NCBI RefSeq assembly: GCF_014644555.1
Contig: NZ_BMKX01000009.1
Span: forward strand, 1 to 49,260
Source of the DNA: Glutamicibacter ardleyensis
GTDB taxonomy: Bacteria; Actinomycetota; Actinomycetes; Actinomycetales; Micrococcaceae
DNA length: 49,260 nt
Direction: 5' to 3'
The notes under the pieces were generated by a model, which did not search any database, had not been told where the DNA came from, and worked only from the letters and a program-made list of their open reading frames with translations. Shown here piece after piece: positions 1 through 49,260 of this stretch. A program made the position numbers and the translations under genes. The stretch's first letter is position 1, and each line of letters begins with the position of its first letter.

Positions 1-75
1 GGTTTAACGCGCCGTGATCAATGGGTTTTCAGAACCGCTTTTGAACTGCGAGAGCCATACCTTATTTCTCAGCGT

Positions 76-91
76 AGTAACGCGCGTTACT
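76..91. promoter_or_regulatory. Perfect 16-bp palindrome, candidate LacI-family operator
   Basis: The sequence AGTAACGCGCGTTACT is a perfect inverted repeat centred on a CpG step, which is typical of LacI/GalR operators. It lies 64 bp upstream of the start of the LacI-type regulator gene. Inference: it is the autoregulatory operator, and it may also control the ABC transporter operon if the genes are co-transcribed, because no second copy is visible in the 44-bp gap before the binding-protein gene. No convincing -35/-10 pair could be assigned around it. Confidence 0.6.
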
Positions 92-155
92 GAATCGTGT
101 TAGCAAATCTGCAATACGGACAGTTTCGCATTGATCTCAAGGGGGAGGAGGGGAA

Positions 156-1181
156 ATGACGCAGCAATCCGTGACCATGGCCGATGTCGCCAAGGCAGCC
201 GGCGTAAGCCGAACAACTGTCTCATTTGTGCTCAATGGCCGGATGGAAGCAAATATCCCCGAAGCCACGAGAGAGAGAATCAACCAGACGGCACGCATGC
301 TGGGCTACCGCCCCAATGCGGCCGCACGAACTCTGGCTAGCAAACGCAGCGCCTGGTTCGGTCTGGTGACCGAGATTGCTACATCACCCTTTGCTACCGA
401 CGTGATCAAGGGAGCACAACGCTCGGCGTGGAAAGATGGAAACTTTCTGCTCATCGCACCCAGCGATGATGACCCCGGCATGGAAATGCTCGCGGTGGAG
501 AAGCTCCTTGAACAACAGGTAGGCGGGCTGATCATTGCAACCACCTGGCACCGAGAAATCATCGTGCCAGAGAATGCAAAATCGGTTCCCTGCGTTCTGG
601 TCAACTGCTTCGACGCCGAGGGAGAATTTCCATCAATCGTCCCGGACGAAGTGGCAGGCGGTTACGCCGCCGCCGAGATCCTCGCACGGGCTGGACACAC
701 CAACATTGGCCATATCACTGTTGCCCAAGGAATCCCTGCTCAGATCGGGCGCCAAACCGGTATGAAGCAGGCTCTGCGTGATCATGGACTTAGCCAAGAA
801 GAGTCAAAGATTGTTGCCGGTGACGGTACCGCCGATAGCGGATATCACGGAACTCAAGAGTTACTGGCTCAACCAGATCCGCCAACCGCAATTTTTTGCG
901 GTAATGACCGGATCGCCATGGGAGCCTATGACGCAATCAAGGAACTCGGTTTGCGAGTGGGGGAAGACATCTCAATCGTCGGTTTTGATGATCAAGAGAT
1001 TCTGGCACCACATATGCGACCAAAACTGACAACCATCGCCCTGCCCTTTGAAGAAATGGGTATGGCAGGGGTGTCATTACTGAATCAAATGGTAGAGGGC
1101 TCACCGATTGAGAATCGCCAAATTACCATCGGCTGCCCTCCACGCATTCGTTCATCTGTGGCCATGCACGGCCAAAGATGA
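156..1181 (+). CDS. LacI/GalR-family transcriptional regulator
   Basis: The 341-residue protein has the LacI-family layout. An N-terminal helix-turn-helix covers about residues 8-27 (MADVAKAAGVSRTTVSFVLN), followed by the hinge-helix region (PNAAARTLAS, about residues 53-62), then a periplasmic-binding-protein-like effector domain ending in the typical FDDxE and RPxLTT stretches. The ATG start follows a strong purine-rich ribosome site (GGGGGAGGAGGGG). It lies 44 bp upstream of a solute-binding-protein gene, so it is probably the local regulator of that transporter. LacI regulators usually sense sugars, which makes an oligosaccharide ligand more likely than a peptide; the ligand itself cannot be read from sequence. 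Confidence 0.93.
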   Translation: MTQQSVTMADVAKAAGVSRTTVSFVLNGRMEANIPEATRERINQTARMLGYRPNAAARTLASKRSAWFGLVTEIATSPFATDVIKGAQRSAWKDGNFLLIAPSDDDPGMEMLAVEKLLEQQVGGLIIATTWHREIIVPENAKSVPCVLVNCFDAEGEFPSIVPDEVAGGYAAAEILARAGHTNIGHITVAQGIPAQIGRQTGMKQALRDHGLSQEESKIVAGDGTADSGYHGTQELLAQPDPPTAIFCGNDRIAMGAYDAIKELGLRVGEDISIVGFDDQEILAPHMRPKLTTIALPFEEMGMAGVSLLNQMVEGSPIENRQITIGCPPRIRSSVAMHGQR

Positions 1182-1225
1182 GCTTCCCCTCCGCTACACA
1201 TCACATGAATGGATGAGGAACTTCC

Positions 1226-2902
1226 ATGATAGTCAAATACTTACGCCGCGCGCACCTTGCCGTGGCTGCGACCGCAGCGGTCGGCGCACTCGCGCTGACC
1301 GGATGCGTCGCATCAAACCCAGGCGGAACCGAAGCTGACGGAGCAACAACCAGCTCAGCGTTCCTCACCATCCCGCGTGAAGACATGGGTACCTTCTCCA
1401 AGAACTTCAACCCGTTCTCGCCCAACGCCGCGCCAATGACCGGCCAGTCCATCTATGAGTCCATGCTGGTTTACAACCCTGCCGGCGGCGACACGGTGCC
1501 TTGGCTGGCCACCGACTGGGAAGCGGGCACCGACGGCAAGTCGCTGACCTTTAATCTGCGTCCGGGAGTCAAGTTCTCCGATGGCACCGAGCTGACCTCC
1601 GAGGACGTGAAGCTTTCGGTGGAACTGCAGAAGGAACTGCTCGGCGGCTACGACTACCTGAAGTCCATCAAGACCCCGGATAAGACCACCGTGGAGTTTA
1701 CCTTCAAGAAGGCTTTCGCCCCGGCACTGTACGAATTGGGGCAGCAGGTTATCGTGCCTGCGCACATCTGGTCCAAGTTCGACAAGCCAGGCAACGAAGA
1801 GAACCCGACCCCGGTCGGCACCGGCCCATACACCGAGATTGCCAACTTCCAGGCCCAGTCTTTCGAGCTGCAAAAGAACCCGTACTACTGGCAGCCCGAG
1901 AAGCAGAAGCTTGGCGGCATCCGGATGCTCGCCTTCGCCGGCAACGACGGTGCCAACCTGGCCGCCATCTCCGGCGATGTCGACTGGACTCAGACCTACA
2001 TGCCAGACATCCAGACCACCTATGTGGATAAAGATCCAGAACACCGCCACTACTGGTTCCCAACCACAGGCTCCGAGATCAACTGGCAGCTAAACACCAC
2101 CAAGGAAGAATTCTCCGACGTGCGGGTGCGCAAAGCACTAAGCATGGCCGTTGACCGTGAACAGGCGGTCAAGGTTGGCATGAGTGACTACACCGTTCCG
2201 GCCGACTGCACCGGACTGTCGGGCAACTACGACAAGTGGCGTGATGCCTCGGTCGTGGAGAAATGCGACTGGACTAAGCGCGATCTTGAGGGCGCCAAGA
2301 AGTTGCTGGATGAAGCTGGCTACAAGGAAAACGCCCAAGGACAGCGCACCACCCCAGACGGTAAACCATTCACCTTCGACATCTCCGTGGGTTCAAGCTC
2401 CACTGACTGGCTGTCGGTAGCAAACATTATCGCGCAGAACCTTCAGGACGTGGGCATTAAAGCCACCGTCGATTCCCCTGACTGGGCCGCGGTGACCGCA
2501 GCCTACGAGACCGGTGAATTTGATACCGGCATCGTCTGGACGGCTAACGCTCCGACCCCGTATCAGTACTACCTGAACCTCATGGGAAGCGAAAACGTCA
2601 AGCCGGTCGGCAAGCAGACCTTTGACAACTACCACCGCTTCAGCGACAAAAAATCAGATGACCTGCTGAACAAGTTTGTTGCTACCGGTGATGAAGGCGA
2701 GCAGAAGCAGGTCATCAATGACTTGCAGTCGCTGTATAGCGAACTAGCTCCGGTTGTGCCGTTGTTCCCTGGCCCGGAGTGGGGTGCCTACACCACCGAG
2801 AATTTTGTTGGCTGGCCCACCGAGGAAAACCCTTACGCGACTCTGAGCAACCGCGCACCGACCACCGTGCTGGTGCTCACCAACCTAGAACCCGCGAAAT
2901 AA
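1226..2902 (+). CDS. ABC transporter substrate-binding lipoprotein, family 5 (DppA/OppA type)
   Basis: The 558-residue extracytoplasmic binding protein has an N-terminal lipoprotein signal: basic residues, a hydrophobic stretch, then the lipobox LTGC with Cys27 as lipidation site. The mature part has SBP family 5 features, including the DGKSLTFNLRPGVKFSDG stretch near residue 100 and GTGPY near residue 200. It would be anchored on the outer face of the membrane and deliver ligand to the two downstream permeases. Family 5 proteins bind peptides, nickel or, in several bacteria, oligosaccharides; the adjacent LacI regulator favours a sugar. A hairpin in the gap to the next gene probably keeps expression higher than that of the permeases. 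Confidence 0.93.
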   Translation: MIVKYLRRAHLAVAATAAVGALALTGCVASNPGGTEADGATTSSAFLTIPREDMGTFSKNFNPFSPNAAPMTGQSIYESMLVYNPAGGDTVPWLATDWEAGTDGKSLTFNLRPGVKFSDGTELTSEDVKLSVELQKELLGGYDYLKSIKTPDKTTVEFTFKKAFAPALYELGQQVIVPAHIWSKFDKPGNEENPTPVGTGPYTEIANFQAQSFELQKNPYYWQPEKQKLGGIRMLAFAGNDGANLAAISGDVDWTQTYMPDIQTTYVDKDPEHRHYWFPTTGSEINWQLNTTKEEFSDVRVRKALSMAVDREQAVKVGMSDYTVPADCTGLSGNYDKWRDASVVEKCDWTKRDLEGAKKLLDEAGYKENAQGQRTTPDGKPFTFDISVGSSSTDWLSVANIIAQNLQDVGIKATVDSPDWAAVTAAYETGEFDTGIVWTANAPTPYQYYLNLMGSENVKPVGKQTFDNYHRFSDKKSDDLLNKFVATGDEGEQKQVINDLQSLYSELAPVVPLFPGPEWGAYTTENFVGWPTEENPYATLSNRAPTTVLVLTNLEPAK

Positions 2903-2915
2903 CATCAAGCTCCCA

Positions 2916-2946
2916 CGTGGTGGGCGGCCTCTGGCTGCCCACCACG
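2916..2946 (+). repeat. Intergenic hairpin after the binding-protein gene
   Basis: A perfect 10-bp inverted repeat, CGTGGTGGGC and GCCCACCACG, encloses an 11-nt loop in the gap between the binding-protein and first permease genes. No T-tract follows, so it is unlikely to be a full terminator. Such structures in ABC operons are known to stabilise the upstream message or attenuate readthrough, giving more binding protein than permease; that role here is inference. Confidence 0.6.
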
Positions 2947-2974
2947 ACGCGATCTTTCGTGAAGGACACATATT

Positions 2975-3952
2975 ATGAGCTTCCTCTTCCGGCGTCTGGG
3001 CTTTTACCTGCTAGCCTTCTGGGCGTCCATCACGCTAAACTTTCTGCTGCCGCGGCTGATGCCCGGTGACCCGGTCACCCGCATGCTTTCCCGCTCGCAG
3101 CAACGCCTCGAACCACAGCAGGTCGACGCGCTACGCACCATGATGGGCGTAGACGGCGGCCCGCTGATCCCCGAATATTTCAGCTACCTTGGCCGCATCC
3201 TCACCGGCGATTTCGGAATGTCGATTTCCCGTTTCCCCACGCCAGTCTCCGAAGTTATCGCCTCTCAACTGCCGTGGACCCTGCTGCTCGGTATCACCTC
3301 ATTGGTGATCGCCGTAATCCTCGGCAACCTGCTGGGTATCCTGGCGGCCTGGCGCCGTGGCGGTTTCCTGGACTCGGTGGCTCCGCCACTGCTGGTATTC
3401 ATTGGTTCCTTCCCGTACTTCTGGCTCGCCATGGGTGCGCTATATATCTTCGGCATCAATATGGGTGTCGCCCCGATGCGCCATGCTTTCTCGGTGGGTC
3501 TGGTCCCCGGATTCAACCTTGAATTCATTTTGGATGTGGCAGCTCACCTGTTCCTGCCGGCACTAACCATTGTGCTGGTGTCCTTGGGCGGCTGGATGCT
3601 GGGCATGCGCAACACCATGATCGCCACCAACTCCGAGGATTACATCCTGATGGCGGAGGCCAAGGGTCTGCGCCCGCACCGCATCATGCTGAACTATGCG
3701 GCACGCAATGCAATGCTGCCTTCAGTGACAAGCATGGGCATGAGCATCGGGTTTATCGTCGGTGGAGCCTTGCTCACCGAAGTAGTGTTCGCCTACCCGG
3801 GCGTTGGCTACCAGCTGCTCGCTGCAGTCCAAGGCCTTGACTACCCCTTGATGCAGGGCATGTTCCTGACCATTACCGCCGCGGTGCTAATCGCGAACTT
3901 CCTTGTAGACCTGGTCTACGTCCGACTTGACCCTCGTGTGCGGAAGGGCTGA
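2975..3952 (+). CDS. ABC transporter permease (DppB type)
   Basis: The 325-residue integral membrane protein is of the DppB/OppB class. It starts with a membrane segment (about residues 8-28), then an extracytoplasmic loop, then a core of about five membrane spans. The cytoplasmic coupling motif of binding-protein-dependent permeases is visible around residues 215-240 (EAKGLRPHRIMLNYAARNAM), followed by the typical GGALLTEVVFAYPGVG stretch. The start is supported by an AAGGA site just upstream. It pairs with the next gene, which begins 5 bp after its stop, to form the heterodimeric channel. Confidence 0.93.
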   Translation: MSFLFRRLGFYLLAFWASITLNFLLPRLMPGDPVTRMLSRSQQRLEPQQVDALRTMMGVDGGPLIPEYFSYLGRILTGDFGMSISRFPTPVSEVIASQLPWTLLLGITSLVIAVILGNLLGILAAWRRGGFLDSVAPPLLVFIGSFPYFWLAMGALYIFGINMGVAPMRHAFSVGLVPGFNLEFILDVAAHLFLPALTIVLVSLGGWMLGMRNTMIATNSEDYILMAEAKGLRPHRIMLNYAARNAMLPSVTSMGMSIGFIVGGALLTEVVFAYPGVGYQLLAAVQGLDYPLMQGMFLTITAAVLIANFLVDLVYVRLDPRVRKG

Positions 3953-3957
3953 ACCTC

Positions 3958-4932
3958 ATGAGCCAGATAACCACAGATCCTCTGACCTTGACTCCCGAGG
4001 ACCCAGCGGCAGAAAGTGCCACGGACCGCGCTCGACTGGGCGCCACACGCCTGTTGCGTACCTTGTTGCGCAACGGAAAGGCGGTGGCCGGGCTGAGCAT
4101 CATTGTAGTGTTCATTGCGCTGGCCCTGCTGGCCCCGGTGTTCTTCCCGGGAGATCCGGCGCGCATCACCTCTGCCGGTGCCGCAGCTCCGAGTCTGGAG
4201 CACTGGCTGGGCACCACCACTAAGGGCCAAGACGTCCTTGGATTGACCTTGTGGGGCGCGCGCTCCTCGCTATTTGTCGGCTTTGCCGCTGGGATCTTGT
4301 CCACCGTGATCGGCGTGCTGATCGGTTTGAGCGGTGCGTACTTCGGCCGTGGCCTGGACGAGGCGCTCTCACTGGTGACCAACGTGTTCCTGCTGGTTCC
4401 TGGTCTGCCGTTGTTGGTCATCCTGGCAGCATTCATGCCGCCGGGCCTTGGAACGGTTATCGTGGTGCTGGTGATTACCGGTTGGGCCGGTAGTGCCCGC
4501 GTCATGCGTTCTCAAGCCATGTCCATTCGGGGCAAAGATTATGTGGCGGCCGCTCAGGTATCCGGTGAACGTCCACTGCGCATTATGGTGCGCGAGATCT
4601 TGCCCAATATGGCCTCGGTGGTCATGACCACCCTGCTGGGCTGCATCATCGGTTCCATTGGTGCCCAGGCCGGGCTCGAATTCCTGGGTCTGGGAGACGT
4701 CAACACGCTCTCCTGGGGTACCAACCTGTTCTGGGCTACCAGCGATGGTTCGCTGATGCTCGGCCAGTGGTGGATTTTTGTTCCATCGGGTCTGGCTATT
4801 GCGTTGGTGGCCTTCGCCTTGGCGTTGTGCAACTACGCGGTAGATGAGATTACCAACCCGCGCCTGCGCCGGCCCAAGCATGCAACGAAGAGCACCGCGG
4901 CAACCACCGTGGCGCGAAAGGAAGAAAAATGA
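3958..4932 (+). CDS. ABC transporter permease (DppC type)
   Basis: The 324-residue permease is of the DppC/OppC class, with an N-terminal cytoplasmic extension and one membrane span near residues 42-62. The GTTxxGQDVLGLTLWGARSSL motif region follows, with its close match to the family GTDxxGRDxxSRxxxGxRxSL pattern, and then the core spans. The coupling loop is near residues 195-215 (AQVSGERPLRIMVREILPN). It forms the membrane channel with the preceding DppB-type protein. The stop overlaps the start of the first ATPase gene by 4 bp (ATGA), indicating translational coupling. Confidence 0.93.
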   Translation: MSQITTDPLTLTPEDPAAESATDRARLGATRLLRTLLRNGKAVAGLSIIVVFIALALLAPVFFPGDPARITSAGAAAPSLEHWLGTTTKGQDVLGLTLWGARSSLFVGFAAGILSTVIGVLIGLSGAYFGRGLDEALSLVTNVFLLVPGLPLLVILAAFMPPGLGTVIVVLVITGWAGSARVMRSQAMSIRGKDYVAAAQVSGERPLRIMVREILPNMASVVMTTLLGCIIGSIGAQAGLEFLGLGDVNTLSWGTNLFWATSDGSLMLGQWWIFVPSGLAIALVAFALALCNYAVDEITNPRLRRPKHATKSTAATTVARKEEK

Positions 4933-5846
4933 GCGTCCCGGTATTGGAAGTTCAGGACCTGACCGTCGAATACGTCAGCGACGAGCGTGCGGTCCGCGGT
5001 GCGGACCGGGTCAGCTTCACCATCCATCCCGGTGAGATCTTTGGCCTGGCCGGCGAGTCCGGCTGCGGCAAGTCCACGATCGCGAACTCGATCATGCGTC
5101 TGCTCAAGGACCCTGCCCGGATCAGCAACGGCAAAGTCCTCTTTGACGGCACGGACGTGCTGGGCATGGATGAGGCAGCGTTGCGTGCCTGGCGTTGGAA
5201 TAACGTGGCCATGGTGTTCCAGTCGGCCATGAACTCCCTGAACCCGGTCACCCGTATCGGTGAGCAATTCATCGACGTGATCCGCACTCACCGTGGTGGT
5301 ACCCGGGCGGCCGCGCTGCATCGTGCCCACGAACTGCTTAAGATGGTGCGCATCGATCCGGTACGGTTGCGCGCTTACCCGCACCAGCTTTCCGGAGGCC
5401 AGCGCCAACGCATTGTCATCGCCATGGCCTGTGCTTTGAACCCGCGGCTGTTGATCCTTGATGAACCTACTACTGCGCTAGATGTGGTGGTGCAGCAGGA
5501 GATCTTGGAGCAGATCCGTGAACTGCAAAAAGAACTCGGCTTCGCGATTCTGTTCATCACCCACGACATGTCGTTGATGCTTGAACTCTCTGACCGTATT
5601 GGCATCATGTATGGCGGTCGTATTGTGGAGCTGGCTCCGGCAACAACACTGCGCCATGGTTCCCGGCACCCCTATACTCAAGCGCTGCTGGGAGCTTTCC
5701 CACCCCTGCATGGCCCAAGGGTTAAACTCACCGGGCTGGCCGAAGGTACCAAATTCACCAACATCCAGGATCTGGAAGACACCGGCGAGGGTCATTGGGT
5801 GGCTCCCTCGGATCAGCCTGTGCTCTCGCAAGGAGAACTGCTATGA
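4929..5846 (+). CDS. ABC transporter ATP-binding protein (DppD type)
   Basis: The 305-residue ATPase carries Walker A (GESGCGKST, about residues 43-51), the ABC signature (LSGGQRQRIVIA, about residue 155), Walker B (LLILDEPTTALD) and the H-loop (ITHDMS). The C-terminal part has the oligopeptide-transporter extension including a PYTQALLGAFP motif. It energises import together with the following ATPase. A 4-bp start/stop overlap on each side shows tight coupling in the operon. Confidence 0.94.
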   Translation: MSVPVLEVQDLTVEYVSDERAVRGADRVSFTIHPGEIFGLAGESGCGKSTIANSIMRLLKDPARISNGKVLFDGTDVLGMDEAALRAWRWNNVAMVFQSAMNSLNPVTRIGEQFIDVIRTHRGGTRAAALHRAHELLKMVRIDPVRLRAYPHQLSGGQRQRIVIAMACALNPRLLILDEPTTALDVVVQQEILEQIRELQKELGFAILFITHDMSLMLELSDRIGIMYGGRIVELAPATTLRHGSRHPYTQALLGAFPPLHGPRVKLTGLAEGTKFTNIQDLEDTGEGHWVAPSDQPVLSQGELL

Positions 5847-6793
5847 CTTCAATTGCTACCCAGCGGACCGCAGTGGGTCCGGCCGTGCGAATCCGTTCGC
5901 TGAGCAAATCGTTCACCAGCTCCGCGTTATTTAGTCGAAAGAAAATTCCTGCCTTGCGGGATATCGATCTGGAGATGCAACGCGGGGAAATCGTGGCACT
6001 GGTGGGAGAGTCGGGATCCGGCAAGTCAACGCTGGCCCGTTGTCTTGCGCTGCTTGAAACTCCGGATTCCGGTGAGGTTCTAGTCAATGGAAAAGATATT
6101 GCGGGGCTGAAGGGGGCAGCGGTGCGCAAGTACCGCAGCGAAGTGCAGATGGTCTTCCAAGACCCCTTCGGTTCGCTGAATCCTACCTTCCGCGTGGAGC
6201 ATATCTTAGAACGCGCTTTGGCTCTGCACCAGCCAGAAATTAAGTCAAAGCGCAGTGAAATGGCAAAGCTGGTGAGCACCGTGGGTCTCAGCCCGGATGT
6301 GCTCTCCTCCTTCCCACATGAGCTCTCTGGCGGCCAGCGTCAACGTATCGCGATTGCCCGAGTGCTGGCGGCCAAGCCGAGCATCATTCTGGCCGACGAA
6401 CCGACTTCAATGCTGGACGTCTCGGTGCGCATTGGTGTGTTGAACCTGCTGCATAAGCTGCGTGACGAGCATGGGATCACCATCTTGTACGTCACCCATG
6501 ATCTGGCTTCGGCCCGTTACCTCTCGGACCGAATTGCTGTGCTCAACGAGGGGCGAATCGTGGAATCAGGGGAATCCGTGCATCTGCTAGATAACCCGAG
6601 CCATCCATATACTCAGCTGCTCGTGGGTGCGGTGCCTGATCCTGACCGAGACAGTAGCTTCGACGCTCCAAAGCGCGCGGCCCTACGCGAACAAATCCAG
6701 CGCTGGTCAACCAGCGCCAACCTGCAAAAGCACATTATCGATGAATCAAGCCAGCACTGGGTGCTGGCGGACGAAAGCGAAAAGAATAACTGA
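5843..6793 (+). CDS. ABC transporter ATP-binding protein (DppF type)
   Basis: The 316-residue second ATPase has Walker A (GESGSGKST), the signature LSGGQRQRIAIARVLA, Walker B (IILADEPTSMLD) and the C-terminal PYTQLLVGAVPDP motif. The ATG at 5843 is chosen over an upstream in-frame ATG at 5795 because it has an AGGAG site 8 bp before it and overlaps the preceding stop as ATGA. The C-terminus (HWVLAD) looks complete. Directly after its stop, in the same frame, the sequence becomes an IS110-type transposase relic, so the normal end of this operon has probably been lost to a mobile element. Confidence 0.93.
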   Translation: MTSIATQRTAVGPAVRIRSLSKSFTSSALFSRKKIPALRDIDLEMQRGEIVALVGESGSGKSTLARCLALLETPDSGEVLVNGKDIAGLKGAAVRKYRSEVQMVFQDPFGSLNPTFRVEHILERALALHQPEIKSKRSEMAKLVSTVGLSPDVLSSFPHELSGGQRQRIAIARVLAAKPSIILADEPTSMLDVSVRIGVLNLLHKLRDEHGITILYVTHDLASARYLSDRIAVLNEGRIVESGESVHLLDNPSHPYTQLLVGAVPDPDRDSSFDAPKRAALREQIQRWSTSANLQKHIIDESSQHWVLADESEKNN

Positions 6794-6796
6794 TGG

Positions 6797-7562
6797 ATCG
6801 GGAAAACAGATTCATTGGACGCTCATCGGATAGCGATGGCCACGTTGTCACTGGACGAAGAGCAATTGCGCCGTCCCCGTTTGAATGAAGGGATCAGGCA
6901 AGGCATTCGCATCCTTACGAATTCCCGGGTCTCGATGTCTAAAGATCGTACGCGGTCGGTCAACGCGCTGAACGTGTTGGTTCGCAGCAATGCGTTGGGA
7001 ACCGACGCCCGCAAGACGTTAACACGAGTTCAGATGGAGGAAGTCAGCCGGTGGCGCTACCGCGATGAGCAACTCTCCGTGCCGATTGCGAAGACCAAGA
7101 TAGTTCGGTTGGCCAAGCACATTTTGGAGCTGGACGCCCAACTGGCTACCAAAGAACGCCAGTTAGGTGATTGAATCAATGCCAGCGAGGCAGCCCCATC
7201 TGCTTGAAGTACCCGAGACTGGCGCAGTGACTGCGGACAAGTGCTTCGTTCCCTGGTCTCACGAAGGAAGTCTCCGCGACTAGACAGCGATCGGCTGCCT
7301 AGCCGGGGCGAATTCCGTCTCATCGTCCTATATGAATACGAGCAGACACCGGCTCAATAGAGTTGGTGATAGCACGTTGAACAGTGCCCTACCCATGTCT
7401 ACAGTCGTGAGGATGGCCCACTACGACGAGACACGTGCATACGTTGAAAAACGCTGTGGACAGCGCAAGACGGACAAATGGACTCGTCGTTGCATCAAAC
7501 GCTATTTGGTGCGACAAGTCTTCCGGATACTGGTTGCTTCCGTCAAATGCGAAAACGTTTAG
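6797..7562 (+). pseudogene. IS110-family transposase, C-terminal half, decayed
   Basis: From about 6800 the reading frame gives GKTDSLDAHRIAMATL, which matches the second catalytic region of IS110-family (DEDD) transposases. It continues through a central part (ALNVLVRSNALGTDARKTLT) to about 7174. After a frameshift near 7170 the other frame gives the Transposase_20 region (LLEVPETGAVTADKC), then an in-frame stop at 7281-7283, then the C-terminal domain (RHRLNRVGDSTLNSAL and IKRYLVRQVFRIL) to 7562. The N-terminal RuvC-like third is missing at the junction with dppF. It is therefore inactive: truncated, frameshifted and interrupted. Family assignment is by recognised motifs, not by search. Confidence 0.82.
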
Positions 7563-7826
7563 TTCGCGGTTTGACAGACATAGATTCGGATCATTGGTTA
7601 GACAGAGGCAGGACACCATGCCGAGATTGGTCAGCCGGCAGCCTCAAGGATCCTCTTTTTAGGGGCTATCAAAACGGGAAGCAACGATCGCTGGCACCGG
7701 TCGCAGTTGGTGCTATCGAGTCAAGGAGTTCAACGGCACCTACTTCAATGTTCACTTCAGCATCGAGATGGAACCAAATCAGCTGCTCCCTGCGCGTACT
7801 GCCTACTGATAAGAGCAAAACCCGCA

Positions 7827-7832
7827 TACAAT
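7827..7832 (+). promoter_or_regulatory. -10-like box TACAAT placed for a leaderless transcript
   Basis: TACAAT ends 6 bp before the ATG of the following hypothetical gene, so a transcript started at the usual distance would begin at or next to the ATG. No Shine-Dalgarno is visible before that ATG and no clear -35 was found. Leaderless messages are common in Actinobacteria; this assignment is inference. Confidence 0.35.
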
Positions 7833-7838
7833 CAGGTC

Positions 7839-8330
7839 ATGAGTTCAGATGAGCGCAATCGCGTACAAAAAGGTGATTCCACAGGCGGACAGTATCCTCA
7901 GGATCTTGTGGATGCAGCATCGCAGCGGATAGCCGAGGCAAGTGAAGTGGTTTCCAAGGCTTACCCGAGAGCTGCCAATTACCGTGTCAGCGGTACGAAT
8001 GACGGCACTGAAATTACGCACGAAGTCACGGACCGGAAATCCGTAAACATCACCGAGAAGGGAGTATGCACACCTGACGAAAATCAGAAGGCGCTTGATG
8101 ATGCCGCAGAAATACTCTTTCCTGGCGGACAGATTGCAAGCGATGATTTCGCTTCAGGCTACAACGGAAACCGAGGTGGACAACTCACTTCTTTCGCTCC
8201 AGGGGAAGTACTAAATCCACAAATGCCAATGGAAACACGTGAAGGCCAGCCTATAAAGAGCACCGACTGGTTCATCAGCATCAAGATTGACCCACCAATG
8301 CCACCAGCACCCCCTACTCGAAAGAGCTAG
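7839..8330 (+). CDS. Hypothetical protein with KGxxTGGQ-type N-terminus
   Basis: The 163-residue soluble protein of unknown function starts MSSDERNRVQKGDSTGGQ. A short motif of this kind (basic residue, G, small, T/S, GGQ followed by an aromatic) is recalled from the N-termini of many actinobacterial proteins of phage, plasmid or genomic-island origin; this recollection was not checked. The rest is acidic and polar, with a proline-rich end (DPPMPPAPP). No enzyme motif or membrane segment is seen. It lies between two IS110 relics and may be cargo or a bystander of that mobile zone. The longer upstream extension of the frame to 7707 has no ribosome site and is not supported. Confidence 0.6.
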   Translation: MSSDERNRVQKGDSTGGQYPQDLVDAASQRIAEASEVVSKAYPRAANYRVSGTNDGTEITHEVTDRKSVNITEKGVCTPDENQKALDDAAEILFPGGQIASDDFASGYNGNRGGQLTSFAPGEVLNPQMPMETREGQPIKSTDWFISIKIDPPMPPAPPTRKS

Positions 8331-8409
8331 GCCCCGCACGCGGACTGACTCCACTGCCACATCCAAGCGAAAGTCCCCGCGATTTTAGACAATATGAGGT
8401 GAAGGGAGC

Positions 8410-8528
8410 GTCGGGGCCACCACGATCTCAATCTCTCGTGGGTTACCCAGTACCAACACCCCTTTCAGACCAGTGGCCTGCGGGTGTTCACTGGTAGTGC
8501 CAGCATTTGAGGCAAGGGAGGCCCCGAC
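8410..8528 (+). ncRNA. Structured IS110 left-end leader, candidate bridge-RNA region
   Basis: The segment before the N-terminal transposase half-gene is bounded by a 9-bp inverted repeat, GTCGGGGCC (8410-8418) and GGCCCCGAC (8520-8528). Inside are a hairpin CCACGA/TCGTGG (8420-8425 with 8436-8441) and two mutually exclusive 7-bp helices: ACCAGTG/CACTGGT (8469-8475 with 8489-8495) and AACACCC/GGGTGTT (8455-8461 with 8482-8488). IS110-family elements are known to encode a bridge RNA in the non-coding end next to the recombinase gene. The position fits, but the internal loops could not be matched to element ends because the right end is missing. Confidence 0.4.
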
Positions 8529-8852
8529 ATGTTTCAGAGTACCTTTATTGGTTTGGATGTCCATGCCCAAACCGTTGTCGCCTGCGCGCTGAATACAGCC
8601 ACCGGCGAAGTCTCACGAACCAAAATGTCCTCAGAACCCGAAGTGGTTCTCTCCTGGATCCAAAAGTTCCCCACCGCTTCCAAAGCCGTCTACGAAGCCG
8701 GACCTACCGGCTACCCACTAGCCCGGCACCTACAAGAACACGGCATTGACTGCGTGATCGCAGCCCCATCAAAACTGCTCCGTGCGCCGGGAGACCACGT
8801 CAAAACAGATAAACGCAAGGTGGGGACCGGATTTCTGCGGAACCCGAACTGA
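8529..8852 (+). pseudogene. IS110-family transposase, N-terminal part only
   Basis: The frame opens with MFQSTFIGLDVHAQTVVACA, the DEDD RuvC-like start with its first catalytic Asp. It continues through YEAGPTGYPLARHLQEHGI to KLLRAPGDHVKTDKR near 8816, where similarity to IS110-family transposases stops. Beyond that, the 12-residue tail (KVGTGFLRNPN region) is unrelated. The ATG has a good AAGGGAG site. About three quarters of the transposase is missing, so the gene is dead. Its breakpoint lies at the same conserved KTD motif where the other relic at 6800 begins. Confidence 0.8.
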
Positions 8853-8899
8853 TTGCAGAAATGCGTGCCACCAGCGAAATCAGCGGCTCGCCGACGGAT

Positions 8900-9048
8900 T
8901 CAATGGCTACATGCACGCGGGCCATGAAGTACTGGTTGACGCAATCGAAGCTAGCGATCCAGAAGCAGCAGCCAAAAGCGTTATTGAAAATCTTGACTAC
9001 TGCATGAGCTGGATGCCGGAACTTCCGGTTCCGAGATACTTTCTAAAC
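8900..9048 (+). pseudogene. Possible remnant of a GntR-family (FCD domain) regulator C-terminus
   Basis: One open frame here reads GYMHAGHEVLVDAIEASDPE and continues AAAKSVIENL. This resembles the C-terminal helices of the FCD effector domain of GntR regulators (H-x3-VDAI-x-A-x-DPEAA). No start, DNA-binding domain or complete fold is present, and the frame runs on over the end of the opposing gene. It would be the downstream piece of a gene destroyed by the mobile-element insertions. This is a weak, short resemblance and could be chance. Confidence 0.3.
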
Positions 9049-10185
9049 AGCGTTCATTTGCGCTACGTTGTCCTTGACCACGGCTTTAAAGTCGCCGCCA
9101 GTGGTCGCAAAAATCTGTCGTTGGATTTGGTATCCGGCGCCGCGCTCAATGAGGCGGATGATTCCCTGAAGTTCGTCTCGACAGCCAAGCTGTTCGGCCA
9201 CCGGAGTTAGTCGTTTCACCTCGTTGCGCAGGTGGTCTGTTACGAGCATTTCATCGCCTTGGGCGTTGAGAATAATGATCGCGTCCAGTCCGTAGCGCGC
9301 TGCACGCCATTTATTCTCCACTCGGTGCCATGCAGGCATGACAGGGATCTTGTATCCGGCTTCAAGAGACAATGACATGTCGTGGACCAGGCACTGGGTT
9401 AATGCAGTGATGGCAGAGATGTCTTCCAACGAACTCATACCATCGCAGATACGCATTTCCACGGTACCCAGGCGGTTGACCGGGCGGACGTCCCAGCGAA
9501 TCTCGGAGATGTCATCGATGACTCCGGTGTGGAGCATATCTGCCACGTAGGCTTCGTACTCGGACCACGAATCAAAGTGGAATGGAATTCCAGCCGTTGG
9601 AAGCTGCTGGAACATTAACGCACGCTGTGAAGCGTAGCCGGTGTCTTCTCCACCCCAGTAGGGGCTGGAGGCGCTCAGTGCCTGGAAGTGTGGCTGGTAG
9701 TTGATCAGACCGTCGGTGATTGGCAGGGCCTTTTCGCGGTCATCTAGTCCTACGTGTACGTGGATGCCGTAGATGACCATTTGCCGTCCCCACCATTGGG
9801 TACGGTCAATCAGGTTTGCATAGCGTTCTTTGTCGGTGACCGGCTGAGAAGTTGGCGCAGCAAAAGGGTGCGAGCCTGCGCAGTAGAGATCTACGCCCAT
9901 GGGGTCGGTGACTTCACGGAGCCGCCGGACGTTGGCGCGCAGCTCATCGGCAGCATCAGCCACGGTGCGGTGCACTCCGGTAACAACTTCCACGGTATTC
10001 ATCAGCAACTCAGGCTTGATGGTGGGGTGCTCTTGGTCTGCTGGAATTCCAGCATCTTCTTTGAGCTTGTCCAACACCTTCTCGGCCACCGAACAGAGGT
10101 CAGCGTTTTCACGATTGACCAACGCAATTTCCCATTCAACACCGATAGTTGATTGGGGTGAGTCGGCGAATTCGATCTTTTGCAC
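9043..10185 (-). CDS. Glutamate-cysteine ligase-like carboxylate-amine ligase (GCS2/YbdK family)
   Basis: The roughly 380-residue cytoplasmic enzyme belongs to the GCS2 family, which joins glutamate to an amine such as cysteine using ATP. The N-terminal GVEWEIALV corresponds to the family's GVExE metal/ATP site. HPxxxP-like residues near 110 and the conserved VHVGLDD and EMRICDG stretches also fit. I place the start at the GTG at 10185-10183 rather than the ATG at 10197, because ATGAGGAGTTAC contains an AGGAG site 4 bp before the GTG, while the ATG has none. Actinobacterial members include mycothiol-era homologues of uncertain substrate, so the exact reaction is not assigned. Confidence 0.85.
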   Translation of the reverse strand: MQKIEFADSPQSTIGVEWEIALVNRENADLCSVAEKVLDKLKEDAGIPADQEHPTIKPELLMNTVEVVTGVHRTVADAADELRANVRRLREVTDPMGVDLYCAGSHPFAAPTSQPVTDKERYANLIDRTQWWGRQMVIYGIHVHVGLDDREKALPITDGLINYQPHFQALSASSPYWGGEDTGYASQRALMFQQLPTAGIPFHFDSWSEYEAYVADMLHTGVIDDISEIRWDVRPVNRLGTVEMRICDGMSSLEDISAITALTQCLVHDMSLSLEAGYKIPVMPAWHRVENKWRAARYGLDAIIILNAQGDEMLVTDHLRNEVKRLTPVAEQLGCRDELQGIIRLIERGAGYQIQRQIFATTGGDFKAVVKDNVAQMNAV

Positions 10186-10330
10186 GTAACTCCTCATTGC
10201 GTGATGGGCTCGTGAAACTTCCGAGCCAGATGGCGGGCGGGTGGTGGCTACCCGCGCAAAAACGGAGGATATCCATACTCATTGTATTTGCTCCCCGGGC
10301 TTGCTCAGTGCAAGACATGGAACGAGGATC

Positions 10331-11572
10331 TTAGTGGGGCAGTACTTCGAAGGCTACGCGCTTTTCTCCCAGACGGGCCAAGATGAGAGTTGCCTTGTTC
10401 TTGGCGCTCTTTGGGGAACCGGACAGCAAGATACGACGCAACTCTTCCGGAGTGACATCCACACCGCGCTTCTTGATATCCAAGGAACCAATACCGTTGG
10501 CCTTCACCCAGCCGCGCAACTTTTTCACGTTGTAATCGTGAACCGCCAGTACTTCAAAACCACGTGCAAAGGGTGTATTAATCTCTTCCGCATGGGTGAA
10601 GTAGGCGATGTGCTCATCTAAGAGATGTCCACCGGTCTGCTCAAGCATGGTGCCTATGAGATGCGAGCGGATGACCGCGCCATCTGGTTCATAGATGTGG
10701 GCCGCTAGTTCTCCGACAGGTGCCTTGGCGTCTTGCTCGACGGTGACCGAGCTAGTCAGTTCGTGTGCGCCATTCTTATCGATGACTAGCGCGGCACGGG
10801 CAATGTCTTGACGTTTAAGTTTGCCGAACCACAGGCAAACTTCAATGACCGAGCCATGATCTGACATCCAGACGGCCTCGGCACCTGCAGGGATGGCCTC
10901 GTGAGGTATTCCCGGACCGAGCTTTACGCCAACATCCATACCATCATCGACTAGTTTCTCCACAAATGACAGGGGAGGGGAGAACGCTTCAGGATCAAAG
11001 AGCCGGCGTGAGGAGCCAGAAATATCAGTTCGCCGTGCTGGGTCCAGCCAGACCGCGTCAATTCCTGTCAGGTCAGTATCTTCTGCGGTGCCGTGGCGCA
11101 CCTCGGCGTTCTCAAAAGGCATGAGGTTGAGCGTGACCGCAGCCGCCGTCGTCTCATCCTTCTCTACCGCGGTGACCCTCAGGCCGGCGCTGGACATGGC
11201 AATGGAGTCGGCGCCAATGCCGCAACCGAGGTCTGCCACGTGCTTACTTTGGGCTTGCTCAAAGCGGCGTGCATGCAGCCCAGCGATCATCAGGCGAGTG
11301 GATTGCTCCAACCCGGCCGGGGTAAAGATCAGGGTGTCGGCAAAGGGGCCAAACTTGACTCGTCCGCGGTAGCGAAGTTCTGCTTGAGCGATCACTGCTC
11401 GAACTACTGCTGCATCGTGTCCCTCTTTGCGGAGTTTCTCATTCAGAGCCCACGCCGAATCTTTGGACGCCACCATGGAAGGGTCAATGGTAGCGAGCAA
11501 CGACCAACCCTCGGGGGAGAGAAGCGCTGCGAACTGGTCGTTAAGAGTTGAGTCATTTGATGCCTGGGCCAT
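10331..11572 (-). CDS. Class I SAM-dependent methyltransferase with THUMP-like C-terminal domain
   Basis: The roughly 413-residue protein has a Rossmann-fold methyltransferase core. Motif I reads VADLGCGIGADSIAMS, followed by an acidic residue after the next strand (TAVEKDE) and a WLDPARR motif resembling post-I/IV elements. The C-terminal part (GWVKANGIGSLDIKKRGVDV) resembles the THUMP-like domain found in actinobacterial proteins of this type. The ATG at 11572 has GGAA upstream; an in-frame extension to 11650 lacks a ribosome site. Substrate unknown, plausibly RNA. It is followed leftward, after a 145-bp gap, by the ligase gene. Confidence 0.83.
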   Translation of the reverse strand: MAQASNDSTLNDQFAALLSPEGWSLLATIDPSMVASKDSAWALNEKLRKEGHDAAVVRAVIAQAELRYRGRVKFGPFADTLIFTPAGLEQSTRLMIAGLHARRFEQAQSKHVADLGCGIGADSIAMSSAGLRVTAVEKDETTAAAVTLNLMPFENAEVRHGTAEDTDLTGIDAVWLDPARRTDISGSSRRLFDPEAFSPPLSFVEKLVDDGMDVGVKLGPGIPHEAIPAGAEAVWMSDHGSVIEVCLWFGKLKRQDIARAALVIDKNGAHELTSSVTVEQDAKAPVGELAAHIYEPDGAVIRSHLIGTMLEQTGGHLLDEHIAYFTHAEEINTPFARGFEVLAVHDYNVKKLRGWVKANGIGSLDIKKRGVDVTPEELRRILLSGSPKSAKNKATLILARLGEKRVAFEVLPH

Positions 11573-11668
11573 AAGTTCCAGCCTATCGGACGGTGGAACA
11601 AAACATCGTTGTCTCGGTGTGATGTACCCGAAAGCCACAAGATGCGGCACCGGGTCATGCAGAACTAA

Positions 11669-12043
11669 TCACATGGCCAGTTCAAAGCGCAGCGGCCACT
11701 CTTGGCCTTCCAAGATCAATTGGGCGCAGCTGCCAGTTTGTGTATGAAGAAGCAACGGTGCCAGCAGGTTAGCACTGACTTTGCTGTCCGACGTATTCAC
11801 CACCACCAGCACGCTTCGCGAGTCGGCATCTGGGTTTCCGAGCAATGCCAACTGGTCCGCGGTGAATTGAGGTGCGTAATCCGGTAGGTGCACCGAGGCA
11901 TCAAGCACGAACCAGCGTAGGTGCGGTGCCTGAGCAGAGGTCACCGAATACAGACCCATGGCACCGTCCACCGGTTCCAGATTCAGTGTGGTCGCTTCGG
12001 GGAAACCTGGCAGGGCTACCGCAGGACGAAGTACGCGGCTCAT
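11669..12043 (-). CDS. fliW: Flagellar assembly factor FliW
   Basis: The 124-residue FliW-family protein includes the typical PGFPEA start, a central LRWFVLDAS segment and VLVVVNTSD. In Bacillus FliW binds flagellin and allosterically antagonises CsrA, so that flagellin translation is released when free flagellin falls. It is the last gene of the leftward flgN-flgK-flgL-fliW operon, overlapping flgL by 4 bp. A csrA gene at the far end of the locus and CsrA-type sites in the fliC leader support a working FliW-CsrA switch here. Confidence 0.9.
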   Translation of the reverse strand: MSRVLRPAVALPGFPEATTLNLEPVDGAMGLYSVTSAQAPHLRWFVLDASVHLPDYAPQFTADQLALLGNPDADSRSVLVVVNTSDSKVSANLLAPLLLHTQTGSCAQLILEGQEWPLRFELAM

Positions 12044-12915
12044 CGGAGGAAGTCCATGAGCGAGGGCTGAAGTGTACGCGAGGCAGCGCTCAGCGCGGCT
12101 TGGTAGGCAACCTCTTGGGACTTCAGCTGAAGAATCATCGAGGCAAGGTCAATATCTTCGACACTGCCAAGTTTGCCTTGCAGAGTGACTGCATCCGTCG
12201 CAAGCTTTGATTCCGCGGTTTGCACGGAGGCGTGGCGGACGCCGATCTTCACTTGTTCACCAAGAACGGCCTGCAAGTGAGTGTCCACCTCTGCTACCCG
12301 TGCGGAGATGCTGTCACCGGCACGCAGGTCCTGGGCAATTGACAGCACCGTAGCAAAGACACTATCGGCGCCTTCGCCGAAGACCGCACTTCCGGAAACA
12401 TCCACTCGGACGTTGGAATTCGGGCCGACTCTGCGTTCCACGGGGCTACCATCCAAGAATTGATTTGTTGCGCCCACTGCGGTGGACGCATTCGAACTCC
12501 CTGCAAAGATGAGCCGGCCGTTGTACTGGGTATTAGCCGCTACCTTCAATTCCTCATGCAGCTGCTCAAGTTCCATGGCAATGGCATTTTTTGCTTCTTG
12601 ATTCAGTGCGCCGTCATTGGCTCCGCGCAGGACCAGGTCCCGAGTACGCTGCAGCAAATCGGTGGTGGTACTCAAGGTTGCATCTGCTGTAGATAGCCAG
12701 CCGATAGCATCGGCGGCATTGCGCGAGAACTGGTCATTTTGGCGCTGTTCGGAGCGCACCTGCATGGCAGTTGCGGTGCCTGCTGGATCATCACTAGGAG
12801 AGTTGATCTGCTTCTGCGTGCTTGCCTTGTTCTGGATGGTGGCAAGACGTTCCATGGCGGACTGCAGGTTGCGCTCGGTATTAAATCCGAGTCCTGCCTG
12901 AGTAATTCGAGTCAT
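12040..12915 (-). CDS. flgL: Flagellar hook-filament junction protein FlgL
   Basis: The 291-residue flagellin-like protein starts MTRITQAGL. It has the conserved N-terminal coiled-coil region (INSPSDDPAGTATAMQVR) and a matching C-terminal helix (LQLKSQEVAYQAALSAASR). FlgL forms the second junction ring between hook and filament. It is exported by the flagellar type III system. It lies 15 bp after flgK and overlaps fliW, so all four leftward genes are probably one transcript. Confidence 0.92.
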   Translation of the reverse strand: MTRITQAGLGFNTERNLQSAMERLATIQNKASTQKQINSPSDDPAGTATAMQVRSEQRQNDQFSRNAADAIGWLSTADATLSTTTDLLQRTRDLVLRGANDGALNQEAKNAIAMELEQLHEELKVAANTQYNGRLIFAGSSNASTAVGATNQFLDGSPVERRVGPNSNVRVDVSGSAVFGEGADSVFATVLSIAQDLRAGDSISARVAEVDTHLQAVLGEQVKIGVRHASVQTAESKLATDAVTLQGKLGSVEDIDLASMILQLKSQEVAYQAALSAASRTLQPSLMDFLR

Positions 12916-12930
12916 CGGTTCCTTCTCCCG

Positions 12931-14334
12931 TTAGCGTCCGACAAGGCCTGTTCGGTTGATCAAGGTATCGAGCATTTCATCAATCGCAGTCATGACCCGC
13001 GCCGCACCTTGGAAGGCATGCTGATTGGCAATCAGAGAAACGTTCTCTTCATCAATTGATACGGCGGAGGCGGCGAACCTGTCACTGACCGCAGAATGCG
13101 CGGCTACACCAGCGGCTACAGCTTGCTCGGCTGCAGATTTAGCCTTTGCTCCCAGTCCTACAACAAGCTTGGTCCACAATGCGTCAGGGCCAGCTGATTC
13201 ATTGGCAATGTCAGCCATGGTCAGAGCATTGGAGCCATCCAAGGCGCCTCCGGATACGCTTCGTGTGGCGAGATCCTGTGCCCCGGTGGCCAAGACGCTG
13301 AGCTTTCCATCGTCAAAGGAGAAAAACGCTGCCCCCGGTTTTCCTGCGGTAGTGAGCCCCTGAGCCTGCACCTCGTTGACCCGTGTTGCCAGCTGGGAAG
13401 CCACCGAGTCCAAGGAGGCGAGAGCTTCGGCTAGTGCGCCACCGGTACCGGCGCTATCGGCTGGAGCCAAAAGAGCGACAGCGCCCGCCATGCGGCCGCC
13501 CTGCAGCGCTACGGCTTGGCCCGGACGGTGTGCGAACTCCACTCTTGGTGGGATATCGCCGTTCAATTCGGTGGATCCACCGACCTGCAATGCAAATGCC
13601 GAAGCACCAGAGACAATTGGGTTTCCATCCACCAGCAGATCCACCGTGCCATCGCTCTGCTCGCGCAGGCTGGCTCCAGTCAACTCTGCTAGCGACTGCG
13701 CGTAGAGATCGCGTTGGTCCATGAGTGAATTGGCGGAACCTCCGGATGCCAGCACCGAACGGATCTGTGCATTGAGCTCTGCGACGGTCTGCGTAGCGGT
13801 ATTTACTTCGTCAACCATGCTCCGCAATGAACGGTGCTGGGCTTCGAATTGATCTGAAATTTCACTGCGGGTCAAAGACACACGTTCGGCTATGGCGTTG
13901 GCTCGTTCCAGAAGCACCACGGCTGGAGCTGAATCTCCGGGGGAATTTGCGACTTCTTCCCAACCTGCCCAGAAATCGTTGAGCAACGCGGACAGGCCGT
14001 TCTCACCTGGTTCGCGCAAGACCGATTGCAGGTCGTCCAACGCTGCCGCACTGGTATCTGACTGAGCTGCCAAGGAGATGCTTCCGCGAACGCGGGCGTC
14101 CAGATGTGCATCTGCCAGACGGGCAATTCCGGTAAAAACTGTTCCCTGTCCGGGACCGGATTTCGTAGCGAAAACTCCGGAAGAGGCCAGCGGCCCCGCG
14201 GCGGTGAATTCCGCGCGTTGGCGCGTGTAGCCGGTCGTGCCGACATTCGCCAAGTTGTTGCCCGCAGTTTCCATGGCGATACGTGCTGCGTTCAAGCCAG
14301 AAAGTGCCGTGTTCAAACCACCAAAGGTACTCAC
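12931..14334 (-). CDS. flgK: Flagellar hook-associated protein FlgK
   Basis: The 467-residue protein begins MSTFGGLNTALSGLNAARIA and carries the axial-protein motif ETAGNNLANVGTTGYTRQRA (about residues 22-41). The C-terminal helix contains the heptad region EENVSLIANQHAFQGAARVM. It makes the first hook-filament junction ring. Length is near the lower end for the family. It starts 9 bp after the flgN stop, within the flgN-flgK-flgL-fliW operon. Confidence 0.93.
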   Translation of the reverse strand: MSTFGGLNTALSGLNAARIAMETAGNNLANVGTTGYTRQRAEFTAAGPLASSGVFATKSGPGQGTVFTGIARLADAHLDARVRGSISLAAQSDTSAAALDDLQSVLREPGENGLSALLNDFWAGWEEVANSPGDSAPAVVLLERANAIAERVSLTRSEISDQFEAQHRSLRSMVDEVNTATQTVAELNAQIRSVLASGGSANSLMDQRDLYAQSLAELTGASLREQSDGTVDLLVDGNPIVSGASAFALQVGGSTELNGDIPPRVEFAHRPGQAVALQGGRMAGAVALLAPADSAGTGGALAEALASLDSVASQLATRVNEVQAQGLTTAGKPGAAFFSFDDGKLSVLATGAQDLATRSVSGGALDGSNALTMADIANESAGPDALWTKLVVGLGAKAKSAAEQAVAAGVAAHSAVSDRFAASAVSIDEENVSLIANQHAFQGAARVMTAIDEMLDTLINRTGLVGR

Positions 14335-14343
14335 TCGGGATCC

Positions 14344-14829
14344 TTAGAGATTAGTGTCGAGGACTTGGGCTGCGGATGATTGGGCATCCGGTTCGCCTGT
14401 TCGGCCATAGAGAGTGGGATCCGTTCCCAGCTGGGCAAGAGTTTCCTGCGCGGAACGATGGGCCGCACGCAGATATTGCTCGTTGGAATCCCTCAACCGG
14501 GCAATTTCCTCGGTTGTCTGCCGCAACGCGGTCAAATGAGCCGAGAGCAAGTCTTTCTCAATGCCTTCCGGAGCACTCTTCGCAATTTCTGAAAGCGGCG
14601 CATGAGAGTCGAGTCCCCACTCGATGGCCACCTTGCTGGCTTCAATGGCGCGCACTAGTCCAGCATTATTTACTTTTTCAAGGACATTCTCAATTTCCCG
14701 CGTGGCCATTGAAAGCCACCGAGTTTTGCCTGCAACAAACAGCAGATGCTGTTCATCCAGCTTAAATTGCAAGAGCTCAAGAAGCTCTCGTTCCTTCCAC
14801 AGCAATGCAGAGAGCTCGTTGGTATACAC
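14344..14829 (-). CDS. flgN: FlgN-like flagellar export chaperone
   Basis: The 161-residue, mostly helical protein opens with YTNELSALLWKERELLELL. Its second helix contains GKTRWLSMATREIENVL, a pattern seen in actinobacterial FlgN proteins. FlgN holds FlgK and FlgL before export, and here it is encoded directly upstream of flgK. I choose the GTG at 14829 because recognisable family sequence begins there. An in-frame ATG at 14874 lies only 4 nt after the predicted start of the sigma-28-type transcript and could instead be used as a leaderless start, adding 15 residues. Confidence 0.78.
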   Translation of the reverse strand: MYTNELSALLWKERELLELLQFKLDEQHLLFVAGKTRWLSMATREIENVLEKVNNAGLVRAIEASKVAIEWGLDSHAPLSEIAKSAPEGIEKDLLSAHLTALRQTTEEIARLRDSNEQYLRAAHRSAQETLAQLGTDPTLYGRTGEPDAQSSAAQVLDTNL

Positions 14830-14884
14830 GACTTTAAATTTCTCCGAACTTTTTGATCCCCAGTTATTCCCCATTCAAGAGTAT

Positions 14885-14911
14885 ATATCGGTTCAATTTG
14901 GGGTTCCGTTA
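14885..14911 (-). promoter_or_regulatory. Sigma-28-type promoter for flgN-flgK-flgL-fliW
   Basis: Read on the minus strand the site is TAAC, 15 nt, ACCGATAT. The known sigma-28 consensus is TAAA-N15-GCCGATAA. The predicted transcription start is about 14878, just before the flgN coding region. Spacing and sequence match five other sites in this locus. Confidence 0.75.
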
Positions 14912-15091
14912 GTTGAAGATCAAGGCATCTGTGCCTAAAACGCTATGCGTATGCTACTGGACGGTCAGTTAAGCGTTGTACTTTTGTTACATAAATTCGG
15001 CTAATTCACAGGATCTGGTCTGGTATCTTTATGGACGTTGTGCATTGATCGTTACCTTAAACACCTGGACCAACGGAGAAGCACACGCTCA

Positions 15092-15919
15092 GTGACAAGG
15101 AATTCTACGTTGGATCGATCCGCGCGCAACCAACTTGTGTTGGAAAATCTCCCGCTCGTTGGCTACCTGGTAGCCGACCTGTGCGCCAAGGCAACCCATC
15201 TTTCACGCGATGATATGGCCTCCGTGGGAGCTGTCGCCTTGATTACCGCCGCAGACTCTTTCGACAGCACGCTCGGTGTGCCGTTTGGTGCCTATGCCCG
15301 CCGTCGAATCGTGGGTGCATTCGCAGATGAGATGCGCTCGAATGACTGGGCCACTCGTGGTGCCCGCAAGCGCATCACCGAGACCAGGGCCATCCAAGAG
15401 ACGCTGACTGCGACACTGGGCCGGATACCGACAACCTCCGAAATATCTCAGGCACTCGGTGTCAGCATGGAGGAGACCCGGGCAATCCTCAGCGATGCGG
15501 CGCGCTCCGTGGTCACCATCGATGATGCAATGAATGACTACCTGGTTTCGAACACCAGCACCCCGGAAGATGCGGTGTTGGACTCGGAACGTACCAAGGT
15601 AGTCCGGCAAGCCGTTGCTGCCTTGCCGGAGAACCTGCGCACCATCATTGAACGCGTGTACTTTGATGGATCCACCGTCAAGGAAGTAGCTGCCGAAATG
15701 GGAGTGACCCATTCTGCCGTCTCGCAACGACGGACCGCTGCGATGAAGCTGCTGGGGGAGGGCTTGCAGAAGAACTATGTTCCGGAGCAACCAGAAATCC
15801 CGGTATCCGGACTCACCCGTGCTGCGGAGAAGCGGCGAGCCACCTATCTGCAGGACTTGTCCGAAGGATTGTCCGGCGTCACCCGCCGCATTCTTGACTC
15901 ACCCTCTAGCGCCTACTAA
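15092..15919 (+). CDS. fliA: Flagellar RNA polymerase sigma factor FliA (sigma-28/WhiG type)
   Basis: The roughly 275-residue group 3 sigma factor has region 2 near residues 15-85 (RNQLVLENLPLVGYLV and FGAYARRRIVGAFADEMR). Region 3 includes RIPTTSEISQALG. Region 4 ends in a helix-turn-helix (TVKEVAAEMGVTHSAVSQRR). The start is uncertain: GTG at 15092 has GGAGAA 11 bp before it, TTG at 15110 has AAGGA 8 bp before it, and an upstream TTG at 15038 has nothing. It stands alone between divergent flgN and fliC. It is the obvious candidate to read the TAAC-N15-RCCGATAK promoters here; no flgM anti-sigma gene is seen nearby. Confidence 0.93.
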   Translation: MTRNSTLDRSARNQLVLENLPLVGYLVADLCAKATHLSRDDMASVGAVALITAADSFDSTLGVPFGAYARRRIVGAFADEMRSNDWATRGARKRITETRAIQETLTATLGRIPTTSEISQALGVSMEETRAILSDAARSVVTIDDAMNDYLVSNTSTPEDAVLDSERTKVVRQAVAALPENLRTIIERVYFDGSTVKEVAAEMGVTHSAVSQRRTAAMKLLGEGLQKNYVPEQPEIPVSGLTRAAEKRRATYLQDLSEGLSGVTRRILDSPSSAY

Positions 15920-15938
15920 AAAATTTCCGCCGCGACGC

Positions 15939-15965
15939 TAACCGGTCAATTTGATCTGCCGATAG
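15939..15965 (+). promoter_or_regulatory. Sigma-28-type promoter of the flagellin gene
   Basis: TAAC (15939-15942), a 15-nt spacer, and GCCGATAG (15958-15965) match the sigma-28 consensus with one -35 change and one -10 change. The predicted transcription start is about 15972, so the message would begin at the base of the CGGA-loop hairpin. Confidence 0.85.
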
Positions 15966-15975
15966 TCGGTGTACG

Positions 15976-15993
15976 AGGTCCACGGATGGACCT
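15976..15993 (+). promoter_or_regulatory. CsrA-type hairpin in the fliC leader
   Basis: A perfect 7-bp stem, AGGTCCA and TGGACCT, closes a CGGA tetraloop. The helix can be extended outward through GTAC/GTAC (15971-15974 with 15996-15999). CsrA prefers GGA presented in a hairpin loop. The hairpin lies at the predicted 5' end of the flagellin mRNA, about 40 nt upstream of its start codon. Confidence 0.75.
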
Positions 15994-16014
15994 TTGTACG
16001 TACACACCCGTCTC

Positions 16015-16022
16015 ACGGAGGA
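16015..16022 (+). promoter_or_regulatory. fliC ribosome binding site overlapping a second CsrA-type motif
   Basis: ACGGAGGA is the Shine-Dalgarno of fliC, 7 bp before the ATG at 16030, and also fits the ANGGA core recognised by CsrA. Together with the upstream CGGA hairpin it reproduces the two-site layout known for the Bacillus hag leader, where CsrA blocks ribosome access. Confidence 0.65.
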
Positions 16023-16029
16023 AATCACC

Positions 16030-16899
16030 ATGGGTATGCAGATCAACACCAACCTTGCGGCTCTGAACGCTCACCGCAACCTGTCCAACACTCAGAACGA
16101 CCTGTCGAAGTCACTGGAGAAGCTCTCCTCGGGACTGCGCATCAACCGTGCAGCCGATGACGCTGCAGGTCTGTCCATCGCAGAAGGCCTGCGTTCACAG
16201 GTCAACGGCATGAACGTGGCCGCACGCAACGCGCAGGATGGTATCTCGGTCATCCAGACCGCAGAAGGCGCCCTGTCTGAGGTCCACTCGATCCTGCAAC
16301 GAGTTCGTGACCTGACCGTACAGGCAGGCAACGACTCGAACAATGCTGATTCCCGAACTGCAATCCAAACGGAAATTACTGCGCTGGGCGACGAACTTAG
16401 CCGTATTGCAACGTCAACGAACTTCAATGGGATCAGCCTTCTGGACCGAGCAGATACTGCAACTGGCACTTTGACTTTCCAGGTTGGCGCTGGATCAGTT
16501 GCTGCGGATGATCAGATCGGAATTGACCTCAGCGTTGCCAACGTTTCGACTGTAGCTGACGCTGTTCTCGCGATCGACGTTGAGCAAACGACTGCGACTG
16601 ACGATGCAACTGCCGCCACGGCTCGTCTGGCAACAATTGCTGCCGTAGACGCCGAGATCAAGAATATATCGACAGCACGTTCTGATCTTGGTGCAGTTCA
16701 AAACCGGTTCGAATCAACTATTAACACCCTGAACGTGACCCGCGAGAACCTGCAGTCAGCAGAGTCGCGTATCCGCGACGTTGATATGGCTGCCGAAATG
16801 GTGAACTTCACCCGTTCGAACATCCTGTCCCAGGCCGGTACCGCTATGCTCGCGCAGGCAAACCAGTCGAACCAGGGTGTTCTGCAGCTTCTTGGCTAA
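16030..16899 (+). CDS. fliC: Flagellin
   Basis: The 289-residue flagellin starts MGMQINTNLAALNAHRNLS and has the conserved N-terminal D0/D1 helices (LEKLSSGLRINRAADDAAGL). A short variable centre covers about residues 130-215. The C-terminal D1/D0 part contains NVTRENLQSAESRIRDVDMA and ends NQSNQGVLQLLG. It is compact: the outer D2/D3 domains of enteric flagellins are absent. The ATG at 16030 is set by the strong GGAGGAA site and the universal N-terminus; an upstream ATG at 15994 has neither. It has its own sigma-28-type promoter and a leader with CsrA-type sites. It is the only flagellin gene in the window. Confidence 0.96.
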   Translation: MGMQINTNLAALNAHRNLSNTQNDLSKSLEKLSSGLRINRAADDAAGLSIAEGLRSQVNGMNVAARNAQDGISVIQTAEGALSEVHSILQRVRDLTVQAGNDSNNADSRTAIQTEITALGDELSRIATSTNFNGISLLDRADTATGTLTFQVGAGSVAADDQIGIDLSVANVSTVADAVLAIDVEQTTATDDATAATARLATIAAVDAEIKNISTARSDLGAVQNRFESTINTLNVTRENLQSAESRIRDVDMAAEMVNFTRSNILSQAGTAMLAQANQSNQGVLQLLG

Positions 16900-16971
16900 G
16901 CGTCAAAGCTAAAGAGCACTTAGGGGTTTTCTGAACCACGACAGTGATTCTCAAAATTCCAAACCTCCAAC

Positions 16972-17025
16972 AATCTCCCGCGCCAGGTGCCGACTCGCAG
17001 AGTTCAGCCTCTGCCGCGGGAGATT
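16972..17025 (+). repeat. Nested inverted repeats in the fliC-fliD gap
   Basis: A perfect 11-bp inverted repeat, AATCTCCCGCG (16972-16982) and CGCGGGAGATT (17015-17025), encloses a second perfect 6-bp hairpin, GCAGAG/CTCTGC (16997-17002 with 17009-17014). No T-tract follows, so it is not a standard intrinsic terminator. It lies 36 bp before the fliD start and could limit readthrough from fliC or protect mRNA ends. No sigma-28-type promoter was found for fliD. Confidence 0.65.
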
Positions 17026-17061
17026 CGCGGTATCAACACAAAATTAGGAAGCGGAGAAATC

Positions 17062-18384
17062 ATGGGACTTTCCCTTGATGGGCTGGCCAGTGGTCTGGAT
17101 ACGACCACACTGATCAAATCCCTCATGCAAATTGAGGCGATTCCTCAAACGCTTCTGAAAAATAAAGTCAGTGCCACCAAAACCATGGTCTCTGCATTGC
17201 AAGCGCTCAATACTAAAGTCGCGGATCTCGCTACAGCATCTACCAAGCTTGCCAAGCCTGAATCTCTGCAATTATTCAAGACCACAGGCAGCTCAGAGGG
17301 CCTGACCGTCACAACTTCCACTGGCGCTACTGCCGGGTCCCTCGACCTGCGCGTTGACAAGCTGGCGCAAAGCCAGCTGCAAGTTACCGACCCCATCACC
17401 GCATGGGATTCCGCAAGTTTGACCATCACCACCGGTGGCACGTCAACGGCAATTACAGCTAGCTCAAACTCGCTGGACGACATCATCACCGCGGTCAACG
17501 CGTCGGAAACCGGTGTCAAGGCCGTCAAGGTTTCCGCCGGCCTGGATGCCAACGGCGTTGCACAATACCGCGTGCAATTCTCCGCTACTGATTCTGGAGC
17601 AGAGAACTCATTTACGATTGATGGCTCAGCGGTTCCGATGACTCAGATTCGGGCCGCGCAGGACGCCGAGGCCACGCTCTGGGCGGGGACAACGGCCGAG
17701 CAGAAAATTACCTCGTCCAGCAATACGTTTACCGCGCTGCTGCCCGGTGTGGACGTCACCGTTTCCAAGACCTCGACCGAGCCTGAGACCGTCTCGGTTC
17801 AACGCGACGAGGAGGCTACCTCCAAAGTTGCTTCCGATTTAGTCGGATCATTGAATGATCTGTTCAAATTCATTGACGTCAATTCTTCTGTTACCTCGGG
17901 TACCGGTGGTGCCACCAGCGGCATGATCTTCACCGGAGACAGCACGGCCCGCTCCGTCAAGCAACGAGTCATGGATGCGGCGATCATGCCGATCGATGGG
18001 AAGTCCCCCTCCGAAATCGGAATTTCAATCACCAAGGACGGAAAGGTTGAATTCGACGCGGAGAAATTCTCCAAGGCACTGGCCGAAGACCCCGCCCGAG
18101 TCGAATCGACGCTGCAAACCATCTCCTCGCGCGTCTCAACGGTCGCCACCGATATGTCAGACAAATACGATGGCGTGATTACCTCGCGCATCAAGGGACA
18201 AGAATCCACACTGTCACGCTTGGACGATCAGATCATGGATTGGGACCTGCGATTGGATAAGCGCGAAGCGACGCTCAAACGTATCTACTCGGCTCTCGAA
18301 GTCCAGATGAGCAACATGAATGCCCAATCTTCATATCTTGCCTCGCAACTTGCCTCGCTCCCAACAACACAGAAGAAGTCATGA
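17062..18384 (+). CDS. fliD: Flagellar filament cap protein FliD
   Basis: The 440-residue FliD (HAP2) begins MGLSLDGLASGLDTTTLIKS, the typical N-terminus. The C-terminal region contains FDAEKFSKALAEDPARVES and a final helix rich in SYLASQLASL. FliD caps the filament and folds incoming flagellin. The ATG at 17062 has a GGAG site 5 bp upstream; the longer frame from 16987 would run through the inverted repeat and is not supported. It overlaps fliS by 4 bp. It probably depends on readthrough from the fliC promoter. Confidence 0.93.
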   Translation: MGLSLDGLASGLDTTTLIKSLMQIEAIPQTLLKNKVSATKTMVSALQALNTKVADLATASTKLAKPESLQLFKTTGSSEGLTVTTSTGATAGSLDLRVDKLAQSQLQVTDPITAWDSASLTITTGGTSTAITASSNSLDDIITAVNASETGVKAVKVSAGLDANGVAQYRVQFSATDSGAENSFTIDGSAVPMTQIRAAQDAEATLWAGTTAEQKITSSSNTFTALLPGVDVTVSKTSTEPETVSVQRDEEATSKVASDLVGSLNDLFKFIDVNSSVTSGTGGATSGMIFTGDSTARSVKQRVMDAAIMPIDGKSPSEIGISITKDGKVEFDAEKFSKALAEDPARVESTLQTISSRVSTVATDMSDKYDGVITSRIKGQESTLSRLDDQIMDWDLRLDKREATLKRIYSALEVQMSNMNAQSSYLASQLASLPTTQKKS

Positions 18385-18791
18385 TGAATCCCGCGTTGAA
18401 ACGTGCACAGCTCAATCGTGAAGCAATTCTCTCGGCAAGCCCCGCACGTCTGTTGACCATGCTCTATGACCGTCTACTGGTGGACCTGAACCGTGCCGAA
18501 TCCGCACAGCTCACTGGCGATTTTGCGGTTGCTTCGGAGAACCTGGTTCATGCACAGGCAATCATCGCCGAACTTGCGTCCAGCTTGAATACAGATGTCT
18601 GGTCCGGGGCGAAAGAGCTTCAAGGGATCTACACGTTCGTCACCCAACTGCTTATCGACGCGAATATCAAGCGCAACCCGGATCTCACGCGGCAGGCTAT
18701 CGTGCTGATGGCACCTCTGCGGCAGACCTGGCATGATGCTGCGGCCGCGCCAACAACTGCGTCCACCACCGGTGGCGAATTCCTTGCCTGA
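18381..18791 (+). CDS. fliS: Flagellin export chaperone FliS
   Basis: The 136-residue helical protein shows the FliS motif ASPARLLTMLYDRLLVDLNRA near its start and a following helix NLVHAQAIIAELASSLNT. FliS binds the C-terminus of flagellin and prevents early polymerisation. It is translationally coupled to fliD through an ATGA overlap and is followed by an overlapping small gene. Confidence 0.92.
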   Translation: MMNPALKRAQLNREAILSASPARLLTMLYDRLLVDLNRAESAQLTGDFAVASENLVHAQAIIAELASSLNTDVWSGAKELQGIYTFVTQLLIDANIKRNPDLTRQAIVLMAPLRQTWHDAAAAPTTASTTGGEFLA

Positions 18792-19113
18792 GTTGCCTGA
18801 CGCTTTGTCACAGGAAGAAGCTTGGGGGGCATTCTTGGATGGTCTTGCCACGGAGTTGAGCCAGCTTCGTGCAGCAGCGTCCCATGAAAGCCAATTACTG
18901 GATCTTTCCGCAGATCCATGGGCACCGCCGGCGAACCTCGGCGACATGCCGGTGGCGTTTGAAGCCCAAGCGAGAAAACTGCTCAACGACATCGCGCAGT
19001 TGCAGCCTGTTCTGGCCCAGCAGCGGGACGCAACGGCCAAACAGCTTCGACTCGTCGATGCGGTTCCCCGCGATGGGGCGGAGACCGCAATTTATTTGGA
19101 TTCCGCCGGATAG
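18772..19113 (+). CDS. Small helical protein in the FliT position of the flagellar operon
   Basis: A protein of about 113 residues with no recognised domain. It begins overlapping the end of fliS: GTG at 18772 is one option, TTG at 18784 another, and the frame is open to 18733. The sequence (EEAWGAFLDGLATELSQLRA and KLLNDIAQLQPVLAQQRDA) suggests two or three long helices, as expected for a type III export chaperone. In many bacteria fliT follows fliS, so this may be a divergent FliT-like chaperone. That is inference from position and helix content only. Confidence 0.6.
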   Translation: MANSLPELPDALSQEEAWGAFLDGLATELSQLRAAASHESQLLDLSADPWAPPANLGDMPVAFEAQARKLLNDIAQLQPVLAQQRDATAKQLRLVDAVPRDGAETAIYLDSAG

Positions 19114-19123
19114 CAAATTCAGC

Positions 19124-19150
19124 TAACGCAGCTGACAGATGTGCCGATTG
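19124..19150 (+). promoter_or_regulatory. Sigma-28-type promoter of the flgB operon
   Basis: TAAC (19124-19127), a 15-nt spacer and GCCGATTG (19143-19150) match the fliC promoter except at one -10 base. The predicted start is about 19157, directly before two CGGA-loop hairpins. This would place rod, MS-ring and export genes under FliA, unlike the enteric hierarchy. Confidence 0.72.
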
Positions 19151-19157
19151 TCTAGAT

Positions 19158-19198
19158 AGAGCACGGATTGCTCTTTTCCTTGATGCCCACGGATGGGC
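19158..19198 (+). promoter_or_regulatory. Two tandem CGGA-loop hairpins in the flgB leader
   Basis: The first hairpin is AGAGCA/TGCTCT (19158-19163 with 19169-19174) with loop CGGAT. The second is GCCCA/TGGGC (19185-19189 with 19194-19198) with loop CGGA. Both present GGA in the loop, as CsrA prefers, and the second shares the CCA-CGGA-TGG core with the fliC hairpin. They start at the predicted 5' end of the flgB transcript. Confidence 0.6.
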
Positions 19199-19228
19199 TA
19201 CAGCAAAAACATTATGGAGTCATTCCTC

Positions 19229-19570
19229 GTGTTCGAATCCGTCACCTCTTTGGCCATGAACAGTGCCTTGGATGGTTTGGCGTTGCGCCAGCGCGCCATC
19301 GCCAATAACATCGCCAACGTCAACACACCCGGATATCAGGCCCGCCGCGTGGAATTCGAGAATGCGCTCGCCAAGTCCGTGGCAGACGGCGGCGGACAAG
19401 TTGACGCCCAAACACAGAATTCCACAGCGCCCACGCGCCTAGACGGCTCAAACGTCAACCTCGATACGGAAACTCTGTCCAATATCGATACGGTGCTGCG
19501 CTATCAATTCGCCACCCAGTCAGCCTCGGGACCCTTCAACTCGATGCGCACAGCCTTGCGGAGCAACTAA
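19229..19570 (+). CDS. flgB: Flagellar basal-body rod protein FlgB
   Basis: The 113-residue rod protein has the axial-protein motif RQRAIANNIANVNTPGYQAR. I choose GTG at 19229 because it has GGAG 9 bp upstream and gives MFESVTSLA, matching the usual FlgB start. The ATG codons at 19193 and 19214 lack ribosome sites, and the first lies within a leader hairpin. FlgB forms the proximal rod with FlgC and FliE. It is the first gene of the long, tightly packed basal-body and export operon, and its stop overlaps the flgC start by one base. Confidence 0.92.
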   Translation: MFESVTSLAMNSALDGLALRQRAIANNIANVNTPGYQARRVEFENALAKSVADGGGQVDAQTQNSTAPTRLDGSNVNLDTETLSNIDTVLRYQFATQSASGPFNSMRTALRSN

Positions 19571-19962
19571 TGTTTGATGCAATTTCCATCGCGGGCAGCG
19601 GACTGAGCGTTCACCGCCAATGGCTTGACTCGGTCTCGGATAACCTCGCCAACGCCAACAACGTCACCTCCACCGATGAGAACGCCTTCCAAGCACGTTA
19701 CGTCGTAGCCCAAGCCGGAGAAGGCAATTCGGGTGTGCGTGCAACCGGCATTGAATTTGGCGACCCGGAAGGGCGGGTAGTCCACCAGCCGGATCACCCG
19801 TTAGCGGATGAGGAAGGCTATGTCCGCTACCCGGATATCGACATGTCCGAGCAAATGGGAAACCTGGTAATGGCTCAGCGCGGATACCAGGTGAATGCCG
19901 CGGTGGTTGACCGCGCCAAAGAAACTTATCAAGCTGCTTTGCAGATTGGACGTAACCAGTAA
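19570..19962 (+). CDS. flgC: Flagellar basal-body rod protein FlgC
   Basis: The 130-residue proximal rod protein has the N-terminal motif SVSDNLANANNVTSTDENAF and the C-terminal YPDIDMSEQMGNLVMAQRGY, both characteristic of FlgC. It overlaps flgB and fliE by one base each, a spacing that implies translational coupling. With FlgB and FliE it connects the MS ring to the rod. Confidence 0.94.
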   Translation: MFDAISIAGSGLSVHRQWLDSVSDNLANANNVTSTDENAFQARYVVAQAGEGNSGVRATGIEFGDPEGRVVHQPDHPLADEEGYVRYPDIDMSEQMGNLVMAQRGYQVNAAVVDRAKETYQAALQIGRNQ

Positions 19963-20270
19963 TGGCCTTTGAAATCTCCGGGATCTCCGGTGTAAGCCCT
20001 ACCCAAGCTACCGGCTACCTGAAGCCTTCGGAATCGGTTGGCACCGACGGCTCGGTATTCGCCGAGAAACTTGGCGGAGCGGTCAATGAGGTCCAGAGCC
20101 TGCAGGGAACCTCCAATGACCTCGCCATCAAGGCAGTGACTGGAGAACTGACCGACATCCACGAGGCAACTCTGGCCTCCACGCGTGCCTCGGTGGCGCT
20201 GGAAATGGCAGCCACCTTCCGTAACCGCGGCGTGGAAGCCTTCAACGAGATCATGAGGATGCAGGCCTAG
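19962..20270 (+). CDS. fliE: Flagellar hook-basal body protein FliE
   Basis: The 102-residue protein has the FliE C-terminal pattern EATLASTRASVALEMAATFR followed by a helix ending EIMRMQA. FliE is the adaptor between the MS ring and the rod. It sits between flgC and fliF with one-base overlaps, the usual order flgB-flgC-fliE-fliF-fliG. Confidence 0.93.
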   Translation: MAFEISGISGVSPTQATGYLKPSESVGTDGSVFAEKLGGAVNEVQSLQGTSNDLAIKAVTGELTDIHEATLASTRASVALEMAATFRNRGVEAFNEIMRMQA

Positions 20271-21865
20271 TGGCATCACTTCCCACCCCGCTGGCAAATG
20301 CCATGTCCGCGATCCGCGGCTTTACCCTTGCCCAGAAGACCATTGCAATTATCGGCATAGCCGTACTGGCTTTGGGAACCATGGCATTGGTGACCTTCAT
20401 GAACCAGCCTAAAATGACTCCATTGTTCTCGGGTGTTTCGGCGACTGATGCCTCTGCCATTGTTGAGCAGTTGAAATCTGATTCGATTCCCTATGAACTC
20501 ACCGGCGGGGGAGGGACCATTCTGGTACCCGAAGCCAACGTCTATGATTCACGGCTCAAAGCTGCCGCGGCAGGATTGCCGGGCGCCTCAACCAGTGGAT
20601 ATTCGTTGCTGGACGATATGGGAGTGACCTCCAGTGAATTCCAACAGTCGGTCACGTACAAGCGGGCTTTGGAAGGAGAACTGGCCTCCACGATTCAGGG
20701 AATGGATGGCATTGTTGCGGCCTCGGTGAAGCTCGCCATTCCGGAAGATACCGTGTTCGTTGATTCAAAAACCGAGCCTACCGCGTCAATCTTCGTGGAA
20801 ACCCAGCCGAATGTCTCACTTGACCCCGCCCAGGTCAAAGCCATTGTCCATCTGACTTCTGCAGCCGTGGATGGATTATCTGCCGATAATATCTCCGTGG
20901 TTGATTCCACCGGAAAGCTGCTCTCCGCTGCCGGTGTGGGCTTGAACGGCGGAACAGACAAGCAAGCAACCGACTATGAAACCCGAGTTGCAGGCGTTGT
21001 CCAGTCAATGCTTGACCGCGTGGTGGGTCCGGGAAATGCCACGGTAGCGGTAGCCGCTGACGTCGGCCTGGAATCGGCTAACCGCGTCGAGGAGTCCTTC
21101 ACCAATCCAGACGGCAACCCGGTGCTGACCGAATCCAGCAAGGAAGAGGAATACGAAGGCAGTGGGGCCGGTGCTGGTGCAGGCGTTCTAGGTTCCAACG
21201 AGGAAGGCGCCGATAACGCCCGCGAAGGCACCTTCTCCTCCAGCGACACCAACAAGACCAATGCAATCAACAAGGTCACAGAGACTCGCGAAATTCCTGC
21301 TGGAATTCTGAATCGCCAAAGCGTCTCGGTGGCCATTGACCAGGCCGCCGCAGGTGGCTTGGATATTGACGAGGTTACAGCTCTGGTCAGCGCCGCAGCG
21401 GGCATTGAAACCACCCGGAACGACACAGTGAATGTTTCAGTGGTTCCGTTCAATACCGATGCTGCAGCCGAAGCCCAAGCCGCACTGACTGAAGCCAACG
21501 ATGCGGCGGCAGCCGCCCGCCAGGCGGATTTGATGCGCAACCTGATGATCGCCGGTGTCATTGCCTTGGCTCTGATTCTTTTCACCGGCTATGCAGTCTA
21601 CGCGCGGCGTCATAAGCAGAAACGCGAATTGGTGAACCTGGGCGAATTGCGGGAGATGACTCCTATTGAGCCCGTCGCCGCGGCGCCCTTGATGCATTCG
21701 GATACCGTGGCGCTCGCCCAGGTGCCGGCATTGGCTCAATCGATGCCAGCCGTGGAACAGTCCAGAACCGCCAAGCGGGAGGAACTCTCCGCCTTGGCTG
21801 CCAGCGAGCCAGCCAAGATGGCGGACTATTTGCGTACCGTGATGGATGAGAAGGAAAACGCATGA
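20270..21865 (+). CDS. fliF: Flagellar MS-ring protein FliF
   Basis: The 531-residue MS-ring protein has one membrane segment near residues 22-42 and a second near 424-444. Between them lie the ring-building domains (MTPLFSGVSATDASAIVEQL and GVTSSEFQQSVTYKRALEGE). The short cytoplasmic tail after the second span ends in a helix (ALAASEPAKMADYLRTVM) that would bind FliG. The GTG start overlaps the fliE stop by one base. It overlaps fliG by 4 bp. Confidence 0.94.
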   Translation: MASLPTPLANAMSAIRGFTLAQKTIAIIGIAVLALGTMALVTFMNQPKMTPLFSGVSATDASAIVEQLKSDSIPYELTGGGGTILVPEANVYDSRLKAAAAGLPGASTSGYSLLDDMGVTSSEFQQSVTYKRALEGELASTIQGMDGIVAASVKLAIPEDTVFVDSKTEPTASIFVETQPNVSLDPAQVKAIVHLTSAAVDGLSADNISVVDSTGKLLSAAGVGLNGGTDKQATDYETRVAGVVQSMLDRVVGPGNATVAVAADVGLESANRVEESFTNPDGNPVLTESSKEEEYEGSGAGAGAGVLGSNEEGADNAREGTFSSSDTNKTNAINKVTETREIPAGILNRQSVSVAIDQAAAGGLDIDEVTALVSAAAGIETTRNDTVNVSVVPFNTDAAAEAQAALTEANDAAAAARQADLMRNLMIAGVIALALILFTGYAVYARRHKQKRELVNLGELREMTPIEPVAAAPLMHSDTVALAQVPALAQSMPAVEQSRTAKREELSALAASEPAKMADYLRTVMDEKENA

Positions 21866-22887
21866 GTTCACCTGACACTCCCGGTACCGAACTGAGCGGG
21901 GTCCAGAAAGTTGCGGTGGTCCTCATGCAGCTCGACCCGGAATCTGCCGCCGAAGTTCTGCGTCAATTCACGGAATTCGAAGCTGACGAGATTACCGCTG
22001 AAATCGTCAAAATGCGTCGCGTCGATAGCCACGTCGTTGATGCCACTATCGACGAAATTCATCATCTCGCAAGTTCTGGCAGCACCGGAACACGTGGTGG
22101 GCGCGAGGTGGCCGCAGGTTTGCTGGAACTGACCTACGGGGCAGAAAAGGCCACGACAGTGATGGGCAGAGTCAACTCGACCATGGCAGGCCGGACCTTC
22201 GAGTTCCTTGACGGCACCGACCCAGCGCACATTGGTTCACTGCTGGACGGGGAACTGCCGCAGACCATCGCACTGGTGCTTGGCCACCTGGCGCCGGAAA
22301 CGGCTTCTGCCGTGCTCGCAGGATTAAATCCGCAGCTGCGCAACGATACGGCCACCGCCCTGGCTACCATCGGCACGCCGGTACCCGAGGCCGTGCGTGT
22401 GGTCTCCGAAGAGCTGAAAAAACGCACGGGTACCGTCATTACCGCTCAAGAACCGGTGGAGCAGGTCGGCGGAATCCGCTCGTTGGTCGACATCCTGAAT
22501 CACTCGGATGTGGCAATGGAAAAAGACCTGCTCAATTCCATGGATTCACGGGATCCAAAATTAGCAGAATTACTGCGTTCCCAGCTTCTGTCCTTCAGCG
22601 ACCTCGTTAAATTCGAACGCCGCGATGTCCAGCGGGTCTTGCGCGGAGTGGAAGCGGCCACCTTGGCCTACGCCTTGCGCGGGGCCGAACCAGAACTTGA
22701 AGAACTGATCCGCGCCAATATTTCGGATAGAACCGCCGAGATCATGGACGCAGAAGTTGCCACCATGGGCAGGGTGCGTTTGTCGCAGGTGGAGGAAGCG
22801 CGCGCCAGCGTGGTCCAGTCGATCCGCGTACTTGAAGCCAACGGCGAGATCACCATCAAGCGCGGAGATGAGGATGACTATGTCTGA
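21862..22887 (+). CDS. fliG: Flagellar motor switch protein FliG
   Basis: The 341-residue rotor protein has all three FliG domains. The N-terminal FliF-binding part includes GVQKVAVVLMQLDPESAAEV. The middle domain contains the ELPQTIALVLGHL stretch, a variant of the usual EHPQTIA. The C-terminal torque helix includes SFSDLVKFERRDVQRVLRGV with its charged residues. It transmits stator force to the MS ring and contacts FliM. It overlaps fliF and fliH. Confidence 0.94.
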   Translation: MSSPDTPGTELSGVQKVAVVLMQLDPESAAEVLRQFTEFEADEITAEIVKMRRVDSHVVDATIDEIHHLASSGSTGTRGGREVAAGLLELTYGAEKATTVMGRVNSTMAGRTFEFLDGTDPAHIGSLLDGELPQTIALVLGHLAPETASAVLAGLNPQLRNDTATALATIGTPVPEAVRVVSEELKKRTGTVITAQEPVEQVGGIRSLVDILNHSDVAMEKDLLNSMDSRDPKLAELLRSQLLSFSDLVKFERRDVQRVLRGVEAATLAYALRGAEPELEELIRANISDRTAEIMDAEVATMGRVRLSQVEEARASVVQSIRVLEANGEITIKRGDEDDYV

Positions 22888-23503
22888 TGACAGTGCGTCA
22901 TTCAGCTACGCAACCTTTGGTGAAGTTGCGCCCGAGGATTCAGGCCATCTAGAAGGGGCCGCCGAAAGTTTCCAGGCCCGTGGTTACGCCATTGGCTATG
23001 CCCAGGGTATCCGTGCCGCGGAGTCACAGGCCCGGGAGCAGCGTGAACGTATTGCGCAGGTGGTCAAAGATGCTGAGTCTGCACGGGATGGCCAGCATCA
23101 AGCTGCGTTGCAGGCGTTGACGGCGGCGTTGAAGGCCGTGGAATCAGTCACCGCCCCAACCATCGAAGCAGCGAGCAATATTCTGATTGAATCGGCACTG
23201 CAGCTGACCGAACACATTCTCGGAAAATCTCTGGAAGACTCAGCATTCGCTGCGCGTGCCGCCCTCGAACGAGCCCTGGCGGGGCGCGAAATAGGTAATC
23301 CGGTGCGCGCGATCCGCATGAATGCTGCGGACTTGATGGACCTGGGACTATCGGTGGCACCGGAAACTGGCATCCCCTTGGTAGCTGACCCTACGCTGGA
23401 GCGCGGAGACGCGCTCGCCGAATGCGAACGTGGCTTTGTAGACGCACGCATATCCAGCGCCTTGCGTCGAGCAAGCGATGCGCTCAGGAGCCAAAGCCGA
23501 TGA
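22880..23503 (+). CDS. fliH: Flagellar export ATPase regulator FliH
   Basis: The protein of about 207 residues has a glycine-containing helix (ARGYAIGYAQGIRAAESQAR), a coiled-coil middle and a C-terminal domain ending near ADPTLERGDALAECERGFVD, as in FliH. It binds FliI and tunes its ATPase. Start codons at 22868, 22874 and 22880 are all possible; 22880 has AGGA 5 bp upstream. It overlaps the fliG end by 8 bp and the fliI start by 4 bp. Confidence 0.87.
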   Translation: MSDDSASFSYATFGEVAPEDSGHLEGAAESFQARGYAIGYAQGIRAAESQAREQRERIAQVVKDAESARDGQHQAALQALTAALKAVESVTAPTIEAASNILIESALQLTEHILGKSLEDSAFAARAALERALAGREIGNPVRAIRMNAADLMDLGLSVAPETGIPLVADPTLERGDALAECERGFVDARISSALRRASDALRSQSR

Positions 23504-24819
23504 GACTGGACACCACCTCCTGGCCTGAACTGCACAACGCGCTGCGTGCGGCTCGGCCGGTACCGATGGGGGAAGTCAGCGCCGTAGCAGGTCTCGGACT
23601 GCAGGTCAGCGGCCTGCAAGTACCTGTCGGAACAGTCTTGGAAATCGGAACGGGACAGCTGCGCGCAGAAGTAGTCGCCGCGCACAAGGACCTCCTGCAT
23701 TGCATGCCGCTAGGCGAGCTGCGCGACATCACCGTGGGCGACTTCGCCCATATCGGCGGGAGGGAAACCATGGTCCCGGTGGGTTCGGGGTTGCTTGGAC
23801 GTGTCCTTGACGGATTAGGGCAGCCCATTGACGGCAAAGGTCCATTGGGGACGCACAGCCTGGTGGCTTTGGAGAACCAGGCGCCAGCGGCCCTGGAACG
23901 CAGCAGGATTACCGAGCCCCTGCAGCTGGGCGTGCGGGTGATGGATACGCTCACCACCGTAGGTGCAGGTCAGCGTCTTGGCCTGTTTGCCGGTTCCGGA
24001 GTGGGCAAGTCTTCGCTGCTGTCCATGATTGCGCGCGGCACCTCAGCGGAGGTCAACGTCATTGCATTAGTCGGTGAACGCGGACGTGAGGTCCGAGAAT
24101 TCTTGGAAGAAGATCTTGGTGCAGAAGGGCTGGCACGTTCCATCGTGGTCGTGTCCACCGCGGATGAACCAGCACGGATGCGACTACGCGCGGCGTTCGT
24201 AGCCACTCGAATCGCCGAAGAACTGCGCGATACCGGTTCGCAGGTTTTGCTGATGATGGATTCACTGACCCGCGTGGCCATGGCGCAGCGCGAGATCGGT
24301 TTGTCCGCTGGCGAACCGCCGGCAACACGCGGTTACCCGCCCTCCACTTTCTCTGTTCTGGCCAAGCTCTTGGAACGTGCAGGAAGCGGAGCCCGCGGAG
24401 CGACCACCGGAATCTATACGGTGTTGGTAGACGGGGATGACCACAACGAACCTATTGCCGATGCGGCCAGATCACTGTTGGACGGACACATTGTGCTGGA
24501 CCGAAAGTTGGCGGTCTCTGGCCACTTCCCCTCCATCGACGCGTTGGCGTCCGTCTCGCGTGTGGCGTCCCGGGTCACCAATCCGGAACAAGGACGCAGT
24601 GCCCGGTTATTGCGGCAGGTACTGGCAGCACGCCGTGGTGTTCAAGATCTGCTGGATGTTGGTGCCTACCAGCAAGGCAGCAACCGACTTGCAGATGCCG
24701 CGGTGGCACATGAAGCCGCGATCAACACCTTCTTGCAGCAACGGCTTGAAGAGCCTGTTGCTGCAGTCGATTCTTGGAACCAATTGAACTCACTGCTACG
24801 CACCATGGGGGTGGCTTGA
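23500..24819 (+). CDS. fliI: Flagellum-specific ATP synthase FliI
   Basis: The 439-residue export ATPase is related to F-type beta subunits. Walker A is GLFAGSGVGKSS (residues 161-172), Walker B is QVLLMMDSLTR, and the family signature PPATRGYPPSTFSVL follows. The ATG at 23500 overlaps the fliH stop as ATGA and has AGGAG 9 bp upstream; an earlier in-frame ATG inside fliH is not supported. It powers unfolding and delivery of export substrates with FliH and FliJ. Confidence 0.95.
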   Translation: MRLDTTSWPELHNALRAARPVPMGEVSAVAGLGLQVSGLQVPVGTVLEIGTGQLRAEVVAAHKDLLHCMPLGELRDITVGDFAHIGGRETMVPVGSGLLGRVLDGLGQPIDGKGPLGTHSLVALENQAPAALERSRITEPLQLGVRVMDTLTTVGAGQRLGLFAGSGVGKSSLLSMIARGTSAEVNVIALVGERGREVREFLEEDLGAEGLARSIVVVSTADEPARMRLRAAFVATRIAEELRDTGSQVLLMMDSLTRVAMAQREIGLSAGEPPATRGYPPSTFSVLAKLLERAGSGARGATTGIYTVLVDGDDHNEPIADAARSLLDGHIVLDRKLAVSGHFPSIDALASVSRVASRVTNPEQGRSARLLRQVLAARRGVQDLLDVGAYQQGSNRLADAAVAHEAAINTFLQQRLEEPVAAVDSWNQLNSLLRTMGVA

Positions 24820-25244
24820 TGCCTAGGAATTTCAGCTTGTCTGGCTTGTTGCGGCTTCGCCGGCTGCAAGAGACCAAAGCAGCGGGAGAACTGTCCAACG
24901 CCAACCGACAGGTGCAACGCCGCCGCAGCGAACATGAAGCCATGCGCCAAGAACTGGCAGGCGGTGAAAGCTATCCGGTAGACAGCGACACCCTGCTGGC
25001 TCTGATGGCTTCGCGCGCCGCCACCCGTGCGGGACTGCGCGACATGGAAGCAATGCTCTCGGCCGAGCAAGCCGAAGCGTTGTCGGCTACCCAGGCGCAT
25101 CAAGCTGCGCGCGCCGAGGTAAAAGCACTGGAAAAGCTGGAGCACCGCCACGTGACGGAACTGCGTGCTGAGGATCTGGCCCGAGAACAGCTGATACTTG
25201 ACGATTTGACCAGCACTGCAAACAAGGAAGGAAGCCGCACATGA
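24819..25244 (+). CDS. fliJ: Flagellar export protein FliJ
   Basis: The 141-residue protein is almost entirely heptad-rich coiled coil (LLRLRRLQETKAAGELSNAN and EHRHVTELRAEDLAREQL), as in FliJ. It begins at the ATG that shares the last base of the fliI stop (TGATG). FliJ forms the central stalk of the FliI ring and escorts export chaperones. Assignment rests on coiled-coil character, size and position. Confidence 0.85.
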   Translation: MPRNFSLSGLLRLRRLQETKAAGELSNANRQVQRRRSEHEAMRQELAGGESYPVDSDTLLALMASRAATRAGLRDMEAMLSAEQAEALSATQAHQAARAEVKALEKLEHRHVTELRAEDLAREQLILDDLTSTANKEGSRT

Positions 25245-26047
25245 GCCTTGGTGATGCCATGTCCCGCATCGGGGCAATTCAAGACACAATTTCTCAGGTC
25301 AGCGGCGTTGCTTGGCAGTCCTCACCGACGGCAGTGCGGGCCAGCACAGCGTCTGCCGCGACCAGCGCCCCGGCGGTTCCCGGCAGTGTGGCGACGCCGG
25401 CAAGCTCCATCCCACCCACAATTTTCAGCCAGGCTCTGCAAACCGCAGTGGAAACCACAACACAATCCCAGAAAACCAATGCACCACAGCCAGCAACGGT
25501 GGCACCAGCAGAGATCAAGGCAAAGAGGCCAGTCTCCCCGGTAGCCGAGCCTCCGGCGACTGCCGGCGGAGCCGACGGTACCGCAGTCGTTGCGGCAGCA
25601 AAAAAATACTTGGGCGTGCCCTACGTCTGGGGAGGGAACAATCCGAACGTAGGTTTGGACTGTTCCTCCTTCGTGCAGCACACCTTCAAGGATCTAGGAA
25701 TTTCCTTGCCTCGTGTGGCCCGCCAGCAAGCGAAGGAAGGCACCGAAGTTCCTTCGCTCGCGCAAGCCAAGCCCGGAGATCTGATAGTGACTCGGGGCGG
25801 CGGACATATAGGCATTTATTTGGGCGACAACAAGATGATCCATGCGCCACGTCCCGGTGAAACGGTGAGCATCCGAGAACTGTTTGAAACCGACGCAACC
25901 ATCATGACTATTCGCCGTATCGTGCCGGCCGTAGCTCCTGCAACCGCCGAAACGGCATCCGGCAATTCAACTAATCCCATTGCCGTGGAGAACATTGTGG
26001 CGACGGCGCAGCGCGCACTCTTTGAGAATCAGGTGGTGGGTGCATGA
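25241..26047 (+). CDS. C40-family (NlpC/P60) peptidase of the flagellar operon
   Basis: The 268-residue protein has a C-terminal NlpC/P60 domain (about residues 113-215). Catalytic Cys141 is in GLDCSSFVQ, His189 in GGGHIGIYLG, and a further His201 follows. The first 110 residues are Ala/Pro/Thr-rich linker, with a helical start (MSLGDAMSRIGAIQDTISQV). No signal peptide is visible, so export through the flagellar type III apparatus is plausible. It overlaps fliJ and fliK by 4 bp. It may open the thick peptidoglycan for the rod, the job of FlgJ in Gram-negatives. Function in the rod is inference; the fold and catalytic residues are clear. Confidence 0.88.
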   Translation: MSLGDAMSRIGAIQDTISQVSGVAWQSSPTAVRASTASAATSAPAVPGSVATPASSIPPTIFSQALQTAVETTTQSQKTNAPQPATVAPAEIKAKRPVSPVAEPPATAGGADGTAVVAAAKKYLGVPYVWGGNNPNVGLDCSSFVQHTFKDLGISLPRVARQQAKEGTEVPSLAQAKPGDLIVTRGGGHIGIYLGDNKMIHAPRPGETVSIRELFETDATIMTIRRIVPAVAPATAETASGNSTNPIAVENIVATAQRALFENQVVGA

Positions 26048-27780
26048 TCGGCAATAGTCAAACTTCGCTTGGTGGGGTTCTTGCTCCAGCCGTAAGCTCA
26101 GTGACCCTGAGTAGTGAACTACTGGGAACATCTGGTGGGCACAGCGCTGGCTCGGATGCGCCGGCGCAACTGTTTACCGATGTCCTTGCAACGCACCTTG
26201 GTGCGTTACGCCCAGATGAGAAGTCAGCGACCGCTGCCCCGGAAATAGCTAGTGGGCAGCGGCAAAGCGTGCTGGCCAGTGAAATTAGTCGTGCCGGTGA
26301 GCAAACAACGCTGCGCATCGACGTTCCCCAGGCCCCTTCAGCCGTCGCTTCCGGCACACCAGCCGCCGTGGCGGCGCAAGAGGTGCCTGCAAGTGCAGTT
26401 CGAAGTGCGCAGAACCTCGACATTGCGACGAACCTGTTGCTGCGTGTGGCACCGGGAGAGCTGGCACCGTTGAGCAACACATCGCCGGACGCAGGCGAAG
26501 ACCGTGCAGTGTCCACAGTTGCGGCACCAACAGAGCAAAATGCTGAGCTCTTCGGTACCCAGCAACTAGAGGTGGCAAAATCCTTGATGCTCCGTGTCGA
26601 GAGCGGGACAATCCATGATCTGCGCCTGGAGCAGGACTCGCCGTCTCTTAGTCCGATACTGGCAACCCCCGCAGCTCCGGATCAAATGCAAAACAATGCA
26701 TTGATCACCTCACCGGGCAAAGAATCTTCCTTAGCAGAAGGTTTCTCCCACCCCGGGACGGACGAGGTCTCGGCCGGCAGGGAAATCACCGAACTTGGAG
26801 CGCCGCAGGCCATTGATCCACTGGGCGAATTGGCCCCAGAAAACACTGCTCTTGGCTCGGCACCGCGACAGGAAATTGCCCGTCCCTTGGACTCTGCCCG
26901 GCCGCAGAACTTTGAACCAGCACCGGTTCACGGCAACGGCACCGTATTGGTGGCTGAAGCCGTGATTGCGCCGAGTGCGGCTTCGCGCACCGACGTAGCT
27001 GCATCAGAAATCCCGGAGTTCTCCATAGCTGAAACAACGCCGGTACAAACGGCCAGGGTATCTCCATCGACCACCGGTGAACCCGAACAGCTGCCAGCTC
27101 CTGTGCCTACCCAGGCACCGATGCAAATAGCGGGACCGGCACGCATGGAAGCTACCGCGCCGGCTTCCAGCATCATGAATTCGCAACAGGTGCTGACTGG
27201 GACTGCAGCCGTCACGGCAGCAGAGGAAACGGCTGCTGCTGTGCCAGCGACGCATTCCAGCGTGCCTCAGCTCATCACCGGTGATGCTCCGCAGGCCGCG
27301 CCAACTGCCGCAGCACATGCTCCTCGGCCAAATCCGGTGTACCCGGCCCTGCATCGACAACTCATCGGGCCCATCACCACCTTGGTCACCGAGGCCAATG
27401 GGGAGAAAACCATCAGCATCAATGTCGCTCCGGAAAACCTCGGTCCGGTCACTGTCAAAGCCCACCTCGGTACCGAGGGATTGCGCCTGGATGTCAGCGC
27501 TCCCACCGAAGCCGGGCGCGAAGCATTACGCGCCATGCTTCCGGAATTGCGCAAGGAACTTGCTGCCACCGGAGGCGGGCAGCTCAACCTGGCCTCGGGA
27601 GAACAATCAGCACAACAGCAGCAGCACTCCGGTGCTCAGACACCAAATCCCTGGGGTTCGCGCACTGCCGAATACGTGGCCTCCCAGTTTGCAGGTGTCA
27701 GCGGAGAACCTGCTCCAGCGGCCGAACCCCCAGCACAGACCGGACCGGCCGGTTCGGCTCAACTCGACGTGATCGCCTAA
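26044..27780 (+). CDS. fliK: Flagellar hook-length control protein FliK
   Basis: The 578-residue protein has a long Ala/Pro/Thr/Glu-rich middle of low complexity. Its compact C-terminal domain near residues 440-515 (TISINVAPENLGPVTVKAHL and EALRAMLPELRKELAATG) matches the Flg_hook domain of FliK. FliK measures the hook and switches FlhB export specificity. It lies just upstream of flgD and flgE, the genes for the structure it measures. Confidence 0.88.
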   Translation: MIGNSQTSLGGVLAPAVSSVTLSSELLGTSGGHSAGSDAPAQLFTDVLATHLGALRPDEKSATAAPEIASGQRQSVLASEISRAGEQTTLRIDVPQAPSAVASGTPAAVAAQEVPASAVRSAQNLDIATNLLLRVAPGELAPLSNTSPDAGEDRAVSTVAAPTEQNAELFGTQQLEVAKSLMLRVESGTIHDLRLEQDSPSLSPILATPAAPDQMQNNALITSPGKESSLAEGFSHPGTDEVSAGREITELGAPQAIDPLGELAPENTALGSAPRQEIARPLDSARPQNFEPAPVHGNGTVLVAEAVIAPSAASRTDVAASEIPEFSIAETTPVQTARVSPSTTGEPEQLPAPVPTQAPMQIAGPARMEATAPASSIMNSQQVLTGTAAVTAAEETAAAVPATHSSVPQLITGDAPQAAPTAAAHAPRPNPVYPALHRQLIGPITTLVTEANGEKTISINVAPENLGPVTVKAHLGTEGLRLDVSAPTEAGREALRAMLPELRKELAATGGGQLNLASGEQSAQQQQHSGAQTPNPWGSRTAEYVASQFAGVSGEPAPAAEPPAQTGPAGSAQLDVIA

Positions 27781-27793
27781 GGAAGGAAGAACC

Positions 27794-28261
27794 ATGAGTG
27801 TCTCTGCCATTGAACCCTCCCAATTCGGGAATACGGAAACAGTCACCCGTGCGCCCAAGCAAGCCATGGACTCCGAGGTCTTTTTGCACCTGCTGGTCAC
27901 TCAGCTGGCCAACCAGGACCCGAGCTCTCCGATGGACAGCAACCAGATGATATCCCAAGCCACGGAACTGGCCTCCATGGAGCGGATGAACACGCTGGCC
28001 GCTACCCAGCAATCTGCCCTGGATATCCAAGCGCGCCAGGCAGCAGCGGCGCTGATTGGCCAGGAGATCACCACCGGATCCGAGCCGCCGGTCAGCGGAG
28101 TGGTGGACTCGGTGTCCTTCAACGAGGATGGTCCGTTACTGCGGGTAGGTGAACAGCTGATTCCCTACGCACAGGTCATCAAGGTAAATGCCGCGCCAGC
28201 CGCAGAACAACCGGTGGCCCCGGAACCGGAAGGAACACCGGGCGAAAGCCAGAACGTTTGA
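27794..28261 (+). CDS. flgD: Flagellar hook assembly scaffold FlgD
   Basis: The 155-residue protein has the conserved FlgD N-terminal region SEVFLHLLVTQLANQDPSSP and the following NQMISQATELASMERM stretch. It ends after about 150 residues, so it keeps only the minimal N-terminal and linker part and lacks the C-terminal FlgD repeats of enteric proteins. It caps the growing hook. A GGAAGGAAG ribosome site precedes the ATG. Confidence 0.9.
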   Translation: MSVSAIEPSQFGNTETVTRAPKQAMDSEVFLHLLVTQLANQDPSSPMDSNQMISQATELASMERMNTLAATQQSALDIQARQAAAALIGQEITTGSEPPVSGVVDSVSFNEDGPLLRVGEQLIPYAQVIKVNAAPAAEQPVAPEPEGTPGESQNV

Positions 28262-28325
28262 GTTAGCCACGAACACCAACTAGAGCACATCCCCGAGCAA
28301 TTCTCCTTACATAGAAAGTCTTAAA

Positions 28326-29498
28326 ATGCTCCGTTCACTGTATTCAGGAATTTCAGGTCTACGCGCCCACCAGACGATGCTGGACGCCACCGGCAATAAC
28401 ATTGCCAACGTCAACACCTCCGGCTTCAAATCCTCATCGGTCCAGTTCCAGGACACCCTGTCGCAAATGACCCAGGGTGGCACCGCACCTGCAGAGGACG
28501 CCGCCGGCGGCAACCCTGCACAGGTTGGACTGGGTGTGCAGGTAGCTGGAATCACCACGAACTTCGCCCAAGGCGCCGCGCAGAACACCGGGCGCTCCTC
28601 GGACATGATGATTGCCGGCGACGGATTTTTTGTCACCCGCAACGGCAACGCCAACTCGCTGACCCGCGCCGGAGCTTTTGACTTTGATGCCAATGGGCGG
28701 CTGGTCAGCCCGGACGGCGGCATTGTCCAGGGCTGGATGGCTGACAATGCGGGGAACCTTGCCACGGGTGGAGCGCTCAGCGATATTGCCCTGCCCAAGG
28801 GAATGCTTTCTCCGGGCAGCGCCACTACCGCCGCCACCATGGAAGGCAACCTGCCAAAGGAGGCAGCGCCCGGTGAGCAGTTGGTGCGCGAAATCGAGAT
28901 CTTCGCTGCTGACGGCACCTCATCGATGCTTTCGCTCAGCTTCACCCGCACCGGCAACGGCTGGACCGTGGCGAACAGCGATGGCACCGGTGCCACTGCG
29001 GCCTTGGCCCAGCAGCCAGACGGCTCACTGACCGGACCGGCAACCACCGCGTTCAAGGGTGTCAACGTCAATTTGAGCGGTCTGACCGGGTACGCGGAAC
29101 TGCGCACGGTGTCCATCGCCAACCAGAACGGACGTGCCGCAGGAACCCTTGAGTCCTTCACCCTCGGCGCCGACGGGTCGCTGACCGGTGCCTTCTCCAA
29201 CGGCACCCAGCAAGTCGTGGCGCAGATTGCTCTGGGCAACGTGACAAACCCTGCGGGTCTGCAGAAAAATGGCGGCTCCTCCTACTCGGTGACTGCCAAC
29301 TCCGGAGCCATCGAGTTCGGCACTCCGGGTTCCGCCGGCTTCGGCTCCATCTCCGGGGGCATGCTGGAAATGTCCAACGTGGACCTGTCCCAAGAATTCA
29401 CCAACCTCATTGTGGCCCAGCGCGGTTTCCAAGCCAACGCACGCATCATCACCACGGGAGATGAAATTCTCCAAGAACTGACAAACCTCAAGCGCTAG
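28326..29498 (+). CDS. flgE: Flagellar hook protein FlgE
   Basis: The 390-residue hook protein starts MLRSLYSGISGLRAHQTMLD and has the axial motif GNNIANVNTSGFKSSSVQFQ. The D1/D2 regions follow, and the C-terminal helix contains SQEFTNLIVAQRGFQANARI. It is the only FlgE/F/G-type gene in the window, so it may also supply or replace distal rod functions; flgF and flgG were not found. A 64-bp gap separates it from flgD, and no promoter was recognised in it. Confidence 0.93.
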   Translation: MLRSLYSGISGLRAHQTMLDATGNNIANVNTSGFKSSSVQFQDTLSQMTQGGTAPAEDAAGGNPAQVGLGVQVAGITTNFAQGAAQNTGRSSDMMIAGDGFFVTRNGNANSLTRAGAFDFDANGRLVSPDGGIVQGWMADNAGNLATGGALSDIALPKGMLSPGSATTAATMEGNLPKEAAPGEQLVREIEIFAADGTSSMLSLSFTRTGNGWTVANSDGTGATAALAQQPDGSLTGPATTAFKGVNVNLSGLTGYAELRTVSIANQNGRAAGTLESFTLGADGSLTGAFSNGTQQVVAQIALGNVTNPAGLQKNGGSSYSVTANSGAIEFGTPGSAGFGSISGGMLEMSNVDLSQEFTNLIVAQRGFQANARIITTGDEILQELTNLKR

Positions 29499-29511
29499 CC
29501 GCGCGGCTCTG

Positions 29512-29547
29512 GGCAGGAACGCAGCTAACGCGTAGCGCGTTCCTGCC
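29512..29547 (+). repeat. 11-bp inverted repeat after flgE that contains the flbD promoter
   Basis: GGCAGGAACGC (29512-29522) and GCGTTCCTGCC (29537-29547) are perfect complements around a 14-nt loop. The TAAC of the flbD promoter lies in the loop and the -10 begins within the right arm. In transcripts arriving from flgE the repeat would fold as a strong hairpin without a T-tract. Confidence 0.65.
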
Positions 29548-29552
29548 GAGAG
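29526..29552 (+). promoter_or_regulatory. Sigma-28-type promoter of flbD-motA-motB
   Basis: TAAC (29526-29529), a 15-nt spacer and GCCGAGAG (29545-29552) differ from the fliC promoter by one base. The predicted start is about 29559, giving a leader of about 14 nt with the AAAGGA site before the GTG of flbD. Confidence 0.65.
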
Positions 29553-29572
29553 TTGGCAGGTGAAAGGACTGG

Positions 29573-29791
29573 GTGGACTTGATCGTTTTAACCAGACTGA
29601 ACAACACCCGCGTAGCGGTCAATGCAGACTTGATCGAGCGGATACAGCAGAACCCGGACACCGTAGTCATCATGGCCAACGGTGCCAAATACGTGGTGCG
29701 CGAAACCATGGAAGACATCGTTTCCCTGTGCGCCGGCTACCGGGCACGAGTCATCTCCTTGGCTCGACTGCACGACCGCGCCACACACTAA
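29573..29791 (+). CDS. flbD: FlbD-family flagellar protein
   Basis: The 72-residue protein matches the FlbD/SwrD family: MDLIVLTRLNNTRVAVNADL at the start, then IERIQQNPDTVVIMANGAKY and a short C-terminal helix. In Bacillus the homologue SwrD increases swarming motor power and is encoded next to motor genes. The GTG start has AAGGA 4 bp upstream. It is first in a unit with motA and motB. Confidence 0.88.
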   Translation: MDLIVLTRLNNTRVAVNADLIERIQQNPDTVVIMANGAKYVVRETMEDIVSLCAGYRARVISLARLHDRATH

Positions 29792-29819
29792 CCGCCAGCA
29801 GCTTCGACGAAGGACTTCC

Positions 29820-30638
29820 TTGGATCCCGCAACACTCATAGGCCTGTTGCTGGCCTTCGGCGCCATGTTCACCATGATCATCATGGAAGGCGCCAGCATC
29901 ACTTCCATCTTGCTGCCCGCACCGATGATCATCGTCTTCTTCGGCACCCTGGCGGTTGGCCTGGCCAGCGGCACCATCAAAGACACCATCTCGGCAATCA
30001 AAATGCTGCCCAAGGCATTTCGTGGAAAACTTGCCCCTGCCGGGGACACCATCGACAAGCTCGTTGAGCTGGCTACGGTGGCCCGCAAGGATGGGCTGCT
30101 CGCATTGGAGGCCGAAGGCCGCGGCATCAAGGACCCATTCCTTTCACGCTCGCTGCAGTCACTGGCCGACGGCATGGATGGCGACGAACTCAGCGAACAG
30201 CTCGAAGACGATATTTCCAGCAAGGAACGCGCCGACGCGGTGGGCTACAAGTGGTTCAACACGTTGGGCGGCTACGCGCCGACCGTGGGCATTATCGGCA
30301 CCGTGGTTTCGCTGACCCACGTACTGGAAAACCTCTCCAAACCAGATGAACTGGGGCATATGATCGCTGCAGCCTTCGTCGCCACCCTGTGGGGACTGGT
30401 TTCCTCGAACTTCATCTGGCTGCCTATTGGAGCCAGGCTGCGCCGGCTGTCCGAAATCGAGGTCGAGCAGATGAATGTGGTCATGGAGGGAGTGCTCGCG
30501 ATCCAATCCGGCATCCAGCCCTTGCTGCTTGATGAAAAACTGCGTTCCATGCTGCCGCCAACCGCCGCCGGCAAGAAGGGCAAGAAGAACGCGCTCGCCG
30601 TGGCCGAGGAGCCCGAGAGCTTTGAGGCGGCCGCGTGA
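29820..30638 (+). CDS. motA: Flagellar stator protein MotA
   Basis: The 272-residue protein starts with a membrane helix (ATLIGLLLAFGAMFTMIIM). A second span follows near residues 32-50, then a large cytoplasmic loop with charged residues, and two C-terminal spans including GYAPTVGIIGTVVSLTHVL. The TTG at 29820 has AAGGA 5 bp upstream and gives the usual N-terminus. MotA surrounds MotB in the ion-driven stator and contacts FliG. It overlaps motB by 4 bp. Confidence 0.92.
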   Translation: MDPATLIGLLLAFGAMFTMIIMEGASITSILLPAPMIIVFFGTLAVGLASGTIKDTISAIKMLPKAFRGKLAPAGDTIDKLVELATVARKDGLLALEAEGRGIKDPFLSRSLQSLADGMDGDELSEQLEDDISSKERADAVGYKWFNTLGGYAPTVGIIGTVVSLTHVLENLSKPDELGHMIAAAFVATLWGLVSSNFIWLPIGARLRRLSEIEVEQMNVVMEGVLAIQSGIQPLLLDEKLRSMLPPTAAGKKGKKNALAVAEEPESFEAAA

Positions 30639-31441
30639 GCCGTCGGCGCAGCCGCCGGTCTTCCGTTGCCCAGGAACCGGAGAACCACGAACGCTGGATG
30701 GCCTCCTATATGGACATGGTCACCGTGCTGATGTGCCTTTTCATCGTGCTTTATGCCATGTCCACGGTGGACCAGGGTAAATTTGCGGCGTTGAAGGACT
30801 CGTTGGCTACAGGGTTTGGCGTCGAAGACATCCAGCGCATCGACACCGCCGAGGGAGTCGTGGTGCCGCCGGAACTCTCGGGTACCACCGGGTTGCTGGC
30901 AGATACGACGCTTGAGGGTATGGGCCCCGAAGAACTGGCTAAGCGGGCCGAAGCAGAACATTCGGAACTCGACGCGCTGCGCAAGAAAATAGATGCAAAA
31001 CTCGTGGAGACCGGCCATGCCGGGGTGGCTGCATACAATATCGACGCACGCGGACTGACGGTGCTCCTGGTGAGCGCCGAAACTTTTTTTGTCCCGAACA
31101 GTGCCGAGCTGGCAAACGAAGCCGAAGAAATCATCGACGCGATTTCCCCCATCTTGGCGGACTCAGGCAAGCATATCCAGGTGGAAGGTTTCGCCGACGA
31201 ACTGCGCCCGATTGATCCGTACCCCACCAACTGGGAACTGTCCGCCAGCCGGGCCACGGGGGTGCTGCGCGCCATGGTCGAGGACGGATCGGTGGCCCCT
31301 GACCATATTGCCTCCGTGGGCTACGGCGATGCCCGCCCTTTAAAGGGAAATGAGAAGCGCTCGCTGAACCGGCGCGTGGATATTGTGGTGCTCTCCGATC
31401 AGCCAGAATCGGTCAGAAATCTGTTAGCACAGGTGAAGTAG
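30635..31441 (+). CDS. motB: Flagellar stator protein MotB
   Basis: The 268-residue protein has one N-terminal membrane helix with the essential ion-binding Asp27 (WMASYMDMVTVLMCLFIVLY). A plug/linker follows, then a C-terminal OmpA-like peptidoglycan-binding domain (about residues 145-262, with VEGFADE and NWELSASRA). The helix mixes features of proton- and sodium-type stators: FIVLYA as in Bacillus MotB, LMC as in PomB. The coupling ion is therefore not assigned. The GTG start overlaps the motA stop. Confidence 0.92.
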   Translation: MSRRRSRRSSVAQEPENHERWMASYMDMVTVLMCLFIVLYAMSTVDQGKFAALKDSLATGFGVEDIQRIDTAEGVVVPPELSGTTGLLADTTLEGMGPEELAKRAEAEHSELDALRKKIDAKLVETGHAGVAAYNIDARGLTVLLVSAETFFVPNSAELANEAEEIIDAISPILADSGKHIQVEGFADELRPIDPYPTNWELSASRATGVLRAMVEDGSVAPDHIASVGYGDARPLKGNEKRSLNRRVDIVVLSDQPESVRNLLAQVK

Positions 31442-31491
31442 TCTTTTATCCCACTTGTTGGTGCGTTGCGCGAAGAATTTGCGCACTTGGC

Positions 31492-31518
31492 TAACCAGCA
31501 CGGTTTTTGTGCCGATAG
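31492..31518 (+). promoter_or_regulatory. Sigma-28-type promoter of the fliM operon
   Basis: TAAC (31492-31495), a 15-nt spacer and GCCGATAG (31511-31518) are identical to the fliC promoter in both boxes. The predicted start is about 31525, two bases before the GTG at 31527, which suggests a leaderless fliM message. It also means the reading frame upstream of 31527 is promoter, not coding sequence. Confidence 0.8.
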
Positions 31519-31526
31519 TGCGGTTC

Positions 31527-32450
31527 GTGACTTCTATGCCCGCGGGCGTTGCCGGATCCGGCGGCTCGCTATTCTCCTCTGCCAAGGCCTCCAAAGCAGT
31601 AGTCTATGATTTCCGCCGTCCCACCAATTTGCGCCGCGAACATGCCCGGGTGCTGGAGATGGCCTTCGAGACCTTTGCCCGTCAATGGGGAACCCAGCTG
31701 ACGGCAAAACTCAGGGTGCTGTCCCAAGCAACCCTCGAATCGGTGTCCATGCTCAGCTACGACGACTATGTGGCCGAACTTCCCGCGCAAACCACCATGG
31801 TGCTCTGCGAAGTCGAGGGCCGCGAGGCCCGTACCGTCATCCAGTTCCCTGCGGCCGAGGCACTGAATTGGGTAGCTCACATGCTGGGCAGCAGCACCGA
31901 TATCGACGCGCCCGAACGTCCCTTCACGCGTATCGAGCAGACTCTCGTGCGGGCACTGATGGTTGAGGCCCTGGAAGATCTGCGCTATTCGCTGGGTTCC
32001 TTGCTGCACCGCGAAATATCGGTGCTCTCGCTGAGCCACCAGCCGCAGTTCGCCCAGGCGGCCCCGAAGTCCGAGATCATGATTGTGGTCAAGCTCCAGA
32101 TCCGGGTGGGGGAGCACCGGGTTGCATCATCCGTTGCGCTTCCGGCAGATCTGCTGCTGCCCCAACTGGGAGACGCGAACCCGCGCACCCCGGTGGAGGA
32201 AGCCGCTGGACTGCTGAGCCAATCGGTGGCCACGGTCCCGGTGGAAGTCGCACTGAGCGTCAAGTCCGCCACGGTCAAACCCCAAGACATCCTGAATCTG
32301 GCTGTGGGAGACGTGCTCCCGCTGGGGCATCGAGTACACAAGCCATTTGAACTTTCCATAGAAGGCCGCCGGCTGGGTACCGCCGCGGCTGGAACCCGTG
32401 GCGGCCGGATTGCCGCAGTCATCGTTTCGACCGAGGAGAATTCGCTATGA
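31527..32450 (+). CDS. fliM: Flagellar motor switch protein FliM
   Basis: The roughly 307-residue C-ring protein has the FliM middle domain (VYDFRRPTNLRREHARVLEM and FARQWGTQLTAKLRVLSQ). Its C-terminal SpoA/FliN-like domain includes QDILNLAVGDVLPLGHRV. I place the start at GTG 31527, or possibly ATG 31536, because a sigma-28-type promoter occupies the sequence before it; the frame remains open to 31455 but without a ribosome site. The usual N-terminal EIDAL peptide that binds phosphorylated CheY is absent in every upstream frame. It overlaps fliN by 4 bp. Confidence 0.9.
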   Translation: MTSMPAGVAGSGGSLFSSAKASKAVVYDFRRPTNLRREHARVLEMAFETFARQWGTQLTAKLRVLSQATLESVSMLSYDDYVAELPAQTTMVLCEVEGREARTVIQFPAAEALNWVAHMLGSSTDIDAPERPFTRIEQTLVRALMVEALEDLRYSLGSLLHREISVLSLSHQPQFAQAAPKSEIMIVVKLQIRVGEHRVASSVALPADLLLPQLGDANPRTPVEEAAGLLSQSVATVPVEVALSVKSATVKPQDILNLAVGDVLPLGHRVHKPFELSIEGRRLGTAAAGTRGGRIAAVIVSTEENSL

Positions 32451-33196
32451 GTTCACAGACCCCATCCGCGACCGCACTGCATTCAGTCGCACTGTATAGC
32501 GCCGCGGCGGAAGCCCTGGCGGCCATGCTTCCGGCCAACTCGTCGGTCGAGGCAGTGCCCTTCACCGGCGCACGCGGTGAACTTTTGAAGCTCACCGCCG
32601 GCGAGACTGTCGGCGCAAGCTTTGTAGGACAGCCTTCTGCCGAAGTTGCCTTGCAGGTGAATGCTGAACTGCTCGGTGCCGGAGAACAGCGCCGTTCGGC
32701 TCGCTTCTCCACCGCAGATCTTTTGCGTCCGGCGCTGGAAGCGTCCACGGCGGTGCTCGGTGCCGGAGTGCTCTCCACGCAGAATGCCCCAAGCGCCCAA
32801 GCACTTCTCGAAGATCCGGAAACCGTGTGCTTTGAATTGCGCGTCTCCGGTGAGAACGCAGGTTTCTTCGCCATGCGCCTGCGTGACAACGCGCAGGTGC
32901 AGCCTGCCGCCGAGACCGGCGCTCCGGCACCTCTGGAGGATATCGCCAGCAGGTTGGGTCGGATCAATAACGTGGACATGTCGCTGACAGTGGAAATCGG
33001 CCGCACTCGAATGTCGGTACGCGATGTGCTGGGTCTGGAGCCCGGCGCGGTAGTGGAACTTGATCGTTCGGCAGGCGCGCCGGCGGACATCTTGCTCAAT
33101 GGCAGGCTCATCGCCCAGGGCGAGGTTGTGGTCATGGACCAGGATTACGGCGTGCGCATTACCCAGATTCTTGATGTTGATGGGGGACCGGCCTAG
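32447..33196 (+). CDS. fliN: Flagellar motor switch protein FliN, with long N-terminal region
   Basis: The 249-residue protein has a C-terminal FliN/SpoA domain at about residues 170-245 (INNVDMSLTVEIGRTRMSVR and LEPGAVVELDRSAGAPADIL). The first 165 residues are an extra region reminiscent of the CheC-like part of FliY. The stretch ADLLRPALEASTAVLGAG sits where FliY has an active helix, but the CheC E-x3-N phosphatase motif is not seen. It is about twice the length of enteric FliN. It builds the C-ring with FliM. It overlaps fliM by 4 bp. Confidence 0.88.
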   Translation: MSSQTPSATALHSVALYSAAAEALAAMLPANSSVEAVPFTGARGELLKLTAGETVGASFVGQPSAEVALQVNAELLGAGEQRRSARFSTADLLRPALEASTAVLGAGVLSTQNAPSAQALLEDPETVCFELRVSGENAGFFAMRLRDNAQVQPAAETGAPAPLEDIASRLGRINNVDMSLTVEIGRTRMSVRDVLGLEPGAVVELDRSAGAPADILLNGRLIAQGEVVVMDQDYGVRITQILDVDGGPA

Positions 33197-33198
33197 CC

Positions 33199-33657
33199 GT
33201 GGATAGTTTTTTCATGCTGCTTCGGGTCATAGTATCCCTGGCGGCGGTCTTCGGGCTGCTTTTCTACCTGCGCAAGAAGCTCGGTGCACGTATGGGTGCA
33301 GCGCCTTCCGCGCAGCTTCGCATCATTGAACGCAAACAGCTGGCGGCGAAGTCCAGTCTTGCCCTGGTGGAAGTATCCGGGCGCCGCTACCTGCTGGGAG
33401 TCGCAGAATCCAGCGTCAACGTCCTGGATTCTTATGAAGCACCCGAAATCGAAGAATCTGAAGAACCGGCGGACGGGCAGCCAGTTGAAAGCCAGGATAC
33501 TGAGGGGGAGCGCGAAAAAGCATTTGCTCTGACGCTGAACCGGAGCTCTGCGAACTTCAAAGCTCTCAACGGCCTGGCAGATCCGCTGGCCGGCTCGATA
33601 CTTTCGGCGCAGACCTGGCGGAACATGCGCGAGGCCTTGCGCAGGACAGTACGCTAA
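33199..33657 (+). CDS. fliO: Flagellar biosynthesis protein FliO
   Basis: The 152-residue protein has one N-terminal membrane helix (FFMLLRVIVSLAAVFGLLFY). A basic stretch and a small cytoplasmic domain (LRIIERKQLAAKSSLALVEV) with the pattern of FliO follow. FliO helps assemble the FliP ring of the export gate. It starts with GTG two bases after the fliN stop, and its stop overlaps the fliP start. The gene order fliN-fliO-fliP supports the call. Confidence 0.87.
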   Translation: MDSFFMLLRVIVSLAAVFGLLFYLRKKLGARMGAAPSAQLRIIERKQLAAKSSLALVEVSGRRYLLGVAESSVNVLDSYEAPEIEESEEPADGQPVESQDTEGEREKAFALTLNRSSANFKALNGLADPLAGSILSAQTWRNMREALRRTVR

Positions 33658-34490
33658 TGCAGCTTCACAAGAGAACAATCGCAATTTCCCGTTCGCTGTG
33701 GCTTCGCCGCACGCTGCTGCTCGGAGCCATCCTGGCCGTGCTGCTGCTGTGGCAGCTGGCCGCGGCTATTCCGAGTTTTGCAGTACCGGTGGCACCGAAC
33801 CCCACCGATGGCAACGGCGGACTTTCCGTAGAAATTAATGGCCCGAACGGCACTCCGAGCTCCGCCATCGTCACGTTGATTGCGATCGCGCTGCTTTCGG
33901 TTGCCCCGGCTCTACTGCTGATGATGACCTCCTTCACCAAGATCTTCGTGGTGCTGGCCTTCACCCGCAATGCCTTGGCGCTGCCAACCATTCCGCCGAA
34001 CCAGGTGCTTGCAGGGCTGGCGCTGTTCCTTTCACTGTTCATCATGGCCCCGGTGCTCAGCTCCATGAACGAGATCGGGGTGCAGCCCTATCTGGATGGC
34101 AGCATCGACTTGCCCAAGGCGCTGGAAGTCGGCGTGGTGCCGTTGCGCGAATTCATGCTCGGCCAGACGCGCGAGGCGGATATCGCATTGATGACCAGGG
34201 CAGCGAACCTGCCAAACCCGGGTTCCCCCGATGATGTCGCGCTGACCACGCTCATACCGGCTTTCATGATTTCCGAGCTGCGAGCAGCATTTATTATCGG
34301 CTTTGTCATTTTTGTTCCCTTCCTCATTATCGACCTGGTGGTGTCCTCGGCGCTGATGTCCATGGGCATGATGATGCTGCCACCGGTGATGATTTCCTTG
34401 CCCTTCAAGATCCTGCTCTTTGTGCTGGTTGACGGCTGGGGCCTGATCATCACCTCGCTGATCGGTTCCTATCAAGGCGGGGGCGGCTAA
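33657..34490 (+). CDS. fliP: Flagellar export gate protein FliP
   Basis: The 277-residue membrane protein has a cleavable-looking signal segment (LLGAILAVLLLWQLAAAIPS). Core spans follow, with the conserved MMTSFTKIFVVLAFTRNALA and the C-terminal MSMGMMMLPPVMISLPFKIL. FliP, FliQ and FliR form the export pore in the MS ring centre. The ATG overlaps the fliO stop by one base. Confidence 0.95.
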   Translation: MQLHKRTIAISRSLWLRRTLLLGAILAVLLLWQLAAAIPSFAVPVAPNPTDGNGGLSVEINGPNGTPSSAIVTLIAIALLSVAPALLLMMTSFTKIFVVLAFTRNALALPTIPPNQVLAGLALFLSLFIMAPVLSSMNEIGVQPYLDGSIDLPKALEVGVVPLREFMLGQTREADIALMTRAANLPNPGSPDDVALTTLIPAFMISELRAAFIIGFVIFVPFLIIDLVVSSALMSMGMMMLPPVMISLPFKILLFVLVDGWGLIITSLIGSYQGGGG

Positions 34491-34492
34491 CC

Positions 34493-34768
34493 ATGGACTC
34501 CAACGCCGTATTGGACATTGGCATGTCAGGATTGCTGATCGCAGCAAAACTTTCGGCACCGGTGCTGATCACCTCGCTGGTGGTGGGCTTCGCCATTTCC
34601 CTATTCCAGTCAATGACTCAGATTCAAGAAATCACCTTGTCCTTCGTGCCCAAGGCCGTAGCTGTGGCCATTGCACTGCTGGTCTGCGGGCACTGGATGA
34701 TTTCGGAAATCGTCGCGTTCACCCACGAGCTGTTCGACAAGATTCCCGGACTGCTGGGAGGCGGATAG
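34493..34768 (+). CDS. fliQ: Flagellar export gate protein FliQ
   Basis: The 91-residue protein has two membrane hairpin helices (LLIAAKLSAPVLITSLVVGF and AVAVAIALLVCGHWMISEIV) joined by FQSMTQIQEITLSFVPK, the FliQ signature. It lies two bases after fliP and one base before fliR. Confidence 0.94.
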   Translation: MDSNAVLDIGMSGLLIAAKLSAPVLITSLVVGFAISLFQSMTQIQEITLSFVPKAVAVAIALLVCGHWMISEIVAFTHELFDKIPGLLGGG

Positions 34769-34769
34769 T

Positions 34770-35531
34770 TTGCTGGCCACGCTGCCGCTGCAGTTCCTGG
34801 AAGTCCTGATGCTTGCCGCAGTGCGGGTGACAGCATTCCTGGTGATCGCCCCGCCGTTCTCGCATAATGCCATTCCGCTGCGCATCAAAGCGATGCTCGG
34901 GGTCTGCCTGGCGTTGGCCGTGACCCCGCGGCTCAACGAGCGCTACACCTCGCTGGGCACCGGTGACTACATGGCGGCACTCGTGGCAGAACTGCTGGCC
35001 GGCGCGGCCATGGGCTTTATGGTCATGCTTGTTTTTGCTGCCATTCAATCAGCAGGCGGCCTGATTGACTACTTCGGCGGTTTCGCTATGGCGCAGGGCT
35101 TCGATCCGCAATCCATGGTCAACGGCGCGCAGTTTGCCCGTTTCTTCCATTTTGCAGCCCTCGCGTTGCTGGTGGCTTCGGACGGATATCAGCTGGTGCT
35201 GGCCGGCTTGTTCCGCTCATTTGATGCGATCTCCCTGGGTGCCGGGATCGCGTTGGGTTCCAGCGCGCAATCGCTGAGCGCGGCGCTTGGCCAGATGTTT
35301 CTCTCAGCCGTGCAGATTGCCGGTCCGTTGCTGGTGGTGCTGATGCTGGCCGATATCGGCTTGGGACTGCTGACCCGCGCCGCCCCGGCGTTGAATGCCT
35401 TTGCCATGGGGTTCCCCTTGAAGATCTTCATTACCCTGATGCTTGCCAGCTCGGTGTTTGTGGTGCTTCCCGCGGTAGTTTCGGCACTGGTGCGCGAAGC
35501 GCTGACCTTGTTCCCGGGAGCCGGATCATGA
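34770..35531 (+). CDS. fliR: Flagellar export gate protein FliR
   Basis: The 253-residue protein has about six membrane segments and the family stretch VTAFLVIAPPFSHNAIPLRI. The central GLIDYFGGFAMAQGFDP and C-terminal APALNAFAMGFPLKIFITLM segments also match. The start is TTG at 34770, one base after the fliQ stop. It completes the FliPQR gate. It overlaps flhB by 4 bp. Confidence 0.94.
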   Translation: MLATLPLQFLEVLMLAAVRVTAFLVIAPPFSHNAIPLRIKAMLGVCLALAVTPRLNERYTSLGTGDYMAALVAELLAGAAMGFMVMLVFAAIQSAGGLIDYFGGFAMAQGFDPQSMVNGAQFARFFHFAALALLVASDGYQLVLAGLFRSFDAISLGAGIALGSSAQSLSAALGQMFLSAVQIAGPLLVVLMLADIGLGLLTRAAPALNAFAMGFPLKIFITLMLASSVFVVLPAVVSALVREALTLFPGAGS

Positions 35532-36649
35532 GCCAGGATTCGGGCGAGCGCAGCGAAAAGGCCACCGCCCAGCGCATGAAGGAGGTCCACTCCAAAGGCA
35601 AGATGACCCGTTCGCAGGATCTTGCCGCTTGGCTGGGCATCGGTGCCGCGGCGGTCATGCTTCCCGGGGTGATTACCCGGGGCCGGGAGGCGGCGAGCGA
35701 ATCGCTGTATTTGCTGGATGGGATCGCGTTGGATCCGCAGCCCGGAACTCTGATCACGGTGCTCGGTGATGGCATGTCCACCTTGGGATTCATCCTGGGG
35801 CCGTTGTTTGCCGTGGTACTGGTGGTGGTCGTGGCCACCGCCGCGATCCAGGGAGGCATCCGCTTCCGCACGTTCAAACTGGATCCGGCAAACCTGAACT
35901 TGCTCACCGGTGTGCAGCGGGTCTTCGGCTTTCAGGCGCTCTGGCAGGGAATCAAGGCCTTGCTCAAGGTCGTGGTGATCGGGCTGGTGCTGTGGTTCGT
36001 CATTGCTTCGTTGATGCCGTTGCTGCTCCAGTCTGGTTCCTTGCCGTTGTCCTCATTGCTCTCTGCAAGTTCCGAGGGGACCGCGTCGTTGATTCGCGCC
36101 TCGGTGATTGCAGGTCTGGTATTGGCCGCGGCAGATGTCTTCATGGTGCAGCGGCGCAACCGGAAACACACACGCATGACCCGCAAGGAAGTCACCGATG
36201 AGAACAAGCGCAGCGAGGGTGACCCGTTGATCAAATCCCAGCGCCGGGCCCGGGCCATGGATATGAGCCGGAACCGGATGATCGCCGCGGTGGCTGACGC
36301 GGACGTGGTGATCATCAACCCCACGCATGTGGCCGTCGCACTGCGCTATCAGCGCGGTGTTGCCGCGCCGAAGGTCGTGGCCAGGGGAGCTGACCACGTG
36401 GCGACCCGCATCCGCGAGGAAGCCGCCGACAAGAAAGTGCCCATGGTGCGTGACATCCCCTTAGCCAGATCCTTGCACAGCGAATGCCAGCTGGGCGATG
36501 AAATCCCCGTCGAATGCTACAACGACGTGGCCAGAGTGCTGGCTTTCGTGATGTCGCTGAAAGCCCGGGGTGCGTCCACCGGCGTGCATGCCTCCCCGAA
36601 TCCGCGGTCCAGTACCGCAGCGCGTGACCATGGAAGGAACCAGTCATGA
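35528..36649 (+). CDS. flhB: Flagellar export switch protein FlhB
   Basis: The 373-residue protein has an N-terminal ERSEKATAQRMKEVHSKGKM stretch, four membrane spans and a cytoplasmic domain. The autocleavage site NPTH is at residues 264-267 (VVIINPTHVAV); cleavage between Asn and Pro allows the switch from hook to filament export with FliK. A basic C-terminal tail of about 25 residues follows the conserved part. It overlaps fliR and flhA by 4 bp. Confidence 0.95.
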   Translation: MSQDSGERSEKATAQRMKEVHSKGKMTRSQDLAAWLGIGAAAVMLPGVITRGREAASESLYLLDGIALDPQPGTLITVLGDGMSTLGFILGPLFAVVLVVVVATAAIQGGIRFRTFKLDPANLNLLTGVQRVFGFQALWQGIKALLKVVVIGLVLWFVIASLMPLLLQSGSLPLSSLLSASSEGTASLIRASVIAGLVLAAADVFMVQRRNRKHTRMTRKEVTDENKRSEGDPLIKSQRRARAMDMSRNRMIAAVADADVVIINPTHVAVALRYQRGVAAPKVVARGADHVATRIREEAADKKVPMVRDIPLARSLHSECQLGDEIPVECYNDVARVLAFVMSLKARGASTGVHASPNPRSSTAARDHGRNQS

Positions 36650-38700
36650 ACTTCTCTGCACTGCCCAAAATTGCTGTGCCGCTCGGTGTAGTGGGCATCA
36701 TCATGCTGCTGGTGGTTCCGGTCCCGGCAGCATTGCTTGATTTCCTGTTCACCGTGAGCATCCTGCTGGCGCTGGTGATCTTGCTGATCACCATGTTTGC
36801 CAAGCGGCCGCTGGATTTCTCGGTCTTTCCGTCACTGCTGCTGGTGGCTACCTTGCTGCGGCTGGGGCTGAACGTCGCCTCGACCCGTCTGGTCCTCGGC
36901 CAGGGCTACGCCGGCGAGGTGATTGCGGCCTTCGGAAATATTGCGGTGAGCGGTTCACTGATCATCGGCTTTGTGATCTTCTTGATCCTGGTGGTTATTC
37001 AATTTGTGGTGGTCACCAAGGGTGCCGAGCGTGTGGCCGAGGTGGGTGCGCGATTCACCCTCGACGCCATGCCGGGCAAGCAGATGGCCATTGATGCGGA
37101 TCTGAACGCCGGTTTGATCACCGACGCGCAGGCCCGCGAACGACGCGCAGACGTTGCCGCGGAAGCCGACTTCTACGGGGCGATGGACGGTGCCTCGAAG
37201 TTCGTCAAGGGTGACGCCATCGCCGGGCTGATTATCATCATCATCAACCTGGTGGGCGGCATTGGGATCGGGATGATCTCCCAGGGCATGTCCATCGGCG
37301 ATGCCATGAACACCTATGCGCTGCTGACTATCGGCGACGGACTGGCCACGCAGATTCCGGCATTGCTCATGGCGGTGGCTACCGGCATGATCGTCACGCG
37401 CTCAAACGCGTCGGAAGACATGGGGTCCAAAGCCTCCGCGCAGCTGACGCAGTCGCGTTCGGCATTGCAAATTGCCGGGGCCGGAGCTATTGCGCTGGCG
37501 CTGGTACCCGGTATGCCGAAATTGCCCTTTGTACTTATCGGCGCGCTGCTGATCTTCACCGCGGCGCGGATCAAGGTGGCGCGTACCCGGGCGGATCAGC
37601 AGTTGGAGGTGGCCAAGGCGAATGAGGCCGCGTCTGCCGCGAAGGAAACCCCGGAAGACCTGATGGAAAAAATGCGGGTGCATGCCTTGGAAATCCAGCT
37701 GTCCGCGGACCTGGTGGACCTGGTCAATGGTGGGGGAGATGACCTGTTGGCCCGAGTGCGCGCCCTGCGCCGCCGAGTGGCCATGGACTTAGGGCTGGTG
37801 CTGCCTCCGGTGCGTACCCGCGACAGCGTGGACCTGCCTCCTGCCACCTATGCCATCAAGGTTGCCGGGGTCGAGGCTGGCCGCGGCACCGCTCCGCGCG
37901 GCAAGATCTTGGCCCTAGGCGACCACTTGGAGACGCTGCCCGGAGAACAAGTGATGGAGCCGGTATTTGGTCTTGCAGGCAAATGGGTCCCAGCTGAGTT
38001 GCGGCATAATGCCGAGATGACCGGGGCCACCACCATTGACCGGGTATCGGTGATCGTCACGCACCTTTCATCCATCGTCCAGGCCCAGGCTGCCCGGCTG
38101 CTCACCAGGGAGGACGTCCGTCTGCTGACAGATTCCGTGCGCGAACTAAACCCCTCGGCAGTTGAGGAACTTACTCCCGCGCTCATTTCGCTGGCCGAGG
38201 TCCAGCGCGTGCTGCAGGGGCTGCTCGCCGAGCAGGTGCCGATCAACGACTTGGCGAGAATTTATGAGGCTCTGGCGCTGCGCGCGAAAACCGGTACCGA
38301 ACCCGAAGGGCTGATCGAGGCGGCACGTGCCGCGCTCGGACCAGCCATCGTGGCCAAATATCTGGAGGGGCAATTGCTGCGTGTGGTGATGATTGATCCG
38401 CTGTTGGAGCAGACCATGCTTGAAGGCATGCGCCCCTCGGAAAACGGCACCCAGATCATGCTTGATGCGCAGCGGTTGGAAAAGGTGCTCGAGTCGGTGA
38501 AGAACATTGCAAATGATCTGGAACGGCGCGGGTTGTCTGCGGTGCTGGTGTGCGCTCCGGCGCTGCGCCCGGCGGTGCACAAGTTGCTGGGATCTGGAGC
38601 GTCTGCCATACCGGTGCTCTCATATCAAGAGGCCACCGCGGGTGGGGCCACCATCGAGACCGTAGGAGTGGTGCGCAGTGCCGACGCAATATCAGCTTAA
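36646..38700 (+). CDS. flhA: Flagellar export protein FlhA
   Basis: The 684-residue protein has about eight membrane spans in the first 310 residues. The FHIPEP-type loop includes RVAEVGARFTLDAMPGKQMA and ADLNAGLITDAQARERRADV. The large C-terminal cytoplasmic domain docks export chaperones. It is the usual length for the family. Its end overlaps the next gene by 23 bp, the usual position of flhF. Confidence 0.95.
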   Translation: MNFSALPKIAVPLGVVGIIMLLVVPVPAALLDFLFTVSILLALVILLITMFAKRPLDFSVFPSLLLVATLLRLGLNVASTRLVLGQGYAGEVIAAFGNIAVSGSLIIGFVIFLILVVIQFVVVTKGAERVAEVGARFTLDAMPGKQMAIDADLNAGLITDAQARERRADVAAEADFYGAMDGASKFVKGDAIAGLIIIIINLVGGIGIGMISQGMSIGDAMNTYALLTIGDGLATQIPALLMAVATGMIVTRSNASEDMGSKASAQLTQSRSALQIAGAGAIALALVPGMPKLPFVLIGALLIFTAARIKVARTRADQQLEVAKANEAASAAKETPEDLMEKMRVHALEIQLSADLVDLVNGGGDDLLARVRALRRRVAMDLGLVLPPVRTRDSVDLPPATYAIKVAGVEAGRGTAPRGKILALGDHLETLPGEQVMEPVFGLAGKWVPAELRHNAEMTGATTIDRVSVIVTHLSSIVQAQAARLLTREDVRLLTDSVRELNPSAVEELTPALISLAEVQRVLQGLLAEQVPINDLARIYEALALRAKTGTEPEGLIEAARAALGPAIVAKYLEGQLLRVVMIDPLLEQTMLEGMRPSENGTQIMLDAQRLEKVLESVKNIANDLERRGLSAVLVCAPALRPAVHKLLGSGASAIPVLSYQEATAGGATIETVGVVRSADAISA

Positions 38701-39613
38701 TGGGTCCAGCCTGCAACAAATCCAGCAGCAGGCGACAGAACTATATGGTGAGAATGCCCAGATTATGAAAGCCGAAAAAGTGCGCACCGGCGGAATCATC
38801 GGGTTCTTTTCCAAGGAGCATTTTGAGGCAGTGATCCAGATACCAGAAACTGGAAAACGAGAACCTAAGGCGGAGGAACCATCAGCCGGACGGTCTCTGC
38901 ATCAGCTGCTGGAACGTGCCGACAAAGAAGAACAAGGCATGGCCAGCACCCAGGCTATGGATCCTGTATCGAGGCAAAGCTCCGCCGAGCAATCCAGCGC
39001 GAGTTTCGGCAAAGAACTTGAGGCGCAGGTAATTGCGCTGGATCCGGACGCCAGCCAGCATGCCGGACTCGTGGGCGCCGAGGAGGAAATCGAGGCGGAA
39101 CTCGCACGCGAAAACGCCCATTTTCGTGACCGCGTACGCGTTTTGCCGCCTGCCGCTGTCGGCGGCCAGCAGGTTCTGGTTATTGGCTTGGGCCGTGACG
39201 CGCTGGATGCGTCGGCTGTCCTTGATGACGGATCTGCTCTTCGCCGCAATGCGGGGGAACTGGCTCAGCTCATCGATCCGAACCCGGTCTCGCGCAAACC
39301 CTTGAGTGACAGGCAAGGGACATTGCGCGCCCGCGCCGCCGCGGTAGAGCAGCAGCGCACCTTGCTGGTCTCTCTCTCGTTGACTTTTGCACAACCTCTG
39401 GACGCCCAGTTGCAGCTGATCTCGCAGCTGCAACCAGACCAGCTATGGGTGTCGGTGGACGTTTCGCGCAAGGCCGAGGACACCGCACAATGGGTGTCCC
39501 AAGTTGTGGCGGCGCACCCCGTCTCCGCTGTGCTCGCGTTGAACGCAGAACTGACGTCCTCGGCCCAATCGGTCACCGAGCTGGGTTACCCGGTGCGCTG
39601 GGCCGGGCACTAA
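38678..39613 (+). CDS. FlhF-like protein lacking a P-loop GTPase signature
   Basis: This 311-residue protein occupies the flhF position. Residues 12-60 (QIQQQATELYGENAQIMKAE then VRTGGIIGFFSKEHFEAVI) match the N-terminal B-domain pattern of FlhF, including the GGxxGFFxKE motif. The rest should be an SRP-type GTPase domain, but no GxxGxGKTT P-loop, DTAGR or TKxD motif is present. Only a tail resembling the end of such a domain remains (QPDQLWVSVDVSRKAEDTAQ and VTELGYPVRWAGH). It is intact and in frame, so it looks like a maintained non-GTPase derivative. Start GTG at 38678 overlaps flhA. Confidence 0.75.
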   Translation: MPTQYQLNGSSLQQIQQQATELYGENAQIMKAEKVRTGGIIGFFSKEHFEAVIQIPETGKREPKAEEPSAGRSLHQLLERADKEEQGMASTQAMDPVSRQSSAEQSSASFGKELEAQVIALDPDASQHAGLVGAEEEIEAELARENAHFRDRVRVLPPAAVGGQQVLVIGLGRDALDASAVLDDGSALRRNAGELAQLIDPNPVSRKPLSDRQGTLRARAAAVEQQRTLLVSLSLTFAQPLDAQLQLISQLQPDQLWVSVDVSRKAEDTAQWVSQVVAAHPVSAVLALNAELTSSAQSVTELGYPVRWAGH

Positions 39614-39637
39614 CCTCGAGCCGTGGGACACCGGTAT
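39611..39637 (+). promoter_or_regulatory. Sigma-28-type promoter of csrA
   Basis: TAAC (39611-39614, partly the stop codon of the preceding gene), a 15-nt spacer and ACCGGTAT (39630-39637) match the flgN promoter with one changed base. The predicted start is about 39644, three bases before the csrA GTG, so the message may be leaderless. No Shine-Dalgarno is present. Confidence 0.6.
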
Positions 39638-39646
39638 GCTTAGTAG

Positions 39647-39904
39647 GTGCTGGTACTCACTCGAAAAGTCGGAGAACAGGTCCTGATCGGTGAGGACGTC
39701 GTTGTGACGGTCCTCGACGTCAAGGGCGATTCAATCAAGATTGGATTTGATGCCCCCCGCGGGATCAAGATCCAGCGTGCCGAAATGCTGGCTGCAGTCA
39801 CCGAAGCGAACCAGCAGGCCGCCGCGAGCACTACGGAAGCCACGGCAGAAACTTTGCGCGCGCTCTTCGCCACCAAGAAACCGCCGGTTGACCCCTCCGC
39901 CTGA
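39647..39904 (+). CDS. csrA: Carbon storage / flagellin translation regulator CsrA
   Basis: The 85-residue RNA-binding protein starts MLVLTRKVGEQVLIGEDVVV and keeps the RNA-contact residues Leu4 and Arg44 (IKIQRAEM). About 30 extra residues follow the folded part, making it longer than the 61-residue enteric protein. It binds GGA in hairpin loops and is antagonised by FliW, which is also encoded here. The GTG start has no ribosome site and lies just after a sigma-28-type promoter. Likely targets are the fliC and flgB leaders. Confidence 0.93.
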   Translation: MLVLTRKVGEQVLIGEDVVVTVLDVKGDSIKIGFDAPRGIKIQRAEMLAAVTEANQQAAASTTEATAETLRALFATKKPPVDPSA

Positions 39905-40470
39905 AATTTACACTTGATCCTTTAGCGAGCAGAACGTCGCGCCGTATCTGATCAGTCGCATAGCTTCCCCCAGACGACTCATGGTGGCTTGATACCGATT
40001 CATTGTCGGGAAATCTCGGCGTATTCATGGTTTGCCTGTCGAAGAAGCGCCATTGGACAACTCACGAAGCCAGACGCCTTGTTGTTGTTTTGGCAACTGC
40101 GAAGACTGGTGCGGCTTTATGACATTTTTGCGTCACATCCAAGATTCTTCAGCCAGGCAACCATGAAGCAGATAAGAAGAAACATGCCGAAAATCCCCTG
40201 TGTACGTTTGAATGCCCCGACTGGAAATCTGAAAAGCAGCCCAACTTAGGGATAGTATTACTTATCCTTCGATACCCAGTGAGCAAGTGTTGCTTCATGA
40301 ATGCGGGATAAGCGGATTTCATTTTGCGCCTCAGCGGCATGTGCTTTTATCCTCCGCCGCCGAGTTCAACAAGCAGGATTCACCCTCAAAAAGAATCGAC
40401 CGAGGGGCCTCCAAGGCTGCGCGTCAAATGGCTGTGACTCGCATCGCATCCCGGGCTCAACTCGTGTTGT
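39905..40470 (+). other. 566-bp region without a supported gene
   Basis: Several short frames occur, but none has a ribosome site or recognisable product. The only structure seen is at 40261-40312, where CTTATCC (40261-40267) pairs with GGATAAG (40306-40312) around a small hairpin AGCAA-GTG-TTGCT (40283-40295). It could be part of the permease leader. No terminator was seen after csrA and no clear promoter before the permease gene. Confidence 0.5.
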
Positions 40471-42048
40471 ATGTCACCTGTGAGCAAAGTATTCCTGACG
40501 AAAGACCAACCCACGGTCCCGCAACGAGGCGGCGCTTCAATGGGAGCAGCACCATTAGGCGAAACAGGAGGAAACCAGCTCAAGCGAGGGCTGAGCAGCC
40601 GGCACCTGCAGATGATCGCCATCGGCGGATCCATCGGCACCGGCTTGTTTGTCGCGTCCGGCGGAAGCATTGCCCAGGCAGGTCCTGGCGGAGCACTGGT
40701 GGCGTTCGCCGCGGTAGGCCTCATGGTCTACCTGCTGATGCAGTCTCTGGGTGAAATGACGGCGAAGATCCCAGTGGCCGGATCCTTCCAGACGTTTGCC
40801 ACTCGCTTCGTCTCACCATCGTTCGGCTTCGCCATCGGCTGGAACTACTGGTTCAACTGGGCGATCACCGTCGCCGCCGAGCTGGTCGCCGCAGGCATTG
40901 TCATGAGTTTCTGGCTGCCCGATGTTCCTGGCTGGGTCTGGGCCGGCGGATTCCTCATCGTCTTGACGGCACTGAACGCCTTGTCCTCCAAAGCTTTCGG
41001 CGAAGGCGAATTCTGGCTTGCATTGATCAAGGTCGTTGCCGTGATTGCCTTCATCATTGCCGGCGTGCTGATGATCTTTGGAATTCTCGGAAGCCATACC
41101 GACCCGCTAGCTAACTGGCGCGAAGGCAAAGATGTCTTCAACGGGGGATGGCTGTCCATAGTGGCGGTCTTCATGATCGCCGGGTTCTCCTTCCAGGGCA
41201 CCGAGCTGGTGGGTGTAGCCGCTGGGGAAGCTAAAGACCCGCGCCGTGAAGTACCTAAGGCGGTGCGCACGGTCTTCTGGCGCATCATGCTGTTCTACAT
41301 TGGCGCAATTTTCGTCATCGGCACTCTGCTGCCATTCACGGATCCGAGCCTGATGGCCAGTGGCGAAGCCGACGTTGCTTCCTCACCGTTTACTCTGGTC
41401 TTTGAACGCGCAGGCATCGTCTTCGCTGCCGCCGCAATGAATGCTGTCATTCTCACCGCGATTCTCTCCGCAGGAAATTCGGGGCTCTACGCCTCCACGC
41501 GCATGCTGTACTCGATGGCGCATGACGGCAAGGCACCGAAGATCTTCGGCCGGACCAACTCGCGCGGGGTGCCCATCTTCGCGTTGCTGGCCACCGCCGC
41601 CGTGGGACTCTTCGGATTCCTCGCAGCGCTGGTAGGCCAAGGTGCGGCGTACGCCTGGCTGCTCAATGTCTCAGGGCTCTGTGGATTCATTGTCTGGGTG
41701 GGCATCGCAGTTTCGCATTACCGGTTCCGCAGGGGGTACGTGGCTCAGGGCTATGACCTCTCGGATCTTCCCTATAAAGCGCCGCTCTTTCCGCTGGGCC
41801 CTATCGTTGCCTTTGTGATGCTGCTGTTGGTCATTGGCGGGCAGAACTTCGAGGCCGTGGTTGCCGGCAAGGGCTTGGAAGTGCTCTCCGCCTACATTGG
41901 CCTGCCATTATTTCTCGGCTTATGGCTGATTCATCGCTTCCTTACTAAATCCAAGGTGGTGCCATTGCTGGAGATGGATTTGTCTGCCCCAGCGGATATC
42001 GAAGAATCAGCGAAAGTCCGCTCTGCGCGAACCGGTGTGACGAACTAG
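40471..42048 (+). CDS. Amino acid permease (APC superfamily, AAT type)
   Basis: The 525-residue membrane protein has about twelve spans. It carries the family start KRGLSSRHLQMIAIGGSIGT followed by GLFVASGG, and the helix-3 region SLGEMTAKIPVAGSFQTFAT. The central FSFQGTELVGVAAGEAKDPR motif is typical of lysine- or arginine-type AAT permeases. It likely imports an amino acid by proton symport; the exact substrate is not assigned. ATG at 40471 has no Shine-Dalgarno; ATG at 40540 is an alternative with a weak one, giving a protein 23 residues shorter. Confidence 0.9.
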   Translation: MSPVSKVFLTKDQPTVPQRGGASMGAAPLGETGGNQLKRGLSSRHLQMIAIGGSIGTGLFVASGGSIAQAGPGGALVAFAAVGLMVYLLMQSLGEMTAKIPVAGSFQTFATRFVSPSFGFAIGWNYWFNWAITVAAELVAAGIVMSFWLPDVPGWVWAGGFLIVLTALNALSSKAFGEGEFWLALIKVVAVIAFIIAGVLMIFGILGSHTDPLANWREGKDVFNGGWLSIVAVFMIAGFSFQGTELVGVAAGEAKDPRREVPKAVRTVFWRIMLFYIGAIFVIGTLLPFTDPSLMASGEADVASSPFTLVFERAGIVFAAAAMNAVILTAILSAGNSGLYASTRMLYSMAHDGKAPKIFGRTNSRGVPIFALLATAAVGLFGFLAALVGQGAAYAWLLNVSGLCGFIVWVGIAVSHYRFRRGYVAQGYDLSDLPYKAPLFPLGPIVAFVMLLLVIGGQNFEAVVAGKGLEVLSAYIGLPLFLGLWLIHRFLTKSKVVPLLEMDLSAPADIEESAKVRSARTGVTN

Positions 42049-42056
42049 GGCAATCA

Positions 42057-42083
42057 TTAGCACTCGCCTTGACCGAGTGCTAA
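42057..42083. promoter_or_regulatory. CIRCE element, HrcA operator of groES-groEL
   Basis: TTAGCACTC, 9 nt, GAGTGCTAA is the exact CIRCE inverted repeat bound by HrcA. It overlaps a likely promoter: TTGACC at 42070-42075 and TAAAGT at 42094-42099 with an 18-nt spacer. HrcA binding would block the promoter until heat shock. Only this one copy is seen; none precedes groEL. Confidence 0.95.
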
Positions 42084-42243
42084 TTCACGGCCTAAAGTCA
42101 TCAGTGGGTGCTAAGCGCGAGCTCTGCTTACGCGACGCACACCGCCTGACTGGATCACACCAACTGGCACCGCGACGACGGTTGGTCCAATGCCATAGGG
42201 CGAAACCCTACATTCATTGGTTCATACACGAAAAGGAGAGACC

Positions 42244-42540
42244 ATGTCTGTCTCCATCAAACCACTCGAAGACCGCATTGTCATCAAGCAGGTCGAAGCC
42301 GTAACCACCACCGCATCCGGTTTGGTCATCCCTGATTCCGCCAAGGAAAAGCCACAGGAAGGCACCGTTGTTGCAGTAGGCCTTGGCCGCATCGACGACA
42401 AGGGCAACCGTATTCCTTTGGACGTTGCTGAAGGCGACGTAGTGCTGTACTCGAAGTACGGTGGAACCGAAGTTAAGGTCGGCAACGAAGAGTACCTGGT
42501 ACTTTCGGCTCGCGACGTTCTGGCAGTCGTCGTAAAGTAA
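42244..42540 (+). CDS. groES: Co-chaperonin GroES
   Basis: The 98-residue lid of the GroEL chamber starts [19 protein letters not shown]. It has the mobile loop ([20 protein letters not shown]) and the [15 protein letters not shown] strand. The ATG at 42244 has AAGGAGAG 5 bp upstream. It lies 160 bp after the CIRCE element and 100 bp before groEL, forming the classic heat-shock pair. Confidence 0.97.
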
Positions 42541-42637
42541 CGCCAACCTCGTAGTTTTATGGTCCCATCCTTGGATTTCATCACTGATCTCAAAGGGCTC
42601 GGGGCCGGACTGCGACCTATGCTATTTCAGGAGTTAG

Positions 42638-44239
<1,602 letters not shown>

Positions 44240-44257
44240 GGGGTTTTCCCTTGACCG

Positions 44258-44310
44258 AATGCCGTCACCAGCTAGAGCTTCCGCTCTGGCCGGTGGCGGC
44301 ATTTTGTTTT
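44258..44310 (+). terminator. Rho-independent terminator after groEL
   Basis: A 12-bp stem, AATGCCGTCACC with GGTGGCGGCATT (one G-T pair), encloses a second small stem AGAGC/GCTCT. The T-rich run TTTTGTTTT follows. It ends the groES-groEL transcript. Confidence 0.9.
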
Positions 44311-44549
44311 CTCATACACGGCTTTATCCAAGGCACGCCCACTGTGAGCCATTCGGTTCGCCGTTAACTCGTAGCTAAACCACACAAGTCAGCCCCTTTT
44401 GGTCACTTCACTAACTAGCATCTGCACCGACGCGCACAGCTTGTACCAAGCTCATAACGAAGTTCACTTGGTAAAATTGCTGGTTGTCCGCTGAGACCAC
44501 GGTCTTCGGTGGAGCACAGACCACAGAACCGAGCAGGAAAGCCACAGCC
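44311..44549 (+). promoter_or_regulatory. Leader of the acyltransferase gene with inverted repeat
   Basis: No gene is seen between the groEL terminator and the acyltransferase start. A perfect 7-bp inverted repeat, TACCAAG (44444-44450) and CTTGGTA (44467-44473), overlaps a possible -10 box TAAAAT (44472-44477). It could be an operator or leader hairpin; no matching -35 was found. Confidence 0.35.
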
Positions 44550-46667
44550 GTGTCCCAAGCGATCAGCAGCACTAAAAACACCGTGCCTTCCGCGGGTTTT
44601 CGTGCCGATTTGCAAGGACTGCGCGCGCTCGCCGTGCTCTTGGTGATGTGCTATCACATCTGGTTCTCCCGGGTCTCCGGCGGGGTAGACATCTTCCTGA
44701 TGCTCTCAGCCTTTTTCCTCACCGGATCGCTGTCTCGCAAACTCGGCAGTGGCCAGAAAGTCTCGGTGCTCGGTAACTGGCTGCACCGCTTCTCCCGGTT
44801 ACTGCCGCAGGCGGCGCTGATCATCGTGGCCACCGCGGTCACCGCATGGCTGGTACTGCCGGCCACCGGATGGCTGGCGCTGATCAACGAAGCGTTCTCC
44901 TCTCTCTTCTTTAAACAGAACTGGGCCTTGGCCGAGACCAATGTGGACTACTACGCGTTCAACACCTCTGCCTCCTCGCCGCTGCAGCACTTCTGGTCGC
45001 TGTCGGTCCAAGGGCAGATCTTCATCCTCTGGCCGGTATTGCTGGTGGTGTGTGCTTTCATCTGGCGTCGCTTTTTATCGCGTTACCGGTTCGAGCTCAT
45101 TGCGTTCATCATGTTCGCCGCCGTATTTGCCGGTTCGCTTTCCTACTCCATCTACCTGACCGCGGCCGATCAGCGCCTGGCCTACTTCCACACCGGCACC
45201 CGGATGTGGGAATTTGCGCTGGGTTCCATGCTCGCCTTGGCCTTGCCGCTGCTGGCGCGATTGCCTGCTTGGCTGCGCCGCCTCGGCGGCTGGACCGGGC
45301 TGGCGGTCATCGTCTCCTGCGGTGCGCTGCTGGATGTTGAAGGCAAATTTCCCGGCTATCTGGCCTTGGTGCCGACCCTCGGCGCCGCGCTGCTGATCAT
45401 GGCTCCGGAACCGCGGTCATGGAAGAACCCTGCCGGGTTCTTGAGCGTGGCACCACTGGCCAAACTGGGCTCGCTGTCCTACGGGATGTACCTGTGGCAC
45501 TGGCCGCTGCTGGTTTTCTACCTGCAGCTGGCGGGGGTGGACCACGCCTCACCACTGGCCGGCACGGTGCTCATTATCGGGTCCATCGGCTTGTCCTGGC
45601 TGAGCACCCGATGGGTTGAAAAGCCTTTGCTCCGGCTGGAACGATCCCGGGTGCTGCCGATGCTGGCAACGGTGCGCCGTCCCCAACTGGTTTCCCAAGC
45701 CTTCGTCATCACGCTGGTGGCGCTGCTGGCCGCCGCGCCGATCGCCGTGTGGGACTCCAACGTGCAGCAGCGCAAGGTGCAGGCAGCTTCGCAGTCTCCG
45801 GAGGAAAACCCTGGCGCTCAGGCGACCGCGGACTGGGATCCGTCCCCGGCCGCCCTCACCTTGCCGCTGCGCACCGATTTAGACACCGAGTGGCAGACGC
45901 CGGGGGATCACTGCACGGGTAAATACTCGCCGCAAGATCCGGCGATCATGTTCTGCAATCAGGGCGGGGACCCCAACGCCGCCCCGGACCTGGTCCTGCT
46001 CGGTGACTCACATATCCAGCACTGGTCCGATGCCGCCGCGGCCACCGTCGAAGCGTCCGGTGGCAGCTGGGTGATGATCTATCATCCCGGATGCCGCTAC
46101 GGTTCGAGCACCATGCCCTGGGATGCCCAAGAGTGCGCCGCGTTCCAAGAAGCCGCGCAAGACTACGTCACCAAGCTGGCGCCCTCGATGGTGCTCACCG
46201 TCGCCACCCAGACCGTGGGCGCACCGGATGAGTTTGGAAACTCCGCGGCGTCCCAAGAAACCATGGTTGATGGCTACGCGGCGGCGATCGATCCGTTCGT
46301 GAAAGCCGGATCCCAGGTCATTGCGATGCGCGACACCCCGCGCTTTGAGTCCTCCATTCCGGACTGTGTGGGCCGGCACCGATCCGATGACACCGCCTGC
46401 GATGCACCGGTGGCGGATAAGCTCGCCGCGGTCAACCCGGTCGATACCTTCTTGGCTTCGCATGATTACGGCTCCGCCGTCCGCTCATTTGAGATGACCT
46501 CACTGCTCTGCCCGGAGGGTATCTGCAAGGCGGTGATTGGCAACGTGCTGGTTTACCTCGATGATTCACACCTGTCCAAAACCTTCGTCAACAGCGCCGC
46601 CACCCGCTTCGCCTCGGCGTTTAGCGCGGCTACCGGATGGCCGCGGGAAGAAATGACGTCCCGCTGA
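44550..46667 (+). CDS. Acyltransferase-3 membrane protein with SGNH domain (OafA/YrhL type)
   Basis: The roughly 705-residue protein has about ten membrane spans forming an acyltransferase-3 domain: RADLQGLRALAVLLVMCYHI, with the catalytic-type His, and FLMLSAFFLTGSLSRKL. The extracytoplasmic C-terminal SGNH-like domain carries its GDSH block at about residues 485-488 (LLGDSHIQHW), the DDSHLS catalytic Asp/His near the end, and an atypical Cys pattern. Such proteins O-acetylate cell-wall or surface polysaccharides. GTG at 44550 has AGGAAAG about 10 bp upstream; the frame extends to a TTG at 44484 without a ribosome site. The actual substrate is unknown. Confidence 0.9.
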   Translation: MSQAISSTKNTVPSAGFRADLQGLRALAVLLVMCYHIWFSRVSGGVDIFLMLSAFFLTGSLSRKLGSGQKVSVLGNWLHRFSRLLPQAALIIVATAVTAWLVLPATGWLALINEAFSSLFFKQNWALAETNVDYYAFNTSASSPLQHFWSLSVQGQIFILWPVLLVVCAFIWRRFLSRYRFELIAFIMFAAVFAGSLSYSIYLTAADQRLAYFHTGTRMWEFALGSMLALALPLLARLPAWLRRLGGWTGLAVIVSCGALLDVEGKFPGYLALVPTLGAALLIMAPEPRSWKNPAGFLSVAPLAKLGSLSYGMYLWHWPLLVFYLQLAGVDHASPLAGTVLIIGSIGLSWLSTRWVEKPLLRLERSRVLPMLATVRRPQLVSQAFVITLVALLAAAPIAVWDSNVQQRKVQAASQSPEENPGAQATADWDPSPAALTLPLRTDLDTEWQTPGDHCTGKYSPQDPAIMFCNQGGDPNAAPDLVLLGDSHIQHWSDAAAATVEASGGSWVMIYHPGCRYGSSTMPWDAQECAAFQEAAQDYVTKLAPSMVLTVATQTVGAPDEFGNSAASQETMVDGYAAAIDPFVKAGSQVIAMRDTPRFESSIPDCVGRHRSDDTACDAPVADKLAAVNPVDTFLASHDYGSAVRSFEMTSLLCPEGICKAVIGNVLVYLDDSHLSKTFVNSAATRFASAFSAATGWPREEMTSR

Positions 46668-46731
46668 CGTTAGCTTAGACACAGATCTTCGACGAGAATC
46701 GTCTATAGGCCAAAAGAGATCTACCATTTAA

Positions 46732-48270
<1,539 letters not shown>

Positions 48271-48283
48271 ACCCCGCACGATC

Positions 48284-48324
48284 AACGCCCCGCACCTGTC
48301 CAACAGGTGTGGGGCGTTCTTGTC
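48284..48324 (+). terminator. Terminator hairpin after guaB
   Basis: A 15-bp stem, AACGCCCCGCACCTG with CAGGTGTGGGGCGTT (one G-T pair), has a 5-nt loop and starts 14 bp after the guaB stop. The following CTTGTCC is only weakly T-rich, so termination may be partial or Rho-assisted. Confidence 0.75.
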
Positions 48325-48408
48325 CCCGCCAAAGAAACTTTCTGCACTTATCCACAGTCGGTTCGCACCCCCACCTACCCGGTCCACCCTTCCGCGCATA
48401 CTCAAATC

Positions 48409-49260
48409 ATGAACACCACCGCCGGGGCCGCTCTCACCGAACTGCACACGACGCTCACCGAGCTCACCGCAGCCACCGGTGAGCCAGAAAACCTCACCGG
48501 CGAAACCCTGCGGACTCTCGCCACGACCGGCACCGCCCTCTTCACCTTCCTGCGCTTACACCTCGCCAACACCACCGATCCCCGCCTCGCCCTAGAGCTC
48601 GCCACCATCGGCCAACACCTCGAAGATGAAGCAGCCCGGATCCGTGTCACCGGCGCAGACCGGCTCGCCGCCACCAACGCCCACACCCTGGATGAATCAG
48701 AACTCGACACGCTGCGCACCACCGCCCCTGACACCAGCCGCCAGGCGCACCGTTGCGCCGGTAAATCAAGCTTTCAAACACCCGCAGCGCTCCTAGCGTC
48801 CTGGACACATATCCCGTTTAGTGAAGCGAACAAACTCATCGGTGACGCCAGTGATCTTATTAGCCGCCGCGATATGGCAGGCAACCAAGTCCCACCACGT
48901 TTTGAACACCTCGCCACGTTATTCACCACCCCTGGCCCGGAACAATCACCGGCACTGCACCCATCGGTGGTGCGTGAGACCAGTCAGAAACTCGCCAAAC
49001 GCGAACCGAAAGACCAAACCTTTGACGGGCTCCGCACCGAGCCGACGTTGTTTCATGCCGATGGCCGGCCGGTCGAAGAACACGCAGCCAACCTGTTAAC
49101 TGCCGGGCAGAGTGTCGCCGAAACGAACAAGCAGGTCAAAGAGCTGATCACTACCGCGAGCACCACTGCGGGTACTGCGACGTCTTCGTCGTTGCGGAGG
49201 GGGTTCTTCCCGTTGCCGATTAAGAACGAGTTCACCCGCGAGTTTTTACTGCGGGTCACC
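48409..49260 (+). CDS. DUF222 (13E12 repeat) protein, partial at the right edge
   Basis: An uninterrupted frame of 284 codons begins at ATG 48409 and runs off the window, so the end is not seen. The sequence (PAALLASWTHIPFSEANKLI, then repeated helical segments) matches the DUF222 family abundant in Micrococcaceae, whose members usually end in an HNH nuclease domain; that part would lie beyond the edge. These genes occur in many copies per genome and are thought to be mobile. No ribosome site is obvious before the ATG. Opposite-strand frames over this gene are shadows. Confidence 0.82.
   Translation, partial: MNTTAGAALTELHTTLTELTAATGEPENLTGETLRTLATTGTALFTFLRLHLANTTDPRLALELATIGQHLEDEAARIRVTGADRLAATNAHTLDESELDTLRTTAPDTSRQAHRCAGKSSFQTPAALLASWTHIPFSEANKLIGDASDLISRRDMAGNQVPPRFEHLATLFTTPGPEQSPALHPSVVRETSQKLAKREPKDQTFDGLRTEPTLFHADGRPVEEHAANLLTAGQSVAETNKQVKELITTASTTAGTATSSSLRRGFFPLPIKNEFTREFLLRVT

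Follow-up and report, generated by a model that had tools for sequence, protein, structure and literature searches.

The flagellar gene cluster studied here carries five putative σ28 (FliA) promoters at early and late genes alike, and we think it fairly probable that they drive both groups of genes while the order of assembly is set at least partly on the mRNA, by CsrA and FliW and not by FlgM. The window, meaning the whole 49,260-nt stretch of DNA that was analysed, opens contig C9 of a 3.94-Mb genome. An earlier note on the window had described six σ28 promoters and had proposed FliA as the possible master activator; its observation is partly confirmed and its interpretation partly supported. 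Relatives carry five of the six predicted promoters (flgN, fliC, flgB, flbD-motAB and fliM) at the corresponding genes.

FliA-type promoters at early and late flagellar genes

Leftward, the cluster has the gene order fliW-flgL-flgK-flgN. Rightward, it begins with fliA-fliC-fliD-fliS-orf126-flgB-flgC-fliE-fliF-fliG-fliH-fliI-fliJ-nlpC-fliK-flgD-flgE and continues with flbD-motA-motB-fliM-fliN-fliO-fliP-fliQ-fliR-flhB-flhA-orf311-csrA. Pfam backs these gene names except for orf126 and orf311, for which no Pfam family was found. The genes flgL, flgB, flgC, fliI and fliN were named through general domains together with position (flgB, flgC and fliI have general Pfam domains only), the score of fliJ is under its Pfam cut-off, and operon extents were taken from gene order. 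The σ28 gene fliA (15092..15919, plus strand) likely starts at GTG 15092, since most of the stronger matches of relatives begin at query residue 14-25; Pfam σ70 regions 2, 3 and 4 were found on the longer ORF 15038-15919. Further along are flgB (19229..19570, plus strand; Pfam rod protein domain, likely start GTG 19229) and flbD (29573-29791; FlbD by Pfam). The cluster also encodes both the RNA-binding regulator CsrA (39647..39904, plus strand; Pfam, with a tail beyond the Pfam domain) and its expected antagonist FliW (11669..12043, minus strand; Pfam FliW), and flgN (minus strand; Pfam) probably starts at GTG 14829.

The putative FliA promoter of flgN (14885..14912, minus strand; CTAAC-N15-ACCGATAT) would, by gene order, also serve flgK-flgL-fliW. 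On the plus strand, those of fliC (15938..15965; CTAAC-N15-GCCGATAG), flgB (19123..19150; CTAAC-N15-GCCGATTG) and flbD with motA-motB (29525..29552; CTAAC-N15-GCCGAGAG) are each supported by motif, matrix and conservation, and that of fliM (31491..31518; CTAAC-N15-GCCGATAG) would by gene order also serve fliN-O-P-Q-R-flhB-flhA. The sixth reported promoter, before csrA (39610..39637, plus strand), has the box ACCGGTAT. All six places hold TAAC, a 15-nt spacing and a −10-like box, as the earlier note had it, but the common pattern that it gave for them, TAAC-N15-RCCGATAK, fits literally in three of the six (fliC, fliM and flgN), and the boxes of flgB, flbD and csrA fall outside it. The five conserved sites differ from the GCCGATAA −10 box by one to three letters, and the spacing of 15 nt in the window is 16 nt in some orthologs. 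That the plus strand has no further site of this kind was borne out by a window scan for TAAN-N10..19-NCCGAT.

To score the sites we used a matrix of 48 orthologous sites from 12 relatives (11 from the family of the window and one, G083, from its order), with the window excluded; as its sites were chosen as the best TAAC/GCCGATA matches, it tests the letters of the window, and the motif shape is not independent. The matrix, which puts an additional C before TAAC, gave 25.4 bits for fliC, 25.1 for fliM, 23.9 for flbD, 18.6 for flgB, 12.4 for flgN and 5.3 for csrA, and the first four are the four highest-scoring places in the window. The top scores of 12 simulated windows ranged from 6.6 to 12.75 bits, so that the flgN score borders on chance; within orf311, a minus-strand place (39182) reached 13.5 bits. 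The csrA site ranks 14 in the window and lies under the best score of every simulated window. With a score at chance level and no conservation in relatives, the FliA promoter at csrA was dropped.

In the upstreams of the 12 relatives, the site is kept at fliC in 12/12, flgN in 12/12, flgB in 11/12, motA in 9/9 and fliM in 8/9, motA upstreams having been used in place of flbD; G046 has no site at flgB or fliM. The fliD, fliF, fliI, flgK, fliA and csrA upstreams of the same relatives reached only 6 to 9 of 11 letters. With named loci added, sites of at least 10/13 letters stand before 65/67 fliC, 60/61 flgB, 30/31 fliM and 10/10 motA orthologs, and before 66/90 flgN orthologs. The flgN site is present in 52/52 named loci with fliC near and in 1/25 loci without fliC near fliA, suggesting that the flgN homolog beside fliA in the split arrangement lost the site or never had it. 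The genome set and the 80 named loci overlap (G003 = L108, G066 = L103, G034 = L107, G044 = L117, G048 = L125 and G035 = L166), so the rows of the ortholog counts and of the −35 types below are not all independent. The close named relatives include Cryobacterium (Microbacteriaceae). The claim that FliA-type promoters stand at early (flgB, fliM) and late (fliC, flgN) genes thus holds for the predicted sites of relatives too, and the enteric rule of FliA promoters at late genes only does not apply here, in that conserved and presumably FliA-dependent sites precede flgB and fliM.

Candidate CsrA sites in the fliC and flgB leaders

The usual CsrA layout is a GGA in a hairpin loop and another at the Shine-Dalgarno sequence (PMC4894983, as excerpted). 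The fliC leader has both: a CsrA-type hairpin, GGTCC-ACGGAT-GGACC, with GGA in its loop (15977..15992, plus strand), and a second GGA overlapping the Shine-Dalgarno sequence, TCACGGAGGAAAT (16013..16025, plus strand; seen in the leader alignment), with TCACGGAGGAAA at the Shine-Dalgarno sequence 3′ of the hairpin. The flgB leader has two loop sites, in hairpin 1, AGAGCACGGATTGCTCT (19158..19174, plus strand; leader counts, alignment and model), and hairpin 2, GCCC-ACGGAT-GGGC (GCCCACGGATGGGC; 19185..19198, plus strand; leader counts, alignment and cross-family pairing). These begin 8 nt (median; 8 to 17) past the −10 box; they lie upstream of the Shine-Dalgarno sequence, at the predicted 5′ end of the transcript. 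Hairpin 1 was flagged as terminator-like in the window; the T run is missing in most aligned relatives.

At least two GGA hairpins were found in 59/60 flgB leaders (0.07% of shuffles) and at least one in 58/65 fliC leaders (3.3% of shuffles). Six of the seven fliC leaders scored as hairpin-free keep the hairpin with one mismatch and the seventh, L150, with two. Elsewhere GGA hairpins occur in 7/66 flgN leaders (shuffles 5.9%) and 0/30 fliM leaders (shuffles 6.3%). They occur in 3/10 motA leaders, a small set but above the shuffles (5.0%), and may thus extend beyond fliC and flgB.

We aligned 44 of 47 distinct flgB leaders and 44 of 44 distinct fliC leaders, leaving out genomes of the genome set other than the window. 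Pairing holds in 89.5% of the fliC stem cells (70.7% in shuffles), and 63 cells are changed on both sides, against 23.2; weaker measures were the pairs changed on both sides, reached by 26/500 shuffles, and the pair types, reached by 74/500. By this covariation test, compensatory change appears to maintain the fliC hairpin. The flgB stems are nearly invariant in close families, where covariation is uninformative. Across families, hairpin 2 takes the forms GGCC/GGCC, GCCC/GGGC or CGCC/GGCG, and among 33 loci before flgB its two varying positions pair in 32/33 and 31/33, against shuffle maxima of 28 and 26, the hairpin having been picked as the longest stem, which favours pairing. The background in this comparison is ~18% of ANGGA sites with a stem of at least 4, the elements themselves included.

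The CsrA of the window matches solved CsrA chains in a list of structure comparisons and, in the alignments to them, keeps L4 and R44, which we take to be RNA-contacting residues. The entry 5dmb among its structure matches is presumably a complex with FliW.

In the scheme that we propose from sequence and conservation, FliA would recognise CTAAC-N15-GCCGATAG and use five promoters to transcribe early genes of the cluster as well as late ones, and the order of assembly would be set at least partly on the mRNA instead of by FlgM. CsrA would bind the GGA-loop hairpin and the Shine-Dalgarno GGA of the fliC leader, a layout for repression, as well as the two hairpins at the 5′ end of the flgB leader. 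Export of flagellin would free FliW, and FliW would take CsrA away, as is suggested by what is known of Bacillus and Campylobacter and by the occurrence here of csrA, fliW and the hairpins. The likely fliM start codon, GTG at 31527..31529 (plus strand), lies 8 nt past the −10 box. Of 31 orthologs looked at, 26 match the strict pattern, and all of these have a distance of exactly 8 nt. The fliM mRNA is therefore probably leaderless, and it would escape CsrA-FliW control. What the analysis shows directly is the sequences, their conservation, the fliC covariation and the co-occurrence; we infer the dependence on FliA, the binding of CsrA, the direction of its effect and the replacement of FlgM.

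Because the flgB hairpins are placed 5′ of the ribosome site, a simple repressive role does not suggest itself there. CsrA could activate the flgB operon by protecting its 5′ end, as in E. coli flhDC, while repressing fliC, which we regard as a serious possibility though not the probable one. The tandem 5′ hairpins of flgB, away from the ribosome site, against the fliC hairpin with its Shine-Dalgarno overlap would suit such a division, and CsrA protection of the 5′ end of the flhDC mRNA, quoted in the excerpted text of PMC2587704, is a precedent for activation. On the other side, the flaG, flgI and flaB leaders of Campylobacter are repressed by CsrA in an E. coli reporter according to excerpts of PMC4894983, where C. 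jejuni CsrA-FliW is described as acting beyond flagellin and deletion of csrA as changing the protein levels of FlaG, FlgI and FlaB little.

FliA as a probable shared activator in a genome with no FlgM match

That no flgM is present, as the earlier note had stated, was upheld by a Pfam search of the genome for FlgM, which was empty at 0.001 (3/14 control genomes gave a match, E. coli and B. subtilis included). No match to MCP or CheW was found in the genome either, and control genomes gave matches to both; excerpts of PMC10746217 mention flagellated species without chemosensory systems. The absence of FlgM from flagellated Actinobacteria is already published and is less new than had been claimed: it is reported for their later classes in the same excerpts and for flagellated Actinobacteria in those of PMC2587704, the Kineococcus genome paper, whose excerpted text leaves the timing of FliA activity without FlgM unexplained.

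No FliA site above background was found at fliA in the window and the 12 relatives; this candidate was dropped, with matrix scores and the upstreams of relatives at background. Shared words before fliA revealed no clear regulator site, some of them merely reflecting the divergent flgN promoter, and no σ70-type site was found by a scan whose yield was no higher than in shuffles. This suggests that another input must start fliA. The idea that FliA starts the whole cascade alone, as the master activator that the earlier note had suggested it may be, draws on conserved FliA sites at five gene heads, and no other flagellar master was noted among the named cluster genes. It goes too far, in that FliA would not activate its own gene and would need that other input, and we consider it rather doubtful. 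From its sites, FliA looks like a shared activator of the cluster, not a self-starting master, and σA promoters in addition to the FliA sites are possible.

A two-hairpin leader element before flgB in several families of the class

We built a covariance model, R1, from 44 flgB leaders, including those of the window, G003, G034 and G044, whose matches are by construction. The flgB leader is the only match of R1 at 0.01 in the window genome. The 22 best places across 34 genomes (2e-7 or better) comprise 21 flgB leaders and, in G097, one place that is not a flgB leader. Four of the 21 leaders come from genomes without flgB around fliA and have CTAAC-N15 or 16-CCGATAG in front. The flgB leader lies far off or on another contig in G047, G061 and G035, and ~23 kb away on the same contig in G032, the stretch around fliA having no flgB in each. 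With a flgB leader complete with promoter and hairpins elsewhere in four genomes, we dropped the reading of fliA-csrA-flhA loci without fliC as degenerate clusters. Weaker R1 matches resemble chance hits, some of them falling in congeners that lack a strong FliA match (best 1.4e-5, G004), and the flagellated G046 has no R1 match.

A search of 296 genomes of the class under stricter filters gave R1 matches at 1e-4 in 43, of which 19 hold FliM or CsrA and 24 neither; at 1e-6 there were 17 with a match, 15 of them with FliM or CsrA. Among the 33 FliM genomes, 32 hold CsrA, and R1 matches at 1e-4 in 18 and in none of the other 15; 32 of the 37 class genomes with CsrA also hold FliM. Twelve of 17 new R1 loci read for context lie before flgB, including those of one family with genomes of 7.6 to 8.8 Mb that also hold CsrA. 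The leader element is thus found again in front of flgB in further families of the class.

Rfam gave nothing at gathering score in the window and nothing meaningful at the flgB leader, and a search of open-licence literature turned up no report of CsrA hairpins at actinobacterial flgB. The σ28 promoters and CsrA leaders are of known kinds. We suggest, as a tentative reading, that across flagellated Actinobacteria a conserved RNA of two GGA hairpins, absent from Rfam, may put the flgB operon (rod, MS-ring and export genes) under the CsrA-FliW secretion sensor of flagellin; with one sigma for early and late genes and no FlgM, the order of assembly would then be post-transcriptional.

The FliA promoters could be real and the leader hairpins still be something other than CsrA sites, such as stabilisers of the 5′ end or sites of another RNA-binding protein, which we find unlikely. 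The flgB hairpins do lie at the very 5′ end, upstream of the Shine-Dalgarno sequence, R1 is missing in 15 of 33 FliM genomes of which nearly all hold CsrA, and the binding of CsrA to the leaders is a prediction from sequence. But the loop GGA persists despite change in the fliC stem and, across families, in hairpin 2, and CsrA in the class mostly occurs alongside FliM.

The −35 element and the extent of the regulon

The −35 types, anchored on the −10 box, were CTAAC in 149 cases, CTTAC in 58 and other in 16, with no −10 box in 15; flgN rows of loci without fliC were left out of this tally. Eight of the 16 other cases are TAAC with a 16-nt spacer, and no TAAA was among the types in close lineages in the tally so anchored. 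The presence of CTAAC or CTTAC-N15-GCCGATAG across Micrococcaceae and Microbacteriaceae relatives indicates that the TAAC −35 is the norm of the lineage. The contention that it is not TAAA therefore stands for close lineages, where it is mostly CTAAC or CTTAC, but the fliM upstream of G093, from another family, can be read as TAAA with a 16-nt spacer. Among six genomes from four other families of the order, upstreams with a −10 box mostly have CTCAG or CTCAC at −35, and several upstreams showed no −10 box. The FliA recognition helix of these other families reads TESRVSQ, TESRISQ or TRSRISQ, against THSAVSQ or close variants in the CTWAC genomes. The change in the −35 may track that in the recognition helix; this correlation over few families is a lead only, and the sites point to a lineage-specific −35 element beside changes of the sigma recognition helix.

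The earlier note had called for a genome-wide scan. With at most one mismatch, CTAAC-N15-RCCGATAG has 10 matches in the genome of the window, five of them in the cluster and five elsewhere, and the backwards control has 13. By itself the motif thus does not exceed its control, and the weight rests on clustering and conservation. Each of the five matches outside the cluster lies within an ORF, and they were dropped as regulon members; the regulon of this genome appears confined to the flagellar cluster. Exact CTWAC-N15-RCCGATAG occurs 35 times in 12 flagellated genomes (by place, 26 times within flagellar clusters and nine times elsewhere) and once in 12 congeners that lack a strong FliA match; its backwards control gave four matches across all 24 genomes. 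Two of the nine, in two genomes of one genus, precede a GGDEF gene. A GC-rich region could hold all six motifs by chance, which would agree with a genome-wide count no higher than that of the backwards control and with the csrA site at chance level, but the scores and positional conservation of the other five sites make this scarcely credible.

Comparison with known systems

In the scheme that we prefer, early and late genes share one promoter type, and the conserved leaders offer a testable answer to how timing works without FlgM, namely that it would have moved away from the sigma factor and onto the mRNA by way of CsrA-FliW. As in known σ28 (FliA/SigD/WhiG) promoters, the −10 is GCCGATA, the spacing is 15 nt and a FliA-family sigma adjoins the genes. 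Unlike them, the sites have CTAAC or CTTAC at −35, where the known consensus has TAAA (as quoted in PMC8325347), and stand at early as well as late genes.

Flagella genes were directed by a flagellar-type sigma factor in the actinobacterial system of 2016 too. The study of that factor reportedly found a CTCA-type motif. The −35 letters here differ from that motif, and that system is not known to have an mRNA hairpin layer.

In B. subtilis hag and the Kineococcus flagellin, for the second of which PMC2587704 (as excerpted) proposes a CsrA site by analogy with hag, a GGA likewise stands at the flagellin Shine-Dalgarno sequence and csrA in the flagellar cluster; in contrast, the leader of the rod gene flgB is also involved here, with two tandem GGA hairpins. 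For C. jejuni CsrA-FliW, excerpts of PMC4894983 place CsrA on flagellar leaders other than that of flagellin, basal-body flgI and flgH included, as is predicted for its binding here, whereas flgB is barely enriched there (1.6-fold) and a flgM gene exists.

Promoter spacing at fliM and the motif outside the cluster

The likely GTG start codon of fliM, which lies with its predicted FliA (sigma-28-type) promoter at window positions 31491-31529, follows the −10 box by exactly 8 nt in all 26 orthologs that carry the strict pattern, out of 31 examined. This constant distance suggests that the fliM mRNA is likely leaderless and that this property is conserved among the orthologs. The motif also turns up away from the flagellar cluster: G041 and G068, which belong to a single genus, each carry an exact CTAAC-N15-GCCGATAG upstream of a GGDEF gene that is not part of that cluster (loci L193 and L203, positions 1501-3028 of each).

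Arrangement and distribution of the flagellar genes

In some genomes, fliA is located apart from the flgB cluster (loci L220, L224, L225 and L236, as well as L120 and similar loci). In many of these loci csrA, orf311 and flhA adjoin fliA, the sigma recognition helix reads HAAVSQ, and the flgN homolog mostly lacks a FliA site. In the window, orf311 (38678-39613) sits between flhA and csrA; its homologs occupy the same position in relatives, and a Pfam search at 0.001 returned no family for it. The covariance model of the flgB mRNA leader, with its two GGA-loop hairpins as putative CsrA sites, has a second strong match away from flgB in genome G097 (contig C21, L246, ~1501-1563), close to an nlpC homolog.

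Despite the flagellar cluster, the whole genome holding the window contains no match to MCP (PF00015) or to the CheW domain, and its flagellum is therefore without a recognisable chemotaxis system. Since only two of the 18 same-genus genomes compared (G000, which holds the window, and G001-G017) have a strong FliA match, namely G000 and G003, the flagellar cluster (window 11669-39904) is probably patchy across the genus. Class-wide, CsrA occurs in 37 of 296 genomes, 32 of which also have FliM, and thus CsrA is nearly a flagellum-linked gene within the class.
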